DNA of 64,000 bases from assembly GCA_937929915.1 (NCBI GenBank), contig CALFUN010000008.1:124001-188000 (forward strand), in the 5' to 3' direction. The notes beneath the pieces were generated by a model. The model saw only the letters and a list, made by a program, of their open reading frames with translations, ran no database searches and had not been told where the DNA came from. The DNA is from an uncultured Caulobacterales bacterium (GTDB lineage Bacteria; Pseudomonadota; Alphaproteobacteria; Caulobacterales; Maricaulaceae). The position numbers and the translations under genes are program-made. Of the stretch, positions 1 through 64,000 are shown piece by piece. Position 1 is the stretch's first letter. Every line of letters starts with the position of its first letter.

Positions 1-2
1 TC

Positions 3-1310
3 ATGACGGCTGAGCAATATAGCGCAGCTCTTGGGAAGTTGTCTGAAGCTCTGGCGCTCCCTGAATTGAACTCATATGAAAAAGCTATTATCTATCAAAT
101 GCAAGGCGCTTCATATTATGAACTTGATCAATATGGCCCTGCGATTAATGCCTTTGAAAATGCTGTAAATTCTGGGGGTCTTTTGCCAAATGAGGTTGAC
201 AGTACAAAGGTTCAAATTGCGCAACTTCTCATTGGGAATGGACAATTTGCTGAAGGCGCACAAAGATTAGAGAATTATTTGAACTCTGGCGGACAAGAAA
301 AGCCGCAATATGTTGAATTTTTAACACAAGCTTGGGTTCAAGCTGAAAATTATTCGCGCGCTCTGCCATGGGCAGAGAAATGGTTCCGTAATGCAAGTCC
401 TAAAGAACGCAAGCATTTCGACCTGATGAACTTCTTATATAATAATCTTGGCCAGACAGGTAAGCAGGCTGATATTGTTAAGCAAATGATTAATCGTTGG
501 CCAGAGGATAAAGCGCTTTGGGATGCGTGGGCCTCTATGCTAGCCAATGGCGGACGTGAGCAAGAAGCTTTCGAAGTGACGAAAATGCTATATCTTGGCG
601 GCGCTTTAAATAGTGAATCTGATCTTTTGAAGGTTGTTCAATATTACAGTTTCTACGAAATGCCATATCAAGCGGCACAAATTTTGGAACGTGAAATGAA
701 TGCTGGACGGATTTCCAGATCAACAGTTCAGTTAAAGCAATTATCTAATTTATTCCGGCAGGCCCGCGAATATAAGCGGGCTATACCTATCTTAGAACAA
801 GCCGCTAAGAGTTCTGGCGAAGCAAAACTCTATGCTGATCTTGGCGAAGCTTTATATAATGAAGGTGATTGCTCTAAATCGGAAACAGCCTTTAAAGAGG
901 CGATTAATAGAGGCTATGATGCTGGGAAATCATGGAGTTTGATCGCAAATTGCCGTTATGAAAAAACGCAACAACAAGCGCGACTAAATTGTGGTATGAC
1001 AGATGCGCAGATGAATGAGGCGCCGATTACGAGATCTCGCCTCTCTGCTATTGAAGCCTTCAAAAACGTACCAAGCTCATCACGTCAAAGTGGTGATGCG
1101 AAAAAATGGATCAAATTTGTTAATGCTGAGCGTGATGCGATTAATCGTCGTTGCGAATTTGAACGTTCAGTTGAAAAAGAATTATGTTTTCAAAAAATTA
1201 AAGGGGCTTATGCCGAAGAAGTCTTTGTGGGTAAGCTCATTATTCCTGAAGAATGCGCCGTTTTCAAAGAAGAATATGATACGAAGTTCCGTATCGTGAC
1301 GGTTGAATAA
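3..1310 (+). CDS. TPR-repeat protein (5' partial)
   Basis: The reading frame is open to the left edge of the window, so the true N-terminus, probably with a signal peptide, is missing. The visible 435 residues are helical and carry several degenerate tetratricopeptide repeats (for example around residues 40-70, 260-300 and 275-310), followed by a Cys-containing C-terminal tail. TPR proteins are protein-interaction scaffolds. In Caulobacterales a TPR protein is commonly encoded beside TonB/ExbB/ExbD genes, and the next gene here is TonB-like, so a role in the TonB energy-transduction module is a reasonable inference. A hairpin terminator follows directly. Specific function unknown. Confidence 0.75.
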   Translation: MTAEQYSAALGKLSEALALPELNSYEKAIIYQMQGASYYELDQYGPAINAFENAVNSGGLLPNEVDSTKVQIAQLLIGNGQFAEGAQRLENYLNSGGQEKPQYVEFLTQAWVQAENYSRALPWAEKWFRNASPKERKHFDLMNFLYNNLGQTGKQADIVKQMINRWPEDKALWDAWASMLANGGREQEAFEVTKMLYLGGALNSESDLLKVVQYYSFYEMPYQAAQILEREMNAGRISRSTVQLKQLSNLFRQAREYKRAIPILEQAAKSSGEAKLYADLGEALYNEGDCSKSETAFKEAINRGYDAGKSWSLIANCRYEKTQQQARLNCGMTDAQMNEAPITRSRLSAIEAFKNVPSSSRQSGDAKKWIKFVNAERDAINRRCEFERSVEKELCFQKIKGAYAEEVFVGKLIIPEECAVFKEEYDTKFRIVTVE

Positions 1311-1340
1311 TAAGGCGTCTGTTAAATCATAGATAGCTCA

Positions 1341-1365
1341 AACCCAGTCTTGAGGCTGGGTTTTT
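1341..1365 (+). terminator. Rho-independent terminator after the TPR gene
   Basis: AACCCAG and CTGGGTT form a stem (extended by a G-T and a C-G pair) with a short loop, followed directly by a run of five T. It lies about 30 bases after the TPR stop codon. Confidence 0.8.
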
Positions 1366-1504
1366 CTTTGGCTAAAGGCTTTGAGGTCTTTATACCGTAA
1401 AGCTGTATTTACACCTATGCGCTTCAATTATATTTCCTTTTTAGGTCTATATTTACCATGGCGGCTTCAAATTCTTGTTTAAAAGGAGTGAGATGGCACC
1501 TTAC

Positions 1505-1533
1505 TTTACACTGCCAGTAAATTATGTTATAAT
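1505..1533 (+). promoter_or_regulatory. Sigma70-type promoter of the TonB-like gene
   Basis: TTTACA (1505-1510) and a perfect TATAAT (1528-1533) are separated by 17 bases. The predicted start site near 1540 leaves a short leader before the GGAGG at 1551-1555 and the ATG at 1563. The match is good and it follows an upstream terminator, but expression has not been tested. Confidence 0.65.
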
Positions 1534-1562
1534 ATATCATTAACTGATATGGAGGACATTTA

Positions 1563-2234
1563 ATGCTACACAAAGACATGTCTGAAACCCCAAAACCAGC
1601 CATGACACAGTCGATGCGTTGGGGATTGGCTCTGCCATTCGCTGTTTTGATAACAATAGGGCTAGGGGCTGTTATGGCCAGTTTAATCGCTGCCGAATTT
1701 ATCCCGCAAGATAAGCGCGCTGTTGTTAGAGCAAATATAAACCCTGTGGCAGTGGATATTTTTCGCACTAATTGTATTGTTCCACCAAGGCACCCAAGAG
1801 AAATAGAGGTACCACCACCACCGCCAAGCTTGAGTATAGCGAAAACCGAATCCGTAAATTTGAGCATTATCACACCAAAAGACGTGGTGTTTGAGCTTGA
1901 TTGGGCGAGTATATTGCCTGAAAAAGCTGTGAGTTTGAACATAGATAGTCAGTATCAACCGATTGTGCGCGCAGCACCAATCATGCCGCTTAACGCACAC
2001 CGTTCGGGACATTGCAGAGTTCGCTTTGACGTATCTTCTCAGGGGCTACCCTTTAATATAGAGCTTGTCTCTTGCACGGATAGAGTCTTTGCGCGCAATA
2101 CAATTAAATCTGTAGAGAATTGGAAGTATCTACCCAAAACGGTTGGCGGGCGCCCTATCACCGTTGAAAATGTAGAGAATATTGTGAGATTTAATCTAAC
2201 AGATGAAAGAGGGCGTTTAATCCCCGAAGGTTAA
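1563..2234 (+). CDS. TonB-family energy transducer-like protein
   Basis: A 223-residue inner-membrane protein. The start is supported by GGAGG about 7 bases upstream. One transmembrane helix lies near residues 20-43, then a proline-rich linker with a PPPPP run near residue 87. The C-terminal domain (about 135-223) resembles TonB_C: a PIMPLNA-type segment, then HCRVRFDVSSQGLPFNIELV and a helix ending NWKYLPK. TonB proteins couple the ExbB/ExbD proton channel to outer-membrane receptors. The domain is divergent, with a Cys pair (HCRV...VSC), and there is no exbB or exbD in the window. It has its own promoter and stands between the TPR gene and ptrB. Confidence 0.65.
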   Translation: MLHKDMSETPKPAMTQSMRWGLALPFAVLITIGLGAVMASLIAAEFIPQDKRAVVRANINPVAVDIFRTNCIVPPRHPREIEVPPPPPSLSIAKTESVNLSIITPKDVVFELDWASILPEKAVSLNIDSQYQPIVRAAPIMPLNAHRSGHCRVRFDVSSQGLPFNIELVSCTDRVFARNTIKSVENWKYLPKTVGGRPITVENVENIVRFNLTDERGRLIPEG

Positions 2235-2511
2235 TTAGATAAATTAATGTAATGAGCTAAAAGGTTTTTAGTTGTTCATTTGAGATTATGGCCTATTAAT
2301 TGCGTAAGCAAATATTGGCTCAACCTTTTACAAAAAGACTAGCATAACCTACTCCTTTTACACTTTGGACCGAAATAGTATCCAACCGCCAGTGTTTTTA
2401 TTTTGATGTGATATTCATTGTTTTACCTGACAATGTGTCTTCTGGAACTTTAGAAAAACCGTTTGTCACTCTAAGCCTGAATGACGGCGCAGTTTGAGCG
2501 GTGTTTGCAGT
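2235..2511. other. AT-rich intergenic region between convergent genes
   Basis: It separates the convergent TonB-like and ptrB genes. The only structure seen is a 9-base inverted repeat, TAAAAGGTT (2258-2266) and AACCTTTTA (2322-2330), with a 55-base loop; it is too open to call a terminator. No convincing small ORF or RNA. Confidence 0.4.
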
Positions 2512-4608
2512 TTACTCGACGGCTTTGACGGCAAAGGCATATTCTAATGCGATTTCTTTGAGACTGTCATAACGTCCACTTTCGCCCTGATGCCCAGCTT
2601 CCATATTGACTTTGAACAGGATTGGTGCCTCGGATGTTTGGTGCTCTCGTAATTGCGCGGCCCATTTTGCAGGCTCCCAATAGGTAACACGCGGGTCAGT
2701 TAACCCGGCTGTGATAAGCATGGGCGGATAGGCTTGGCGGCGGATGTTTTCATAAGGCGAATATGACAAAATCCGTTCAAAGGCGGCTTTATCCTCAATC
2801 GGATTGCCCCATTCAAGCCATTCGGGCGGGGTGAGTGGTAGCTCGGCATCGCTCATCGTATTTAAGACATCGACAAATGGCACGGCGGCAATAACGGCGC
2901 CAAATAAGTCTGGTGCTTGGTTGACGGCTGCGCCCACAAGTAACCCGCCCGCTGACCCGCCATGCGCGACAATTTTACCTTCGGACGTCCAGCCTAGCGC
3001 GGCTAAGGCACGGCCGGCATCTACGAAATCATTAAATGTATTGACTTTGGAGTCTAATTTTCCGTCGAGATACCACTGATAGCCTTTTGACATGCCGCCG
3101 CGAATATGAGCAATGGCGTAGACAAAACCTCTATCGACTAGTGACAAAATTGATGTGCGAAACGATGCGGGTATCGTGATGCCATAAGACCCATATCCGT
3201 AAAGTAAAAGCGGCGCGCTACCGTCTTTGGGCATGTCTTTGCGGTACAATAAGGTGACAGGCACCTTCTCGCCGTCACGTGCTGTGATTATAATGCGCTC
3301 TGTTTGGTAATTGGTCGGCTCATGTCCACTTGGCACTATCTGTGTTTTGACAATATGCCGCTCGCGGGTGTTCATATCATAAGCATAAATTGTGCTGGGC
3401 GTGGTTGGCGACGCGTAACTGAAATGAATCTGCGCTGTATTATATTCGTAACCTGAGACAAGGCCGAGAGAGTAAGCGCTTTCTTCCATTGCAATGATAT
3501 GTTCTTGACCGCTGCGCATATCTCTGATGACAATACGGGGCAGGGCGTTTTCGCGTTCTAACCGTACGAGGTGGTTTTCAAAACTCTCCATGCCTATTAT
3601 AAGTGTACCAGACTTATGCGGGATAAAATCTTGCCAATGCTCGCAATCTGTCTGATTGGGATTTGCCGCCATAATGGTAAAATCTGTTGCGCCATTAGTG
3701 TTGGTCAAAATGTAAGTTTTGCCGCCTTGTTCATGCAGACTATATTCTATGCCCGAACGACGCGGCGCAAAACAAGCCGCTTTGGTTGTTGGCGCCGAAC
3801 TTGGGATACGCCAGACCTCAGACGTTGTATGGTTATGCGCGCTAATTTCAATATATTTACGATCATCTGACTGGCTAAGGCTTACGAAAAACCCTGGGTC
3901 ATCTTCTTCATAGGCCGTTTGGACATGGGCCATTTTATCAAAGAGGTTGAGATAACGTACAGCATAGGGGCGTTGATTATCATCGCGCTCGACCCAGAAA
4001 AGTGTTTTATTATCAGCCGCCCAAATTAACGCGCCAGCGGAGCGGGTAATAGCTGTTTCAAGGTCATCATCGATCTGATTTAAATTTTTCAAAAAGACGG
4101 TGTAATTTTCTGACCCCTTGCGATCTACAGAATAGGCCAACCAATTATGGTCATGACTATGGGAGACATCCCCAAGGTCAAAGAAACCTTCGGATTCGTG
4201 GCTCAAAGCTTCGGCGTCTAAAATGGTCATGTCATCTGGCGTTTTTAAAGATAGATCATGACGCGCATAAACGCCGTGCTGATCACCTTTGCGAAAATAA
4301 TGAAAATAAGCATAAGCTCCGTCAGGCAAAGGAATGCCGCGCGCTTCGGGTTCAAGGCGAGCTTTCATCTCCTCAAAAATACTGTCCTTAAGTGTGGTAA
4401 TTGGCGCTAAGGTGGCGTTTGTGTAAGCATTTTCGGTTTCGAGATGTGCGCGAATATCCGAGTTAAGTTTTTGAGGCGCTTGCATGACCTCTTGCCAGTT
4501 TTCATCCTTCATCCATGCATAATTATCCGTCCATTCATGACCAAACCGGCTTTGGGTATGTGGCCGTTTTTTAGGGCTTGGGGCAGGGATGTTTGCGCGT
4601 TTAATCAT
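2512..4608 (-). CDS. ptrB: Oligopeptidase B (prolyl oligopeptidase family S9A)
   Basis: A cytosolic serine peptidase that cleaves oligopeptides after basic residues. The chosen start (ATG at 4608) gives 698 residues beginning MIKRANIPAPSPKKRPHTQ, the usual length and N-terminus for the family; an upstream in-frame start at 4659 would add an unlikely leader. An N-terminal beta-propeller is followed by an alpha/beta-hydrolase domain from about residue 420. The catalytic triad is visible: Ser552 in GGSAGG, Asp638 in LTDPRV and His673 in EAGHQGESGR. It is transcribed alone, divergently from the DUF2336 gene. No signal peptide is seen. Confidence 0.93.
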   Translation of the reverse strand: MIKRANIPAPSPKKRPHTQSRFGHEWTDNYAWMKDENWQEVMQAPQKLNSDIRAHLETENAYTNATLAPITTLKDSIFEEMKARLEPEARGIPLPDGAYAYFHYFRKGDQHGVYARHDLSLKTPDDMTILDAEALSHESEGFFDLGDVSHSHDHNWLAYSVDRKGSENYTVFLKNLNQIDDDLETAITRSAGALIWAADNKTLFWVERDDNQRPYAVRYLNLFDKMAHVQTAYEEDDPGFFVSLSQSDDRKYIEISAHNHTTSEVWRIPSSAPTTKAACFAPRRSGIEYSLHEQGGKTYILTNTNGATDFTIMAANPNQTDCEHWQDFIPHKSGTLIIGMESFENHLVRLERENALPRIVIRDMRSGQEHIIAMEESAYSLGLVSGYEYNTAQIHFSYASPTTPSTIYAYDMNTRERHIVKTQIVPSGHEPTNYQTERIIITARDGEKVPVTLLYRKDMPKDGSAPLLLYGYGSYGITIPASFRTSILSLVDRGFVYAIAHIRGGMSKGYQWYLDGKLDSKVNTFNDFVDAGRALAALGWTSEGKIVAHGGSAGGLLVGAAVNQAPDLFGAVIAAVPFVDVLNTMSDAELPLTPPEWLEWGNPIEDKAAFERILSYSPYENIRRQAYPPMLITAGLTDPRVTYWEPAKWAAQLREHQTSEAPILFKVNMEAGHQGESGRYDSLKEIALEYAFAVKAVE

Positions 4609-4778
4609 AGCTATTCCGTTCTTTTGGGCTGCTCTAAATCTGCATGCGCGGTGAATCAAGCCTGTAATGAAGCTAATATCTCAGATGACAATTCTCCGCC
4701 TCGCAGTCACGCTTAGTTAACGATATTTGTTTAGAGTTTACATGAATTGTCGCCATTTGGGCTATGACGAGGGAAATT

Positions 4779-6008
4779 ATGTCGACTAACGCTGCTGCAT
4801 TAAAGCTTGATGACGTCATGCCTATGGCAGAGCTGCCGAAAGAGCATGGTGTGCGCCGCCAATTAACCAAGCGCTTATCCGATGTGATCTGTATTCCCGC
4901 GAGTCAGTTAACACCACAAGAACGTCATATGGCGGGCGATGTATTGGTTGAGCTTTTGCGCACAACGGATGTGGAATTACGCGAAGGTGTGGCCAAGCGC
5001 CTTGTTATGCTCAATGAAGCGCCTCGGACAATTTTGGTTATTCTTGCCAAGGATGAAATTCAAATTGCGCGGCACGTCTTAGAAAATGCAATGGGGTTAT
5101 CGGATTCTGATTTGATACAAATTACCCAAAAAGTGTCTACGGAGCATCGCAAAATGATCGCGCAGCGCCGTAAAATCTCTGACTCAGTTGTTGATGTCAT
5201 GGTACAGTTTTTAGAAGAAGACGTTGTTGAAACGCTATTGAAAAACCAAGGTGCAGAATTTTCTGAAACGGCCTTGCAGCGTATTTTGACAGTTTCGCGG
5301 TCCCATCAGCCTTATGTTGAGCTTCTTGCCAAGCGCGTGGAGTTGCGCCCATCACATGGTTTAACGATGTTTTGGTGGGCAGATGCCGCAAGCCGCAAGA
5401 AAATCCTTCACCGTTTTGGCGTGACACGTAAAGTCTTACAAGAGAGCTGCGGTGATTTATTTCCAAAAGCCGCAGCTGAAGGCTGGACGGATGCAGGTGT
5501 GCGTAAGGCACTTCAATTTGTAGAACGGCGTCAACGCAACCGGGCTGCGATTGAGCGCTCGGCATTTGACAGTCTTGAAGTGGCAATCCAAACGGCTGAA
5601 AGCACAGGTCTTACGCGTGAGTTAACCGAAGAAATTTCTTATATGTGCGGTGTTAAACCCGCAACGGGCGCGCAAATTTTGACAGATAAAGGCGGCGAAG
5701 GTCTTGCGATTATTTGTAAGGCAACAGGTCTAAAACGCGAATATGTTACGCGCCTTTGGAAAGGATTAAAGCGGCCCGTCTATAATATGGATGAGACGAT
5801 TCATTCGGATTTGCAGCGCGTGATTGAAACATATAATGCAATTTCTACAGATAAAGCACAAACCGTATTGCGTTACTGGAACTGGTCTTTGACATCTTCA
5901 CTAAATGCCGATGTTCTGCGCTATATCAAGAATGGCGTTATCCCGCGTGAGGAGGAATTTGGCGCGGCGGCGATTACGGCGGCGCTCGTGTTCTCTCATA
6001 AGGGGTAA
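4779..6008 (+). CDS. DUF2336 domain protein
   Basis: A soluble 409-residue protein with the alpha-helical DUF2336 architecture common in Caulobacterales and Hyphomonadaceae, whose function is not established. The N-terminal half reads as HEAT-like helices (VLVELLRTTDVELREGVAKRL, then segments around ILAKDEIQIARHVLENA). The ATG at 4779 is preferred because GAGGGA lies 5 bases upstream; an ATG at 4764 is in frame but lacks a ribosome-binding site. It is divergent from ptrB and followed by the antiporter operon after about 165 bases. No catalytic motif is visible. Confidence 0.75.
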   Translation: MSTNAAALKLDDVMPMAELPKEHGVRRQLTKRLSDVICIPASQLTPQERHMAGDVLVELLRTTDVELREGVAKRLVMLNEAPRTILVILAKDEIQIARHVLENAMGLSDSDLIQITQKVSTEHRKMIAQRRKISDSVVDVMVQFLEEDVVETLLKNQGAEFSETALQRILTVSRSHQPYVELLAKRVELRPSHGLTMFWWADAASRKKILHRFGVTRKVLQESCGDLFPKAAAEGWTDAGVRKALQFVERRQRNRAAIERSAFDSLEVAIQTAESTGLTRELTEEISYMCGVKPATGAQILTDKGGEGLAIICKATGLKREYVTRLWKGLKRPVYNMDETIHSDLQRVIETYNAISTDKAQTVLRYWNWSLTSSLNADVLRYIKNGVIPREEEFGAAAITAALVFSHKG

Positions 6009-6173
6009 GCTCAACGGGCTTGCTTAAAACATGAAAATCTTGCCTGTTTGGCACTCAATTTACTGCAAATTTATGAGAAAGTGATTGTAAGTGCTTTCGC
6101 ATTATGCGTTTGCAAGCTAAAGACATTTCGCAAGACCTTGAGTCTAACATATAATTTTAAGAATGGTAGTTTT

Positions 6174-6677
6174 TTGCGGTTTGTCGTTTCACTCACCTTA
6201 GCTCTAGCTGCGACATGGCTCATGTTGTCAGGCTATTTTAAGCCTATGCTCTTAACGCTCGGCGTCATATCTATCGCAACCGTCATTGGGCTGTGTCATC
6301 GTATGAAAATCATAGATTTTGAAACGGCACCCTACCAAACGACAGTGCGCTCTATACGATATTTTGCATGGTTGTTTATAGAAATTGTCAAAGCCAATAT
6401 GCAGGTTGTCAAAGCTGTCTTGAATGTGAACCTAGAAATATCTCCTACACTCGTGCGTGTGCCAATGCCACAGACAACAGATATTGGCAGAACGATATTT
6501 GCGAATTCCATAACTTTAACGCCCGGAACTGTGAGCGTGGATATGGAAGATGATGAAATTCTTGTGCATGCGCTTCTAAGTGAAATGAGCGATCCTGACG
6601 ACTTTAAAGAGATGGGTGAGCGTGCTGCATGGTCAGTTGGCGAAACGCATATACCTTTGGAAAATAAAGTGAAATAA
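6174..6677 (+). CDS. mrpE: Na+/H+ antiporter subunit E (MrpE/MnhE/MbhA-like)
   Basis: First subunit of a multi-subunit Mrp-type cation/proton antiporter in the inner membrane. From the TTG at 6174 the protein is 167 residues, the normal family length. It starts with two hydrophobic helices (FVVSLTLALAATWLMLSGYF and the following segment) and then a cytoplasmic domain with the typical ITLTPGTVSVDMEDDEILVH-type stretch. The frame runs upstream to other weak starts (TTG 6138, GTG 6081, TTG 6048), so the start is uncertain; no good ribosome-binding site marks any of them. The next gene (subunit F) starts 3 bases after the stop. Confidence 0.85.
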   Translation: MRFVVSLTLALAATWLMLSGYFKPMLLTLGVISIATVIGLCHRMKIIDFETAPYQTTVRSIRYFAWLFIEIVKANMQVVKAVLNVNLEISPTLVRVPMPQTTDIGRTIFANSITLTPGTVSVDMEDDEILVHALLSEMSDPDDFKEMGERAAWSVGETHIPLENKVK

Positions 6678-6679
6678 AT

Positions 6680-6997
6680 ATGGCTATTTCATTAGGTTAC
6701 ATAATTTTAGCCAGCGCTTTTTTACTGATTGTGTCTATGGTGATGATGCTTGTGCGTTTAATTGGCGGGCCATCACTTTATGACAGGCTTTTAGCGGTCA
6801 ATAGTTTTGGCACAAAAATTGTCCTGTTTTTATGTGTATTTTGCTTTATTATTGATAGGCCCGACGGTGTGGATATAGCGCTGCTCTATGCTTTGATGAA
6901 TTTCATTGCGACAATCGCTGTGCTGAAATATTTTAACTATCAAGCTTTGGATGTCACCTTGATTTGCGAAACTGCAGATGAGGAGACAAGCATATGA
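6680..6997 (+). CDS. mrpF: Na+/H+ antiporter subunit F
   Basis: A 105-residue membrane protein with three helices and the family signature RLIGGPSLYDRLLAVNSFGT between helices 1 and 2, as in MrpF/MnhF/PhaF. MrpF is a small integral subunit of the Mrp complex. The start follows the mrpE stop by 3 bases and the gene overlaps mrpG by 4 (ATGA), so translation is probably coupled. Confidence 0.93.
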   Translation: MAISLGYIILASAFLLIVSMVMMLVRLIGGPSLYDRLLAVNSFGTKIVLFLCVFCFIIDRPDGVDIALLYALMNFIATIAVLKYFNYQALDVTLICETADEETSI

Positions 6998-7401
6998 TGA
7001 TAGATTTAATGCTGGCGGCCTCCTCAAGTCATCCCGAAGCCGAATTGGCATTGCATATTGATTGGCTGGAGCTATTACGTTGGTGCCTGACAGTTGTTTT
7101 TATGGGAGCGGGTTTATTTTTTGTGTTAGCGGGTACGTTGGGCGTGCTGCGTTTGCCAGATTTTTATACACGGCTGCATGCTGCGGGCATGACAGATACA
7201 TTAGGCGCGGAGCTGATTTTACTGGCATTAATCGTGCAATCGGGTTTTTCGCAAATGAGTTTGAAGCTTTTACTTGTTGCGCTTTTCCTTTTGATAACGA
7301 GTCCTACGGCCACACATGTTATAGCCCATTCTGCTCATAAAGAAGGTCTGGAGCCTATCTTAGGCCCTTACAAAGCGCCAGAGCTGGACGAGGCAGAATA
7401 G
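6994..7401 (+). CDS. mrpG: Na+/H+ antiporter subunit G
   Basis: A 135-residue protein with three predicted helices and the conserved MrpG stretch GTLGVLRLPDFYTRLHAAGM followed by TDTLGAELILLAL. AGGAGA lies just upstream and the start overlaps mrpF. MrpG is an essential small subunit of the antiporter. The next gene begins with the first base after its stop codon. Confidence 0.94.
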   Translation: MMIDLMLAASSSHPEAELALHIDWLELLRWCLTVVFMGAGLFFVLAGTLGVLRLPDFYTRLHAAGMTDTLGAELILLALIVQSGFSQMSLKLLLVALFLLITSPTATHVIAHSAHKEGLEPILGPYKAPELDEAE

Positions 7402-8106
7402 ATGGTTTTTGCATCCACCTCTCACGCATTGCCCGTCTATATTTTGGATTATGGCCTGCTGGCAATATTAGTTATTGTAGCTTTTGCGATTATACGGGTG
7501 CGCTCACTTTTTGCTATTGTCATGTTGCAGGGCGTTTATAGCCTTGTCTGTGCCGCTTGGTTTGTCTCGCTTGATGCTGTGGATGTAGCCTTTACCGAAG
7601 CGGCCGTTGGGGCGGGTGTGTCTACGGTTCTTATGCTCTCTGCGATGCTACTAGCAGATTGCCGCTCTGCCCCTGTGCCCATATCGCGCCAAATTGGCCC
7701 GCTCGTGATTGTAATTATTGCAGGTATGGCGATGTTATATGCCGTGGGAGATATGCCCGCCTATGGCTCTGCAACATCGCCAGCCAATAGCTATGTTGGG
7801 ATGGATTATCTTGAACGTACTGCCAAAGAGATCCACATACCTAATGTGGTAACGGCTGTCTTAGCGAGCTATCGCGGCTATGATACATTTGGCGAAACTG
7901 TTGTCATTTTTGCCGCAGGTTTGGGCGTTTTGTTGTTATTAGGCCTAAATGGTAATGCAGGACGCTGGGAAGCGTGTCCGAATGGGCAATGTGTCTCTGA
8001 TTCTGACAGTGTCGCTTCTATTGAGCAAAGCGGGTCTTTGGCTTCATCACGCGAGGGTGAAACAAAACCTTCCAAGCTTAAAACAAAGGGAGCCGATGAT
8101 GCGTGA
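7402..8106 (+). CDS. Antiporter subunit with MbhD (DUF4040) and MbhE-like segments
   Basis: A 234-residue membrane protein. Residues about 15-85 match DUF4040/MbhD: three helices with RVRSLFAIVMLQGVYSLVCA and the motif VDVAFTEAAVGAG. A second part (about 95-185) with DTFGETVVIFAAGLGVLLLL resembles MbhE, the equivalent of the MrpA C-terminal end. In classical Mrp these segments are the tail of the giant MrpA; here they are a separate polypeptide, as in archaeal Mbh-type modules. The last roughly 45 residues are a hydrophilic Ser/Lys-rich tail. The 3' end overlaps the next gene by 11 bases. Confidence 0.8.
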   Translation: MVFASTSHALPVYILDYGLLAILVIVAFAIIRVRSLFAIVMLQGVYSLVCAAWFVSLDAVDVAFTEAAVGAGVSTVLMLSAMLLADCRSAPVPISRQIGPLVIVIIAGMAMLYAVGDMPAYGSATSPANSYVGMDYLERTAKEIHIPNVVTAVLASYRGYDTFGETVVIFAAGLGVLLLLGLNGNAGRWEACPNGQCVSDSDSVASIEQSGSLASSREGETKPSKLKTKGADDA

Positions 8107-8554
8107 CCCTCATATTTTACTCCGTGTTGTTTCGAAATTCCTTATTCCGCTGATAGCTCTTTTTGCATTTTATGTGCAGTTTCACGGGGATTACGGTCCT
8201 GGAGGTGGATTTCAAGCTGGCGTCATCCTAGCGGCCTCTGTCATTTTATACGGGCTAGTCTTCGGTATAGCCGCGACAAAAACGGCCTTTCCGCCAAGCT
8301 GGATACGTATAGGTATGACGCTGGGTGTTTTGCTTTACGGCGGGACGGGTGTGCTGAGTTTTCTATTGGGCGGTGAGTTTCTCAATTATAGCGTTTTTTC
8401 TCATAATCCAAGCCACGGACAACATTACGGTATTCTGGCTGTTGAACTTGGCGTTTTATGCACAGTTGCCAGTGTAATGGTCGCAATTTTCTATGCTTTT
8501 GGCTCACGTCAACCTGGTGTCCCGAATATTGAAAATGCCAATGAGGATGGGTAG
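8096..8554 (+). CDS. mrpB: Na+/H+ antiporter subunit B
   Basis: A 152-residue membrane protein with the MrpB core FHGDYGPGGGFQAGVILAAS. The start MMRDPHILLRV at 8096 is placed by AAAGGGA just upstream; the frame is open further upstream but that part overlaps the previous gene. MrpB is an integral subunit of the Mrp complex. The first base after its stop starts subunit C. Confidence 0.92.
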   Translation: MMRDPHILLRVVSKFLIPLIALFAFYVQFHGDYGPGGGFQAGVILAASVILYGLVFGIAATKTAFPPSWIRIGMTLGVLLYGGTGVLSFLLGGEFLNYSVFSHNPSHGQHYGILAVELGVLCTVASVMVAIFYAFGSRQPGVPNIENANEDG

Positions 8555-9031
8555 ATGTCTGTATTTATGATGCAATCTACAACGCTGTTTTCGCAATTTA
8601 ATTATATCGCCGTTATTATATTAATGATGGTCGGGCTTTATGTTGTCTTTGCCTCGCGTAATCTGATTAAAAAACTTGTAGGTCTGTCCGTTTTTCAAAC
8701 CTCTGTCTTTTTGCTCTATATCACCATTAGTAAAGTCTCTGGCGGACAACCGCCGATTTTAGTGGAAGACCACGTCAGTTCTGACGAAGCTCTTGCGGCG
8801 GCTGCGACACAAGCAGCCTCTATCGAAGCGGCACATGGGGGCGCACATCATGTTGTGTATTCCAACCCTTTGCCGCATGTGCTTATTTTGACAGCGATTG
8901 TTGTGGGCGTTGCCACATTGGCGATTGGTCTATCTTTGGTCGTGCGCATACGCGAGGCTTATGGCTGTATTGAAGAGGACAGAATAGAGGGGTTTGATTT
9001 CGACTATACCCTTGAAGGTATATCGAAATAA
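8555..9031 (+). CDS. mrpC: Na+/H+ antiporter subunit C (NuoK-like)
   Basis: A 158-residue NuoK-like membrane protein with three helices: IILMMVGLYVVFASRNLIKK, then LSVFQTSVFLLYITIS, and the third with PLPHVLILTAIVVGVATLAI, the characteristic MrpC end. The loop between helices 2 and 3 carries an Ala/His-rich insertion (about residues 72-107), longer than in most MrpC proteins. It overlaps subunit D by one base. Confidence 0.92.
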   Translation: MSVFMMQSTTLFSQFNYIAVIILMMVGLYVVFASRNLIKKLVGLSVFQTSVFLLYITISKVSGGQPPILVEDHVSSDEALAAAATQAASIEAAHGGAHHVVYSNPLPHVLILTAIVVGVATLAIGLSLVVRIREAYGCIEEDRIEGFDFDYTLEGISK

Positions 9032-10557
9032 TGACGATGCTCGATATTTTTCCAAACTGGCTCTTGGCTCACGGGCCCGCTTTTCTCATGGCACTGCCTT
9101 TATTGCTCGCGGCGATTACGGCAATTTTACCAAATGAAAAAATAGCTTGGTTTTCTAGTTTTGCCGTCACTTTGATTTGCACAGTCACAGCCTTTGCTCT
9201 GGCTTTAAATAATATTCAAAACGGTGTGAGTGTCTATCCGCTTGGCGGGTGGGACCCGCCGCATGGGATTGCCTTAGTTATTGATGCGCTCAATGCCCCC
9301 ATTCTTGTTCTGATAGCTTTCATGGCGGTGATTACGATCATCTATGCTCTGCCTGCGACGATAGCTGAAGTGGAACCGAAGAAACGCGCGCCTTTTTATG
9401 CAGCCTTTTTATTGTGCATGGCAGGCTTGTTGGGCATGGTTGTGACGGGCGATGCGTTTAATGTTTTTGTCTTTCTCGAAGTCAGCTCGATTGCGACTTA
9501 TACATTGGTCGCCATGGGCGCGAGCCGAGATCGCCGCGCTTTAAGGGCAGCTTATAATTATCTTATTCTTGGCTCTATTGGCGCGACCTTCTTTGTTATC
9601 GGAATTGGTTTTCTTTATATGGAGACAGGTACGCTCAATATGGCAGGTATGGCGCGTATTCTGCACGATTTGGAGGGTGGCTCAAGAGTTGCGAAAGTTG
9701 CCTTTGGTTTTATCATCGTTGGCCTTGGGTTAAAACTTGCCATGTTCCCGCTACATATGTGGTTGCCGGGAGCTTATGCTTATTCGCCAACACCGGTGAC
9801 AACATTTCTCTCATCGACAGCCACGAAAGCTGCGCTTTATCTCTTATTGCGATTTATATTTTTCGTATTTGACCCAGATTTCGAGTATGTCGCATCTGTA
9901 TTGACATATGTGCTGGTTACGCTGGGGGTTGTTGGTATGTTATTTGCCTCCATGCAGGCGATATTCCAGATAGATGCACGTCGTATGCTTGCTTTTTCAT
10001 CAATAGCGCAAGTTGGCTATATGCTGCTTGGTATTGGGATTGCAACAACGGCCAGTGTCGCGGCGGGGTATCTGCATTTAATTAATCATGCGATTATTAA
10101 AGGCGGATTGTTTCTTGCGCTAGGTGCAATGTGGTATCGCTTTGGCATAACCCGTATATCTGACTTTAAAGGCATGGCTAAAATGATGCCATGGACGATG
10201 GGCGCTTTTACGATTTCGGGATTCTCACTCATTGGCGTGCCATTTACCGCAGGCTTTGTGTCGAAATATCAACTAGCAACAGCCGCGGCAGGCGCTGGTT
10301 GGTGGTGGGCTGTCGGCGTAATTGTCGTAACATCTATTTTAGCTATTTTCTATATTGGCCAAGCTTTACTGTTGGCGTATTTCCAAGACCCGCCAAAAAT
10401 TGAGGGCAGAACTGTTGCTAAAAACGAAGCCCCGCTTGCCATGTTAGTCCCGATGTGGATGTTGGTTTTTGCTTCTATCGTCATTGGTATGCGCGGCGGC
10501 GTGATTGTTGATGCGTCTTGGAGAGCGGCAATATTCTTACTGGGCGGAGGGCAATAA
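9031..10557 (+). CDS. mrpD: Na+/H+ antiporter subunit D, copy 1 (NuoN/NuoM-like)
   Basis: A 508-residue proton-channel subunit with about 14 helices. Key residues of the family are visible: the Glu in the fifth helix (NVFVFLEVSSIATY) and the Lys in GLGLKLAMFPLHMWLPGAY, both known to be needed for ion translocation in MrpD and complex I homologues. The YSPTPVTTFLSSTATKAALY segment is typical of MrpD. It is the first of three D-like paralogues in the operon. Confidence 0.93.
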   Translation: MTMLDIFPNWLLAHGPAFLMALPLLLAAITAILPNEKIAWFSSFAVTLICTVTAFALALNNIQNGVSVYPLGGWDPPHGIALVIDALNAPILVLIAFMAVITIIYALPATIAEVEPKKRAPFYAAFLLCMAGLLGMVVTGDAFNVFVFLEVSSIATYTLVAMGASRDRRALRAAYNYLILGSIGATFFVIGIGFLYMETGTLNMAGMARILHDLEGGSRVAKVAFGFIIVGLGLKLAMFPLHMWLPGAYAYSPTPVTTFLSSTATKAALYLLLRFIFFVFDPDFEYVASVLTYVLVTLGVVGMLFASMQAIFQIDARRMLAFSSIAQVGYMLLGIGIATTASVAAGYLHLINHAIIKGGLFLALGAMWYRFGITRISDFKGMAKMMPWTMGAFTISGFSLIGVPFTAGFVSKYQLATAAAGAGWWWAVGVIVVTSILAIFYIGQALLLAYFQDPPKIEGRTVAKNEAPLAMLVPMWMLVFASIVIGMRGGVIVDASWRAAIFLLGGGQ

Positions 10558-10558
10558 G

Positions 10559-12052
10559 ATGAATTATTCGTCTGAAATTGCGCTTATTTTATTACTGCTC
10601 ATCCCGCTAGCCGCTGCCTTTATTATTCCATTTATAGGCGGAAAATCTCGTAATATCCGCGAAGCCGTTACCTTTATTGCGGGTGTGTTGCTTCTTGTGA
10701 ATGTGATCTATCTTTGCAGGATTGTGGCAGAAGGGGCGAGGCCCGAATTACTGCTTGGAACCTTTGCGGGGAATTTTGACGTAAAGCTAAAATTAGAACC
10801 GCTGGGCGCGACATTTGCGGCGATTGCCAGTTCGCTTTGGATTGTTAACTCAGTCTTCACGCTAGGTTATATGCGCGGTAATCATGAGACACACCAAACG
10901 CGGTTTTTCACATGTGTCGCGATCGCGATTGCAGCCTCTATGGGGATTGCCGCCAGCGCCAACCTTATTACATTATTTATCTTTTACGAGGCTTTGACAA
11001 TTTCAACATTTCCGCTCGTCTCGCATAAACGCGATGAGAAAGCGAAAAAAGGCCTCACCATTTACGCGCTTGTGTTGATGGGGACGTCTTTGGCTTTATT
11101 ATTGCCTGCCATTATTGGCACGCAAGTTATTGCAGGCACAACAGATTTCCAAATTGGCGGTGTCTTTGCAGAAGGGACTAGCTTGCTTGGCTTGTCGATA
11201 TTGCTCTTCTTATTTGCATTTGGGATTGCCAAAGCGGCGCTGATGCCTGTTCATCCATGGCTGCCCAATGCGATGGTCGCGCCGACACCTGTTTCGGCCT
11301 TATTGCATGCTGTTGCCGTTGTGAAGGCGGGTGTGTTTACAATGCTCAAAGTCGTGGTTTACACATTTGGGCCATCATTAGCGGCGCAGACACCTGCTGC
11401 GACAACTTTGTCATGGATTGCGGCAATTTCCATTGTTTTGGCCTCGGTCATTGCGCTGCGTAAAGATAATTTAAAAGCGCGTCTGGCATATTCAACAGTT
11501 TCGCAATTATCGTATATCACGCTTGGCGCGATGCTAGCAACGCCAGCGGCGATTATTGGCGGCGGGCTTCAAATTGTCATGCATGCTTGGGGCAAAATAA
11601 CATTATTCATGTGCGCAGGGGCGATTTACACAATCTCGCATAGGACGAAAATTTCGCAGCTAGATGGGTTAGGGCGTACGATGCCTTGGGTGTTTGGTGC
11701 GTTTTTAGTGGGATCCATATCCATTATCGGTATACCGCCAATGGGCGGATCTTGGCCAAAGTTTTTCCTAATGGTTGGCGCGCATGACAGCGGTAAGGGG
11801 ATACTTATTGCGGCGTTAATCGCTTCGTCTATTCTCAATATAGCTTATCTTATTCCAATCGCCGTGCGCGGCTTTATGAAACCGCCAGCAAACCCAGAAG
11901 ATGATGCGCATCTTGCGAGGGTGAGACGGCAGCACCGTTGGGTGATTATTCCGCCAGTCTTTACCGCCTTGGGTGCCTTGATATTATTTTTCTTTGCAGG
12001 CGGCATTGTTGATTTTCTTGTGCCGATATTGCCAGGAGGTGTGTTTCCATGA
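10559..12052 (+). CDS. Na+/H+ antiporter subunit D-like, copy 2
   Basis: A 497-residue NuoM/MrpD-like proton-channel subunit. The start MNYSSEIALIL is chosen because GGAGGGCAATAAG precedes it; an upstream in-frame ATG lies inside the previous gene. Conserved features are LFIFYEALTISTFPLV (Glu), IAKAALMPVHPWLPNAMVAP (Lys) and PTPVSALLHAVAVVKAGVF. The last of these is the MrpA/MrpD form with a HAV-VK pair, closer to NuoL/M than copy 1. It follows mrpD by one base and overlaps the next gene by 4. Confidence 0.9.
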   Translation: MNYSSEIALILLLLIPLAAAFIIPFIGGKSRNIREAVTFIAGVLLLVNVIYLCRIVAEGARPELLLGTFAGNFDVKLKLEPLGATFAAIASSLWIVNSVFTLGYMRGNHETHQTRFFTCVAIAIAASMGIAASANLITLFIFYEALTISTFPLVSHKRDEKAKKGLTIYALVLMGTSLALLLPAIIGTQVIAGTTDFQIGGVFAEGTSLLGLSILLFLFAFGIAKAALMPVHPWLPNAMVAPTPVSALLHAVAVVKAGVFTMLKVVVYTFGPSLAAQTPAATTLSWIAAISIVLASVIALRKDNLKARLAYSTVSQLSYITLGAMLATPAAIIGGGLQIVMHAWGKITLFMCAGAIYTISHRTKISQLDGLGRTMPWVFGAFLVGSISIIGIPPMGGSWPKFFLMVGAHDSGKGILIAALIASSILNIAYLIPIAVRGFMKPPANPEDDAHLARVRRQHRWVIIPPVFTALGALILFFFAGGIVDFLVPILPGGVFP

Positions 12053-12408
12053 GTAATACTCCACTGAATAATAATGATGAAATTGATGCCATTCATCCTG
12101 CCGCAAAGCCATTTCTATTTCTCGGCAAGCAGAGCGTGAAACAGAATTTCATGTGGGTCGTGCTTGCAGGCATGATGATTTGTGTGGTGTTGGGTTTTTT
12201 CTTTCCGCAAAAACATCCTCTGCCGATTGAAGCCTATATCCCTGGCTCTTGGGCCGTGTTCGGATTTTTAGCCTATAGCTTTATCGTGCTTTGCGCGCCA
12301 TTAATTTTCAAGGTGTTGGCGCGTGATGAGAATTATTACGAAGAGGGCGGATTGCCTGACCCTGATTATTCGGTCGAACATCACGCCGAAGAAGAGAGGC
12401 GGTCATGA
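12049..12408 (+). CDS. Small two-helix membrane protein of the antiporter operon
   Basis: A 119-residue protein of unknown family. Residues 1-32 are hydrophilic; two helices follow, about 34-52 (FMWVVLAGMMICVVLGFFF) and 68-90 (SWAVFGFLAYSFIVLCAPLIF); the tail is acidic with ENYYEEGG and HHAEEERRS. It overlaps both neighbours by 4 bases (ATGA), so it is translated as part of the operon. I know no standard Mrp subunit with this layout; an accessory or assembly subunit of this antiporter lineage is the simplest inference. Confidence 0.75.
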   Translation: MSNTPLNNNDEIDAIHPAAKPFLFLGKQSVKQNFMWVVLAGMMICVVLGFFFPQKHPLPIEAYIPGSWAVFGFLAYSFIVLCAPLIFKVLARDENYYEEGGLPDPDYSVEHHAEEERRS

Positions 12409-14144
12409 TTGACCTTCTTTCATTCATTAATCCAGGCCTTTGGATTATTATTGCGGGTGCGATCTGTGCTTTTCTGCCAGTTGGTTCGCTTCGCAAAGCG
12501 CTTGTTTTAGCCGCGCCAATATTTGCGGCTTTTATGATTTACATGATTTATCCCTTTGGCAGTGAAGAAATTATTGCAGGGAAAGTTAATTTTGGCGGTA
12601 TAGAACTCACCACCCTGCGTATTGATAAGTTAAGCGTTGTTTGGGGCTATTTGTTTTGCCTAGCGGGTGTTTTAAACGCGCTATATGGCCTGCATGAAAA
12701 ATGCCGGATGACGGATAGCTCGGCTCTGATTTATACGGGCGCGGCTGTGGCTGGTGTGATGGCGGGCGATTTAATTACCCTATTTATTTTCTGGGAATTA
12801 ACAGCTATTTCATCTGTATTTCTGATTTGGAAGGGCGGAAAGCGAGCTTATGCGGCTGGGCTGCGCTACTTGGCCATTCATGTGTTCTCGGGTGTTTTAT
12901 TACTCGCAGGTGCGGTGATGTACGCTGATGCTAATGGCGGAGATTTTGCGTTTAATTATATTGGACTGGAAAACCCTGGCGGATGGCTCTTATTAATGGC
13001 TATGGGTATTAAATGCGGCTTTCCAATGCTGCATATGTGGATGCAAGATGCTTATCCTAAAGCGTCAATTACAGGCACAGTTATCTTGGCATCATTTACA
13101 ACAAAATTTGCTATATATGCGCTGGCGCGCGGATTTCCCGGAACAGATATTCTCATTTGGATTGGCGCAGTGATGACATGTTTCCCTGTGTTCTTTGCCG
13201 TTGTTGAAAATGATTTACGTCGGGTTCTGGCGTATTCGTTGAATAACCAACTTGGTTTCATGGTCTGCGGTATCGGGATAGGGTCGACTCTCGCGCTAAA
13301 TGGTGTTGTGGGGCAGGTATTTTTACATGTTATCTTTAAAGGCTTGTTATTTATGTCAATCGGCGCCGTTATGTACCGCACTGGCACGGCCAAAGCTTCG
13401 GAGCTTGGAGGCTTGTTTCGTTCTATGCCGTTTACGGCTGTATTATGTTTAATAGGCGCGGCCTCTATCGCGGCTGTGCCAATGTTCGCTGCATTTGTGA
13501 CCAAAGCTATGATTCTAGCCGCCGCCGTTGAGGAACATCTTTATATTCCGTTCTTGATGATGCTCTTTGCTTCTGCAGGTGTGATGGAGCATTCGGGTAT
13601 TAAAGTTCCGCATTTTACATTCTTTGCACATGATAGTGGTCGCCGCGTCAAAGAAGCGCCGTGGAATATGTTACTCGCTATGACGCTTGCTGCGGGGATA
13701 TGTATCGTCTTGGCATTTCCTTGGGGTGGCTATCAAATGCTTTATGCGCTGATGCCATTTGGCGAGGCTGTGGAGTATCATCCCTATACGGTTGACCATG
13801 TTGTTTTCCAGATGCAGCTTTTATTTGCGGCTATATTTGCATTTACTTTGCTTAAGCGCCGCGGATTATATCCTGCCGAGCGGCGCGCCGAAATCCTGGA
13901 TGTGGATTGGATCTATCGCCGTGTTGGGGTAGGTATTGCAAAATGGATTTCAGCCATGTGGGCATATGTGTCTATTTTGACGAAACGTCTGCGAAATCAT
14001 GCGATGCAGGAAGCTGGCAGACGTCTTTATCAAGTTTTTAGCCCTACTGGACGCTTATCTGAAACGGCGCCCTCTGGACTGCCCGCACTTATGACGGCCG
14101 CGATGCTTGTGCTTATTCTCATTATAGCTTATTTCGTCAGATGA
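12405..14144 (+). CDS. Na+/H+ antiporter subunit D-like, copy 3
   Basis: A 579-residue third proton-channel paralogue. The conserved Glu lies in LITLFIFWELTAISSVFLIW and the Lys in MGIKCGFPMLHMWMQDAYPK; a second Lys is in ASFTTKFAIYALA. It has an extra hydrophilic stretch (about 490-545, with ILDVDWIYRRVG) and a final C-terminal helix, resembling the long D-type proteins annotated beside Mrp operons in Alphaproteobacteria. The start overlaps the preceding gene and the end overlaps the MucR gene by 4 bases. Confidence 0.88.
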   Translation: MIDLLSFINPGLWIIIAGAICAFLPVGSLRKALVLAAPIFAAFMIYMIYPFGSEEIIAGKVNFGGIELTTLRIDKLSVVWGYLFCLAGVLNALYGLHEKCRMTDSSALIYTGAAVAGVMAGDLITLFIFWELTAISSVFLIWKGGKRAYAAGLRYLAIHVFSGVLLLAGAVMYADANGGDFAFNYIGLENPGGWLLLMAMGIKCGFPMLHMWMQDAYPKASITGTVILASFTTKFAIYALARGFPGTDILIWIGAVMTCFPVFFAVVENDLRRVLAYSLNNQLGFMVCGIGIGSTLALNGVVGQVFLHVIFKGLLFMSIGAVMYRTGTAKASELGGLFRSMPFTAVLCLIGAASIAAVPMFAAFVTKAMILAAAVEEHLYIPFLMMLFASAGVMEHSGIKVPHFTFFAHDSGRRVKEAPWNMLLAMTLAAGICIVLAFPWGGYQMLYALMPFGEAVEYHPYTVDHVVFQMQLLFAAIFAFTLLKRRGLYPAERRAEILDVDWIYRRVGVGIAKWISAMWAYVSILTKRLRNHAMQEAGRRLYQVFSPTGRLSETAPSGLPALMTAAMLVLILIIAYFVR

Positions 14145-14572
14145 TGGAATCCGACGACATATCCAATGAACAAGACAGAGCGAATAAGACGTCTTTGCTT
14201 AAACATACCTCTAAGATTGTTTCTGCTTATGTGAGTGCTAAAGATGTTAAGCTTGAGGATATGCCACAGATCATCCAGACAATTTATGATAGCCTATCTC
14301 AAGCTGCGTTTCCAAATGTGAACGCAATAGAAGACCGGCCAGACCCTGCTGTGCCAATCGCGGAGTCATTGAAAGATGATGTGATTATTTGCCTCGAAGA
14401 TGGATTACCGTTTCAATCTCTCAAGCGGCATTTACGTGTTAAGTATAATATGACGCCAGAAGCTTACCGTAAGAAATGGGATTTACCGGCGGATTATCCG
14501 ATGGTTGCGCCCAATTATGCCAAACGCCGCTCGGCGCTCGCGAAACGTTCGGGGCTTGGCAAGTCGCGGTGA
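14141..14572 (+). CDS. MucR/Ros family transcriptional regulator
   Basis: A 143-residue DNA-binding regulator. The C-terminal half has the MucR signature IICLEDGLPFQSLKRHLRVK followed by YNMTPEAYRKKWDLPADYPM and VAPNYAKRRSALAK. MucR proteins bind AT-rich promoters and, in Caulobacter, help control CtrA-dependent genes. Compared with Ros, the second Cys is Asp (CLED) and the second zinc-binding His is missing after RHL, so canonical Cys2His2 zinc binding is doubtful; related Caulobacter MucR proteins look similar. The ATG overlaps the stop of the last antiporter gene, implying coupled expression. Confidence 0.9.
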   Translation: MMESDDISNEQDRANKTSLLKHTSKIVSAYVSAKDVKLEDMPQIIQTIYDSLSQAAFPNVNAIEDRPDPAVPIAESLKDDVIICLEDGLPFQSLKRHLRVKYNMTPEAYRKKWDLPADYPMVAPNYAKRRSALAKRSGLGKSR

Positions 14573-14752
14573 TAGGTGAAATTTGTCCTATTTTAACGGC
14601 GTTTTGGGCAATCGAATCGGACGCGTAATGATATATTGAGTCAATTCTCATTTTTCTGCATAAATATGGTTAACAAAGCCTTGCCGTGATTCTCAAAATT
14701 ATGAATTGTCTGATTCGTAAGAGGATATCTTATGGGAACAGGGGGATAGATT

Positions 14753-15256
14753 GTGCTATTTGGCAATGCTCTAAGGCATCAGATTATTTTACCACAACAA
14801 CAATCATTCTATGATTATTGGCGTTCAAAATGTAAAGCTGGGCGATTGCCATCACGACATGATATTCTACCAGAAGATATAGCTGAGAAATTACCCATGG
14901 TGTCTCTTGTTGAACGCGATGATACGGATACGCGTTATAGATTTCGCCTTGCAGGGACTGGATTTTGGAATCTCTATAATAGCGAGATACAAGGCTGCTA
15001 TCTTGATGATCTACCCATTGGATGTAGGGCTGATTACTGGGAAAAAGTTTTCGACCAAGTGATGCAGAATGCCAAACCCTATGTTGGAGTGACGCGCCCT
15101 AATACCCCCAATGGGACACATTTAGCGCAATTTTGGGTAAGACTACCATTGTCCGATAATGGCGTTGACGTAAACATGATCCTCGGTTTTGACCATTTGG
15201 TAAAATTATCTGCGGTTCCAGAGATGCAAGTGACTGAAGAAAAAATTTACGCCTAA
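14753..15256 (+). CDS. PAS_5 domain protein
   Basis: A 167-residue protein of the PAS_5 family seen in Caulobacterales and Rhodobacterales: FYDYWRSKCKAGRLPSRHDI, then LPMVSLVERD, RYRFRLAGTG and the later GFDHL. The GTG start is supported by GGGGGAT about 5 bases upstream. PAS_5 proteins are single-domain presumed sensors without an attached output domain. The gene stands alone between mucR and the GTA regulator pair; an upstream half-site GGTTAAC is present at 14669-14675. Ligand and role unknown. Confidence 0.8.
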   Translation: MLFGNALRHQIILPQQQSFYDYWRSKCKAGRLPSRHDILPEDIAEKLPMVSLVERDDTDTRYRFRLAGTGFWNLYNSEIQGCYLDDLPIGCRADYWEKVFDQVMQNAKPYVGVTRPNTPNGTHLAQFWVRLPLSDNGVDVNMILGFDHLVKLSAVPEMQVTEEKIYA

Positions 15257-15328
15257 AACAGTAAGTTGCAATGTTTTAAACAGGAACATATGCAGAACAA
15301 ACTTGCTTAATCTTGAAAATAATAGGAA

Positions 15329-15334
15329 TATAAT
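15329..15334 (+). promoter_or_regulatory. Probable -10 element of the GTA regulator pair
   Basis: A perfect TATAAT sits inside a small inverted repeat AGGA-N6-TCCT (15324-15337), about 54 bases before the ATG at 15388. No good -35 hexamer is seen (TTGCTT with a 20-base spacer, or CTTAAT with 17), which would fit an activator-dependent promoter. The overlap of repeat and -10 could be an operator; this is inference only. Confidence 0.4.
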
Positions 15335-15387
15335 CCTCGCAATCTGAGGCTGTGTTAACTTGCCTTCAGCTATTTACGGAGGACTAT

Positions 15388-15738
15388 ATGCGGCAAAAAC
15401 AAACAACCCCAACAGACTATTCCCATGCGCAATTAACAGTTGCGGCTGTCGCTTTAGAATTTGGTGTACCAGAACTTGATCTGAATGCGCGTTTGAAAGG
15501 GTCTGCGGAGATTTGTTTTGCTCGGCAAGTTTCGATGTATCTGTTACATGTTATTTTCAATATAAACTTAACGCGTACGGCGCAGATGTTTTCTCGGGAT
15601 CGATCAACCGTCTCTCATGCGTGTAATGTTGTTGAAGATAGCCGAGATGACCCAATATTTAATACAAAGCTTGAACGGCTTGAAGCCTTTTTAGTGCAAG
15701 CCCCCCATGTACCAAATTATGTAAAACGAGCGGCATAA
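15388..15738 (+). CDS. DnaA-domain-IV-like helix-turn-helix protein, GafY-like GTA activator candidate
   Basis: The start at 15388 (MRQKQTTPTDYSHAQ, 116 residues) is set by GGAGGA 6 bases upstream. Residues about 30-95 match the DNA-binding domain IV of DnaA: an upstream helix with ARQVSMYLLHVIF, then TRTAQMFSRDRSTVSHACNV, which parallels the DnaA signature GGRDHTTVLHA. There is no AAA+ ATPase, so it is not DnaA. In Rhodobacter the GTA activator GafA contains a DnaA-like part and DUF6456; Caulobacter has them as separate proteins GafY and GafZ. Its TAATG overlap with a DUF6456 gene and position just before the GTA cluster make a GafY role likely. Known for the family: activation. Inferred: identity here. 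Confidence 0.75.
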   Translation: MRQKQTTPTDYSHAQLTVAAVALEFGVPELDLNARLKGSAEICFARQVSMYLLHVIFNINLTRTAQMFSRDRSTVSHACNVVEDSRDDPIFNTKLERLEAFLVQAPHVPNYVKRAA

Positions 15739-16490
15739 TGTTAGGTGAAATGGATATGCGGATTATTCGCCGTATCATGGAGTATAAAGGCCTTGTTGAT
15801 GCGGATACACGGTCCGATGCTTGTAAGGTTTTTCCAAATGGTGACCGCCGAAAACGGCCTGTATTTTGGCTTACAGATAAAGAAGTCAGGTGGCTTATAT
15901 CAGAAGATGCCCTTAAGCGTACGGCCAAAGGCTATATCGTTACGCCGAGCCTTGCACGCCGTATCCGCCTCGGTAAAGATGGGGCTTTAGGACAACACCA
16001 AAACTGCCAAGAGCAAGATATTTATATTCCTGAAGGTGTCATACGCAAAGCCAATGTTAATACACGCGCAAATGCGCTTGAACGTCTTGCCCGTAAAAAA
16101 GACCGTCAAGGACGGCTGGTCTTAAATGCAGCTGAAGTTGAGGCAGGGCGCCGGCTAGCCAAAGATTATGCACTTGCAGGTTTAAGGCATGTTTCCACGC
16201 AAAATTATATGAGTGCCGGCGCGGATGGCGGAGATCGCCACGGACAGCAAGAGGATAAAATTTTACGAAGCCTAACAGCGCGTACGCGCCTTAAAGCTGC
16301 CAATTCTGCCATGGGGGAGGGTTTAGATAAGGCTGTGATGGCGGTTTGTTGTCATGATGAAAGTTTAGAATCTATTGAGCGCAGTGAGCGTTGGGTGAAG
16401 TCTAGCGGGTTGACAATTTTGAAATTAGGTTTGTCGCGCCTTGTTAAACTCTATGGCACCGAAGCGGGTGTCAAACATGAACCAGTATAG
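15738..16490 (+). CDS. DUF6456 protein, GafZ-like GTA activator/antiterminator candidate
   Basis: A 250-residue protein. The N-terminal part (to about 80) is a small basic domain with RKRPVFWLTDKEVRWLISED. Residues about 105-235 are the DUF6456 core: NALERLARKKDRQGRLVLNA, EVEAGRRLAKDYALAGL, the VSTQNYMSAG segment, and AVMAVCCHDESLESIERSER followed by SSGLTILKLGLSRLVKLYG. Caulobacter GafZ, which corresponds to this half of GafA, is reported to act by transcription antitermination. The start overlaps the stop of the DnaA-like gene (TAATG), so the two are translated together. The first GTA structural gene starts 45 bases downstream. Confidence 0.8.
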   Translation: MLGEMDMRIIRRIMEYKGLVDADTRSDACKVFPNGDRRKRPVFWLTDKEVRWLISEDALKRTAKGYIVTPSLARRIRLGKDGALGQHQNCQEQDIYIPEGVIRKANVNTRANALERLARKKDRQGRLVLNAAEVEAGRRLAKDYALAGLRHVSTQNYMSAGADGGDRHGQQEDKILRSLTARTRLKAANSAMGEGLDKAVMAVCCHDESLESIERSERWVKSSGLTILKLGLSRLVKLYGTEAGVKHEPV

Positions 16491-16534
16491 ATGCGATTAA
16501 TCCACGTTCGTCAAAATGCGTCTAATCTTGTCTT

Positions 16535-16906
16535 ATGTCATCACAGGTTTCTGAACAGATATTACAGGCAGGTCTATCCGCGCTATTGGTTGAAATGGAG
16601 CGGCTCACTCAAGAGGTTGACGCGGGAGGCACGGTGAAAGCCATAGAGTTTGAACGCCTTGCAAAAGCGATCTCAACTTATGTGAAAACTGTGGATGATG
16701 TGAAGATACATCAAGATCGCATTTTGACACAAAAGAGGCTGCAAAACTACACCGCTTATGAAGATCTCCCGCCGCCAAGCCCTGAAGAACGGGCCCGCTT
16801 CATCAAAAGATTGCAAAAACTTTATGCCAGTATTGACCTCGGCGCAGCGATTGAGCGCGCTACTCTCCGCCATGGCGGGGAACGATCTGATCGGGATGAG
16901 CCATGA
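16535..16906 (+). CDS. GTA small terminase (g1-like)
   Basis: A 123-residue helical protein immediately before the large terminase and overlapping it. In Rhodobacter the gene in this place (g1) is the small terminase subunit that presents DNA to the packaging motor. The acidic and basic helices (about 10-75) and the LPPPSPEERARFIKRLQKLY segment near residues 77-96 fit the short GTA-type protein rather than a phage TerS with a clear helix-turn-helix. A degenerate DNA-binding end would suit the non-specific packaging of GTAs, but that is family knowledge, not seen here. Confidence 0.7.
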   Translation: MSSQVSEQILQAGLSALLVEMERLTQEVDAGGTVKAIEFERLAKAISTYVKTVDDVKIHQDRILTQKRLQNYTAYEDLPPPSPEERARFIKRLQKLYASIDLGAAIERATLRHGGERSDRDEP

Positions 16907-18119
16907 TTGGGAATTGCTTGCCAGAGACGATCAAATTGACTTTAATCTACCCGTACAGGATTGGCGCATATGGCTTTTAATGGGCGGGCGCGGGAGCGGT
17001 AAAACCAGAGCTGGAGCTGAATGGATTCGGGCGCAAGTTGCGGATAAATCTTGCCGTCACATTGCTTTGGTCGCGCCGAGCTTATCGGATGCGCGTGAAG
17101 TCATGCTGGAGGGCGAGAGCGGTTTGCTCAATATTGGCTTTCCTTCTGAGCGTCCCAAATTTATATCTTCGCGGCGACGCCTTGAATGGCCCAACGGGGC
17201 AATAGGACATATTTTCTCCGCCGAAGATCCAGATAGCTTGCGCGGCCCGCAATTTGATGCGGCTTGGGCCGATGAGTTTTGTGCCTGGAATTATCCAGAG
17301 GATACTTTATCAAATTTACGGTTTGGTTTACGCCTTGGCTGTGAAACGCGGCTTGTTGTGACCACAACGCCGCGGCCAATAGCGGCGCTTAAGTCTCTTA
17401 TGATACTGCCGAAAATAGTTATATCTCGCGCCAAGACATATGATAACGCCGCGCATCTTGCGCCCAGCTTTTTGGAAGCGATAGACGCCAGTTATGGCGG
17501 TACACAATTAGGCCGTCAAGAATTAGATGGCGATCTAATCACAGATCACGCTGGCGCTTTGTGGACACGGGCGCTGATTGAAACATGCCGCTGCAATGAG
17601 CTGCCAAACATAGACCGTGTGATTATTGCCGTTGACCCGCCCGCCAGTTCGGGGCCAAAGGCGGATCGGTGCGGTTTGGTTGTTGCAGGTCTTGCAGGAG
17701 ATGGAAAAAATAGCTGCGTTTATATTCTTCAAGATGCCTCTGTGCAGGGCTTAACACCAGAAGGCTGGGCGCGGCGCAGTGTGGCGCTTTACCATGAATG
17801 GAAGGCCGATTGCCTCTTAGCAGAAGTCAATCAAGGGGGCGAAATGGTCAAAACGATTTTGCATCAATGCGATCCAAATGTACCCGTCAGAACCGTGCAT
17901 GCTAGCCGTGGTAAAACAGCGCGCGCAGAACCGGTTGCGGCGCTCTATGAGCAAGGGCGCGTGTTTCATATGGGCCGATTTGATGCGCTCGAAGATGAAA
18001 TGGTGTTGATGGGGTCTGCTGCGATGAAACATAGTCCAGACCGCGTGGATGCCTTGGTTTGGGCCGTGCATGAGCTTATCTTGAAAAATAGACCTATCCC
18101 TCGTGTCAGGCAGGTTTAA
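16872..18119 (+). CDS. terL: GTA large terminase (g2-like)
   Basis: The ATPase/nuclease of the DNA-packaging motor. The frame is open further upstream, inside terS; starts at 16872 (MAGNDLIG, 415 residues) or 16896 (MSHDWELL) are both plausible and neither has a strong ribosome-binding site. Walker A is LLMGGRGSGKTRAGAEW (about residue 36-52), Walker B is FDAAWADEFCAWNY, and the RNase-H-like nuclease domain begins at VIIAVDPPASSGPKADRCGL (about 250). All catalytic elements look intact. The gene overlaps terS by 35 bases. Confidence 0.92.
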   Translation: MAGNDLIGMSHDWELLARDDQIDFNLPVQDWRIWLLMGGRGSGKTRAGAEWIRAQVADKSCRHIALVAPSLSDAREVMLEGESGLLNIGFPSERPKFISSRRRLEWPNGAIGHIFSAEDPDSLRGPQFDAAWADEFCAWNYPEDTLSNLRFGLRLGCETRLVVTTTPRPIAALKSLMILPKIVISRAKTYDNAAHLAPSFLEAIDASYGGTQLGRQELDGDLITDHAGALWTRALIETCRCNELPNIDRVIIAVDPPASSGPKADRCGLVVAGLAGDGKNSCVYILQDASVQGLTPEGWARRSVALYHEWKADCLLAEVNQGGEMVKTILHQCDPNVPVRTVHASRGKTARAEPVAALYEQGRVFHMGRFDALEDEMVLMGSAAMKHSPDRVDALVWAVHELILKNRPIPRVRQV

Positions 18120-18298
18120 GATAGGATTTCCTCGCTAACTTAAGCTGAAATAGCGCGCGGCGCAGCTGGCCATGATAACGGTCTGCTTTGCATATGTATA
18201 AGCGAATAGCCAAACTTACCATATAAGTATAAGTCTTTGTAACTTATAGTGGTTTAAGTAAAGTATTTGGACAAATTCCCGCCACAATTTGTTGGCAA

Positions 18299-18314
18299 TT
18301 AAGCTTCCATTAAC
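18299..18314 (+). promoter_or_regulatory. CtrA-like binding box inside the GTA cluster
   Basis: TTAA (18299-18302), seven bases, then TTAAC (18310-18314): an exact match to the CtrA consensus TTAA-N7-TTAAC. It lies 46 bases before the ATG of the 18361 gene, in the 241-base gap after terL. A TATATT at 18338-18343 could be a -10. CtrA is the cell-cycle master regulator of this bacterial group and is needed for GTA production in Rhodobacter; direct binding here is not shown. Confidence 0.6.
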
Positions 18315-18360
18315 GATAAGGCGTCATATTCCCACCTTATATTCTTTGTGGGAGAATTAA

Positions 18361-18798
18361 ATGGTTAAATCTGTGAAGTTTCGGAAAAAAGCAAAGCTCT
18401 CTGAAAAGCTAGAAACGACAGGGGCAGAAATCACGCAAGTCAAATTTGACCTCATACGCGAATTTATTTCATTGGCACGCCAAGAAAATGAAGCTGTTCA
18501 TTTGGATGATGCTTTGGCTGTATTATCTGCAATGACGCAATCTTTGTCTATGGAAAGCACTGTGCATGACCATGTCATATTACAAAGTGAGATTGCGGCG
18601 ACATTTTTGCGTATTGGCCGCAAAACTAATGACCAGAAAATATTGGTAAAAGCCAAACACGCGCATCGTTCTGCCATTACATTGGCGTCGATTTCAGGCA
18701 ATGATGCTTTGCGAGAAGAACTCCGAAAGAATTACCGTTTTACTTTAAGTTTGCTAGGTGACAAACCGAAAAACGTGTCCTTGTTTAAGGTCGCTTAA
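18361..18798 (+). CDS. Uncharacterised helical protein inserted in the GTA cluster
   Basis: 145 residues, not recognised. GGGAGAATTAA precedes the ATG. The N-terminus is very basic (VKFRKKAKLSEK); the rest is predicted all-helical. Residues about 80-130, with ILQSEIAATFLRIGRKTN and AKHAHRSAITLASISGND, resemble a degenerate TPR helix pair. No signal peptide, membrane helix or catalytic motif. It lies between terL and portal, where RcGTA has no gene, and has its own leader with a CtrA-like box. Gaps of 241 and 141 bases set it apart from the otherwise overlapping cluster, so it may be a separately regulated insertion. Confidence 0.75.
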   Translation: MVKSVKFRKKAKLSEKLETTGAEITQVKFDLIREFISLARQENEAVHLDDALAVLSAMTQSLSMESTVHDHVILQSEIAATFLRIGRKTNDQKILVKAKHAHRSAITLASISGNDALREELRKNYRFTLSLLGDKPKNVSLFKVA

Positions 18799-18887
18799 AA
18801 GCTTTAAAAAACAATATCTTTATAGATAATCCTACGGATTAATCCGCACCATGCTGGTTTGACCCTATAAACAGCTTATCGACATAA

Positions 18888-18907
18888 TTGAGACATAAAA
18901 TTCTCAA
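18888..18907 (+). repeat. Inverted repeat before the portal gene
   Basis: TTGAGA (18888-18893) and TCTCAA (18902-18907) with an 8-base centre, 32 bases before the portal ATG. It could be an operator or a weak hairpin; no T run follows. Confidence 0.35.
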
Positions 18908-18939
18908 CTGTCTACACGCTTTTATCAGGACAGCCTTTC

Positions 18940-20136
18940 ATGAAAAATCCATTTCGCAGTCATAAGACTGCCGCTTCGAGCGTGTCTGAATTTGCACCCG
19001 AGACAAAAATGGCCGCGCAGCCATTAATCGCCTTGCAGCTTGGCGGCAATGGTGCGCATTGGACACCACGTGAGTTTTCAGCGCTTTGCCGAGAGGGCTA
19101 TGCGCGTAACCCTGTGGCGTATCGATGTGTTAGGATGATTTCAGAAGCGGCGGCTTCTGTTCCGTTTCAAACGCGGCGTGCGGGGCAATCTTTAGCTGAT
19201 GATCCTGCCGCGCGGTTTTTAACCCGTAGTCATCCGCAGCAATCCGCAACGGAAATGATGGAAGCCTTTTACGGCTATCTACAAGTGGGCGGCAATGCTT
19301 ATCTTGAGGCTGTCCTGAGCAGCGGCGTCCCGATTTCCATGCAATCGCTTCGGCCTAATCAAATGAAAATCGCTCTAGACAAATCAGGGCGGGTTCTTGG
19401 TTGGGACTTTGAAAATGGCCGTCAGAAGCGACGCTATAATCGTGAGATTGCTACGGGGCGATGTGCGGTGCATCATATGCGTTTGTTTAATCCATCGGAT
19501 GATTGTTATGGCTTATCCCCGCTTGAAGCGGCGGCGCAGGCGGTGGATTTACATAATCAAGGCGGACAATGGGCGAAGGCTTTATTAGATAATTCAGCCC
19601 GCCCGAGCGGTGCGTTAATATATTCAGGCGGGCAGGGTGAGCGCTTAACGGATGAGCAATTTGACCGACTGAAATCTGAACTGGAAGGGGATTTTTCAGG
19701 CCCGCGCCATGCTGGACGACCTATGGTACTGGAGGGCGGTTTAGATTGGAAATCTATGAGTATGTCGCCATCTGATATGGATTTCACACAAACTCGCCGC
19801 GAAGCTGCGCGAGATATTGCCCTGGCTTTTGGTGTCCCGCCAATGCTCTTGGGTATTCCTGGTGATAATAGCTACGCCAATTATAAAGAGGCAAATCAAG
19901 CCTTTTGGCGGCAGACAATTATTCCGCTTGTGCGCAAAACAGCGCGCGGTCTTGAAGGGTGGTTACAGCCTTTCTTCGGGGATGATTTGCAAATTCATGC
20001 AAACCTAGATGATGTTCCTGCGATGGCCGAAGAACGCGCAACGCTCTGGCGTAGATTGTCAGAGGCTCGCTTTATCTCGGATGATGAGCGTCGCCATATG
20101 GCAGGATTAAGCCTCGGCGCTCAAGAGGCGAGATAA
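18940..20136 (+). CDS. GTA portal protein (g3-like, HK97 family)
   Basis: A 398-residue HK97-type portal. Typical elements are YARNPVAYRCVRMISEAAAS near residue 55, the YGYLQVGGNAYLE stretch near 110, the YGLSPLEAAAQAVDLHNQG helix near 190, and DFTQTRREAARDIALAFGVP with PPMLLGIPGDNSYANYKEAN near 290-325. It forms the dodecameric ring through which DNA enters the head. The start is supported by AGGACAG about 12 bases upstream. It overlaps the next gene by one base. Confidence 0.94.
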   Translation: MKNPFRSHKTAASSVSEFAPETKMAAQPLIALQLGGNGAHWTPREFSALCREGYARNPVAYRCVRMISEAAASVPFQTRRAGQSLADDPAARFLTRSHPQQSATEMMEAFYGYLQVGGNAYLEAVLSSGVPISMQSLRPNQMKIALDKSGRVLGWDFENGRQKRRYNREIATGRCAVHHMRLFNPSDDCYGLSPLEAAAQAVDLHNQGGQWAKALLDNSARPSGALIYSGGQGERLTDEQFDRLKSELEGDFSGPRHAGRPMVLEGGLDWKSMSMSPSDMDFTQTRREAARDIALAFGVPPMLLGIPGDNSYANYKEANQAFWRQTIIPLVRKTARGLEGWLQPFFGDDLQIHANLDDVPAMAEERATLWRRLSEARFISDDERRHMAGLSLGAQEAR

Positions 20137-20381
20137 TGGCAGAGCGTAATACATCATTTGACCGAACAATAACATTAGGCCTTGTGGTTACAGTCATGCT
20201 GCAAACGGCGGGTGCGTTAGTCTGGGTTGGGGCGACCGAGGCACGGCTGAATACGCTTGAAACGCAAATGGCCTTGACCCCAGCTGTGGCTGAACGTCTG
20301 GCACGTTTGGAAGGACAATCCATTGTCATGGCTCAAAGCCTGTCGCGCATTGAGCGCCGCTTAATGCAGCCCGAGAAATAA
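20136..20381 (+). CDS. Small GTA membrane protein (g3.5-like)
   Basis: 81 residues with one N-terminal helix (about 12-31, GLVVTVMLQTAGALVWVGAT) and a C-terminal coiled-coil segment (TEARLNTLETQ, AERLARLEGQ). A small membrane ORF at this place is known in RcGTA (g3.5), function unclear. TAATG overlap with the portal gene supports it as real. Confidence 0.75.
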   Translation: MAERNTSFDRTITLGLVVTVMLQTAGALVWVGATEARLNTLETQMALTPAVAERLARLEGQSIVMAQSLSRIERRLMQPEK

Positions 20382-20416
20382 ACCTTACAGCGGGCCGCTT
20401 AAACTAGGATTTAATT

Positions 20417-20896
20417 ATGACAACTTTTAATGACGCTGATCTACGGATTAGCGGTTATGCGAGCCTGTTTGGTCAAACCGATCTTGGCGGAGATAGTATC
20501 AAAGCTGGCGCTTTTGCAGCCAGTATTTTACAGCTCGAAAATGGCCGACTGCCAATGTTGTTTGGACATAAAATAGCCAATCCGATTGGTGTGTGGGACC
20601 GCATCATTGAAGACCGTACAGGCTTGTTTGTTTCGGGCCGAGTTATTGCAGGGACTATACAGGCAGATCGCACAATTCGCCTCATTCGGGAAGGCGCGGT
20701 TGACGGCTTATCCATTGGGTATCGTGTCCGCCGTAAAGCCTCCCATCCGCAAGGCCGTATATTAACAGAACTCGATCTTTGGGAGGTCTCTGTCGTTGCC
20801 TTCCCGATGCAGCGCACAGCGCGGATCACTCAAATAGACGACACCCCAAATCAAATATCGACATCACACCCGCAATTACAAAGGAGTATAGCGTGA
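20417..20896 (+). CDS. GTA prohead protease (g4-like, HK97 family U35)
   Basis: A 159-residue serine protease that removes the scaffold-like N-terminal part of the capsid protein during head maturation. It begins with the typical DLRISGYASLFGQTDLGGD. The catalytic His is in MLFGHKIANPIGVWDRI (about residue 51) and the Ser in GAVDGLSIGYRVR (about 100), matching the HK97 His/Ser arrangement. The stop overlaps the GTG start of the capsid gene (GTGA). Confidence 0.92.
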   Translation: MTTFNDADLRISGYASLFGQTDLGGDSIKAGAFAASILQLENGRLPMLFGHKIANPIGVWDRIIEDRTGLFVSGRVIAGTIQADRTIRLIREGAVDGLSIGYRVRRKASHPQGRILTELDLWEVSVVAFPMQRTARITQIDDTPNQISTSHPQLQRSIA

Positions 20897-22116
20897 GTCA
20901 CATCCCAAAAATTGAAACCAAAATGGGGCCAAGCGACCTAAAAACCGCTCAGGCTGATTTTGCCTCTACATTCGCCGCGTTTAAGGACGCTAATGATCAA
21001 CGCCTTGCTGAAATTGAAAAAAAAGCATCTAGCGACACCTTGCTAGATGATAAAGTTTCGCGATTAAATGCTGCCTTGGATAGCCAATCTAAACAGATTG
21101 AAAATCTGTCTGTATCCCTATCAGCGCCGAGCTACAGCCCAACTGTAAATCATGAGGCTAAATCGGCTTGGTCATCTTTTATCCGAACGGGTGATGCCTC
21201 TGCTTTAGTTTCTATTGAAGGCAAGGCCTTAAGCACATCCGATGCGGATGGCGGCTATATTGCCCCTATTGAAACAGAGAGCCGTATTGATGGTGTGTTG
21301 CGTGAGGCGTCTCCGATGCGCTGTATTGCGGCGGTTCGGTCTATTGGCACGTCAAGCTTTAAAAAACCTGTGAGCGCAACAGGCGCAGCCTCTGGCTGGG
21401 CAGGTGAGGTTGATACGCGTATTGAAACAGATGCCCCTCAGCTTGAGCTGCTCGATTTTCCGACAGGCGAGCTTTATGCAATGCCAGCAGCCACTCAGGC
21501 TTTGTTAGATGATGGCGTTGCCGATGTGGATCAATGGCTGGCAGAAGAAGTTCGCGATGTATTTGCAGCGCAAGAAACGGCGGCCTTTGTCAATGGCGAT
21601 GGTCTTAATAAACCACGCGGCTTCCTCTCTTATGTACAGGCTGCCAATGGCTCTCAAGCTTGGGGCGAAATTGGTACTGTGTCTACAGGTGTGGCGGGCG
21701 GCTTCGATATAGATGCGCCTGTTGATGCCATTTTAGATCTTATCTACGCACCTAAGTCACGCTACCGCGCAGGCGGCAGCTTTGTCATGAACCGGCGCAC
21801 CGTTAATGATGTGCGTAAGTTTAAAGATACGGACGGTAATTATATTTGGCAACCTTCAAGCAAAGCTGGTCAGCCGAGCACATTACTGGGCTATCCATTG
21901 GTTGAGATGGAAGACATGCCAGATGTAAGCGCTGGCGGGGCGGCAATCGCTTTTGGTGATTTTCGTCGCGGCTATCTCATTGTTGACCGCCAAGGTATTC
22001 GCGTTCTGCGCGATCCATATTCTGCCAAGCCATACGTGTTGTTCTACACAACAAAACGTGTTGGCGGGGGCGTGCAAGATTTTGACGCGATTAAAGTCTT
22101 GAAAACATCAGCATAA
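20893..22116 (+). CDS. GTA major capsid protein (g5-like, HK97 fold)
   Basis: The GTG at 20893 is chosen because AAGGAG lies 6 bases upstream and it overlaps the protease stop; a longer in-frame ORF starts inside the protease gene. It gives 407 residues. Residues about 15-95 form a coiled-coil delta domain that the protease should remove. The mature part starts near GKALSTSDADGGYIAP and shows the HK97 features GASGWAGEV-like and LLDFPTGELYAMPAATQALL, ending FYTTKRVGGGVQDFDAIKVL. It forms the head shell. Confidence 0.95.
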   Translation: MSHIPKIETKMGPSDLKTAQADFASTFAAFKDANDQRLAEIEKKASSDTLLDDKVSRLNAALDSQSKQIENLSVSLSAPSYSPTVNHEAKSAWSSFIRTGDASALVSIEGKALSTSDADGGYIAPIETESRIDGVLREASPMRCIAAVRSIGTSSFKKPVSATGAASGWAGEVDTRIETDAPQLELLDFPTGELYAMPAATQALLDDGVADVDQWLAEEVRDVFAAQETAAFVNGDGLNKPRGFLSYVQAANGSQAWGEIGTVSTGVAGGFDIDAPVDAILDLIYAPKSRYRAGGSFVMNRRTVNDVRKFKDTDGNYIWQPSSKAGQPSTLLGYPLVEMEDMPDVSAGGAAIAFGDFRRGYLIVDRQGIRVLRDPYSAKPYVLFYTTKRVGGGVQDFDAIKVLKTSA

Positions 22117-22151
22117 ACAAAGCCATTTTATTCAATGCCCAAACCCGCGTT

Positions 22152-22167
22152 AAACCCGCGCGGGTTT
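22152..22167 (+). terminator. Perfect palindromic hairpin after the capsid gene
   Basis: AAACCCGCGCGGGTTT is a perfect 16-base palindrome in the 87-base gap between capsid and connector genes, a GC-rich stem without a strong T run. It could act as an intrinsic attenuator or RNA-processing site, reducing tail-gene expression relative to capsid, and could be a target of GafZ-type antitermination. Confidence 0.5.
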
Positions 22168-22203
22168 GGTAACCCCCTGTGATAAGACCGTAAGAGAGGC
22201 ATA

Positions 22204-22746
22204 ATGATTAAAGATATAGACCCGCCCAATATAGAGCCTGTAAGCTTACAAAGTGCGAAAGCCTTTTTACGTGTGGATCATGACGGCGAAGATGAATTAA
22301 TTACGGATTTGATTAAAGCCGCTCGCATGCGAATTGAAAGCCATTTATCAATTAGCCTTATTACGCGTCGTCAATATTATGAAAAATCCGTGTCTGAGAC
22401 TGCGGGCTTATATATAAATCATTACCCAATAAAGCGCGTTATTGCCGTTGAGTCTATTTTCGCAGATGAAACACAACGCCTTCACCCGTCTGATTACTTG
22501 GTTAATCTTCATGCGCGTCCAGCAACATTACGATTATTATCAAGATCCAGCCAACAGGCTCAGGCTTTACGTGTTGAACTGGAAGCTGGGTTTGGAGCAA
22601 CCGTTGAGGATGTGCCTATGCCTATACGCCAGGCAATTATGCTACTGATTGCGCAAAGCTTTGAGCATCGCGGGGATGATGGTCCGCATGCAATGCCGAT
22701 GATGGTGGATGCATTGCTTATGCCTTATCGGGGCTTAAGATTATGA
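22204..22746 (+). CDS. GTA head-tail connector (g6-like, gp6 family)
   Basis: 180 residues. The first part matches the phage gp6-like head-tail connector family: IEPVSLQSAKAFLRVDHDGE, then DLIKAARMRIESHLSISLIT near residue 40. The later AIMLLIAQSFEHRGDDG helix is also typical. It forms the adaptor ring below the portal. AGAGAGG lies just upstream of the ATG. It overlaps the next gene by 4 bases. Confidence 0.88.
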   Translation: MIKDIDPPNIEPVSLQSAKAFLRVDHDGEDELITDLIKAARMRIESHLSISLITRRQYYEKSVSETAGLYINHYPIKRVIAVESIFADETQRLHPSDYLVNLHARPATLRLLSRSSQQAQALRVELEAGFGATVEDVPMPIRQAIMLLIAQSFEHRGDDGPHAMPMMVDALLMPYRGLRL

Positions 22747-23060
22747 TTGGCGATCTGCGCGTTCGCCTCGGGCTTTATGTCCCTTCCAAAGCTCCAGATG
22801 AATTGGGTGGTAACGCAACAAGCTGGGTGTTTTCCCGCTCGCTTTGGGCTGCGATAGAGCCGCGATCTTTAACGGAAAGGCAAGAAAATGGGCGGCTTGC
22901 TGTGACTCAGACTTACCGTGTTATTATTCGTTTCCAAAAGAGTTTCCCACAGCGCGCGAGGTTTATGTGGGGAGACCGCATCTTGCGGGTCATCGCCGCA
23001 TCAGACCCAGATACACGGCGTGAGCGGCTACATTTGATCTGCGAGGAGGAAAAACAATGA
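22743..23060 (+). CDS. GTA head-closure/stopper protein (g7-like)
   Basis: 105 residues of the SPP1 gp16-like head-tail adaptor family: GDLRVRLGLYVPSKAPDELG at the N-terminus, SLWAAIEPRSLTERQENGRL in the middle, TYRVIIRF and MWGDRILRVIAASDPD at the end. It closes the head after packaging. Overlaps both neighbours by 4 bases. Confidence 0.88.
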   Translation: MIGDLRVRLGLYVPSKAPDELGGNATSWVFSRSLWAAIEPRSLTERQENGRLAVTQTYRVIIRFQKSFPQRARFMWGDRILRVIAASDPDTRRERLHLICEEEKQ

Positions 23061-23497
23061 GCTTATCTTTAACGCGTAATGCAGAGGACCTAGCCAAAGC
23101 TGTCCATGCGGCTCTGTCTGCCAATGCGCATATGCAATTAATTCTAGGGGATCCGCCGAGGCTTTATGATAGCGCGCCCGAAGACCCTGTTTTTCCGTAT
23201 TTGACATATGGCCCGATGCGCTCTGTTGATATTGGCGCAGATGAAACGGAGCTTATTTCGCATCAAATGACGCTGCATATCTGGTCACGTTATGAAGGTC
23301 GTGCAGAAGTTTTTGCTAGCTTAAATTATATAGCAGATGCGCTGAATGTAACAGCCCTAAACCAAAATGATGCTGTGTCGATTATCAATGTGAATCCAAT
23401 TTATGTGGATGTCTTGCGGGCCGCTGATGGGCGCACAATGCACGGACTTTTGCGTATGTCTTTTTCCACTCAAACGACTTTAAGGGAGGCTGTATGA
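23057..23497 (+). CDS. GTA tail terminator, DUF3168 (g8-like)
   Basis: 146 residues with the DUF3168 pattern: AVHAALSANAHMQLILGDPP, then the PVFPYLTYGPM and HQMTLHIWSRYEG segments, and HGLLRMSFSTQT at the end. The DUF3168 protein sits at the head-tail junction and ends the tail tube. ATGA overlaps on both sides. Confidence 0.9.
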   Translation: MSLSLTRNAEDLAKAVHAALSANAHMQLILGDPPRLYDSAPEDPVFPYLTYGPMRSVDIGADETELISHQMTLHIWSRYEGRAEVFASLNYIADALNVTALNQNDAVSIINVNPIYVDVLRAADGRTMHGLLRMSFSTQTTLREAV

Positions 23498-23904
23498 CGG
23501 CCCAACGCGGCAGCGATATGTTGCTTAAAATAAAAAATGATACAGGAGACTATGTCACAATAGCAGGGCTGCGGACGAAGTCCTTACGTTTGAATGCGCG
23601 TCCTGTAGATGTAACGGATACGGCGTCAGTTGGCGGCTGGAAAGAGCTGCTGCCTGGCGCGGGTATTCGCTCTGCTGAAATTAGCGGTAGCGGTGTGTTT
23701 CGGGATGCAAGTTCTGATGCGATTGCGCGGCAAAGTTTTTTTGAGCAAAGCGCGCAGGATTATCAATTTATCATTCCTGACTTCGGGCAAATCACAGGCC
23801 CGTTTCTGTTAAGTAATCTAACATATGGCGGAACATATCAGGGCGAAGCGACATTTGAATTAACCCTTGTTAGTGCTGGCGCGCCAGATTTTACGGCGCT
23901 TTAA
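23494..23904 (+). CDS. GTA major tail tube protein (g9-like, TP901-1 family)
   Basis: 136 residues. It begins QRGSDMLLKIKNDTGDYVTI and contains RTKSLRLNARPVDVTDTASV, GIRSAEISGSGVFRD and YGGTYQGEATFELTLVSAGA, the standard pattern of GTA/TP901-1 major tail proteins. It polymerises into the tail tube. Overlaps the previous gene by 4 bases and the next by one. Confidence 0.93.
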   Translation: MTAQRGSDMLLKIKNDTGDYVTIAGLRTKSLRLNARPVDVTDTASVGGWKELLPGAGIRSAEISGSGVFRDASSDAIARQSFFEQSAQDYQFIIPDFGQITGPFLLSNLTYGGTYQGEATFELTLVSAGAPDFTAL

Positions 23905-24221
23905 TGTCTTACCAGATTGGTACGGAATCCATTACAATCGTAAACCAAAATTATAATTTGCAATTAACGATGGGGGCATTAGCTGAAATCTCCGTCCGAT
24001 TTAGAGCTTCGGGGCCGATAGAGCTCGCGGCGCGATTACGCCGCATGACTATATCGGATGCCCGAGAGCTGCTAGCCTGCCTTTTGCGTCCCTCTCTCCC
24101 CCGATATGCCCCTCGGTTGGATGCAGGCAGGTTAGCCGCTCAAATTTCTAATGATGATGTGCAAAAGGCTTTACCAAAAATGTGCCGTATCATTGAACAA
24201 GCCTTTGAGGGGCAATCATGA
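23904..24221 (+). CDS. GTA tail protein g10-like (tail chaperone-type)
   Basis: 105 residues of the GTA-specific g10 family: a short beta part, then LQLTMGALAEISVRFRASGP with IELAARLRRMTISDARELLA helices. Position between tail tube and tape measure suggests a tail-assembly chaperone. ATGA overlap with the next gene. Confidence 0.85.
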   Translation: MSYQIGTESITIVNQNYNLQLTMGALAEISVRFRASGPIELAARLRRMTISDARELLACLLRPSLPRYAPRLDAGRLAAQISNDDVQKALPKMCRIIEQAFEGQS

Positions 24222-24481
24222 GCGATGCAGGGACAGGGCCAAGGCCAGGGCCAGGGTCAGAGCCAGTTTCCAAGCCAGAGAGCAATCAAGATTGGCCTTT
24301 TGATACATGGCTGCGATTGGCTGTTTTACATATGCATATGTCGCCGCAGGATTTTTGGAATATCAGCGTTCGAGATTGGTTTGCGTTGTGTCATCGACAA
24401 GAGGCAAAGCAATTCTCGCAAATAAATCTTGCCAAGCTCATGCAAGATTTTCCTGATTCAAGTGCTGAAAATATCAGCTGA
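24218..24481 (+). CDS. GTA tail assembly chaperone-like protein with repeat linker (g10.1-like)
   Basis: 87 residues. The C-terminal part WPFDTWLRLAVLHMHMSPQD followed by FWNISVRDWFAL is the short phage tail assembly chaperone motif found after g10 in GTAs. The N-terminal 25 residues are unusual: a GPRPGPGSEP linker encoded by a hexanucleotide repeat (24228-24266). Overlaps g10 by 4 bases. Confidence 0.78.
   Translation: MSDAGTGPRPGPGSEPVSKPESNQDWPFDTWLRLAVLHMHMSPQDFWNISVRDWFALCHRQEAKQFSQINLAKLMQDFPDSSAENIS
24228..24266 (+). repeat. Imperfect CAGGGC hexanucleotide repeat in the g10.1-like gene
   Basis: Six in-frame hexamers (CAGGGA, CAGGGC, CAAGGC, CAGGGC, CAGGGT, CAGAGC) plus CAG, starting 10 bases after the ATG. 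Each unit adds two residues, so gain or loss keeps the frame and only changes linker length. Confidence 0.8.
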
Positions 24482-24497
24482 ATAGAAAGATATAAAA

Positions 24498-24920
24498 ATG
24501 GATGATCTGAATAATTCCGCAAGTGCTTTAGAAAATTTCGCTAATAATGGCGGCGTTCAAGGGGCTGAAAATGTTGCAAGAGCTTTTGAACTTGCGGGTG
24601 ATAGAATCTCTAATGCGTTAACGCGGGCTGCGAAAACAGGTGAGTTTTCATTTAACTCACTTGCAGAAAGTGTGGCCCGTGATTTAGCGAAACTCGCTGT
24701 TGATCAATTTATTACAGGACCGCTTGAGCAGCTTGTTGGAGGTATAGGCGGGGCATTATCTGGCGCGCTTGGCGGTGCGATTACGGGCGGCGGTAATAAA
24801 TCATCTGTGACTGTGAACATGAATGTATCTGGAAATGCAGCTTCAGGATTTAAAAACTCGCAAGGGCAAGTGGCGTCTAAATTGGCGCAAGCCGTGCAGC
24901 GTGGCCAATCACGTATTTAA
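24498..24920 (+). CDS. GTA tape measure protein, very short (g11-like)
   Basis: 140 residues. The pattern fits the GTA/lambda-type tape-measure end: helices with RISNALTRAAKTGEFSFNSL and AESVARDLAKLAVDQFI, then a Gly/Ala-rich hydrophobic stretch GGIGGALSGALGGAITGGG, and a C-terminal VTVNMNVSGNAASGF segment with LAQAVQRGQSRI. Tape measures set tail length; that of RcGTA is about 219 residues, so this one is short even for a GTA. No frameshift or upstream extension is evident: the previous gene stops 16 bases before the ATG. Confidence 0.82.
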   Translation: MDDLNNSASALENFANNGGVQGAENVARAFELAGDRISNALTRAAKTGEFSFNSLAESVARDLAKLAVDQFITGPLEQLVGGIGGALSGALGGAITGGGNKSSVTVNMNVSGNAASGFKNSQGQVASKLAQAVQRGQSRI

Positions 24921-24976
24921 TTCAAATAATTAAATTATTTTATTTCACTATTCGTCTCTTATTTAGGTAAAATTCT

Positions 24977-25621
24977 ATGACAGGTTTCCATGATGTTCGC
25001 TTTCCTGCGAACCTTGCTTTTGGGGCGAGCGGCGGCCCGCAACGCCGCACAGAGATAGTGCAGCTTGCCAATGGGTGTGAGGTTAGAAATACAAGACAAT
25101 ATCATTCTCGGCGTCAATATAACGCCAGCACATCTATTAAAAATCTTCAGGATGCTATTGAAATAAATAAATTTTTTGAACTTCGCTGCGGTCAATTATA
25201 TGCATTTAGATTTCGGGATTTACTCGACCATTCTTCGTCAGATGGTGATGAAGCGATTCAAGAAAATGATCAGATATTAGGACAGGGAGACGGCCAGACA
25301 ACAACCTTTCAATTAATTAAATCATATAGTGATGACGTGCAAAACTACATACGGCCAATTACAAAACCTATCATTGAAACAGTTATGATCGCTGTGAATG
25401 GGCAAGCATTAAACAGATCAGATTTTACTGTAAATGGGTTAACGGGCCTCGTTGAACTTGCATCACCGCCGGCGCTTAAAGCTATTATTACGGCAGGGTT
25501 TGAATTTGATGTCGCTGTTCGGTTTGATACAGATAGGCTTGATATTGCCTATGAAGATTTTGATGGTTTGCAAGTCTCAGATATTCCATTGATAGAGGTG
25601 TTTGATTATGAAAATAATTAA
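24977..25621 (+). CDS. GTA distal tail protein, DUF2460 (g12-like)
   Basis: 214 residues with DUF2460 hallmarks: FHDVRFPANLAFGASGGPQR at the N-terminus, the HSRRQYNAS segment, FFELRCGQLYAFRFRDLLDH near residue 75, and FDVAVRFDTDRLDIAYEDFD near the end. It forms the ring between tail tube and baseplate. It overlaps the hub gene by 14 bases. Confidence 0.94.
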   Translation: MTGFHDVRFPANLAFGASGGPQRRTEIVQLANGCEVRNTRQYHSRRQYNASTSIKNLQDAIEINKFFELRCGQLYAFRFRDLLDHSSSDGDEAIQENDQILGQGDGQTTTFQLIKSYSDDVQNYIRPITKPIIETVMIAVNGQALNRSDFTVNGLTGLVELASPPALKAIITAGFEFDVAVRFDTDRLDIAYEDFDGLQVSDIPLIEVFDYENN

Positions 25622-26267
25622 TTCAGCTTTGCAGGAACATGTCAATGAAGGTGTGACGACCTTATGCTCATTATGGCGATTGCAGCTCAAAGATGATACG
25701 CAGATTGGTCTAACAGATCATGATAGAGTTTTGGATTTTCAAGATCTGTCATATGAACCACAAAATAGTTTTGAAGCTAGTGATACGGAAAACCGTCTGG
25801 GGTTTGCCGCAGATAGCGGCGCGCTACGTTTGGTATTTAACCTGCCGCAACTGACTCAAGAGAGTTTACAAAACGGTATTTTAGATGAGGCGCGCTTATT
25901 CCATTACCGTGTGAACTGGCAAGATGTCTCGCAATATGTTCTCATATCTGTTGGGCGCGTTGGGCAAATCCAGGCGAGCGCAGATGGGTTTGAGGCTGAT
26001 TGGGTTGGACTGGCAACGCAGCTTGAGCGCAATACGGGGCGTATATTTTCAAAGCAATGCGATGCTGAATTTGCCGATAAGCGCTGTCGTTTAAACCGAG
26101 AAGATTTCCCAGACGGCACAGTTTGTCCGCGTACATATGAAGCCTGTCAGATGCAGTTTTCAAATGCTCAAAATTTTCGTGGATTTCCTTATTTGCTGGG
26201 AGATGATGCTTTGCAAGCGTCACCGCAAATCGGAGAGCGCCGTGACGGAAGCTCGCGTTACAAATAA
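25608..26267 (+). CDS. GTA baseplate hub protein, DUF2163 (g13-like)
   Basis: 219 residues from the ATG at 25608; a TTG two codons earlier is less likely. DUF2163 features: LCSLWRLQLKDDTQIGLTDH and DRVLDFQDLSYEP at the N-terminus, then the phage_BR0599-type end with FSKQCDAEFADKRCRLN, TVCPRTYEACQMQF and NFRGFPYLLGDD. The four Cys in this end match the iron-sulfur site reported for the RcGTA hub. It links tube and fibre. The stop overlaps the next ATG by one base. Confidence 0.92.
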   Translation: MKIINSALQEHVNEGVTTLCSLWRLQLKDDTQIGLTDHDRVLDFQDLSYEPQNSFEASDTENRLGFAADSGALRLVFNLPQLTQESLQNGILDEARLFHYRVNWQDVSQYVLISVGRVGQIQASADGFEADWVGLATQLERNTGRIFSKQCDAEFADKRCRLNREDFPDGTVCPRTYEACQMQFSNAQNFRGFPYLLGDDALQASPQIGERRDGSSRYK

Positions 26268-26749
26268 TGTCTAATCCCTTTATTGGAGATAATATCACGC
26301 GCATGCTTGTTTTGCGGGCAGCTTATCTTTGGCTTAATACGCCTTATCAACATCAAGCCAGTTCGCGCGGGGCAGGGACAGATTGCCTTGGGTTTATCCG
26401 TGGAGTTTGGCGCGAAATTTACGGGTTTGAGCCAGAAACACCGCCTGCATATACGCCCGATTGGGCTGAACAAAACGGTCAAGAAACATTATATGATGCT
26501 GCCAAGCGCTGTCTCGTGCCTATTCCAAAGTCTCAAACACAGGCCGGCGATGTGTTGTTGTTTCGGATGCATAGTGAGGCGCCCTGTAAACATATTGGGA
26601 TTTTATCTGCGCCTGATAAATTGCTCCATGCCTATTGGGGCAAAGCTGTCGTTGAAAGCCATCTTGTGCCGTATTGGCGCAAACGGTGGGTCTATAGTTT
26701 TGCTTTTCCGCCGCTTACAAATTTGTCTGATTTGAAAGATACATTATGA
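26267..26749 (+). CDS. GTA NlpC/P60 peptidase (g14-like)
   Basis: 160 residues. Cell-wall peptidase of the NlpC/P60 family: catalytic Cys in GAGTDCLGFIRGVWREIYG (about residue 44) and His in CKHIGIL (about 108), then LLHAYWGKAVVES. In GTAs this protein sits in the baseplate and is thought to open the peptidoglycan of the recipient. One-base overlap upstream and ATGA overlap downstream. Confidence 0.93.
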   Translation: MSNPFIGDNITRMLVLRAAYLWLNTPYQHQASSRGAGTDCLGFIRGVWREIYGFEPETPPAYTPDWAEQNGQETLYDAAKRCLVPIPKSQTQAGDVLLFRMHSEAPCKHIGILSAPDKLLHAYWGKAVVESHLVPYWRKRWVYSFAFPPLTNLSDLKDTL

Positions 26750-29700
26750 CCACGCTTGCCATTTCTGCTGCCCAAGCGGCAGGTAGTACATTAGCCTCAA
26801 CGGCTGTATCGACAGCCACGAGCCTTGCGCTGTCTACGGCGACAAACGCAATTTCAAGGGTGTTTGATAATCGGGTTTTTGAAGGCCCGCGTCTTGATAG
26901 TTTTCACTTGCAAACCTCACGTGATGGTGCGCCCATGGCGCGCGTTTATGGGCGCGTAAGGCTCGCAGGGCAGGTGATTTGGGCCTCTCAGATTCGCGAA
27001 ACATCGACAGAAGAGCGCGTGTCTAGCGGGAAAGGCGGCGGGCCGCGGCAACGTAACTTTAGTTACTCGATTAGCTTTGCGATTGGACTTTGCGAAGGGG
27101 AAATCCTTGGGGTTGACCGTATTTGGGCCAATGGTAATGTTTTACAAATGGCGGGCCTGACAATGCGTGTTTATACGGGCAATGAGAGGCAAAACCCTGA
27201 CCCTATTATTGCTGCCACGGAAGGCGGGGATGTAACGGCGTTTCGCGGTACGGCTTATATTGTTTTTGAAGATTTCCCGCTTGATGATTACGGCGCACGA
27301 TTGCCGCAGATAAATGTTGAGGTTATTCGTGTGCCGCGCAATGAAACAGGGAAGCCGCGTCTGGAGCATTTGATAAAGAGTGTCTGTCTTTTGCCGGGGT
27401 CTGGAGAATTTGCTTATAGCCCGCAAATTATCGAAGAAAATCCGCGTCCAGGGGTAACGCGCCCAGTGAATATGAATAATCTTTCGGGCGTAGCAGATAT
27501 AGAACAAGCCCTTGACCAACTTGAAGCCCAGCTTCCAAATTGCCGAAATGTATCTGTCGTATCGTCATGGTTTGGTACAGATTTACGCTGCAGAGACTGC
27601 GAGATTAAACCAGGTATAGAGCGTCGTGAACGTGTTATTCGTAATCTGAAATGGCAGGTTGGGCGTGATGATCGCGGCAATGCTTATCTTGTGAGCAGCG
27701 ATAAAGATGGGCGCCCAAATTTTGGTGGATCACCATCGGATGAGAGCTTAATCGGCGCGATACGTGATCTTAAATCACGCGGGTTCTCCGTCACATTATA
27801 CCCTTTTATTTTAATGGATATACCGCCTGATAACCAACTGCCTAATGTTGATGGTATTGGGTTTCAGCCTGCTTTTCCGTGGCGCGGCCGAATTACAGCA
27901 AACCGAGATAAAAGCGTGCAAACGCGCAGTGAAGTTGATCAGTTTTTTGGCAATGCTGTACCTGCGGATTTCTCGGTTGGTGCAGGAGATCAGCATCACC
28001 GCTCATCAGATTATAAGTATCATAACTTTATTTTGCATCACGCAAATATAGCGCGCCGTGCAGGCGGGGTAGACCGGTTTATAATTGGGTCAGAAATGCG
28101 GTCTTTGACGACATTGCGCGATCAAAATGACGCCTTCCCTGCCGTTGAAAAAATGATAGAATTAGCCCGTTATGTTAGAGCCATGTTAGGGCCGAAGACA
28201 GGCATAACTTATGCTGCAGATTGGACGGAATATTTCGGGTATCAACCGCCTGATGGTAGCGGTGATGTCTTTTATCATTTAGATAATTTATGGGCAGATA
28301 ATGCGATTTCATCCATTGGAATTGACGCCTATTTCCCGCTGTCAGATTGGCGTGATACTGCGATAAATAAGGATGTAGACGCCGCGGATAATATCTATGA
28401 TTTATCTTATCTATCCTCACAGATAGAAGGCGGGGAAGGCTATGATTATTTCTATGCGAGCGCTGCAGATAGACAGACGCAAATTCGCTCTGATATTACC
28501 GATGGCGCCGCGCAGAAGCCTTGGGTTTTTCGGTATAAAGATGTGCGCAACTGGTGGCTAAATTCACATTATGAACGCCGCAAAGGTGTTGAATTCAATA
28601 CCCCGACAAAATGGCAAGCGCAAAGTAAACCAATCTGGTTTACTGAAATTGGGTGTCCCGCTATTCACAACGGAGCCAATCAACCTAATGTGTTCTCTGA
28701 CCCAAAGAGTATTGAAAGTAATATTCCATATTTTTCAAATGGTTCACGTGATGACCTCATGCAAAGACATTATCTTGAGGCTTTGATTAATTACTGGGAC
28801 AACCCGCAAATCAATCCGATCTCAGAGAGCTATAAAGCGGAAATGATAGACACAGATATGATCTGTGTTTGGGCTTGGGATGCGCGGCCTTTTCCAGATT
28901 TTCCAGCGCGCAACTCTGTGTGGTCTGATGGAGAAAATTGGCAGGTTGGACATTGGCTTACGGGGCGCATGGGCCTTATGCCGATAAGCTATGTGATTGA
29001 AGATTTATCGCAGCAAACAGACCTTAGTAATTTAGATGTAACGGGGGTTAATGGTGTCTTACAAGGCTATCTTATTGATCGTCCGATGAGCGCGCGTTCA
29101 GCCCTAACGCCTTTGATGGATATTCTTAATTTAGAGCTAAGTGAACGAGACGGAAAACTGGTGTTTCAGTCGCCTGATAATGCGCCCGTCATTTCGCTTG
29201 ATGCTGCCTATTTACGTCAAAATTCCATCTCGCCTATAAGCTTTAGTAAGAGTGATCCAGATCAAGCTTTGCGGGATGTGCGTGTGCATTTTATCGACAT
29301 CACAAATGACTATCAACTAGGGTCAATTTCAGCCCGTGACCGCGCTGCAGAAACTGTTCGAATTTCCGATGTTAGATTACCGCTTGTTATGGATCAAAAC
29401 TATGCGAGTTTTTTGGCCGAGCAACAACTCGAAACACATCATTTATCAATGCAAAGCCTATCTTTAAACCTGCCGCCTTTAGCCGCGCTATCATTACATG
29501 TCGGAGATAAATTTACATTTGAAGAGTATAACGGCTTGTGGCGTTTAGATAATTTAGAAACGGGCGAAATCGCGAGCTTGTCACTGACGCGCGTGCCAGA
29601 AAATGCAAATGTTCGAACAGCAGGAAGTGTGCCCGCAATATCTGCTGATCCTATATTCCAAGGGCGCCCAGCCTGTTTTGCGTTCGATATATCAGGCGTA

Positions 29701-30504
29701 TATAATGGGCCAGTATTAGGCGCAGTTATGACACCGTATGAAACGGTGCAAATTAACGGGCCATCCGACACTTTATCGGCAAATACCGAATTACGCATTG
29801 GTGCATTGCTGACAGATTTAGATGCGGGGCCCGTTGCAAGATGGGATCATGCTAATCAATTTGAGTTTTACATGCCAAATGCGCGCTTTGCTGCGCTCGA
29901 AGATGAGGCGTTACTTGGCGGAGGCAATAAATTCGCGATTGAAACACAGGCAGGATGGGAGATTATTCAAATCCGCGATATTACATTGATTGGGCCTGAT
30001 CGATATATCTGCCAAACTTTGCTGCGCGGCCTTGATGGAAGCGAAGCGGATATGACGGCGCGTATTCATGCAGGCGCGCGGGTTATATGGCTTAATCAAG
30101 GTGTGTTTGACATGGATTTAAGCTCTGAATTTCTACGCGAGACGGTTACATTTAAATGCGATGTCAATGGCCGTGAGGGCGATGCAGCAAAGCTAATTTA
30201 TACAGGGCGGCATTTACGTCCGCTTGCGCCTGTGCATGTCAAAGCTACAAAAGAGGGTGCGATACTGCATCTAAGCTGGATTCGCCAAACGCGCATTAAT
30301 GGCGATATGTGGACTGGTGAGGTGCCGCTTGGCGAAGCTGAGGAGCGCTATCGTGTGCAATGTTTTGATAATCAAACGTTAATATCTGATAGACAGGTCA
30401 CGCAGCCACATTATTCAGGTGATATGGGCATAGCCACCCGCGCACAAATTTCACAATTTTCCAATATTTATGGATGGGGCGCGACGGCGAGTATTGCGTT
30501 TTAA
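26746..30504 (+). CDS. GTA large baseplate/fibre protein with TIM-barrel-like domain (g15-like)
   Basis: 1252 residues, the last gene of the cluster and the size of RcGTA g15. The N-terminus (about 1-230) is the baseplate-hub part with APMARVYGRVRLAGQVIWAS and a SFAIGLCEGEILGVDRIWAN segment. Residues about 380-720 form the GTA TIM-barrel-like domain (FIIGSEMRSLTTLRD, GITYAADWTEYFGY, IGIDAYFPLSDW and IWFTEIGCPAIHNGANQPN). Beta-rich domains follow to the end. It probably contacts the recipient surface; a glycoside-hydrolase activity is possible, since Asp and Glu residues remain in the barrel, but is unproven. Confidence 0.93.
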   Translation: MTTLAISAAQAAGSTLASTAVSTATSLALSTATNAISRVFDNRVFEGPRLDSFHLQTSRDGAPMARVYGRVRLAGQVIWASQIRETSTEERVSSGKGGGPRQRNFSYSISFAIGLCEGEILGVDRIWANGNVLQMAGLTMRVYTGNERQNPDPIIAATEGGDVTAFRGTAYIVFEDFPLDDYGARLPQINVEVIRVPRNETGKPRLEHLIKSVCLLPGSGEFAYSPQIIEENPRPGVTRPVNMNNLSGVADIEQALDQLEAQLPNCRNVSVVSSWFGTDLRCRDCEIKPGIERRERVIRNLKWQVGRDDRGNAYLVSSDKDGRPNFGGSPSDESLIGAIRDLKSRGFSVTLYPFILMDIPPDNQLPNVDGIGFQPAFPWRGRITANRDKSVQTRSEVDQFFGNAVPADFSVGAGDQHHRSSDYKYHNFILHHANIARRAGGVDRFIIGSEMRSLTTLRDQNDAFPAVEKMIELARYVRAMLGPKTGITYAADWTEYFGYQPPDGSGDVFYHLDNLWADNAISSIGIDAYFPLSDWRDTAINKDVDAADNIYDLSYLSSQIEGGEGYDYFYASAADRQTQIRSDITDGAAQKPWVFRYKDVRNWWLNSHYERRKGVEFNTPTKWQAQSKPIWFTEIGCPAIHNGANQPNVFSDPKSIESNIPYFSNGSRDDLMQRHYLEALINYWDNPQINPISESYKAEMIDTDMICVWAWDARPFPDFPARNSVWSDGENWQVGHWLTGRMGLMPISYVIEDLSQQTDLSNLDVTGVNGVLQGYLIDRPMSARSALTPLMDILNLELSERDGKLVFQSPDNAPVISLDAAYLRQNSISPISFSKSDPDQALRDVRVHFIDITNDYQLGSISARDRAAETVRISDVRLPLVMDQNYASFLAEQQLETHHLSMQSLSLNLPPLAALSLHVGDKFTFEEYNGLWRLDNLETGEIASLSLTRVPENANVRTAGSVPAISADPIFQGRPACFAFDISGVYNGPVLGAVMTPYETVQINGPSDTLSANTELRIGALLTDLDAGPVARWDHANQFEFYMPNARFAALEDEALLGGGNKFAIETQAGWEIIQIRDITLIGPDRYICQTLLRGLDGSEADMTARIHAGARVIWLNQGVFDMDLSSEFLRETVTFKCDVNGREGDAAKLIYTGRHLRPLAPVHVKATKEGAILHLSWIRQTRINGDMWTGEVPLGEAEERYRVQCFDNQTLISDRQVTQPHYSGDMGIATRAQISQFSNIYGWGATASIAF

Positions 30505-30537
30505 CATCAATATTTGTGGATTTTATTGATATAAGCC

Positions 30538-30568
30538 TTGCGCAATTCTGCGGGTTGAAAATGCGCAA
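30538..30568 (+). repeat. Inverted repeat after the GTA cluster
   Basis: TTGCGCA (30538-30544) and TGCGCAA (30562-30568) flank a 17-base centre, 34 bases after the g15 stop and just before dnaJ-like. It may be a weak terminator or an operator; no T run. Confidence 0.35.
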
Positions 30569-30588
30569 TGGGTACTTAAATATGGAGC

Positions 30589-31467
30589 ATGGCTAAGAAC
30601 CCTTATACCCTGCTTGGTGTCAAAAAGACCGCAAGTGATGCTGAAATACGCAAAGCTTACCGTGTTTTGGCAAAAAAGCTGCATCCTGATGTTAATCCAG
30701 ACGATAAAGCCGCTGAGGATAAATTCAAAGAGGTCACGGCGGCGTATAATTTACTATCGGATAAAAATTTGCGCCGTCAATATGATAGCGGGCAAGTCGA
30801 TAGTAGCGGCCAACAACAAAATCCATTCGGAGCTGGAGGCCATTCATTTGGCGGTGGGCCAAGAGGCCAAGCTGGCGGTCATGATGATATGGCGCAATTA
30901 TTTTCATCTATGTTTGGTATGAATATGGGCGGTATGCGCGGAGGTATGCAGCCTCGCCCTGCAAAAGGCGGTGATATTGTCTATAAATTGACATTAAGTT
31001 TGCCTGATGCGCTAAAAGGCGGCTCGCGCACGATTGATAAAGGCCTGTCAATGAAGCTGCCGAAAGGTGTCAAAGACGGGCAAACATTACGGCTACGCGG
31101 CAAAGGCCAAGCAGGGCAATATGGCGGGCCTTCAGGCGATGCTAAGGTCAATATAAAAATTCGACCGCATAAATATCTCTCTCGCAAAGGAGATGATTTA
31201 CATCTGACTTTGCCAATTTCCCTGTATGAAGCTTTAAATGGCGCGAAAATAAAAATTGACATGCCAAATGGGGCGGTATCGCTAAATTTACCTGCGCAAA
31301 CCAATACGGGTAAGAAATTACGGCTTAAAGGTAAGGGGGTCAATATGGGTGATTTGGTTGTTTCGCCTGTGATTACGCTCACAGAGGGTGAGTTAACAAA
31401 AAAAACTGAGATATTAGAGAAAATAGCTGAAAATAATTCTAAGAGCTTACGTTTGAACATGTTTTAA
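30589..31467 (+). CDS. DnaJ/CbpA-type co-chaperone
   Basis: 292 residues. J domain at 1-70 with NPYTLLGVKKTASDAEIRKA and the HPD motif in KKLHPDVNPDD; a Gly/Phe/Met-rich linker at about 75-125; substrate-binding C-terminal domains with MKLPKGVKDGQTLRLRGKGQ and the later NLPAQTNTGKKLRLKGKG. No Cys-rich zinc finger, so it is type II (CbpA-like). It stimulates a DnaK-type Hsp70. The ATG has no ordinary ribosome-binding site (GGAG lies only one base away). It is not a GTA gene by family. Confidence 0.9.
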   Translation: MAKNPYTLLGVKKTASDAEIRKAYRVLAKKLHPDVNPDDKAAEDKFKEVTAAYNLLSDKNLRRQYDSGQVDSSGQQQNPFGAGGHSFGGGPRGQAGGHDDMAQLFSSMFGMNMGGMRGGMQPRPAKGGDIVYKLTLSLPDALKGGSRTIDKGLSMKLPKGVKDGQTLRLRGKGQAGQYGGPSGDAKVNIKIRPHKYLSRKGDDLHLTLPISLYEALNGAKIKIDMPNGAVSLNLPAQTNTGKKLRLKGKGVNMGDLVVSPVITLTEGELTKKTEILEKIAENNSKSLRLNMF

Positions 31468-31536
31468 CGATTTTATTTACGAAGTTTGAACTGTATATTC
31501 AGACTTCATTCAGAGGTGAGGGCGTAAACACCAACT

Positions 31537-31887
31537 ATGATAACGAATATACGACATATATTTATAGGCGGTGTCATGGCCATGTCTGTGATGGTGGTTT
31601 CATCTGCAAGCGCAAGTGTTGATGGCAAAACAAGCCAAATAACGGTATATGCGCCGCAAACTATGCTAGCAGATATGCCTCTGGCGGCGGAGAATCAGCC
31701 TGTCGTTCAATTTGCGCAAAAGATAATTTCTGCCTCTAAAGCTAAAATGATTGCTCGTTCTCGGGTGAAAGGCGGCGAGGTTGTCGATGTATCCCTGCGT
31801 GGTAAGACCTATAGAGTGCGCGTTATCGCAAAGAATGGGCGTGTCGTGGATGTTTTGATTGACGCCAACACTGGACGTGTCAAATAG
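31537..31887 (+). CDS. Periplasmic PepSY-like protein
   Basis: 116 residues with a signal peptide (about 1-28, GVMAMSVMVVSSASAS). The C-terminal end (GEVVDVSLRGKTYRVRVIAK then GRVVDVLIDANTGRVK) matches the PepSY pattern. Small periplasmic PepSY proteins are often encoded beside two-component systems, and here the response regulator follows 41 bases later. It may modulate the sensor kinase; that is inference. Confidence 0.7.
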   Translation: MITNIRHIFIGGVMAMSVMVVSSASASVDGKTSQITVYAPQTMLADMPLAAENQPVVQFAQKIISASKAKMIARSRVKGGEVVDVSLRGKTYRVRVIAKNGRVVDVLIDANTGRVK

Positions 31888-31928
31888 GTAGCCTATAACC
31901 GCCCTAAATTGGTTTAAGAGGTGCCTTT

Positions 31929-32603
31929 ATGCGTATTTTAATCGTCGAAGATGATGAAGACTTATCCCGTCAACTCAAACAAATGTTCAAAGATGCTGGC
32001 TATGCTGTGGATGTAGCCAATGACGGCGAAGAAGGGCATTACCTTGGTGATACAGAACCTTATGATGCTGTTGTCCTAGATTTGGGCTTGCCTTCAATCG
32101 ACGGCGTGAGTGTTTTACAAAAATGGCGCGCCGATGGGAAAACATTCCCTGTTATTATCCTCACGGCCCGCGATCAATGGTCAGAAAAAGTTGCAGGTTT
32201 TGACGCAGGTGCTGATGATTACCTCACTAAACCGTTCCACACAGAAGAATTAATGGCACGGTTGCGCGCCCTTATGCGCCGCGCTTCTGGTCATAGCACG
32301 GATACAATCGAGATCGGGGATTTAACCGTTGATAACCGCGCTGCGCGTGCCTTTGTTGACGGCATGGCCATTAAGCTGACGAGCCATGAATTTCGTCTTT
32401 TATCCTATATGGCCTCACATAAGGGCCGCGTTATTTCTCGCACTGAATTGGTCGAGCATATATATGATCAAGATTTTGATCGCGATTCGAATACAATCGA
32501 AGTGTTTGTTGGACGCTTACGCCGTAAAATCGGGACAGATCGCATTGAGACGGTTCGCGGCCTTGGGTACAGACTCATTGATCCGAATGGCAACGTAGCC
32601 TAG
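31929..32603 (+). CDS. OmpR-family response regulator (PhoP/FeuP-like)
   Basis: 224 residues. Receiver domain 1-115 with acidic pocket VEDDEDL, phosphoacceptor Asp51 in AVVLDLGLPSIDG, Thr in VIILTARD and Lys in DDYLTKPF. The C-terminal winged helix (about 125-220) has LTSHEFRLLSYMASHKGRVI and NTIEVFVGRLRRKIG. AAGAGG precedes the ATG. Paired with the kinase 8 bases downstream. Confidence 0.92.
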   Translation: MRILIVEDDEDLSRQLKQMFKDAGYAVDVANDGEEGHYLGDTEPYDAVVLDLGLPSIDGVSVLQKWRADGKTFPVIILTARDQWSEKVAGFDAGADDYLTKPFHTEELMARLRALMRRASGHSTDTIEIGDLTVDNRAARAFVDGMAIKLTSHEFRLLSYMASHKGRVISRTELVEHIYDQDFDRDSNTIEVFVGRLRRKIGTDRIETVRGLGYRLIDPNGNVA

Positions 32604-32611
32604 CAAGTTTT

Positions 32612-34003
32612 ATGGCGGGTGTGTCTAGTCGATCTCTCGTTTCGTCTCTTGTCAGAGGGGCCGCAATCTGGGCCATTCCTGTGCTTATAATCACAGCGAT
32701 TACACTAACTTTGGTGTATCGTAATACGATTTACCGCGGCTTTGATGATCCGATTGAAAGCGCGGTGACATCTCTGATTGCCTCGGCTGATATTGATGAA
32801 AATGATGCGCTAAGGTTGAACCGAGTTCCGCTGGATCCGCGTTATCAAAGGGCTTTATCAGGACGATATTGGCTGATCGGTTATGGTGAGACGACAGGCG
32901 TTATTACGCCGATAACCGCTTCGAGATCCTTATCGAATGAAACGGTGACGCTCCCAGTGTCTGCGATTGAAGAACTGACCATCAAAGCTGGCGAAGCTGT
33001 TCATACCGTTGTCAAAGGGCCCGATGAAAACGAGTCCTTGCGGGTGGTCGCGCGCCAAGTGATCCTGCCAAATATGTCCAGACCCGTTATTGTTTTGGCA
33101 GGCGCGGATCGGCGGGCAGCGATGAAATCCGTCCACCGTTTTGGACTTATCGCGTCTAGTCTGCTGCTTATACTGACCGGCGGGCTTGTTATAGCCGTTT
33201 ATACGCAAGTTCGCGTTGGATTGCGTCCGCTTTTTGCGCTCCGCGATAAAGTTGCGGATGTGCGCGAAGGGCGTGATGCAAGAGTTGATGGAGATTATCC
33301 GCCAGAAATAGCCCCGCTGGCGAAAGAGCTTAACAATCTGATTTCTCACAATAAAACCATAGTTGAGCGGGCTCGAACACATGTCGGAAATCTCGCACAT
33401 GCTCTGAAAACTCCCATCGCTGTTTTACAAAATGAAGCGCAAATGGGTGTGCAAATACCCTCTCAAATTGTCGCGCGCCAAACGGCTGAAATGGCCTCTC
33501 AAGTCGATCATCATTTGCGGCGCGCAAGAGCGGCTGCGCGCGGGCAAGAGATAGGTGTGGTCACAGATATTGATGCTGTTCTCGACGGAATGGTGCGGAC
33601 TTTGCCGAGAATTTATAGAGATAAAGCCTTCGATATTTTGCGAAAAGGCGAGACAGCTTTGCGCTTTCGCGGGGCCAAGCGTGACTTTGAAGAAATGGCA
33701 GGCAATCTTATGGATAATGCTGCCAAATGGACGACCGACACAGTCATTGTCACGACTTTATTGGCTGAAGATGATACGCAGATGCTAATTACCGTTGAGG
33801 ATAATGGGCCAGGGCTTGCGCCGGAAAGCTATGCTGAGGCTTTGAAACGCGGCGCGCGCCTTGATGAAGCCACGCCCGGCAGCGGACTTGGACTTGCGAT
33901 TGTCTATGAACTGGCCGAAGCCTATAAAGGGGATTTAGTGTTGGGTAAATCTGCTTTAGGCGGGCTGAAAGTCACACTGACATTGCCCCGCGCGAAAGAT
34001 TAA
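32612..34003 (+). CDS. Sensor histidine kinase (PhoQ/FeuQ-like)
   Basis: 463 residues. Two membrane helices (about 16-36 and 178-200) flank a periplasmic sensor domain. HAMP-like region about 200-250. The phosphoacceptor His is in HVGNLAHALKTPIAVLQNEA, the NLAHxLKTP form typical of PhoQ/FeuQ relatives rather than the common SHELRTP. The ATPase domain has NLMDNAAKWT (N box), VEDNGPGLAP (G1) and GSGLGLAIV (G2). PhoQ-type kinases sense envelope or ion signals; the signal here is unknown. Confidence 0.9.
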   Translation: MAGVSSRSLVSSLVRGAAIWAIPVLIITAITLTLVYRNTIYRGFDDPIESAVTSLIASADIDENDALRLNRVPLDPRYQRALSGRYWLIGYGETTGVITPITASRSLSNETVTLPVSAIEELTIKAGEAVHTVVKGPDENESLRVVARQVILPNMSRPVIVLAGADRRAAMKSVHRFGLIASSLLLILTGGLVIAVYTQVRVGLRPLFALRDKVADVREGRDARVDGDYPPEIAPLAKELNNLISHNKTIVERARTHVGNLAHALKTPIAVLQNEAQMGVQIPSQIVARQTAEMASQVDHHLRRARAAARGQEIGVVTDIDAVLDGMVRTLPRIYRDKAFDILRKGETALRFRGAKRDFEEMAGNLMDNAAKWTTDTVIVTTLLAEDDTQMLITVEDNGPGLAPESYAEALKRGARLDEATPGSGLGLAIVYELAEAYKGDLVLGKSALGGLKVTLTLPRAKD

Positions 34004-34044
34004 GGTTAAAGTTTGAAGTCATAACAAGGCTTAAGGATTAAAAC

Positions 34045-34734
34045 ATGCCTGATACATCGCCGCCCATTCAATATAATAACTCTGTCTCGCTTGAAAAGCG
34101 CGAGCATATTGATGGGCGTATGTTTTCGCCGTCTGCTGGCCGAAATAAAGCGGTGATTGCGCAAAACCTTGCCGAGCTTTTACCGCAAAATACTAAGCTT
34201 TTAGAAATCGCATCTGGAACAGGGGAACATGGCGCGGAGCTTATTGGTGTTAGGCCCGATATAAGCTGGCAATATTCCGATATTGACGCGCAATCCCAAG
34301 ATAGCCAATCGGCTTGGGCCAAATATATTTCACCGCAAAATATAGCGACTGAAACCACAACGGCAGGCCTGCTTGCGCCGCTTTATCTGGATATGTGCGC
34401 CGAAAATTGGGCAAATGGTCTAGGCAAATTTGAGGCTATGTTTTCGGCCAATATGGTGCATATCGCTCCGTGGGAGGCCACGCTGGGACTGGCGGCTGGG
34501 GCAGAGAAAATTATATCGCGCAAGGGCACAATCTGGCTTTACGGGCCATTTTTAGACGGGGAAGCGAGCGCGCCGTCCAATTTAGATTTTGATGCGAGCT
34601 TGAAACGTAGAAATTCAGCGTGGGGCGTACGTTCTATAGATTCTGTTAAGCATATATTTGCAAAGCACGGGTTTAATGGGTTTTCGCGCCGTGACTTGCC
34701 TAAAAATAACCTTTTACTGGGTTTCTCACGGTAA
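34045..34734 (+). CDS. DUF938 SAM-dependent methyltransferase-like protein
   Basis: 229 residues. Family hallmarks: GRMFSPSAGRNKAVIAQNLA, then the SAM-binding motif LLEIASGTGEHGAEL with WQYSDID, ANMVHIAPW and LYGPFLDGEAS near residue 170. DUF938 proteins have a methyltransferase fold and unknown substrate. A terminator-like hairpin follows the stop. Confidence 0.88.
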   Translation: MPDTSPPIQYNNSVSLEKREHIDGRMFSPSAGRNKAVIAQNLAELLPQNTKLLEIASGTGEHGAELIGVRPDISWQYSDIDAQSQDSQSAWAKYISPQNIATETTTAGLLAPLYLDMCAENWANGLGKFEAMFSANMVHIAPWEATLGLAAGAEKIISRKGTIWLYGPFLDGEASAPSNLDFDASLKRRNSAWGVRSIDSVKHIFAKHGFNGFSRRDLPKNNLLLGFSR

Positions 34735-34742
34735 ATTCTTAC

Positions 34743-34764
34743 AACATGACTGTTTCGTCATGTT
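34743..34764 (+). terminator. Hairpin terminator after the DUF938 gene
   Basis: AACATGAC and GTCATGTT form a perfect 8-base stem with a 6-base loop, ending in four T, 9 bases after the stop codon. Confidence 0.55.
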
Positions 34765-34823
34765 TTAGACATCTTTAGGTCACCCCCGACCTGTCAGTCT
34801 ATAAATGAATTACAGGAGAACCC

Positions 34824-36560
34824 ATGCGTTCACAAACCCTGAAATCTCGCCGCTCACAGTCTTTACGGGCTACGTGTTTGGGCGCTGTGTCAACACTTGT
34901 GGCTCTTGCGAGCGCGCCTGTCGCTTTAGGGCAAACGTACCCCCAACTGCCCTCGCAAAAGCGCGTTATTGACGTTTCGCAATCCGATGCTGCGATCCCT
35001 GCGATTAATGATAAGTCTGTGCGCCAGACGCAATCAAAACAGCCGCAAAATGCGCAAGGCCCAACCAATCAACAAATCCCAGCCAATCAACAACTCAATG
35101 AATTTGTGCCTTTAAGAGATTTAGGGCAAACGGCTACGCCAAATGCTATTACAGATGTACCAAATACACGGATTGAAGAGGCGGGCTTGCCGCTGCCTAT
35201 ATCTCCGAATGCCGCTAACCCAACTCTTTCGCAACCCGCGATTGGGCAAAATCAATTCGATATTCCCATTAATAGTCTGCCCTCTATTTCTGATCTTGTA
35301 GCAAATGTTAGCCCGTCTGTGGTCAATATTATTGTCACGACAGATAGCGGGGAAACGACATCGGAAGGCCAAGGGTCAGGCTTTGTTATTTCTGACCAAC
35401 TCGAAGTTGTGACCAATTACCATGTGATTGACGGCGGAACCTATATTGATATTGAATTTAATGATGGCCGCAAATATCCCGCGACAATTATAGGCACAGA
35501 CGAAGAAACAGATTTAGCCTTATTAAAAATCAATACCAAAGAACGCATCCCGCATGTGAAATTCCACCGCGGTGATGATGTCCGCATTGGAGACTGGGTT
35601 GTTGCGATTGGCAATCCGTTCGGGATTGGACAGTCTACGAGTCTGGGCGTTATTTCTGCCATTGGCCGCGAGCGCGTTGATAGCGGGTCTTATGTGGATT
35701 ACATTCAAACAGATGCCACGATTAACCGTGGTAATTCTGGCGGGCCGTTATTTAATTTAAATGGTGATGTTGTGGGTGTGAATTCTGCAATTTACTCACC
35801 AACAGGGGCGAGTGTTGGCATTGCTTTTGTGATACCGCATGGCACAGCCGAAGATATTGTCAATTCTATCCGCCGTGATGGCCGCGTGCGCCGTGGGTAT
35901 CTGGGGGCAGGCTTACGCACGGCAACATTTGAGGAAACAGGCCGCCCTGGTGTGTTTAAAGCGGGCGCGACAATCAATAATGTTGTGCCAGGCAGTCCTG
36001 CCGAAGCTTATGGCTTGAAAGTTGATGATATTATTCTGCGTATTAATGATACGCCAACACGTAATTCCGTTGAAGCTACACGTGCCATTGCGGAACTTGC
36101 ACCAGGGGATGTTGCCAAATTTATTTATGAGCGCGACGAGAAAACCTATGCGCTAAATGTGTCGATTGGTGAACGGCCAGAGAAATATGAGATTGAGCGC
36201 TCATCTGCGATCTCTCAAGGCCTGCCGCCCCCCCCGCCCCCGCCAGATCCCGCGCGGCCACAGGTGAATATTGATACGGGGCTGCATATTTTGGATTTAT
36301 CGGCTGAGTTTCGCTCCGCTATTGGGATGCGCTCTGATCAAGTTGGGGTCTATGTCGAGTCGACTGAGCCGGGCAGCGCCGCAGCTCAAGCTGGTTTTAA
36401 AACGGGCATGGTGCTTTTAGAGGCCGACTCGCAACCCATTCTCGAAGTGGCAAAATTTAAATCTATTGTGCTTAACGCACGATTGGCAAATCAAGATGGC
36501 CTTGTCATTTTGGTGAGATTGAAAGATGGGCGTGAAACTTTAATGGTGCTGCCTTTGTAA
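34824..36560 (+). CDS. DegP/HtrA-type periplasmic serine protease
   Basis: 578 residues, Do family. Signal peptide about 1-37 (LGAVSTLVALASAPVALG). A Gln/Asn/Pro-rich linker about 40-150 is unusually long. Protease domain about 155-350 with catalytic His in EVVTNYHVIDGG, Asp in DEETDLALLK and Ser in RGNSGGPLFNLNGDVVGVNS. Two PDZ domains follow (about 360-450 and 490-575), separated by a proline run. It degrades or refolds misfolded envelope proteins. A response regulator and kinase follow, as in many alphaproteobacterial degP loci. AGGAGA precedes the ATG. Confidence 0.92.
   Translation: MRSQTLKSRRSQSLRATCLGAVSTLVALASAPVALGQTYPQLPSQKRVIDVSQSDAAIPAINDKSVRQTQSKQPQNAQGPTNQQIPANQQLNEFVPLRDLGQTATPNAITDVPNTRIEEAGLPLPISPNAANPTLSQPAIGQNQFDIPINSLPSISDLVANVSPSVVNIIVTTDSGETTSEGQGSGFVISDQLEVVTNYHVIDGGTYIDIEFNDGRKYPATIIGTDEETDLALLKINTKERIPHVKFHRGDDVRIGDWVVAIGNPFGIGQSTSLGVISAIGRERVDSGSYVDYIQTDATINRGNSGGPLFNLNGDVVGVNSAIYSPTGASVGIAFVIPHGTAEDIVNSIRRDGRVRRGYLGAGLRTATFEETGRPGVFKAGATINNVVPGSPAEAYGLKVDDIILRINDTPTRNSVEATRAIAELAPGDVAKFIYERDEKTYALNVSIGERPEKYEIERSSAISQGLPPPPPPPDPARPQVNIDTGLHILDLSAEFRSAIGMRSDQVGVYVESTEPGSAAAQAGFKTGMVLLEADSQPILEVAKFKSIVLNARLANQDGLVILVRLKDGRETLMVLPL
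36228..36241 (+). repeat. C8-G-C5 homopolymer tract inside degP
   Basis: Eight C (36228-36235), one G, five C (36237-36241), encoding the proline run between the two PDZ domains. Runs of this length can slip during replication. Confidence 0.75.
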
Positions 36561-36561
36561 T

Positions 36562-36601
36562 ATCTGCAGGGTAAAATCTGCAGGGTAATATTTACAGGGC
36601 T
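36562..36601 (+). repeat. Three 14-base tandem repeats between degP and the response regulator
   Basis: ATCTGCAGGGTAAA at 36562, ATCTGCAGGGTAAT at 36576 and a degenerate third copy at 36590 (ATTTACAGGGCTGC). They start right after the degP stop and end about 40 bases before the regulator ATG, so they may be regulator binding sites or a simple local duplication. Confidence 0.7.
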
Positions 36602-36641
36602 GCGCTTAAACATCTGACTGGGTGGCATTATGGAGAAAAAA

Positions 36642-37313
36642 ATGAGAATACTTGTTGTCGAAGATGATGAAGTTGCAGCGGAATATGTCCGTAAAGGCTT
36701 GATGGAAGCTGGGCATGTTGTTGATCTGGCCCCTGATGGGGATTTAGGCCTCGAAATGGCTCGTGCGGCAGATTATGATGCGCTTATTTTAGATCGTATG
36801 CTCCCAAAACGTGATGGGCTGCAATTACTGGCCGACCTTCGCGAGGATGCAGATACCACACCTGTGCTGATTTTATCTGCCTTAGGCGAAGTTGACCATA
36901 AAGTTGAAGGTTTGCGCGCGGGCGGTGATGATTATCTGGCGAAACCCTATTCTTTCACAGAATTATTAGCCCGCGTAGAGGCGATTGGCCGCCGATCTGA
37001 CCCGACGGCTGCTGTGACCAAATTGAAAGTGGGAACACTTGAGATGGATTTGCTTGCCCGAACTGTGCGCCGCGATGGCCAGAAAATTCTGTTACAACCG
37101 CGTGAATTTCGCCTATTGGAATGTTTGATGCGCAATGCTGGACGGGTTGTGACCCGCACAATGTTGCTTGAAAAGGTTTGGGATTATCACTTTGACCCCC
37201 AAACCAATGTTATTGATGTACATATTTCGCGTTTGCGCGGGAAAATTGATAAAGATTTTGATGAAGCGCTTTTACATACAGTGCGCGGTGCAGGTTATCG
37301 CTTGCAGGTCTAA
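36642..37313 (+). CDS. OmpR-family response regulator
   Basis: The start MRILVVEDD at 36642 is preferred over the ATG at 36630 because GGAG lies 6 bases upstream and the family begins here (223 residues). Receiver domain with Asp in ALILDRMLPKRDG, LILSALG and GGDDYLAKPYSFTELLARVE; winged helix with LLQPREFRLLECLMRNAGRV and NVIDVHISRLRGKID. It is encoded with the kinase 24 bases downstream and probably controls envelope genes, possibly degP. Confidence 0.92.
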   Translation: MRILVVEDDEVAAEYVRKGLMEAGHVVDLAPDGDLGLEMARAADYDALILDRMLPKRDGLQLLADLREDADTTPVLILSALGEVDHKVEGLRAGGDDYLAKPYSFTELLARVEAIGRRSDPTAAVTKLKVGTLEMDLLARTVRRDGQKILLQPREFRLLECLMRNAGRVVTRTMLLEKVWDYHFDPQTNVIDVHISRLRGKIDKDFDEALLHTVRGAGYRLQV

Positions 37314-37337
37314 GATGTCTATTTTAGGAACGGCCTT

Positions 37338-38927
37338 GTGATAGAGGCCGTTCGAAAACTTTTCAGAAATACATTGTTCCGGCTCTCCTTAGTCGGAGCT
37401 TTGCTCACGGTTCTATCTGTGGGCGCAGCCATTTATGTGGTCTATTATTCGATGGTAAGCACGGAAATCCGCCGTGTTGACGCCGCCATAGAAGAAGAAA
37501 TTAGCCAGTTTCAGGATATTTACGATAGCTCTGGTCAAAAAGCGGTTGAAACGGCTATTGCACTAAAACGCCTTCCAAAAGATATAGACACGCAATCTGA
37601 TGACTATAAAACCGTTTATCACGGTAATGCTGTGCGCGCGGTTGGCGAAGTGATGAATTTGCGCGGAGCAACCTTTGAGGGGCTTTATTTGGTGCAAACG
37701 CCAGGTTACTCTGAAGGCAATTTACGTAATAGTACAGGTGAGCAAACCCAAGAAGCCGAGATTGTTTTGCCTGGCCCTGAGGGTATTACCTATAAACGTG
37801 TGGGCTTTAGCTATTCTGAAACGCGTTATTCCAATGCCGAATATATTAACCGCCGCGCTAGAGGTATTACAGGACAATTATTACTGGACGGCGAAGCGGT
37901 CGCCGCCATTATTGTCGCCCGTGATGTGGAAGCGATTTCTCGTGCGGGAGATCAGATTGCGAAAACATTATTGAAAAGTCTTGCATTAGCGGCATTTTTA
38001 GGTCTGCTCTCATCTCTCTTTGTTTCGCGCCGTTTTGCACGCCGTGTGGATGCTTTTAACAAATTAGCGACGGATGTGCGGGCAGGGAACCTTGATCGCC
38101 GCGCGCCGCGTAATTATTCCGAAGATGAGATGGATATGCTCGCCGAGCATTTGAACTCTATGCTCGATCATATTGACCGTCTCATGCAAGCTATGCGCTA
38201 TGCGGGTGATAGTGTGGCGCATGATTTACGAACACCGCTCACGCGTTTGCGTACGCGCCTTGAGAGTGCCGCTGTGGAATTAGGGGATACACCCGAGGCT
38301 GATATTTTGTTTGACGCGGCAGGGGATGCTGATGAGCTATTGGCAACATTTGATAGTGTGCTTCGCATCGCACGTCTTGAAGCGGGTGAGCGGCGAGAGC
38401 TGTTGAAACCGCTCGACCCAAAAGACACGCTTGAAGATTTGGCAGAACTCTATGAACCCGCTTGCGAAGATGCAGGTTTGACATTTACATTTGATATTGC
38501 GGCAAAAACACAAATTCTGGCTGATAGAGGTTTGCTATCACAGGCCGTGTCTAACTTGCTTGAAAATGCGATTAAATATACGCCAAGCGGCGGGCATATT
38601 CATTTAAGCTCAGAACGCGGTAAACAAAATCGCGTTAAGATTTCTATTGCTGATGACGGGCCGGGTATTCCATCATTTGATAGAGAGCGGGTCAAAGAAC
38701 GATTTGTGCGTTTGGATAAGAGCCGCACGTTGCCAGGGAGCGGATTGGGTTTGGCGCTTGTGGACGCCGTAGCAGATTTACACCAAGCCGAGCTGCATAT
38801 GGATGATGGCCTTGGAAAAAACTCGCTCGATGAAGATGTGAATCGACCAGGGTTGAAAATCAGTTTGATCTTTCCCAATGTGAAATCGGCTTTACCCAAT
38901 AAGGCGATGACTGAAACGACGACTTAA
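37338..38927 (+). CDS. Sensor histidine kinase (HAMP type)
   Basis: 529 residues from a GTG with AGGAACGG upstream. Two membrane helices (about 13-35 and 210-232) surround a periplasmic domain of about 170 residues. HAMP about 233-285, then the phosphoacceptor His in DSVAHDLRTPLTRLRTRLES and an ATPase domain with NLLENAIKYTPSGG, IADDGPGIP and GSGLGLALVDAVADLH. The ATP-lid region is of ordinary length. Partner of the preceding regulator. Confidence 0.92.
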   Translation: MIEAVRKLFRNTLFRLSLVGALLTVLSVGAAIYVVYYSMVSTEIRRVDAAIEEEISQFQDIYDSSGQKAVETAIALKRLPKDIDTQSDDYKTVYHGNAVRAVGEVMNLRGATFEGLYLVQTPGYSEGNLRNSTGEQTQEAEIVLPGPEGITYKRVGFSYSETRYSNAEYINRRARGITGQLLLDGEAVAAIIVARDVEAISRAGDQIAKTLLKSLALAAFLGLLSSLFVSRRFARRVDAFNKLATDVRAGNLDRRAPRNYSEDEMDMLAEHLNSMLDHIDRLMQAMRYAGDSVAHDLRTPLTRLRTRLESAAVELGDTPEADILFDAAGDADELLATFDSVLRIARLEAGERRELLKPLDPKDTLEDLAELYEPACEDAGLTFTFDIAAKTQILADRGLLSQAVSNLLENAIKYTPSGGHIHLSSERGKQNRVKISIADDGPGIPSFDRERVKERFVRLDKSRTLPGSGLGLALVDAVADLHQAELHMDDGLGKNSLDEDVNRPGLKISLIFPNVKSALPNKAMTETTT

Positions 38928-39022
38928 ACAATGTGTTTTAATTCACGCGCAAGCGGAAAAATGGACGTAATATTCAGCGTTTACTATAGTCATTAAAGCT
39001 ATATCCGCACAACCAACCTTAC

Positions 39023-41932
39023 CTATTTTTTCATCGCCGCAGGCATGGGAGGTATATTTGAAGGCGTATTGGCATGGCTGGCCGTAGCTTGATAGCTAGC
39101 GGGCTGTTGCGCCGCAGCAGGGGTATATGCTGGCACCGCCTGCGGAGTGTAAGGCACGGCTTCATGCGCGGGTGTTGTCGCTGGCTCAACGATTTGCGCG
39201 GCCTCACTATCTACGGCAAAACTTTGTTCTCCAGCTGTCAAAACATCTGCAATATCTTGTGCGAGACGAGAAATTTCTGATCCAACTTTATTCGTATCCT
39301 TCTTAACTTTTTGCTCAAGAGGTTTAAGGGGTAATGTAAAGGTAACCGTTGTACCTTCGCCAACGACACTGCTGATTTTAAAGTTCCCGCCATGGAGCTG
39401 AACAAGGGATTTAGACAGAGCCAGACCAAGCCCTGTGCCTTCATGCTGCCGAGAATGCTGACTGTCAATTTGCTCAAATGGCTGTGCCAGACGTTGTATG
39501 TCGTCTTGAGAAATACCAATGCCTGTATCTTTAACATGTATGATGAGGCCCGCAGTTTTGGGTTCTACAGAAATACTAATGACGCCGCCTTCAGGGGTGA
39601 ACTTAATCGCATTTGTTGTCAGGTTGAGTAGGATTTGTTTGACAGCGCGCGGATCGGCTTCGATCTCTGGAACGCTCGTTTGGCGATAAATCAGCTTGAG
39701 ACGATTTTCATCGGCACGACCGCGCACAATTCGCACAACCTGTTGTATAATATCATTAATATTCATGGATTCGGCATTTAAATTCATCTTACCCGCTTCA
39801 ATTTTAGACATGTCCAAAATATCATTGATGAGACTGAGTAAGTGCTGCCCGGAAAATAAAATGTCATTGACATATTCCGTATAGCGCGGATCCCCTAAGG
39901 GGCCGAATAACTCTTTTTTCATAATATCAGAGAAACCATTAATCGCGTTAAGCGGTGTGCGTAATTCATGGCTCATATTGGCCAGGAATTCAGATTTAGA
40001 TTGATTAGCATCTTCGGCTCTGATTTTTTCTTGTTCATAATTTTCAGCCAGTTCAACGATTCTGACTTGAGATTTCCGTAAAATGTTAATCGTGCGCTCA
40101 AGAGCTTCTTGATTGGTTTGTAGTTGCTTTTCACGCACACGAATGGTGGTGATTTCAGTGCCAATACTCACTCGGCTACCATCATAAGTATCCGTTTCAA
40201 CATAACGTAACCAGCGCCCATCTTTTAGTTCGATTTCAGCCCCTGAGCTATCACTCGTTTTAAATATGTTTTCGACCGAGCGATCGGCGTGATATTCCAC
40301 CAGAGCATATTCCATACCTTGTTGAAGATTTCCGGGTTGAAATCCAAAGAAGTCTTCAAACTTATTATTCCAAAGGACAAGCCGTCCCATTTGATCCCAA
40401 ATCACGAAACTATCATTCATAGAGCGTAAAGCATCGAATAGCCGCGCTTCGGCAGATTGTAAGCGGGCTTGCGTACCGCGCATTTCTGTGATGTCTAGGG
40501 CAACCCCGATCACGAGTTTTGCTTGGTCTGAACCTCGGACAGAGGGCCTGCCGCGGCAGGCGATAAATATGGGAAGATGGGCCACACCCAATTCTAGATC
40601 AAATTCACCAGATACATGAGAGCGGCGAATTGTGTTGTAAAGCTTTTCTCTGTCTGCCTGTGCAAATAAATCTAAAAATTTTGGAAATGTCAGTGTCGTT
40701 TCGACTTCTGGCATGCCCAGTAATTTCGCTAAAGATTGGCTTAGAAAAGCTGTGTTATTATCAAAATCAATTTCCCAAACGCCGCCGCGAGAGCCATCGA
40801 CAGCAGCGCGGTATCGTTGACGCGAGACTTCGTCTTCGTTTTTTTGATCCCGCACAGCATCAATTTGCCGTAAAAGCTGACCCATTAAGGTTGTGATAAG
40901 CCATGCCATCCCAAGGAATAATAAGCCAAACAAAAACAGATTTTGCTTTAAATTTGGCGCTAAACCGCGTGGTAAAGTCGAGATGATTGTTAGGTATGAG
41001 TCTTTGGATATACGGGTTGCGCCCAGCCATATTGAATGATCTTCCGCTGTATGCGGGAGGACTTTGGGTTCATTATTACCCTTGGTTAAATCACTGAGCA
41101 TATTGGGCGTGATATTATAGAAATCTTGCGCGCCAACGCGTCCCAAGGCGGCCGAGCCGTCAATAACTTGGCCGTTAGAAAAGATAATCGCACTACTGGG
41201 GTCATCTAGGCCGATCAGGCTTTTTGTTTGCAAGGCAACACTTATAAATAAATTATTATGGCGTTTCATGATTACGGGCGTCGGGGTGCCGTTATTTGAA
41301 ATTAGCGAATTAATTTGCACTCCGTTTTGCGGAATTTGATTACGGCTTAATCTGGCTAATGTTGGGCCAGCACCAGGGGTTGCGGCAATGACTTTACCCG
41401 AGGCGTCAATAATCGCCACGCCAACAACGTCTGTGTTGCGGGCGATGAAATCAACAGTTTGTTGCGGACTGCCTTGAATGGAAATAGCGTTATTGATCCA
41501 GCTAATCTGATTATCAAGTGCGCGCGCCGTATTTTGGGCATGGCCTGTTAGATTTGAGGAAAATGATGTGATTGCCTGATCTTTATATCGAGATTGATCG
41601 ATTATAAATTTTGTCGCTGTTAAAATGACGATTAAAATGAAGAACATGAGTGTCGAGATTAACAAGCTTTTGACTGAACTTTTACCGCCAATGCGCTGCG
41701 AGAAAGACTCGAACAATCCTTCATCCGCTTGTCCAATAGGTTTTTGCGCAATCATCATATCAGAGCCAGCGCTGCGGGCTGTTGATACCAGATGGCGAGC
41801 TGTCGTCGTGTTGGATTGAACTGGATTTGACGGGGGTGTTGGGTTGCGAGGTGCAGCGATGCGGCTCTGCGGCGAATGGCCTTGCCGCGAGACTGCGGAT
41901 GGCATTTTCGGATTTACAGGGCTAGGTGCCAC
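39023..41932 (-). CDS. pleC: PleC-like PAS sensor histidine kinase
   Basis: 969 residues from a GTG with AAAGGGA upstream. A disordered N-terminus (1-80) precedes a helix at about 86-110, an extracytoplasmic domain (110-325) and a second helix at about 330-355. Two PAS-like regions (375-490 and 500-605), a coiled coil, then the HisKA domain with NMSHELRTPLNAINGFSDIM followed by a GPLGDPRYTEYVNDI segment and SGQHLLSLINDILDMSKIEA, which matches Caulobacter PleC/DivJ kinases closely. ATPase motifs: NLTTNAIKFTPEGG, HVKDTGIGIS and GTGLGLALSKSL. PleC is the polar kinase/phosphatase of DivK upstream of CtrA. The pro-rich tail of about 90 residues is extra. PleC rather than another family member is inferred. 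Confidence 0.75.
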   Translation of the reverse strand: MAPSPVNPKMPSAVSRQGHSPQSRIAAPRNPTPPSNPVQSNTTTARHLVSTARSAGSDMMIAQKPIGQADEGLFESFSQRIGGKSSVKSLLISTLMFFILIVILTATKFIIDQSRYKDQAITSFSSNLTGHAQNTARALDNQISWINNAISIQGSPQQTVDFIARNTDVVGVAIIDASGKVIAATPGAGPTLARLSRNQIPQNGVQINSLISNNGTPTPVIMKRHNNLFISVALQTKSLIGLDDPSSAIIFSNGQVIDGSAALGRVGAQDFYNITPNMLSDLTKGNNEPKVLPHTAEDHSIWLGATRISKDSYLTIISTLPRGLAPNLKQNLFLFGLLFLGMAWLITTLMGQLLRQIDAVRDQKNEDEVSRQRYRAAVDGSRGGVWEIDFDNNTAFLSQSLAKLLGMPEVETTLTFPKFLDLFAQADREKLYNTIRRSHVSGEFDLELGVAHLPIFIACRGRPSVRGSDQAKLVIGVALDITEMRGTQARLQSAEARLFDALRSMNDSFVIWDQMGRLVLWNNKFEDFFGFQPGNLQQGMEYALVEYHADRSVENIFKTSDSSGAEIELKDGRWLRYVETDTYDGSRVSIGTEITTIRVREKQLQTNQEALERTINILRKSQVRIVELAENYEQEKIRAEDANQSKSEFLANMSHELRTPLNAINGFSDIMKKELFGPLGDPRYTEYVNDILFSGQHLLSLINDILDMSKIEAGKMNLNAESMNINDIIQQVVRIVRGRADENRLKLIYRQTSVPEIEADPRAVKQILLNLTTNAIKFTPEGGVISISVEPKTAGLIIHVKDTGIGISQDDIQRLAQPFEQIDSQHSRQHEGTGLGLALSKSLVQLHGGNFKISSVVGEGTTVTFTLPLKPLEQKVKKDTNKVGSEISRLAQDIADVLTAGEQSFAVDSEAAQIVEPATTPAHEAVPYTPQAVPAYTPAAAQQPASYQATASHANTPSNIPPMPAAMKK

Positions 41933-42042
41933 AATGTCCCTTTCGAATCATTCGTCTTATGATGAATTAACCTAATCACATATCGACCAAATCGTCGTTA
42001 AGGAATTGTTTAAATTTGATAAAAAAGGCTATTATTTTGATT

Positions 42043-42825
42043 TTAAATACGGGTTTCTAGCTCAGGTTTGCCAATGGCGAAGCCTTGCGCTGCATCGAAG
42101 CCTAATTTTGTCACAAATTCAAGAATTTCTTTGTTTTCAACGCCTTCAGCAATGAAACGCACATCTAAGGCTTGGCGTAGAGATAAAAGCGCCTTTAATA
42201 TAGCCCGGTCCCGCATATTATTAAGCGCAGCGGCAACGAAACCTCCATCAATTTTAAGCCAATTTGCGGGCAAAGCGCGTAAATACCGAATGGAAGCTGC
42301 ACCTGCACCTACATCATCCAAGCAAATGACATGGCCGCGAGATTGAAGCTCACTGAGTAAATCTTGTGCATGAATCAGTGAAAGCATGTTCCAACTCTCT
42401 GTTAACTCAATGATGAGTTTTGTTGGAGATGCGTTCAACGCTGTTAAACAGGCCAAAGCCGAGCCTTTGAAATTTGGTTTATCGACAGAGGCGCCAGATA
42501 GGTTGATCGCAATGCCAATGCCTTCGGGGTTATCATTTAAAACTAAGATCGCTTGGGCCAGCATAGATAAGTCAAGATCGCGGATCACGCCGCTAATTTC
42601 AGCAGGCCGTAACACGCCTTCCAGATGATCTGCATCGTCAAACCGCACAAGCCATTCATAGTGGTGTGTTTTGCCTGTATCGAGCGCGACAATGGGTTGC
42701 CGAAATACTGAAAACCGTTGCTCCGAGACATGATCGCGAAACCCTTTTGCAGTATGCAAGACATTGTCTACAGAAGAGGCGTTCGCGTTATCCAATGGAG
42801 TAATGTTGTTAGATCTATCCGTCAT
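42043..42825 (-). CDS. EAL-domain cyclic-di-GMP phosphodiesterase
   Basis: 260 residues, a nearly free-standing EAL domain (about 35-255). Active-site motifs are mostly kept: the EAL position reads YEWLVRF (Trp replaces Ala), then AINLS, IIELTES, CLDDVGAGAAS (Val for Phe in DDFG), WLKIDGGFV, AEGVE and AQGFAIGKP. Metal-binding Glu, Asn, Asp and Lys residues look present, so activity is plausible. It lies upstream of the PleC-like gene on the same strand (110-base gap); no GGDEF partner domain. Confidence 0.85.
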   Translation of the reverse strand: MTDRSNNITPLDNANASSVDNVLHTAKGFRDHVSEQRFSVFRQPIVALDTGKTHHYEWLVRFDDADHLEGVLRPAEISGVIRDLDLSMLAQAILVLNDNPEGIGIAINLSGASVDKPNFKGSALACLTALNASPTKLIIELTESWNMLSLIHAQDLLSELQSRGHVICLDDVGAGAASIRYLRALPANWLKIDGGFVAAALNNMRDRAILKALLSLRQALDVRFIAEGVENKEILEFVTKLGFDAAQGFAIGKPELETRI

Positions 42826-42903
42826 AAATATAGCTTAAACTATAGCTCCTAAAATGTCGTTACTAGAGAGCATAAGTTTCGGAATATATTATCCTTCGAT
42901 ACA

Positions 42904-45495
42904 TTAACCCAAAGTTTTTTGGGCAATTTCCAGAACATTTTTGGACGGTTTTTCCGCAATAATCCGCATTAGTTGTGCTTTAATCATCTCTTGGCGGTGA
43001 TTATCGAGTTTACGCCATATCCCAAAGGCTCCGAGTAAACGTGCGGCCACGCCCGGATTGCGTTTATCCATATCTAAAACTTTATCCGTGAAAAATGCAT
43101 ATCCACTGCCGTCCATCTTATGGAATAAATCAGCATTGCCCATGGCAAAACCGCCAATAAGCGCGCGAACGCGGTTCGGGTTGGAAGGGGCATAAGCAGG
43201 GTGCTTCGTGAGGGCTTCAATGGCGCTAATACCGTCAGCATGTTTGCGCATGGATTGAACAGAAAACCATTTATCAATTACAAGCGGATCATGTTTCCAG
43301 CGCGTAAAAAAGTCTTCCATTGTCTGATGAACGCGCTGCCCGCCAAGCCGTGTTAAGGTGACAAGAGCCGCTAGCTCATCTGTCATATTTGTTGCGCTGG
43401 CAAGCTGCTCTGTGGTCAGGCTCGCCGCGCGGGCATGATGACACGCGGCTAGTAGGGCCAGGCAGCGGTTTTTAAGCGCGCGCCGTCCCGCAGCTGTCGC
43501 GTCAGGACTAAACTCTGTTTCAATAGAAAGCGCTTGATATGTCGATAATAAATCGTCTTGTAAATATTCACCAACGGCGCGCGATAACCAACGCACCGCT
43601 TCTGATATAGCCAAAGGGTCCGCTTGGGACAGCGCCTGTGTGACCTCACCGATTGATGGAGGACTTAGCGCCAATGCTTTGAAGTTATTATCGAAATTAT
43701 TATCTAATAATGTGTTTTGTAAAGCGCGGCAATATTGAGCTAGCGCTTTATTGGTCTTTGGCGTTTTGCCCGTTTCAATCGCTCGTGTCATGTCGCACAT
43801 AAGATTACGGGCCAAACTTTGCCCCGCTTCCCAGCGGTTAAAGGCATTAGGGTCTTGGGCCATAAGGCGCAATAAATCTTCCGTTGTCGCCCCGCTGTCT
43901 AATATCACTGGAGCTGAGAAATCTTGCAAAATTGATAAGCTATAAGGCGCATCCGTTTTGGGAGCTTCTACGGATATTTGCGCGGTATTGAGCAAGGTTA
44001 ATTGCGGCTGATCTATGGGGCCATTATCGCCAATGGCTTGCCAGACGATTGGAATGATAACAGGTTTTTTTGACGATTGCCCCGGTGTTTTTGGTGTTTT
44101 TTGTGAGAACGTAATGGTCCCGTTTGGGTCATCGCGTGTGACTTTGATTTTGGGCGTGCCTGCCTGTTCATACCATAGCATGAATTGGGATAAGTCTTTA
44201 CCCGTGGCATCTTGAAAACAGTCAATAAATTGTTCCACTGTCGCGGCTGTGCCGTCGAGCCGTTCGAAATATAAATTGCAGGCTTTGCGGAATTGATCCG
44301 CGCCCAGCCATGTGCGCAACATACGGATAAGCTCTGCGCCTTTTTCATAGATTGTGGCCGTGTAGAAATTATCAATTTTGAGATATTCACTCGGCCGCAC
44401 AGCATGGGCAAGGGGGCCGCCATCTTCGGGGAATTGCCGCCCGCGCAATGCGCGCACATCTTTGATGCGCTGTACGGCCGCGCCGCGCTGATCTGCGGAG
44501 AATTCTTGATCGCGATAAACGGTGAAGCCTTCTTTAAGGCAAAGTTGGAACCAATCGCGGCAGGTAATACGATTGCCCGTCCAATTATGGAAATATTCAT
44601 GAGCAACAACGGATTCGATCCGCTCGAAATTCATATCTGTCGCCGTTGCGGCTTCTGCTAATATCAATACGGAATTAAAGATATTCAGACCTTTATTTTC
44701 CATTGCGCCAAAATTAAAATCTCGCACAGCCACGATCATAAAGCGGTCAAGGTCATATTCACGGCCAAAAGCCTGCTCGTCCCATTTCATAGACCGTTTT
44801 AAAGCGTCCATAGCATATTCGGCTTTAGGGGCATTGCCAGGATCAACAAAAATGGAAAGCGGAATCTCGCGTCCGCTCATTGTTGTGAAACTATCTTCCA
44901 AAATGTCAAAATCTCCCGCGACGAGGGCAAAGAGGTAACAGGGCTTTGGGAATGGGTCGTGCCAGATGGCATAGTGCCGCCCTGCCGCGGCGGCGCCGCT
45001 TTCGGTCATATTCCCATTGGCAAGCAAATGCGGGTAGTCTTTGAGCGCCGCTTCTAGGCGCACAGTGAAAACAGATAAAACATCAGGGCGGTCAAGATAA
45101 TAGGTGATGCGGCGAAAACCTTCGGCCTCGCATTGTGTACAAAACCGCCCGCCAGATACATAAAGCCCCATCAGGGTTGAATTGGCGCTCGGATCGCAAA
45201 TGGTTTCAATCTCAACTGTGAAGCTCTCGGGCGTGTCTTTGATAATCAGATGTTCTTGCGTTAAGCGGTAAGCCGAGCGCGGCATCAATTCACCATTCAT
45301 CCGCACAGAGACAAGTTCGATATTCTCCCCATTGAGCGATAAAGGTTCATCGCGCAGTCGGGTAATGTCCAGTTTTGAGCGCACTTTGGTACGCTTTGGC
45401 GAAAGATCAAAATCCAGATAGACGCTCTCAATTTTATGGCTTGGCGGGGTGTAAGCTGAAAGGCGTGTCGGTGCAGGAGCTGTATCGGTGCGCAT
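42904..45495 (-). CDS. pepN: Aminopeptidase N (M1 family)
   Basis: The start MRTDTAPAPTRLSAYTPPSH at 45495 gives 863 residues, the usual length; the ORF extends 41 codons upstream without family similarity. Exopeptidase motif GAMENKGLNIFN (about 265) and zinc site HEYFHNWTGN with the downstream Glu in LKEGFTVYRDQEF. The C-terminal helical domain follows. It removes N-terminal residues from peptides in the cytosol. Divergent from typA. Confidence 0.93.
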   Translation of the reverse strand: MRTDTAPAPTRLSAYTPPSHKIESVYLDFDLSPKRTKVRSKLDITRLRDEPLSLNGENIELVSVRMNGELMPRSAYRLTQEHLIIKDTPESFTVEIETICDPSANSTLMGLYVSGGRFCTQCEAEGFRRITYYLDRPDVLSVFTVRLEAALKDYPHLLANGNMTESGAAAAGRHYAIWHDPFPKPCYLFALVAGDFDILEDSFTTMSGREIPLSIFVDPGNAPKAEYAMDALKRSMKWDEQAFGREYDLDRFMIVAVRDFNFGAMENKGLNIFNSVLILAEAATATDMNFERIESVVAHEYFHNWTGNRITCRDWFQLCLKEGFTVYRDQEFSADQRGAAVQRIKDVRALRGRQFPEDGGPLAHAVRPSEYLKIDNFYTATIYEKGAELIRMLRTWLGADQFRKACNLYFERLDGTAATVEQFIDCFQDATGKDLSQFMLWYEQAGTPKIKVTRDDPNGTITFSQKTPKTPGQSSKKPVIIPIVWQAIGDNGPIDQPQLTLLNTAQISVEAPKTDAPYSLSILQDFSAPVILDSGATTEDLLRLMAQDPNAFNRWEAGQSLARNLMCDMTRAIETGKTPKTNKALAQYCRALQNTLLDNNFDNNFKALALSPPSIGEVTQALSQADPLAISEAVRWLSRAVGEYLQDDLLSTYQALSIETEFSPDATAAGRRALKNRCLALLAACHHARAASLTTEQLASATNMTDELAALVTLTRLGGQRVHQTMEDFFTRWKHDPLVIDKWFSVQSMRKHADGISAIEALTKHPAYAPSNPNRVRALIGGFAMGNADLFHKMDGSGYAFFTDKVLDMDKRNPGVAARLLGAFGIWRKLDNHRQEMIKAQLMRIIAEKPSKNVLEIAQKTLG

Positions 45496-45665
45496 GAAAT
45501 GTCCAAATGTGATGTTGGTCTGTGAATCTGTCTCACCCTTATGTGGCATCTTTAGCGGTGCTTTCAAGTTGAAAACAGCACTAGACTTTATGCGTATATG
45601 CGTTAAGGCGCGCAGCATGAGATTTACACCGCGATTATGTGCGGGTTTTACAGGTAGATAATGTC

Positions 45666-47519
45666 ATGACAGACTCCATTCAGACCCTTCGTAATGTGGC
45701 GATTGTGGCTCACGTTGATCACGGGAAAACAACGCTTGTTGATAAGCTCTTGCGCCAGTCAGGGACGTTAACGGAACGCGGTGAGCGCGAAGAACGTGTT
45801 ATGGACTCCAATGATATTGAAAAAGAGCGCGGGATTACCATTCTGGCGAAAAATACCGCTATTCGCTGGGATGATAAAAACGGCACAGATTGGCGCATTA
45901 ATATCGTCGATACACCGGGCCATGCGGATTTTGGCGGTGAGGTTGAGCGCGTTTTGTCTATGGTCGATTCGGTTGTTCTTTTGGTGGATGCGGTTGAAGG
46001 GCCGATGCCGCAAACGACATTTGTGACCAAAAAGGCACTGGGCCAAGGGCTTAAGCCGATTGTGGTGGTCAATAAGGTTGATCGTAACGGGGCGCGTCCT
46101 GATTGGGCGGTTGACCAGACATTTGACCTTTTTGCGCGTCTGGGCGCTACGGATGAGCAGCTTGATTTTCCCGTTGTTTATGCCTCTGCGCTCAATGGCT
46201 GGGCGTCACATGAGGTGGATACTATCGGTGAAGATATGACAGCCTTGTTCCAAACAATTGTGCAACATGCGCCTGTCCCTGATGTTGACCCTGATGGGCC
46301 GTTGCAGCTCCAAGTCTCAGCGCTGGATTATAATAGCTATACGGGCGTGATTGGTATTGGCCGTGTTGTGCGCGGCGTTATGAAGAAAAATCAAGCCGTT
46401 ATTGTCGCCGACCCGCAAGGGAATGACCGCAAGGCGAAAATTCTACAGATTTACGGCTTTATGGGGCTCGAGCGCGTTGAGATGGATGAAGTCTCCGCAG
46501 GTGATATTTGCTGTTTCACAGGGATTGATAAGCTGGGTATCTCGGACATGATTTGTTCACCAGATCAAGTTGACCGCTTGCCGCCGCTCACCGTTGATGA
46601 ACCGACAATTTCCATGACATTTCAAGTCAATGACAGCCCATTTGCAGGCCGCGAAGGTAAATATGTAACCTCGCGCAATATTAAAGACCGCCTTGATAAA
46701 GAGCTTATTCATAATGTAGCGCTGCGGGTTGAGCAACTTGACGATGCGGATAAGTTTCGCGTCTCGGGCCGCGGGGAATTGCATCTGTCTATTCTTATCG
46801 AGAATATGCGCCGCGAAGGCTATGAGCTGGCAATTTCGCGCCCGCAAGTTATCAATAAGACGATTGATGGCGAATTATGCGAGCCGTGGGAAACTATGAC
46901 AGTTGACCTTGAAGAAGATCATCAAGGTAAGATCATGGAAAAACTGGGCGAACGTAAAGGCAATGTCAAAGATATTGTGCCTGACGGAAAAGGGCGCGTG
47001 CGCCTTGATTATGATATTCCAACGCGCGGGCTGATCGGGTTTCGGTCTGAATTTTTGACCCTCACATCAGGAACAGGCTTGATGTATCATAATTTTGACC
47101 GCTATGCGCCGCGTACAAAGGCTGGCATTGGGCGTCGCCAGAAAGGTGTTCTTGTCTCTAAAGATAGCGGCAAGGCGCTCACTTATGCACTTTGGAACCT
47201 CCAAGAACGTGGCCGTCTGTTTATTGGCCATGCAACGGAGGTTTATGAAGGTATGATTATTGGCATTAATGCGCGTGAGAACGACCTTGTTGTCAATCCG
47301 CTTAAGGGCAAGCAGCTGACAAATGTGCGGGCCTCGGGAACGGATGAAGCCAATGTATTGGTGCCGCCTATTCCTGTTACGCTAGAATATGCGCTGGAAT
47401 TTATCAATGATGACGAATTGGTTGAAGTCACGCCTGAGAGCATTCGTGTCCGTAAGCGCTATTTGCTTGAGCATGAGCGTAAGAAAGAATCGCGTAAGAT
47501 GGATGCCATGGGCGGTTAG
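45666..47519 (+). CDS. typA: Ribosome-associated GTPase TypA/BipA
   Basis: 617 residues from the ATG at 45666 (MTDSIQTLRNVAIVAHVDHG); a GTG nine codons upstream is less likely. G motifs: AHVDHGKTT, the switch with ERGITILAKNTAI, DTPGHADFGGEVERVL and NKVDRNGARP. The EF-G-like domains and the C-terminal TypA-specific domain (NALxxxGDLVVNPLKGKQLTN-type) are complete. It aids ribosome assembly and stress adaptation. Confidence 0.95.
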   Translation: MTDSIQTLRNVAIVAHVDHGKTTLVDKLLRQSGTLTERGEREERVMDSNDIEKERGITILAKNTAIRWDDKNGTDWRINIVDTPGHADFGGEVERVLSMVDSVVLLVDAVEGPMPQTTFVTKKALGQGLKPIVVVNKVDRNGARPDWAVDQTFDLFARLGATDEQLDFPVVYASALNGWASHEVDTIGEDMTALFQTIVQHAPVPDVDPDGPLQLQVSALDYNSYTGVIGIGRVVRGVMKKNQAVIVADPQGNDRKAKILQIYGFMGLERVEMDEVSAGDICCFTGIDKLGISDMICSPDQVDRLPPLTVDEPTISMTFQVNDSPFAGREGKYVTSRNIKDRLDKELIHNVALRVEQLDDADKFRVSGRGELHLSILIENMRREGYELAISRPQVINKTIDGELCEPWETMTVDLEEDHQGKIMEKLGERKGNVKDIVPDGKGRVRLDYDIPTRGLIGFRSEFLTLTSGTGLMYHNFDRYAPRTKAGIGRRQKGVLVSKDSGKALTYALWNLQERGRLFIGHATEVYEGMIIGINARENDLVVNPLKGKQLTNVRASGTDEANVLVPPIPVTLEYALEFINDDELVEVTPESIRVRKRYLLEHERKKESRKMDAMGG

Positions 47520-47542
47520 AGCTGTTTATAGCGCTTGAATGC

Positions 47543-47941
47543 CTAATTGCGATCTACTTTAATAGGGGGTCTTGAAAACCCCCATAATACCGCAGCGGAT
47601 TTGATAAGATCAGATTCGTCAACAACGAACTCTTTGTCGCATATGGAGATTGCAACCATAGCGTCATAAATGTTTTCGACCTCAATATCTTCTTTGAAAC
47701 GGCTTAACGCTTTTAAAATCAATGTGTTTTTACGTTTCCCAGATAGTTTGTCTTCAAGCTCTGGCGCATGTGAATTAAACCACTCCATAAGAGTAGCCTC
47801 ATCCATTGCTGGCATGTCAAATAGCTCAAGCAAACCTTGAGCTTGCTCAAAAAATGTCGTTTTTTCGAGATTTTTTACCTTATGGTCAATCACAACGGTA
47901 ATCGCCAAGGGCATTAATATGTCATCAACACTATGGGGCAT
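47543..47941 (-). CDS. Hypothetical protein, possibly TerB-like
   Basis: 132 residues, all-helical and acidic. The layout of helices (LMPLAITVVIDHKVKNLEKT, then FFEQAQGLLELF) and YDAMVAISICDKEFVVDESD near residue 100 recall TerB-type domains, but the resemblance is weak. No signal peptide or membrane segment. It stands alone, convergent with typA. Confidence 0.55.
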   Translation of the reverse strand: MPHSVDDILMPLAITVVIDHKVKNLEKTTFFEQAQGLLELFDMPAMDEATLMEWFNSHAPELEDKLSGKRKNTLILKALSRFKEDIEVENIYDAMVAISICDKEFVVDESDLIKSAAVLWGFSRPPIKVDRN

Positions 47942-48033
47942 GAGTCTACATTACGGGCTATTTGTGTTAAAAACAAGTAATTGGACAGAACTATCTGATG
48001 CTGTAATTTAAAAAAGTCTGAATTGGAGTTTTC

Positions 48034-48543
48034 ATGAAGAAAGTAATGTTCATAAGTGCGGCTATCGTAACATTGACGACGGCCTGCGCTAGCACACAAA
48101 CCGCCTATGGCCCGTCTGATGAAAATGGCATTGGGTTTAGACAGATTCAACTTGATCCTGACCGCTTTCGTGTGTCGTTCACTGCGCGAAATGTTGACGA
48201 AGCGCGGGATTATGCGTTGCTGCGCGCGGCGGAATTGACCGAAGCTGAAGGCTACACGCATTTTCGTATCATTCATGGCGGCACGCAAAGTAATGGCCCA
48301 AATGCACCAATTAGCACCTCTGTTGGTGTGGCGACAGGTTTTGGCGGGCGCGGCTTTCACCGCGGTAGAGGCCCGATAGTTGATGTGGGCATAGGGGTTC
48401 ACGATGTTGGCCGTGTGATTGAAGGTAATAAAGTCAGAGAAACGATTGAAGTGCGTTTACTCAGCGCAGCGGTGCCAAATGATCCGAATGTCTATCACGC
48501 GCAAAGCTTGATTAAGAGTGTTCAGCCGCCATTATTTCAATAG
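48034..48543 (+). CDS. CC0125/CC1285-family lipoprotein
   Basis: 169 residues. Lipoprotein signal with lipobox LTTAC (Cys18). The mature part has the FRVSFTARNVDEARDYALLR segment, then AAELTEAEGYTHFRIIHGG and a Gly/His/Arg-rich loop FGGRGFHRGRG, as in the Caulobacterales CC0125/CC1285 family. Anchored in the envelope; function unknown. GGAG lies 6 bases before the ATG. Confidence 0.82.
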   Translation: MKKVMFISAAIVTLTTACASTQTAYGPSDENGIGFRQIQLDPDRFRVSFTARNVDEARDYALLRAAELTEAEGYTHFRIIHGGTQSNGPNAPISTSVGVATGFGGRGFHRGRGPIVDVGIGVHDVGRVIEGNKVRETIEVRLLSAAVPNDPNVYHAQSLIKSVQPPLFQ

Positions 48544-48548
48544 GCCAT

Positions 48549-49202
48549 TTAAATAAAACGGACGGTAATGCGTTCCAAACCTTCAATGCCGCCTGATAAT
48601 TCATCCCCGATCTTTGCGGGCCCAACGCCTGCGGGTGTGCCTGTGTAAATCAGATCACCTGCTTGTAAATCCATATCAGTTTTTAATCGTGAGATGATTT
48701 CATCGACAGACCAAATCATATGCGAAAGACAGCCATGCTGAACGATCTCGCCATTTTTGCGTAAGACAATTTTGGCTGTTTCTAAATGAATTCTACCTGC
48801 TGGCGTAAGCGCAGAGCATGGCGCAGAATAATGAAAGTTTTTCGCGCGCGCCCATGGCCCGCCTTTTGATTTTGCAAGCGCTTGTAAGTCGCGCCGCGTC
48901 AGGTCAATACCAACACCATAAGCGTAAATACCATCTGGGCCGATTGCGACGACAAGCTCGACTTCGTAATGCACGTCTTTTGTATTGGGCGGGTAGGGGA
49001 TGTTACTATCGGAATGGACAATGGTTTCGGCCGCTTTGGTAAAGAAGACAGGCTCTGATCTTTTGACATCTTCGCCCATTTCTTTGACATGGTCGGCATA
49101 ATTCTTACCAACACAATATATACGGCGCACAGGGAAGCGTGCATCCATGCCAATAATTGGCAAGCTCACCGGATCTGCGGGCGGAAAAGCGAATTTAGAC
49201 AT
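48549..49202 (-). CDS. Fumarylacetoacetate hydrolase family protein
   Basis: 217 residues from the ATG at 49202, with GGAG 5 bases upstream. FAH fold: RIYCVGKNYADHVKEMG, then VFFTKAAETIVHSDSNIPYP, the metal-binding VHYEVELVVAIG and GDLIYTGTPAGVGPAKIGDE. Small members of this family are acylpyruvase or oxaloacetate decarboxylase-like enzymes; the substrate cannot be told from sequence. Confidence 0.9.
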   Translation of the reverse strand: MSKFAFPPADPVSLPIIGMDARFPVRRIYCVGKNYADHVKEMGEDVKRSEPVFFTKAAETIVHSDSNIPYPPNTKDVHYEVELVVAIGPDGIYAYGVGIDLTRRDLQALAKSKGGPWARAKNFHYSAPCSALTPAGRIHLETAKIVLRKNGEIVQHGCLSHMIWSVDEIISRLKTDMDLQAGDLIYTGTPAGVGPAKIGDELSGGIEGLERITVRFI

Positions 49203-49266
49203 CAAAGCTCCATTGCAATCTGGCCGAACTTTGGCTTAGTCTAAAAGAAATTTCAAGGAGAGACAT

Positions 49267-49512
49267 ATGAGAATTGTCGATGTACCGATTGATAAAATCT
49301 ATGTGACTGCGGCAAAGCGCAAAACATTGGACATGGACAAAGTCGAGCCGCTCGCTGAAGATATTCTTGAAAATGGTCTGAAAAGCCCGATCTATGTGCG
49401 CATTGGCAAAGATCGTTATGTTCTCCAAGAAGGCTTGCACCGCGTTGAAGCCATGAAGATGCTCGGCGAGGTCATGATTGACGGCCATATCGTTCAGGCT
49501 AAGAAAGCGTGA
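49267..49512 (+). CDS. Small ParB N-terminal-like domain protein
   Basis: 81 residues consisting almost only of a ParB/sulfiredoxin-like N-domain: VDVPIDKIYVTAAKRKTLDM, LAEDILENGLKSPIYVR, and YVLQEGLHRVEAMKMLGE, the counterpart of the ParB GERRxRA motif. The DNA-binding part of ParB is absent, so it is not a partition protein. AAGGAGAGAC precedes the ATG. Divergent from the FAH gene. Function unknown. Confidence 0.8.
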   Translation: MRIVDVPIDKIYVTAAKRKTLDMDKVEPLAEDILENGLKSPIYVRIGKDRYVLQEGLHRVEAMKMLGEVMIDGHIVQAKKA

Positions 49513-49540
49513 GTTACAAGACAGCATGAGTTACAAGACA
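49510..49540 (+). repeat. Tandem 14-base duplication at the ParB-like gene end
   Basis: TGAGTTACAAGACA occurs at 49510-49523 and again at 49527-49540. The first copy starts with the stop codon of the ParB-like gene. Confidence 0.8.
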
Positions 49541-49546
49541 ACTTCA

Positions 49547-49576
49547 TTGACACACGATATAAAAATCGAATGTAAA
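49547..49576 (+). promoter_or_regulatory. Putative promoter of the dehalogenase-like gene
   Basis: A perfect TTGACA (49547-49552) and TGTAAA (49571-49576) with an 18-base spacer, about 38 bases before the ATG at 49614. The -10 is a 4-of-6 match. Confidence 0.45.
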
Positions 49577-49613
49577 ATGTTCAGCGTTAAAAGAATAAAA
49601 TAGAAAGCCTCCC

Positions 49614-50507
49614 ATGAAAGCTCTGCGCACACCCGATAGTCAGTTTAATAACTTACCCGATTATGACTTTACACCCAATTATGTGACTGTCGGAGACGGG
49701 CTGCGCTTACATTATGTCGATACAGGGCCAGCACAGGGCCGCACGGTCATTATGATGCATGGCGAGCCAAGTTGGTCATATCTGTACCGCCATATGATTA
49801 AAGCTGTTAGCGCGGCGGGCTACCGCGTGTTAGCGCCAGACCTTATCGGCTTTGGCCGCTCTGATAAACCGCGCGATATGTCTGATTATAGCTATAGCTC
49901 ACATGTGGCTTGGATGCAGGATTGGCTCTCGCAAATGGACGTGTCAGAGGCCGTATTATTCTGTCAAGATTGGGGCGGCTTGATCGGCTTGCGCCTCGTA
50001 ACGGCTAATCCTGATAGATTTGCGGGCGTGGTGGCGGCGAATACATTTTTACCGACAGGCGATGCCAAACCGTCAGAAGCTTTTGAAGCTTGGAAGGTAT
50101 TTTCGCAAACTGTGCCAGAATTTCCAACAGGCGGTATCATTAAAGGCGCAACAGTTAAGCCGCTGGGACAGGGCGTTGAGGCGGCCTATAATGCGCCATA
50201 TCCCGATGAGAGTTATAAAGCAGGGGCGAGAATTTTCCCTGCGATTGTCCCTGTCTCGCCTGATATGGACGGAGCGGCAGATAACCGCGAGGCTTGGGGC
50301 ATTTTAAAGATGTGGGAGAAACCGTTTTTAACGTGTTTTTCCGATCAAGATCCAATCACGAAAGGGGGCGATGCGGTTTTCCAAAAACTTATACCTGGCT
50401 GCCAAGGGCAGCCGCATCAATATCTTAAAGGCGGCGGACATTTCCTCCAAGAAGACCTTTCGCCAGAACTAAGTCAAATCATTATAGATTTCTGTGAATC
50501 TTTATAA
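49614..50507 (+). CDS. Haloalkane dehalogenase-like alpha/beta hydrolase
   Basis: 297 residues. Motifs match the HLD-I haloalkane dehalogenases: oxyanion and halide region MMHGEPSWSYLYRHM, APDLIGFGRSDKP, nucleophile Asp in FCQDWGGLIGLRLV (about 124), acid in FSDQDPITKGG and His in GGGHFLQED. The nucleophile is Asp with following Trp, as in true dehalogenases rather than epoxide hydrolase QDWG variants with two Tyr; natural substrate uncertain. Confidence 0.85.
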   Translation: MKALRTPDSQFNNLPDYDFTPNYVTVGDGLRLHYVDTGPAQGRTVIMMHGEPSWSYLYRHMIKAVSAAGYRVLAPDLIGFGRSDKPRDMSDYSYSSHVAWMQDWLSQMDVSEAVLFCQDWGGLIGLRLVTANPDRFAGVVAANTFLPTGDAKPSEAFEAWKVFSQTVPEFPTGGIIKGATVKPLGQGVEAAYNAPYPDESYKAGARIFPAIVPVSPDMDGAADNREAWGILKMWEKPFLTCFSDQDPITKGGDAVFQKLIPGCQGQPHQYLKGGGHFLQEDLSPELSQIIIDFCESL

Positions 50508-50562
50508 TGCGGCGTCGATATTATCTGTTTAAAGATGGTATATATTTCAAGGGTGGAGCATC

Positions 50563-52362
50563 ATGAGAAAACTTTTACTGATCAGTGCAGCAATTCTGGC
50601 TGTAGGTTGCACGCAGAGCGCTTCGGATGAAATTTTATCTGCCGCAGGCGCAAATGGCGCGCAAGTAACGACCGCCATTGATTTTGTGGATGGGGCGTGG
50701 GGCACAGATAAAACGTCTGAAATTCTTGATAAAACCATGCGGTTGAAATTTGCTTATGATGCGTCAACCTTAACGGAAAATGAGGTTAAGGCGGTGGATG
50801 AGCTGCTTCTAGCCGGTTTGCGTTTGCACACGCTTTATATAGAACAGCGCCACCCGCAAGCCCGCGCTGTCGAGGCTCAAATCCAAACATCAGGCCGCAC
50901 AGACCAAGCTGATTTATTTCGAATTTTCAACGGCCCAATCGCCACGACATTGGACAATGCCCGTGAACCCTTTGTGCAGGTCGCGCCAGAAACCCCGCAG
51001 CGTAATATCTACCCAAAAGGGCTTGAAAAAACGGACCTCGATGCCTTTATGGCCGCAAATCCAGATCGGAAAGACGAGCTGCTGCATTTGCGCTCTGCGG
51101 TGAAAACGGCCACGGCTGAAAATAAAGCTGCGGCGATAAAAACACTGGATACGCGCCCGGCACTTGAAACTTTGCATCCCGGTATTCGAAACTATATCGA
51201 GACAGCCGATAGCTATTTTGCGCTGCCATATTCCGTCGCCTATGCAGATGATATTTTTTATGTCTGTGAGCGTCTTTATGCGGCGGCTGATTATATTGCA
51301 GGTGAAGACATCGCCTTTGCGCGTTATTTACGTCTGCGCGCACGCGATTTACTCGCAGATGATTATGACGGGAGTGATGCGGCATGGGTGACGAGCCAAT
51401 TTACAGGTAATCTAAATGCGCAAATTGGCAGTTATGAAACATATGATGATAGCTTATTTGGCGTGAAAAGCTTTTTTAGTTTATCACTGCTAAAACGCGA
51501 TATTCCGCAGAGCAATACGTTGGCTGCGGCGATTGGCGATATTCAAGCGATTGAAGATGCTCTGCCATATAGTGCAAATAAAAAGGTGCGCAGTAATATC
51601 CCTGTCGGCGTTTATGACGTCATCGCAGATTTCGGCCAAGCGCGCGGGACAAATACAGCGACAATATTGCCGAATGAAGGGCATTTATCGCGCCAATATG
51701 GCCGTACGATTTTGATCCGCTCTAATGTTTTGACCAACCCTGAAATTTTCAGTGAAGCAGATAAGAGCTTTAAGGCTGCTCTTGCACCTCAACATCACGG
51801 GGATCATGCTTTGCAAGGGAATTTTTACCGTACGCTATGGCATGAAATCGGGCATTATATGGGGCCAGATCAAACCAAGACGGGCGGGGACATTGATGCT
51901 GCTTTGCAAGATACGGCAGATTTAATTGAAGAAATGAAATCTGATCTTGTATCTCTATTTTCAGCGCAAAAGATTCACCGCTCTGGCGGCTATACAGATG
52001 AGCAATTACGCGCAATTTACGCAGCGGGTATTTTGCGAGTTCTGCAAAAAAACAAACCGCGCCGTACACAAGCTTATCAAACCATGCAGCTTATCCAATG
52101 GAACTGGTTTATGGATAAGGGCTTGTTGCGATTTGAAAATGGCAATTTATCAATGGATTATCGTCGTTATCCAAGCGTGGTTAATAGCTTGCTCAAAGAG
52201 GTGCTTGATTTGCAATATCAAGGTGATCGCGATACGGCCAATGCTTTTGTCGATAAATGGACGGTCTGGGACGAAGATCTGCACGGCGTTATAGCGGCGA
52301 ATATGAAAGCCGCCGAAGGCTCGCGCTACCGCCTTGTCACCTATGATGCGCTTGGAGAGTGA
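50563..52362 (+). CDS. M49-like (dipeptidyl peptidase III-type) zinc peptidase lipoprotein
   Basis: 599 residues. Lipoprotein signal with Cys16 in LAVGCTQS. Zinc motif HEIGHYMGP (about residue 427) and a second motif LIEEMKSDLVSLFSAQK about 40 residues later, comparable to the EExxxD/E metal ligand of M49 peptidases. The zinc motif is the plain HExxH form, not the HExxxH of eukaryotic DPP III. Predicted to act in the periplasm on peptides. GGTGG and similar weak ribosome-binding sequence upstream. A terminator follows. Confidence 0.7.
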   Translation: MRKLLLISAAILAVGCTQSASDEILSAAGANGAQVTTAIDFVDGAWGTDKTSEILDKTMRLKFAYDASTLTENEVKAVDELLLAGLRLHTLYIEQRHPQARAVEAQIQTSGRTDQADLFRIFNGPIATTLDNAREPFVQVAPETPQRNIYPKGLEKTDLDAFMAANPDRKDELLHLRSAVKTATAENKAAAIKTLDTRPALETLHPGIRNYIETADSYFALPYSVAYADDIFYVCERLYAAADYIAGEDIAFARYLRLRARDLLADDYDGSDAAWVTSQFTGNLNAQIGSYETYDDSLFGVKSFFSLSLLKRDIPQSNTLAAAIGDIQAIEDALPYSANKKVRSNIPVGVYDVIADFGQARGTNTATILPNEGHLSRQYGRTILIRSNVLTNPEIFSEADKSFKAALAPQHHGDHALQGNFYRTLWHEIGHYMGPDQTKTGGDIDAALQDTADLIEEMKSDLVSLFSAQKIHRSGGYTDEQLRAIYAAGILRVLQKNKPRRTQAYQTMQLIQWNWFMDKGLLRFENGNLSMDYRRYPSVVNSLLKEVLDLQYQGDRDTANAFVDKWTVWDEDLHGVIAANMKAAEGSRYRLVTYDALGE

Positions 52363-52398
52363 TGGGGCGGTAAAGTCTATTAATGGCTTTTACCCATA

Positions 52399-52426
52399 AA
52401 AAAGCCCCGCATGAGCGAGGCTTTTT
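52399..52426. terminator. Bidirectional terminator between the M49-like gene and rplI
   Basis: AAAAAGCC...GC, an ATGA loop, and GC...GGCTTTTT form a GC-rich stem flanked by A and T runs, so it works in both directions for the convergent genes. Confidence 0.85.
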
Positions 52427-52449
52427 AAAACTTGTTTTTATAAAAGAGA

Positions 52450-53094
52450 TTACTCTTCTTCGCCTTTTGGCGCTTGGTCTGCATCATTTTCGCTGCCATC
52501 TGTGTCAGGGGTGATGAAATCGTCAGGTGCATCGCCTTCAAACATAGATACAGCATTGGCCGCGCGTTCGGCATTGGCTTCAAGCTCATCTGCGCGTTCA
52601 GACGCCATTTGCGTTGCGATAACATCTTCGCCTTTGGCTTGGCGTATCGCTTCGTCTTCGGAGCGGGCCACATTCACAATGATTGTAATCGCGACCTCTG
52701 GGTGAAGCTTCACTTTTACATCATGCATGCCCAAGGCTTTGATAGGCTGCTCTAGGACAACCATATTACGCTTAACGCCTTTGCCTTCAAGGGCTTCGAC
52801 AACATCGCGCGCAGATACAGAGCCGTAAAGCTGCCCCGTATCACCAGCCTTGCGGATGATGATAACGGTTTCGCCGTCAAGAGCTTTGCCGTCATCTGCG
52901 GCTTTATCGCGGTTTTCAGCATTGCGCTGCTCAAGATATTCACGCTCGGCTTCGAAACGGGCCAAATTGGCTTTCGTAGCACGAAGGGCTTTTTCTTGCG
53001 GCAGTAAAAAGTTACGACCAAAACCAGGCTTTACAGTGACCACGTCACCCATGGCGCCAAGCTTTTCGATACGTTCGAGTAAGATTACTTGCAT
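52450..53094 (-). CDS. rplI: 50S ribosomal protein L9
   Basis: 214 residues. It begins [20 protein letters not shown] with the [16 protein letters not shown] motif; the C-terminal domain has [20 protein letters not shown] and [19 protein letters not shown]. Standard L9 is about 150 residues; here an extra tail of about 60 is rich in Asp, Glu and Ala ([20 protein letters not shown]), as in several Alphaproteobacteria. Last gene of rpsF-rpsR-rplI. Confidence 0.96.
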
Positions 53095-53105
53095 GTTCGT
53101 ATCTC

Positions 53106-53369
53106 CTATTTCACTTCATAGGGCAATAGGCCCAAAAAGCGTGCGCGTTTGATAGCGCGGGCAAGCTCACGCTGTTTTTTATGCGTGACAGCCGTAATAC
53201 GTGACGGTGCGATTTTGCCTTTTTCAGACATATAACGCTGCAGCATTTTCGGATCTTTATAGTCGATTTTGATGCCATTATCGCCAGAGAACGGGCAAAC
53301 CTTGCGGCGGCGGCGAAAAGGTGTGCGCGATGGCAGGTTTTCGATTTTAATTGCGTCTTTTACAGCCAT
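53106..53369 (-). CDS. rpsR: 30S ribosomal protein S18
   Basis: 87 residues with the S18 core [20 protein letters not shown], then [20 protein letters not shown] and [20 protein letters not shown]. Located 4 bases after rpsF on the minus strand. Confidence 0.97.
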
Positions 53370-53373
53370 GTTC

Positions 53374-53730
53374 TTAATCCTTCTTATGGTCGCGGCGCTT
53401 GCGCTCTTCGCGTTTCTTTAGAATGGGAGATGGGTCTTCGGAAAACTCATCGACACGGATAGACATGTAACGCAGCACATCTTCATTAATGCGGTGCGTG
53501 CGTTCAATTTCGTGAACGACAGAGGAATCAGCATTGACTTTTAACAGTGAGTAATGCGCCTTGCGGTTCTTTTTCATACGGTAAGCGAGGTTCCGTAAAC
53601 CCCAATATTCGGCGCCTTCGACGGTGCCGCCCATATTTTCGATTTTCGTTGCAAGGTTTTGGACAAATTCTTCGACTTGGTTCGAAGAGATGTCTGGACG
53701 TGAAATAACCACGTGCTCATAAAGAGACAT
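53374..53730 (-). CDS. rpsF: 30S ribosomal protein S6
   Basis: 118 residues: [40 protein letters not shown] and the typical [13 protein letters not shown]. First gene of the operon. The promoter at 53804-53831 precedes it. Confidence 0.97.
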
Positions 53731-53803
53731 AATAAGCCTTCATTGTTTAAGGGTGCGGCGCTGTCTCTCCTTGAAGGGGGAGAGGGAAACGATGGCTCTA
53801 CCT

Positions 53804-53831
53804 ATTATATCAACCCCATGTCGATAGTGAA
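53804..53831 (-). promoter_or_regulatory. Sigma70-type promoter of the rpsF operon
   Basis: On the minus strand TTCACT (53831-53826) and a perfect TATAAT (53809-53804) with a 16-base spacer, giving a leader of about 65 bases before rpsF. Confidence 0.55.
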
Positions 53832-53918
53832 TACATAGACCGCATCCGTGAAGCTGCGGCTTATACAGGGCAGACGGTGAAGTGCAAGTGGTTTTTCAGG
53901 CTGAGTTCGGGCTTAATT

Positions 53919-55586
53919 TTAACCAATATTTTCGCGCAGGCCAAGTTTGAATTCTGTGATGCGGTTGATGATGTCATCATCTGTTAAATCATCATATTCA
54001 TCGATTGGCTGGCTGGGTATGTGAGCGGCTGGCGTTTGAGGGGCCGCCGCTAGAGCATGTGTATCCTGAGCTTGCGCTGCGGGGGCTGGTTCTAATGGTA
54101 GATTTGCACGGGGCTGAATATCGGGTGCCTGCGCGGGTGCATTGCTGGCGCGGCGCGCTTGTGTGACGGATAGCGCCGTGGCGACATCGCGGTAACGGCG
54201 GTCAAAATCAGACACATCTTGCCGGCTTTGAGCGAGTTCAGAATTGACTTCCTCAAGCTGGAAGGTTTGCGCTTCGATTTGGGCTTCAAGGCGTTCGCGC
54301 TCAAGGTCTTGGGCTGTACGTATCTTACGAAGGTCTGTCACATCACGGGCTGCATTGCGGACAATTTCGTCTTTGATTTCAAGCTGCTTTTTGAGAGTTG
54401 CAATTTGATTTTGCATCGCCGTAATTTCATCTTCGCGGCTAATGACGTTAAACTCATATTGTGTTTTGAAGCTGCGAATATCTTCGTGCAGACTAATCAT
54501 TTCGCCCTTCATAGCATTATTCTGCTTTTGGGCCGCGTCCAAGGCATTGCGCAGATCTATATTCGCTTTATGGGTTGTCTCGCTGGCGTGGCGGAAGTCA
54601 TTACAGTCTTGCACGAGCGAATCGGCCATTTTTTTGGCTTCGAGATAGTAATTATGTTTTTCGTCTAGATCGGTTGATAAAACGGTGACGCGCTCACGTA
54701 GAACTTCATTTTCTCTACGTTCGATTTCCAAAGCCGTTTGTATGCGTTCTTGAGACAGGTCGCTTTTATCGAGTTTTTGCTGAACATCGCTCAATGTGCG
54801 CTCATATGTCTGCAAAGATTTTTTTGCGACGGATAATTTTGATTGGGCTTGCTCAAATCCGGCATTGCGTTCTTCAAGGCGCTTGCGGTGATCTTCTAAA
54901 TCTATCTGCATGATAGATAATTTGCGTTGCTTATCATCAATCTCGGCTTCAAGCGTACGGTTGCGCGCTTTAAGGCGGCGATTTTCAGGTTCAAGCCTAT
55001 TGAGGAGCGAGAAATCAATGTCTGCGCGCTCGACAAAGCTGGTCAGGTTTTCAATACGTTGTTGCGCGCGGCGATATAATTCTTCGCCGCTTTGGATGTC
55101 AGCGCTTATGCGCGCTACATCAAGGCGCATAGCGCTAACATCTGCGCGGGCAGGGCGCGGAAGGACTGGGTTGACCCCAACATCAAATGCGTCCTCATTT
55201 TGCGCGCGCGGGGGCGTTTCGTTCGGGGTGACATCAATATGGTTATCAGGCTGCCCAAGAGAGGCTTTAAATTCTGGCGCTTGATAGGATTTTAAAGTCT
55301 CTGCAACAAATGTCATATCAGTTTCCTGCGCGAGATCAGAGTCAGCAGACATAGACGGTGAGAGAGAATTTTGTTCTGGCTTTGGAGCCTCTTGTTCAAG
55401 TTTCTTCCAAGCCTCTTGCAATATTTCTGGTGTATGTTTGGATTGAGGTTTAGCGCGCATAGCCGCGCTGGCTTCTGATGCGGCGCGGGCTTCATCAACG
55501 GCTTGCCCATTTAAAGCTTTACGGCTCAAAACTTTCAGTTTTGATGTTGATTTTTTTAAAAACGTCATAGTGCGTCCCAACCACAT
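53919..55586 (-). CDS. Large coiled-coil protein (filament-like, CtrA box upstream)
   Basis: 555 residues, no enzyme domain. The start at 55586 has AGAGGGGG upstream (an ATG at 55568 is an alternative). Residues about 1-150 are disordered; about 155-470 form long heptad coiled coils (NRRLKARNRTLEAEIDDKQR, ERIQTALEIERRENEVLRER, then ALKKQLEIKDEIVRN-type stretches); the Pro/Ala-rich tail ends LTDDDIINRITEFKLGLREN. The layout is reminiscent of bacterial intermediate-filament-like or polar scaffold proteins such as crescentin, but no specific homologue is recognised. A CtrA-like box lies just upstream, suggesting cell-cycle control. Confidence 0.75.
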   Translation of the reverse strand: MWLGRTMTFLKKSTSKLKVLSRKALNGQAVDEARAASEASAAMRAKPQSKHTPEILQEAWKKLEQEAPKPEQNSLSPSMSADSDLAQETDMTFVAETLKSYQAPEFKASLGQPDNHIDVTPNETPPRAQNEDAFDVGVNPVLPRPARADVSAMRLDVARISADIQSGEELYRRAQQRIENLTSFVERADIDFSLLNRLEPENRRLKARNRTLEAEIDDKQRKLSIMQIDLEDHRKRLEERNAGFEQAQSKLSVAKKSLQTYERTLSDVQQKLDKSDLSQERIQTALEIERRENEVLRERVTVLSTDLDEKHNYYLEAKKMADSLVQDCNDFRHASETTHKANIDLRNALDAAQKQNNAMKGEMISLHEDIRSFKTQYEFNVISREDEITAMQNQIATLKKQLEIKDEIVRNAARDVTDLRKIRTAQDLERERLEAQIEAQTFQLEEVNSELAQSRQDVSDFDRRYRDVATALSVTQARRASNAPAQAPDIQPRANLPLEPAPAAQAQDTHALAAAPQTPAAHIPSQPIDEYDDLTDDDIINRITEFKLGLRENIG

Positions 55587-55615
55587 TCATCCCCCTCTTG
55601 GGATAGTTAACCATA

Positions 55616-55631
55616 GTTAACAACATCTTAA
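55616..55631 (-). promoter_or_regulatory. CtrA-like box upstream of the coiled-coil gene
   Basis: Read on the minus strand: TTAA (55631-55628), seven bases, TTAAC (55620-55616), an exact consensus match ending 30 bases before the start codon. A second GTTAAC lies at 55606-55611, so two TTAAC elements are clustered here. Confidence 0.6.
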
Positions 55632-55778
55632 TGAGCTGTGATTCTTACGAAAATTCAAGCTTTATATGATAATGCAAGACCATATTATACGACTTATGGA
55701 TTGACCTTGTGCATTTTAGGCTTAGATCAGGGCGCATAATGAAAATCACATGAGCCTTTACATAAGGAAAATCGAATC

Positions 55779-56723
55779 ATGACCTTTGCATTTACATTCC
55801 CCGGGCAAGGCAGTCAAAATGTTGGCATGGGCCAAGCTCTTGCTGAGGCTTTCCCATCTGCGCGCGCCGTATTTGAGGAAGTTGATGACGCTTTGTCGCA
55901 AAAATTATCGGCCTTGATGTGGAACGGCCCGATGGAAGACCTTACACTGACATCGAACACACAGCCCGCTTTGATGGCGTGTTCCTTGGCAGCAATGGCG
56001 GCCTTGAAATCTGAATTTGGCGTCGATGTCACGGATGCGCACTATGTAGCGGGACATTCATTGGGAGAGTATTCTGCGCTATGTGCGGCAGGATCGCTCT
56101 CTATAGCCGATACGGCCCGTTTGCTGCGTATTCGCGGGGATGCCATGCAGGCGGCAGTGCCTGTCGGTGCGGGCGCTATGGCCGCTTTATTGGGCGCGTC
56201 TGTTGAAGATGCGGAAGCTGCGGCCAAGGCTGGCCAAGCCAAAGGGATTTGCCAGATTGCCAATGATAATGCGACGGGCCAGATCGTCTTGTCGGGCCAA
56301 ACAGAAGCGGTTGAATTAGCCGCCCAAACCGCGCGTGATATGGGCGTGAAAAAAGCTGTTATCCTGCCCGTATCAGCGCCATTCCATTGTGATATGATGG
56401 CGCCTGCCGCTCAAGCGATGAAAGAAGCGCTGGCAGAGACAGTTTTTAACACGCCGTCTGTGGCAGTTGTGAATAATGTACAGGCACAGCCGATTACGGA
56501 TGCAGCTATGCTCCAAGCTGATCTGGTCGCGCAAGTGACGGGGCGTGTGCGCTGGCGCGAATCGATTGAGTGGATGGCGGCTCAAAATATTGAGATATTT
56601 GCCGAGCCAGGCACAGGTAAGGTTCTGACAGTTATGCTCAAACGAATTGTCAAAGGCGTAAGCGGCAAGGCTTTAAACACGCCAGACACATTAGAGGCTT
56701 TCGCGGCTGAGATAAAAGGGTAA
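55779..56723 (+). CDS. fabD: Malonyl-CoA:ACP transacylase
   Basis: 314 residues. Loads malonyl units onto acyl carrier protein. FPGQGSQNVGMGQ at the N-terminus, nucleophile Ser94 in GHSLGEYSALCAAG, conserved Arg in ARLLRIRGDAMQ, His in VSAPFHCDMM (about 206). AAGGAAA precedes the ATG. First gene of the fab-mltG-gmk cluster; fabG follows after 31 bases. Confidence 0.96.
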   Translation: MTFAFTFPGQGSQNVGMGQALAEAFPSARAVFEEVDDALSQKLSALMWNGPMEDLTLTSNTQPALMACSLAAMAALKSEFGVDVTDAHYVAGHSLGEYSALCAAGSLSIADTARLLRIRGDAMQAAVPVGAGAMAALLGASVEDAEAAAKAGQAKGICQIANDNATGQIVLSGQTEAVELAAQTARDMGVKKAVILPVSAPFHCDMMAPAAQAMKEALAETVFNTPSVAVVNNVQAQPITDAAMLQADLVAQVTGRVRWRESIEWMAAQNIEIFAEPGTGKVLTVMLKRIVKGVSGKALNTPDTLEAFAAEIKG

Positions 56724-56754
56724 ACCTTTAAAAATAAGATGAAAAGGTAGAGAT

Positions 56755-57495
56755 ATGTTTGATTTAAGCGCAAAACGCGCCCTTGTGACGGGCGCAACTG
56801 GGGGACTTGGCGGAGATATTGCCCGCATATTGCACGCATGCGGCGCGCATGTGGCTCTCTCTGGGACGCGGGCCGAAAAGCTTGAAGCTCTTGCGGCAGA
56901 ATTAGGCGATAATGCTTATGTGACGCCGTGTAATTTATCAGATGGCGAGGCCGTGGATGCCTTGCCTCAACAGGCGGCTGAGGCGCTTGGCGGCTCTGTC
57001 GACATTCTTGTCGCCAATGCGGGTATTACGCGCGATGGTTTGTTGATGCGTATGAAGCAAGATGACTGGGATTTGGTGCAAAAAGTCAATCTTGAAGCCT
57101 ATTTTCGCCTGTCTAAGGCCTGTTTGCGTCCAATGATGAAGGCGCGCTGGGGGCGCATTATTGGAATCACCTCTATTGTCGGTGTCACGGGCAATCCAGG
57201 GCAGACGAATTATGCGGCCTCGAAAGCGGGTATGATTGGGTTTTCGAAATCTTTAGCTCAAGAAGTCGCTTCGCGCGGGATTACCGTGAATTGTATCGCG
57301 CCTGGCTTCATTCGTTCGCCCATGACAGACGCTTTGAACGCGGCACAACATGAGGCAACTTTGGCCAAAATTCCCGCCGCGCGGCTCGGCACAGGTCAAG
57401 AGATTGCACATGGGGCGTTATACCTTGCCAGTGAAGAAGCCGCTTATGTTACAGGGCAGACTTTGCACATAAATGGTGGGATGGCGATGATTTAA
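56755..57495 (+). CDS. fabG: 3-oxoacyl-ACP reductase
   Basis: 246 residues, short-chain dehydrogenase. NADP site TGATGGLGGDIA, NAGITRDGLLMRMKQDDWDL, catalytic Ser in GITSIVGVTGNPGQTNYAAS with Tyr and the following Lys, and FIRSPMTDALN. Ends with GQTLHINGGMAMI. Reduces 3-ketoacyl-ACP. AGGTAGAG upstream. Confidence 0.96.
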   Translation: MFDLSAKRALVTGATGGLGGDIARILHACGAHVALSGTRAEKLEALAAELGDNAYVTPCNLSDGEAVDALPQQAAEALGGSVDILVANAGITRDGLLMRMKQDDWDLVQKVNLEAYFRLSKACLRPMMKARWGRIIGITSIVGVTGNPGQTNYAASKAGMIGFSKSLAQEVASRGITVNCIAPGFIRSPMTDALNAAQHEATLAKIPAARLGTGQEIAHGALYLASEEAAYVTGQTLHINGGMAMI

Positions 57496-57596
57496 ATATC
57501 CGTCTTGGTTTTAATTGTGTAACATCTTATTTATGCCCCTAGCCATTGAAAGAATCCTATGCTAGGTGCCGCTTCGACTGCATTGGGCTTGACTTT

Positions 57597-57627
57597 TTGA
57601 CATATCAACCCATTTACTGCGCATAAC
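57597..57627 (+). promoter_or_regulatory. Possible promoter before acpP
   Basis: A perfect TTGACA (57597-57602) and CATAAC (57622-57627) with a 19-base spacer, in the 172-base gap between fabG and acpP. An internal promoter would suit the high demand for acyl carrier protein. The -10 is weak. Confidence 0.4.
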
Positions 57628-57667
57628 TGCTGGAAGATTATCTCCAGTCACAAATAAAGGAAAAACT

Positions 57668-57904
57668 ATGTCAGACGTATTAGCCCGCGTAACAAAAATG
57701 GTCGTGGAACATCTCGACGTTGAAGAAGCAAAAGTTACTGGAAACGCACATTTTATTGACGATCTTGGCGCAGATAGCCTTGATAATGTTGAGCTTGTTA
57801 TGGCTTTCGAAGAAGAATTTGATATTGAAATTCCAGATGATGCAGCCGAACATATCCAAACTGTTGGCGATGCTGTGAAATTCATTTCTGAAAAAGTCGG
57901 CTAG
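57668..57904 (+). CDS. acpP: Acyl carrier protein
   Basis: 78 residues, very acidic. The phosphopantetheine Ser37 is in [28 protein letters not shown] precedes the ATG. Carries growing acyl chains for fatty acid synthesis. fabF starts 9 bases later. Confidence 0.97.
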
Positions 57905-57912
57905 GTTTTACC

Positions 57913-59208
57913 TTGAGACGGGTTGTTGTCACAGGCCTAGGTCTCGTTACCCCCGTTGGATGCGGCGTAGAGACGGTTTGGAAAAACCTCCTTGCTGGAC
58001 ATTCAGGCGCTAAAAAAATCGAACATTTTGATGTCAGTGACCTTGGTTGTAAGGTGGCTGGCATAATTCCTCGGGTCGATGGCCGCGGTGGCGGCTTTCC
58101 TGACATGGACGGGGTCTTTGACCCCGATGCCATTATGAGTGCGCGCGATGCCAAGCGCATAGATGATTTTATACTTTATTCCATCGCAGCCGCGGATGAA
58201 GCTTTGGCAGATTCGGGCTGGAATCCTCAAGAGATAAACCAAGAGGCGCAATGGCGCACAGGCGTACTTATGGGCTCCGGCATTGGCGGTCTTAAAACAA
58301 CCTATGACGCCTCTATAACGCTACATGAAAAAGGCCCAAGACGGCTCTCGCCATTTGTTGTGCCGGGTATGTTGATTAATTTGGCCTCAGGGCAAGTGTC
58401 TATTCGTCATGGCCTTAAGGGACCAAATCATTCTGTTGTGACAGCTTGCGCGACGGGCGCGCATGCAATCGGTGATGCGGGACGGCTCATTGCCCATGGT
58501 GATGCGGATGTTATGGTCGCGGGCGGCGGAGAAAGTGCGATTAACCGCCTCGGTATTGCCTGTTTTGTGGCCTGCCGCGCGATGACGACAGGCTACAATG
58601 ATACACCTGAAAAAGCCTCGCGCCCTTATGATGCGGGCCGCGACGGGTTTATGATGGGCGAAGGGGCGGGCGCTGTTGTTCTCGAAGAATATGAACATGC
58701 CAAAGCGCGCGGCGCCACGATATATGCAGAACTGGCAGGTTACGGCCTGTCTGGAGATGCGTACCATATTACCAGTCCTGCCCCGGAGGGTGAGGGCGGA
58801 CACCGCGCCATGCAAGCGGCGCTGAAAAATTCAGGATTAAAGAGCGTTGATATTGGTTATGTTAACGCACATGGAACATCGACCCCGATGGGAGATGAGC
58901 TTGAAGTGCGGGCTGTTGAAAAACTATTGGGCGAGCATACGGGTAACATTTCTATGTCGTCAACGAAATCTGCGACAGGGCATTTGCTTGGCGCGGCAGG
59001 TGCGATTGAATCCATATTTTCTATCCTAGCCTTACGCGACCAAATGGCCCCGCCAACGCTTAATCTGGATAATCCAAATGTGGATACGCATATTGACCTT
59101 GTGCCGCATAAAGCCAAGCCCATTAAAGCCAAGGCTGTGATGTCAAATAGTTTTGGATTTGGCGGCACGAATGCGGCTGTTATTTTCAAGCAAGCTGCAC
59201 AAGATTAA
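57913..59208 (+). CDS. fabF: 3-oxoacyl-ACP synthase II
   Basis: 431 residues from a TTG start (MRRVVVTGLGLVTPVG). Catalytic Cys in VVTACATGAHAIGDA, His in NAHGTSTPMGD and His/Lys in SSTKSATGHLLGAAGAIES; C-terminal NSFGFGGTNAAVIF. Elongates acyl-ACP. Follows acpP as in most bacteria. Confidence 0.96.
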   Translation: MRRVVVTGLGLVTPVGCGVETVWKNLLAGHSGAKKIEHFDVSDLGCKVAGIIPRVDGRGGGFPDMDGVFDPDAIMSARDAKRIDDFILYSIAAADEALADSGWNPQEINQEAQWRTGVLMGSGIGGLKTTYDASITLHEKGPRRLSPFVVPGMLINLASGQVSIRHGLKGPNHSVVTACATGAHAIGDAGRLIAHGDADVMVAGGGESAINRLGIACFVACRAMTTGYNDTPEKASRPYDAGRDGFMMGEGAGAVVLEEYEHAKARGATIYAELAGYGLSGDAYHITSPAPEGEGGHRAMQAALKNSGLKSVDIGYVNAHGTSTPMGDELEVRAVEKLLGEHTGNISMSSTKSATGHLLGAAGAIESIFSILALRDQMAPPTLNLDNPNVDTHIDLVPHKAKPIKAKAVMSNSFGFGGTNAAVIFKQAAQD

Positions 59209-59217
59209 CAGCGGCGC

Positions 59218-60300
59218 GTGACAGACAAAACGCATAGGCCTCAAACTGTAACAAGCGTTCCCAAACGCGATAAACGCCTTTTATATCTCATTGGTTTCGC
59301 TGGGCTTTTGACGCTATTGGCAGGTATTGTTCTTGCGCTGTATTCTACTGTGAATTACAAATATGAGCGCAAATCTGACCTGGGCGAAACGGTTATATTC
59401 ACCGTTCCCAAAGGCTCTGGCTTGTCATCTATTGCTACGCGCCTTGAAACTGAAAATCTCATAGAGAGTGCATTTATATTTAAATTGGTGACAAAACTTC
59501 GCGGCAATGAAGCGAAGTTTAAAGCGGGTGAATTTCATGTACAGCGCGGGCAATCTATGGCTATGATTTACGATAGTCTCGCCAATGGTAAGGCTGTGCA
59601 ATATCCTGTGACATTGCCAGAAGGTCTGACATCCGCGATGATAATGCGCTCACTGGACGGATTTGATGCGCTCAAAGATGATAATCCTGCCATTCCTGCC
59701 GAAGGGACATTATTACCAGAAACTTATAATGTTCCCAAAGGGATGACGCAAAGTTTGCTTATCGCGCAAATGCGCCGCGCACAGACAGATTTACTGGATA
59801 AATTATGGGATAACCGCGCCGCAGGTTTGCCCATTAAAACCCGCCAAGAGGCGATTGTTTTAGCTTCTATTGTTGAAAAAGAAACGGGTGTTGGGGCAGA
59901 GCGTGATAAGGTCGCGGGTGTCTTCATTAATCGTTTGCGCCGCGATATGCGTTTGCAATCTGATCCGACAATTATTTACGGAGTCTCTAAAGGCGAAATT
60001 TTGCGAAATAAAAAAGGCGAGCGCCGCGGAATTTACCGCTCGGAAATTGATACGAAAACCGCGTGGAATACGTACCAAATTGACGGTTTACCGCCAACGC
60101 CTATATGTAACCCGGGAGCAGATGCGATTCGGGCTGTGCTAAACCCTGCCGATACCAAAGCCTTGTTTTTTGTGGCAGATGGCAGCGGCGGGCATGTATT
60201 TAGCAATACATTGGCCCAACACGAAGCCAATGTGCGAAAATGGCGCCAGATTGAACGGCAGAAAAAGCGGGACAAAGCGGCGCAAAAATTGAGACGATAA
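59218..60300 (+). CDS. mltG: Endolytic murein transglycosylase MltG
   Basis: 360 residues from a GTG start. One membrane helix about 22-44 (LLYLIGFAGLLTLLAGIVLA). LysM-like region then the YceG domain: ASIVEKETGVGAERDKVAGV with catalytic Glu, NRLRRDMRLQSDPTIIYG and YQIDGLPPTPICNPG with FFVADGSGGHVFS at the end. Cleaves nascent peptidoglycan strands in the periplasm. Only one base separates it from gmk. Confidence 0.94.
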   Translation: MTDKTHRPQTVTSVPKRDKRLLYLIGFAGLLTLLAGIVLALYSTVNYKYERKSDLGETVIFTVPKGSGLSSIATRLETENLIESAFIFKLVTKLRGNEAKFKAGEFHVQRGQSMAMIYDSLANGKAVQYPVTLPEGLTSAMIMRSLDGFDALKDDNPAIPAEGTLLPETYNVPKGMTQSLLIAQMRRAQTDLLDKLWDNRAAGLPIKTRQEAIVLASIVEKETGVGAERDKVAGVFINRLRRDMRLQSDPTIIYGVSKGEILRNKKGERRGIYRSEIDTKTAWNTYQIDGLPPTPICNPGADAIRAVLNPADTKALFFVADGSGGHVFSNTLAQHEANVRKWRQIERQKKRDKAAQKLRR

Positions 60301-60301
60301 T

Positions 60302-60949
60302 ATGAGTGCCTTAAATGATTTAAAATCACAACGCCGCGGCTTGATGGTGGTTTTGTCCTCACCGTCTGGGGCGGGGAAAAGCACTTTGACGCGGCTATTG
60401 CTTAAGGAAAACCCTGATATGGCGATGTCCGTTTCGGCGACAACGCGGCCCCCGCGCCCCGGCGAAGTTGATGGGAAAGATTATATTTTTGTGAGCAAAG
60501 ACCGTTTTGCACAGCTTGAAACGGATGATGAATTTCTTGAACATGCCCGGGTTTTTGATAATTTTTACGGAACCCCGCGCGGCCCTGTCGAAGCGGCGCT
60601 GCAAAATGGCCGCGATATTGTGTTTGATATTGACTGGCAAGGCGCCCAGCAGCTCACCCAAGCTGCCGCTGATGATCTTGTAAAAATCTTTATTTTGCCG
60701 CCCAATATGCGAGAGTTAGAACACCGCCTGAAAACGCGCGCCCAAGATAGCGATACGGTTATTGCTAAACGTATGAGTAAAAGCGAGGCCGAGATCAGCC
60801 ATTGGGCCGAATATGACTATGTTATCGTCAATGAGACCCTTGAAACAGCGCTTGCCGAACTCCTTACAATCGTCGGGGCAGAACGCATGCGTCGTCGCCG
60901 TCAACCTTGGCTAGGGGCGTTTGTTAAGTCATTGATTTCTGGCGGTTAA
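60302..60949 (+). CDS. gmk: Guanylate kinase
   Basis: 215 residues. P-loop SSPSGAGKSTLTRLLL, then SVSATTRPPRPGEVDGKDYI, FLEHARVFDNFYGTPRGPVE and DIDWQGAQQL, all standard for Gmk. Converts GMP to GDP. In many Alphaproteobacteria yicC lies between mltG and gmk; it is absent here. Confidence 0.96.
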   Translation: MSALNDLKSQRRGLMVVLSSPSGAGKSTLTRLLLKENPDMAMSVSATTRPPRPGEVDGKDYIFVSKDRFAQLETDDEFLEHARVFDNFYGTPRGPVEAALQNGRDIVFDIDWQGAQQLTQAAADDLVKIFILPPNMRELEHRLKTRAQDSDTVIAKRMSKSEAEISHWAEYDYVIVNETLETALAELLTIVGAERMRRRRQPWLGAFVKSLISGG

Positions 60950-61032
60950 ATGTAGCTGCAAATGGCTTAAGGTTAACCGTGTCTTGCAGATGTGTTAAAT
61001 CTCTTTCAAGCTTTCTGTGTTAAAATGCATAT

Positions 61033-61821
61033 ATGTTGGAAATGGTGTTCGCATTTGTTCTGGGGTTTGGCGGCATGGCGATGGGCTGCTTTGCCGTTAT
61101 GGACCAAGATGATGGTATTCAAAGTGCAGGGATAACGGCGCTCGCAGCTTTGGTTTTATTAGGCATTGTCTTAGGGATACAAGAAGGCGGATTGGTGGAC
61201 CCGCGCGATATGATTAACTATTTAATTGGCGAAGCGCTTACGGTGCATATGGCGATAACTGTGATAGGCGCCGTTTTTGGTATGGCATTTGTTATGTATC
61301 TCGAAGGCACATTTGGCTGGCTTTGGCGGCGCATTCACCCAGCCTCCGCCCCAACAGATTTTATAGGCGCAGGACAGCGCGGAATCGCCATGAAAGTCCC
61401 GCCAAAAATATCAGCGGCGCTTATGGGAACCTCAACAGCTGGCTTTGCCGTTCAAGGGTTAGATGTGAAAACAACGGCTTTGATTAAACTGTCCATGTTT
61501 GCTTTTAACCGCGATAGATACACGATAGCGACCCTGGAAAGCGCCTTAAAGTTGGGGGATGGACGGCGATATTACGCCTATCAAAAGCTTGTTGCAGATG
61601 GCCAATATGAAAAAAGCCTCAAGGATATTATTCATCCTTATTGGCGCGCGATTAATGGTAATCACAGCTCGGCGCGTGTGATGTTTACCAAGCTATGTCA
61701 ACTCGCCCGCGACTCGCGTAATACGAATAAGCGCACGATAAACCGCCTTGTAGAGATCGGGCAATCGCTTGGCTTATCACCCGAAGATATGGGCATGGCG
61801 ATTGGGAATGTTCGGATTTAA
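61033..61821 (+). CDS. Membrane protein with C-terminal TerB/DjlA-like domain
   Basis: 262 residues. Helices at about 2-20, 31-50 and 70-94; the rest is cytosolic. The C-terminal part, FTKLCQLARDSRNTNKRTIN followed by LVEIGQSLGLSPEDMGMAIG, is like the TerB-type domain that precedes the J domain in DjlA, but no J domain follows. Function unknown. A GGTTAACC element lies at 60971-60978 upstream. Confidence 0.65.
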   Translation: MLEMVFAFVLGFGGMAMGCFAVMDQDDGIQSAGITALAALVLLGIVLGIQEGGLVDPRDMINYLIGEALTVHMAITVIGAVFGMAFVMYLEGTFGWLWRRIHPASAPTDFIGAGQRGIAMKVPPKISAALMGTSTAGFAVQGLDVKTTALIKLSMFAFNRDRYTIATLESALKLGDGRRYYAYQKLVADGQYEKSLKDIIHPYWRAINGNHSSARVMFTKLCQLARDSRNTNKRTINRLVEIGQSLGLSPEDMGMAIGNVRI

Positions 61822-61898
61822 ACCTGTAAAATAATATTGAGTGAACCGTTTTTGGCTGATTGTGGACTATACACATATAAGCGATCAAAGGGTTCAGA

Positions 61899-62483
61899 TT
61901 GACACCACAGCAAATAGCATATCAATCAAAGGTACTGGATGCCTTGCAAATTGCGCTCGCTATGGAGGGGGATAAGCAGGCATTTACGCTGTTATATCAA
62001 CGTTGGCACCCACGTTTATTGCGTCATGCGAGGCGCTTGGTTGGGCATCCTGACGCGGTACAAGATGTTATGCAAGATGCGGCTATGGCCATTGCACGGA
62101 ATATTCACCGCTTGAAAAATCCCGACAGTTTTGGGCCTTGGGCATATGTCATTGTGCGTAACCGTGCGGCCAATCATATTAAAAATCTGCAAAAACACCG
62201 AATGATAAAAGACACGCTTCGTATGGAATCTGAGATATATAATCATGGGCCGTTAGCGCCAGAGCCTGTGCCAGATAAGGCACAACATCTCATCGACCTC
62301 ATTCCCAAACTCCCTTTGAGCGATCAAGAAGTTCTCTGTGCCTATTACGTAAATGGTATGTCGGTAAGCGAAATCTCCACCTGTCTTCATGTGCCAGCGG
62401 GAACAGTGAAGTCACGCCTTTATAAGGCACGGGCCCATCTGAAATTGGCTTATGATGCGAATATAAACACTGAAAGGAAATGA
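61899..62483 (+). CDS. ECF-type RNA polymerase sigma factor
   Basis: 194 residues from a TTG start with AAAGGG upstream. Region 2 at about 25-95 (FTLLYQRWHPRLLRHARRLV and DAVQDVMQDAAMAIARNIHR, with FGPWAYVIVRNRAANHIKN), region 4 at about 125-185 (LPLSDQEVLCAYYVNGMSVS, EISTCLHVPAGTVKSRLYKA). Region 3 is absent, as expected for ECF. The next gene overlaps it, so a DUF6768 protein, not a classical anti-sigma, is its partner. Confidence 0.9.
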   Translation: MTPQQIAYQSKVLDALQIALAMEGDKQAFTLLYQRWHPRLLRHARRLVGHPDAVQDVMQDAAMAIARNIHRLKNPDSFGPWAYVIVRNRAANHIKNLQKHRMIKDTLRMESEIYNHGPLAPEPVPDKAQHLIDLIPKLPLSDQEVLCAYYVNGMSVSEISTCLHVPAGTVKSRLYKARAHLKLAYDANINTERK

Positions 62484-62485
62484 TT

Positions 62486-62851
62486 ATGAATGAATTTGAA
62501 AATGAACTGCGATCTGTTTTAAGCGATGGTGATCAGCAATTTTTAAAAGAGACACTTGATGAAACGGGGTTTTATAAAGATGTTTTTAATAATCTAAAAG
62601 GCCCTGGCGGCGGCTTAAATATCGCGGCTTGGATAGCGGTTTTTGTTATGAGCGCTTTGCTGATTTTCTGCCTTATAAAGGCCTTTCATGCGGAAACAAC
62701 GCGGGAGCAGATTTTATTTGCGACAATAGCTATCATGGGAAATTCGGCACAAATAGCCTTTAAGATGTGGATTAATATGCGCATGAACCGCCGCGCAATA
62801 TTGACAGAAATCCATAAGCTCAGATTAAGCCTTACCCAGCAAAATGGGTGA
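62486..62851 (+). CDS. DUF6768 membrane protein, partner of the ECF sigma factor
   Basis: 121 residues from the ATG at 62486, which has AAAGGAA 8 bases upstream; an ATG at 62480 overlaps the sigma stop. Two helices (about 47-67, IAAWIAVFVMSALLIFCLIK, and 75-95). The cytosolic N-terminus FLKETLDETGFYKDVFNNLK is the family hallmark. DUF6768 proteins co-occur with ECF sigma genes; an anti-sigma role is possible but unproven, and no zinc-binding motif is seen. Confidence 0.82.
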   Translation: MNEFENELRSVLSDGDQQFLKETLDETGFYKDVFNNLKGPGGGLNIAAWIAVFVMSALLIFCLIKAFHAETTREQILFATIAIMGNSAQIAFKMWINMRMNRRAILTEIHKLRLSLTQQNG

Positions 62852-62857
62852 CCAGAG

Positions 62858-63706
62858 CTACGGTTTTTTAATTTTTAAGACTAAATCTTGAAACGATTTT
62901 ACAGGTAAGGTTTCGGGGCGTGCGGTGGGGTCAATGCTGCATGCACTTAGCCAATCGTCTAAAATAAGGTCATATTTTTTTGCGATAGATTTCAGCGAGC
63001 CGCGCAACATTTTACGCCTTTGCCCAAAGGCTGCGGCGGTGATTTCGCCAAGGGTTTTTAGGTCTTGGAAAGGCTTATTAAGCGGTTCCAAAACCACAAC
63101 GGCGCTATCGACTTTTGGCGGCGGGGTAAAGGCGCGGGCTGGCACGTCAAACGCCATATAGCAGCTAGCTGTGCTTTGGCATAATATCGCCAAGCGGCCA
63201 TAGGCATTATCGCCCGGCTGAGCAACGACGCGCTGGGCGACTTCTTTTTGAAACATCAATACCATTTGTTCCCAGAATATGGGTTTGGCGCTAATCCAAT
63301 TAATGAGCATTTTTGTCCCGACATTATAGGGCAGATTAGCTACGATTTTACGCGGCGCGGGTAGAAGACCAGCTATATCTATACGTAAGGCATCGCCATG
63401 GATAATTTCAAGACGGCCATCTGCCATATCGCCAATTTCTGCGAGCGGTGCCATGAAGCGCTCATCCATTTCAAGAGCCAAGAGTTTTTGTGCGCCGCGC
63501 AGCAAAAGCGCGCGCGTTAATCCGCCAGGACCAGGGCCGACTTCTGCAACGTGATGACCTGCTAAAGGGTCAGCCAGACGCGCAATTTTATCGGTGAGGT
63601 TCATATCCAATAGGAAATGCTGGCCAAGTTTTTTATTGGCACCAAGGCCGTGTGCGCGCACCGTTTCTGTTAAGCTGGGCAGGCTTTTGATATTATCTGT
63701 CATCAT
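62858..63706 (-). CDS. rsmA: 16S rRNA dimethyladenosine methyltransferase
   Basis: 282 residues (or 281 from the second ATG at 63703). Dimethylates A1518/A1519 in the small-subunit rRNA. Motifs: [23 protein letters not shown] site [36 protein letters not shown] and [17 protein letters not shown]. Its start overlaps the pdxA stop, as in most Proteobacteria. Confidence 0.96.
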
Positions 63707-64000
63707 GATGGCCCGAATGGCGATTATCTGCGATTATGCGGGCTTGGCGTATCGCTGCAATCAAGCTATCGGGCCGCGCGATATTTTGGCCAGCAATGCC
63801 AAAAGCTGTGCCGTGATCAGGGGATGTGCGAATAATTGGCAAGCCAAGCGTAATGTTCACACCGCCATGAAAATCAAGTGTTTTGACGGGAATAAGCCCT
63901 TGGTCGTGATACATAGCCAGAACGGCGTCATAGCCTTGGCGGGCTTCGGTATGGAACAATGTATCAGCAGATTGCGCATCTGTGACATCATGGCCCTCTG
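63693..64000 (-). CDS. pdxA: 4-hydroxythreonine-4-phosphate dehydrogenase, C-terminal part (runs off the window)
   Basis: The frame is open to the right edge, so only the last about 102 residues are seen: [40 protein letters not shown] and [20 protein letters not shown], all diagnostic of PdxA, including the metal-binding His of MYHDQG. It acts in pyridoxal phosphate synthesis. Ends in TAA inside the rsmA start region. Confidence 0.95.

What the first reader, a model, noticed from the sequence alone, without database searches (positions are those of the whole stretch)
15388..30504. Complete gene transfer agent cluster with its putative activators attached
All RcGTA-type structural genes g1-g15, in the same order, follow directly after a DnaA-domain-IV-like gene and a DUF6456 gene. 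In Rhodobacter the equivalent activator GafA is encoded apart from the structural cluster. Here regulators and structure form one colinear block, which would allow co-inheritance as a unit. Motifs, overlaps and order are seen; identity with GafY/GafZ is inferred from domain types.
Basis: partly seen in the sequence, partly recalled or inferred. Interest (0 to 1): 0.8.

Follow-up and report, generated by a model that had tools for sequence, protein, structure and literature searches.

The report
Gene transfer agent joined to activators
This bacterium carries a domesticated virus-like DNA-shuttling gene cluster whose two likely on-switch genes sit directly in front of its structural genes, an arrangement that seems to have arisen when a block of ordinary genes moved away from between them.

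Summary
Window 15388-30504 encodes a stand-alone DnaA-domain-IV protein (GafY type), a DUF6456 protein (GafZ type), then an RcGTA-type head-tail cluster g1-g15 in order, plus one extra gene between g2 and g3. No second copy of either regulator was found in the 91.7%-complete assembly. The linkage is local: among 137 family genomes it occurs in the window's genus (15 of 15 with gafZ) and genus g7, Hellea (4 of 7). Elsewhere gafZ is mostly followed by sufE, often with the co-oriented GTA further downstream. A GTA-gene tree nests the linked clade, support 100, among genera with the gapped order, so relocation of the intervening block is the best reading. One other family also shows direct linkage. 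A palindrome resembling the published RogA repeat precedes gafY in 55 of 62 genomes; its strict form occurs once in this assembly. A GTA-promoter-like element fills the 44-bp gafZ-g1 gap; some linked relatives lack it. Function is inferred.

The parts
14141..14572 (+). MucR/Ros-type regulator, left neighbour of gafYZ
   Evidence: Pfam ROS_MUCR E 3.1e-44; same neighbour in many family loci
14753..15256 (+). PAS_5 protein, left neighbour of gafY
   Evidence: Pfam PAS_5 E 2.8e-14
15323..15337 (.). palindrome TAGGAATATAATCCT, proposed RogA-type operator over the gafYZ promoter
   Evidence: only strict match in the 2.49-Mb assembly; AGGA-N6-TCCT near gafY in 55 of 62 genomes; resembles GGAA-N4-TTCC reported for Caulobacter PgafYZ, one base off that consensus; also contains TATAAT
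15388..15738 (+). gafY-type gene, stand-alone DnaA domain IV protein, 116 aa
   Evidence: Bac_DnaA_C; start chosen from GGAGG and ATG
15738..16490 (+). gafZ-type gene, DUF6456 protein, 250 aa
   Evidence: DUF6456
16499..16534 (+). GTA-promoter-like element (AATCC, spacer, TAATCTT) ending at the g1 start codon
   Evidence: similar element in 10 of 19 linked junctions; element defined by eye from these sequences; two other matches in the window
16535..16906 (+). g1, small terminase by position and size, 123 aa
   Evidence: tblastn relatives in several linked genomes; no family hit
16872..18119 (+). g2, large terminase (start inferred; open frame begins 16758)
   Evidence: Terminase_6N and 6C; ATG at 16872
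18361..18798 (+). extra in-cluster gene, 145 aa, all-helical model
   Evidence: no Pfam or NCBIfam hit; relatives at the same place; model mean pLDDT 86.9
18940..20136 (+). g3 portal
   Evidence: Phage_portal E 1.6e-80
20136..20381 (+). g3.5
   Evidence: position; relatives at same place
20417..20896 (+). g4 prohead protease
   Evidence: Peptidase_S78 E 1.6e-26
20779..22116 (+). g5 major capsid (start uncertain, open frame overlaps g4)
   Evidence: Phage_capsid E 1.7e-85
22204..24481 (+). g6 to g10.1: connector, head and tail completion, tail tube, chaperones
24498..24920 (+). g11 short tape measure, 140 aa
   Evidence: Tape_meas_lam_C E 5.3e-12
24977..26749 (+). g12, g13, g14: DUF2460, hub, NlpC/P60
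26746..30504 (+). g15, GTA_TIM megatron, 1252 aa
   Evidence: GTA_TIM E 7.6e-136; GTA_megatron 1394.7 bits
30589..34003 (+). right flank: DnaJ-type, PepSY, response regulator, histidine kinase
   Evidence: same genes after g15 in many relatives

Best explanation
This is a chromosomal RcGTA/CcGTA-type gene transfer agent. In the common ancestor of this genus and Hellea, a block of ordinary genes beginning with sufE moved away from between gafYZ and the GTA cluster, leaving the split activator directly upstream of g1. Proposed working, inferred from Caulobacter: a RogA-type repressor holds the palindrome over the gafYZ promoter; when it lets go, GafY (with IHF) amplifies gafYZ, and GafZ acts on RNA polymerase at the promoter kept in the gafZ-g1 gap so that it reads through the cluster. 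Read-through from gafYZ can add to this. Shown by sequence: gene content, copy number in the assembly, synteny, GTA-gene tree, palindrome, gap element. Inferred: the relocation event, repression, activation, anti-termination, co-transcription, particle production.
For: Domains and order. One DUF6456 and one DnaA_C besides DnaA in the assembly. Flanks shared with relatives on both sides. sufE within 3 kb of gafZ in 67 of 88 genomes of other genera with both, but 0 of 15 in this genus and 0 of 6 in g7. sufE, a histidine kinase and two neighbours stay together elsewhere in this assembly and in G046, G059 and G060. Hellea-genus genome G019 plus 13 genomes of this genus form a clade with ultrafast bootstrap 100, nested among genera with the gapped order. 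Palindrome before gafY in 55 of 62 genomes, strict form once in this assembly, resembling the published RogA repeat. Gap element in 10 of 19 linked junctions, against 27 matches in 2.86 million strand-bases (1.43 Mb read on both strands) of other loci.
Against: No expression, binding or particle data. The palindrome here departs by one base from GGAA-N4-TTCC and contains TATAAT, so part of its conservation may be a -10 box; strict matches also occur away from gafY in 8 of 13 genomes searched. The only HTH-S24 candidate for RogA seems by eye to keep Ser and Lys, whereas the Caulobacter paper says RogA lacks key catalytic residues (passage). The gap element was defined by eye from these sequences, matches only 4 of 17 unlinked upstream regions and has two other matches in the window. 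G022 and G023 in g7 have gafZ near neither sufE nor the GTA, so the history has more than one step. In other genera 21 of 88 genomes also lack sufE next to gafZ. Assembly 91.7% complete.
Confidence: 0.8

Rival explanations
1. Direct activator-structure linkage is the ancestral, phage-like state, and other lineages had a housekeeping block inserted between gafZ and g1.
For: A second family (f128) also shows gafZ just before the terminase genes; a phage with GafA and GTA-like genes is mentioned in print (passage).
Against: The order gafZ-sufE is found in 67 of 88 other family genomes and in the outgroup loci G145 and G447, and is printed for Hyphomicrobiales; the linked clade is nested. In f128 genomes G262 and G521 MucR is inverted relative to gafZ. 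0 of 80 viral loci with a related TerL showed gafZ or gafY in the DNA held.
Confidence: 0.1
2. The region is an ordinary or recently acquired prophage rather than a GTA.
For: Head-tail genes are phage-like throughout; contigs with related TerL sit in a viral collection.
Against: No integrase or phage replication family in the 20 ORFs scanned; flanking chromosomal genes are shared with relatives; GTA-gp10 and GTA_TIM families; GTA_TIM in 110 of 137 family genomes, with one match in all but three of these.
Confidence: 0.04
3. The linkage changes nothing: gafYZ and the GTA are transcribed separately as in Caulobacter, and adjacency is incidental.
For: A GTA-promoter-like element is present in the gap in this window and in 9 other linked junctions.
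Against: Six of 19 linked junctions show no recognisable element; in G049 the gafZ stop and g1 start overlap and in G050 gafZ runs past candidate g1 starts, leaving no intergenic DNA.
Confidence: 0.35

Closest known systems
Caulobacter crescentus CcGTA with GafY, GafZ and RogA
   Same: Split gafY-gafZ pair, RcGTA-type cluster, inverted repeat like the reported RogA repeat before gafYZ, GTA promoter with AATC-type -35 and TA-rich -10 (passages and section)
   Different: In Caulobacter gafYZ (CCNA_01111-01112) and the cluster (CCNA_02880-02861) are separate loci (passages); here they are 44 bp apart. Proteins not compared directly
Rhodobacter capsulatus RcGTA with GafA
   Same: g1-g15 gene order (order recalled; domains)
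   Different: GafA is one fused protein encoded elsewhere, usually between lipoyl synthase and GMP synthase genes (passage); here split and linked; extra gene between g2 and g3; short g11
Hyphomicrobiales split gafA genes
   Same: mucR or HTH gene upstream, small DnaA-like gene, then DUF6456-type gene (passage)
   Different: sufE is downstream there; here sufE is on another contig and the GTA follows
Roseophage RDJL phi 1
   Same: GafA and GTA-like structural genes in one genome (passage)
   Different: A phage, with a CtrA-like gene between gafA and its neighbour; not compared by sequence here

Membership tests
RcGTA-type gene transfer agent | head-tail cluster g1-g15 in conserved order | tested here: met
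   g1 and g3.5 by position only
RcGTA-type gene transfer agent | no integration or phage replication genes, chromosomal flanks shared with relatives | tested here: met
   20 ORFs scanned; flanks
RcGTA-type gene transfer agent | vertical inheritance | tested here: inconclusive
   GTA-gene tree groups by genus; no separate species tree was built
RcGTA-type gene transfer agent | packages and transfers random host DNA | not testable with these tools
   needs particles
GafY | stand-alone DnaA domain IV protein encoded next to GafZ | tested here: met
   PRK06030 small-protein models match below their cut-offs
GafZ | DUF6456 domain | tested here: met
   103.7 bits, cut-off 26.3
GafY/GafZ | direct sequence comparison with the Caulobacter proteins | not tested
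   their sequences were not fetched; the control genome Caulobacter vibrioides rings for DUF6456
GafY/GafZ | activation and anti-termination of the GTA cluster | not testable with these tools
   needs experiment
RogA-controlled promoter | GGAA-N4-TTCC inverted repeat in the gafYZ core promoter | tested here: inconclusive
   GGAA-N4-ATCC in the window; exact form in G005 (L094)
RogA-controlled promoter | a RogA orthologue in the genome | tested here: inconclusive
   three S24 matches: a LexA-like protein, a 210-aa HTH-S24-like protein, a 93-aa protein; RogA itself was not fetched

The most novel reading that the evidence does not exclude
After the activators landed beside the cluster, several lineages lost the separate GTA promoter, so that one repressor site and one self-amplifying promoter drive activators and all structural genes as a single operon: a domesticated prophage regaining a phage-like one-switch layout. 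A second family reached linkage on its own, and two of its six genomes put a RogA-like palindrome between gafZ and g1 instead, in one of them with a sigma-70-like promoter.
Probability: 0.35. Interest if true: 0.65.

Novelty: new variant of a known kind. Interest (0 to 1): 0.45.

Why it matters
GTA activators are described as separate from the structural cluster in Rhodobacter and Caulobacter (passages). A clade with direct linkage, related genera with the gapped order, and junctions that do or do not keep a GTA-type promoter make the question of how a host-controlled GTA switch is rewired directly testable. The conserved palindrome before gafY gives a concrete operator to test. Listings for GTA with Hyphomonadaceae, Maricaulaceae, Hyphomonas, Maricaulis, or Robiginitomaculum/Hellea show no paper whose title or abstract start is about GTA regulation in this group; the papers of those five listings were not opened.

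Tried and rejected
GafZ of the window in viral contigs: three pattern matches, none a relative. Rfam: 0 gathering matches in the window. Fold search of the 145-aa gene: 0 PDB matches at E 0.001 or better. A search for a GafY-binding element was not pursued: one site is mapped in Caulobacter but no general motif is given. Alignment A1 held one wrong row (a gafZ) and was replaced by A2. The regex for the GTA promoter misses G059, G051 and G044, near matches by eye. Labels prfC, PBP, aquaporin, YcgN-like and patatin for intervening genes are my reading of the proteins printed; a Pfam check of some failed on coordinates and was not repeated; SufE is from Pfam.
Full report
What is there. The ORF list and Pfam scans confirm a co-oriented block on the + strand: a DnaA domain IV protein, a DUF6456 protein, then terminase, portal, protease, capsid, connector and tail genes up to a 1252-aa GTA_TIM protein, which also matches NCBIfam GTA_megatron at 1394.7 bits against a cut-off of 800. 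g1 has no family hit and is named by position and size. A 145-aa gene at 18361-18798 without Pfam hit is extra relative to the RcGTA order as I recall it; relatives sit at the same place in this genus, g7, G002 and G098. Its model is all-helical, mean pLDDT 86.9, with no PDB match at E 0.001 or better.

Are the regulators GafY and GafZ? The assembly has one DUF6456 match and two DnaA_C matches, one in a 527-aa frame as expected of DnaA itself. The left neighbours are a PAS_5 and a MucR-type gene; a mucR or HTH gene beside a small DnaA-like gene and the DUF6456-type gene, with sufE downstream, is reported for Hyphomicrobiales (PMC9638019, passages). Caulobacter GafY and GafZ match the N- and C-terminal parts of GafA and are unlinked to the GTA (PMC9632790 and PMC11150451, passages). 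I did not fetch those proteins, so orthology rests on domains, copy number and synteny.

How far does the linkage extend? Of 137 genomes of the family, 111 have a DUF6456 match and 110 a GTA_TIM match. Of 46 genomes with both on one contig, 11 have them 6-16 kb apart on the same strand, all in this genus (9) or genus g7 (2); 24 have the GTA 16-60 kb downstream on the same strand; 11 have other arrangements. Reading the loci, TerL follows gafZ in 15 of 15 genomes of this genus with gafZ, with 2.0 and 3.4 kb between in G053 and G052; in G052 gafZ itself is split by a contig end. In g7 it follows in 4 of 7; G022 and G023 show no GTA gene in the 5.7 and 10.7 kb after gafZ, and G018 is cut at a contig end. 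No call named the window's own genus.

What lay between? In gapped genera gafZ is followed by a convergent sufE, a histidine kinase and further genes, then g1. Outside the two genera, sufE lies within 3 kb of gafZ in 67 of 88 genomes that have both; in 13 it is further off on the same contig and in 8 on another contig. Inside them it is 0 of 15 and 0 of 6. In this assembly and in G046, G059 and G060 sufE, the kinase and two neighbours remain together elsewhere; in the two g7 sufE loci read only sufE was recognised. A tree of seven GTA proteins over 36 taxa (2735 columns, LG+F+G4, rooted on L146 and L152) places g7 genome G019 plus 13 genomes of this genus in one clade with ultrafast bootstrap 100; its relatives are G002 (99 for the joint clade), then G107 and G098 (100), then Maricaulis and Oceanicaulis types. 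G014, G016 and G017 had too few genes and dropped out. Relocation of a roughly 13-kb block in one ancestor is the simplest reading. In 385 genomes drawn from the class, 28 have both families, 18 on one contig; 2 of these 18 (this genome and G262) are within 16 kb on the same strand, 7 have the GTA 16-60 kb downstream on the same strand, 9 are otherwise placed. In G262's family, f128, a TerL match lies just after gafZ in 5 of 6 genomes; the sixth locus has 1.1 kb after gafZ and gave none.

Control elements. AGGA-N6-TCCT occurs 54-101 bp before the gafY start in 55 of 62 genomes read, 55 of 59 in the family; misses are G042, G044, G136, G080 and, outside, G325, G145, G447. The strict form TAGGAA-N3-WW-TCCT occurs once in this 2.49-Mb assembly, before gafY, and 1-7 times in the 12 other genomes searched, where a palindrome can count on both strands; the reversed control gave 0-2 per genome. 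The Caulobacter paper reports GGAA-N4-TTCC repeats in the RogA-bound gafYZ promoter (PMC9632790, passage). Other XRE proteins also repress gafYZ there (PMC10688885, passages), so the bound protein could be another repressor, and the element here contains TATAAT. At g1, AATCC or GATCC, a spacer that is often palindromic by eye, and TAnnnT shortly before ATG recur; in Caulobacter the -35 is AATCAT, the -10 TATCTTT and a palindrome needed for GafZ binding lies between them (PMC11150451, section and passages). A regex made by eye hits 10 of 19 linked junctions and 4 of 17 unlinked upstream regions, and 27 times in 2.86 million strand-bases of the loci, possibly including true g1 sites. The window has it at 16499, ending at the g1 ATG, and at two other places, 23926 (+) and 56095 (-); g1 lacks a visible Shine-Dalgarno. 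G050, G060, G049, G058, G014 and G016 show no element by eye; in G049 the gafZ stop overlaps the g1 start and in G050 gafZ runs past candidate starts. In f128, G262 and G521 have the palindrome after gafZ, the other four do not; in G262 a TTGACT/TATAAG promoter by eye follows it.

Mechanism and limits. The proposed working follows Caulobacter and is inferred. Particle production, activation and anti-termination are untested. Clusters with missing parts but gafYZ present (G046, G058, G014, G080) caution that linkage does not guarantee function. Kogay et al. report gafA homologues in 196 of 208 genomes and suggest co-evolution with the head-tail cluster (PMC9765227, passages). I found no paper describing direct linkage in searches, which cover open-licence papers only; of those listed I looked into passages of eight (one section).

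Noticed in passing
18361-18798: A conserved 145-aa gene with an all-helical model and unknown role lies between TerL and portal in this genus, g7, G002 and G098.
   Followed up: partly
L047 (G046), L048 (G058), L049 (G014), L067-L068 (G080): GTA clusters with parts missing by tblastn (late tail genes, portal to g14, or g1-g14) while gafYZ, and in three of the four TerL, remain.
   Followed up: partly
L050:13167, L084:14567, L048:11727: A second palindrome of the same type lies just before the portal gene in G019, G017 and G058; in the first two 1.9 and 3.4 kb separate the 145-aa gene from portal.
   Followed up: no
L111, L117, L121 (G050); L096, L108, L116, L120 (G019): Further strict palindrome matches elsewhere in G050 and G019; their neighbouring genes were not read.
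   Followed up: no
L051:3833 and L128:1424: In two of six f128 genomes a RogA-like palindrome lies between gafZ and the terminase genes.
   Followed up: partly
L134, L135 (G366): Two extra weak DUF6456 matches on other contigs of one f128 genome.
   Followed up: no
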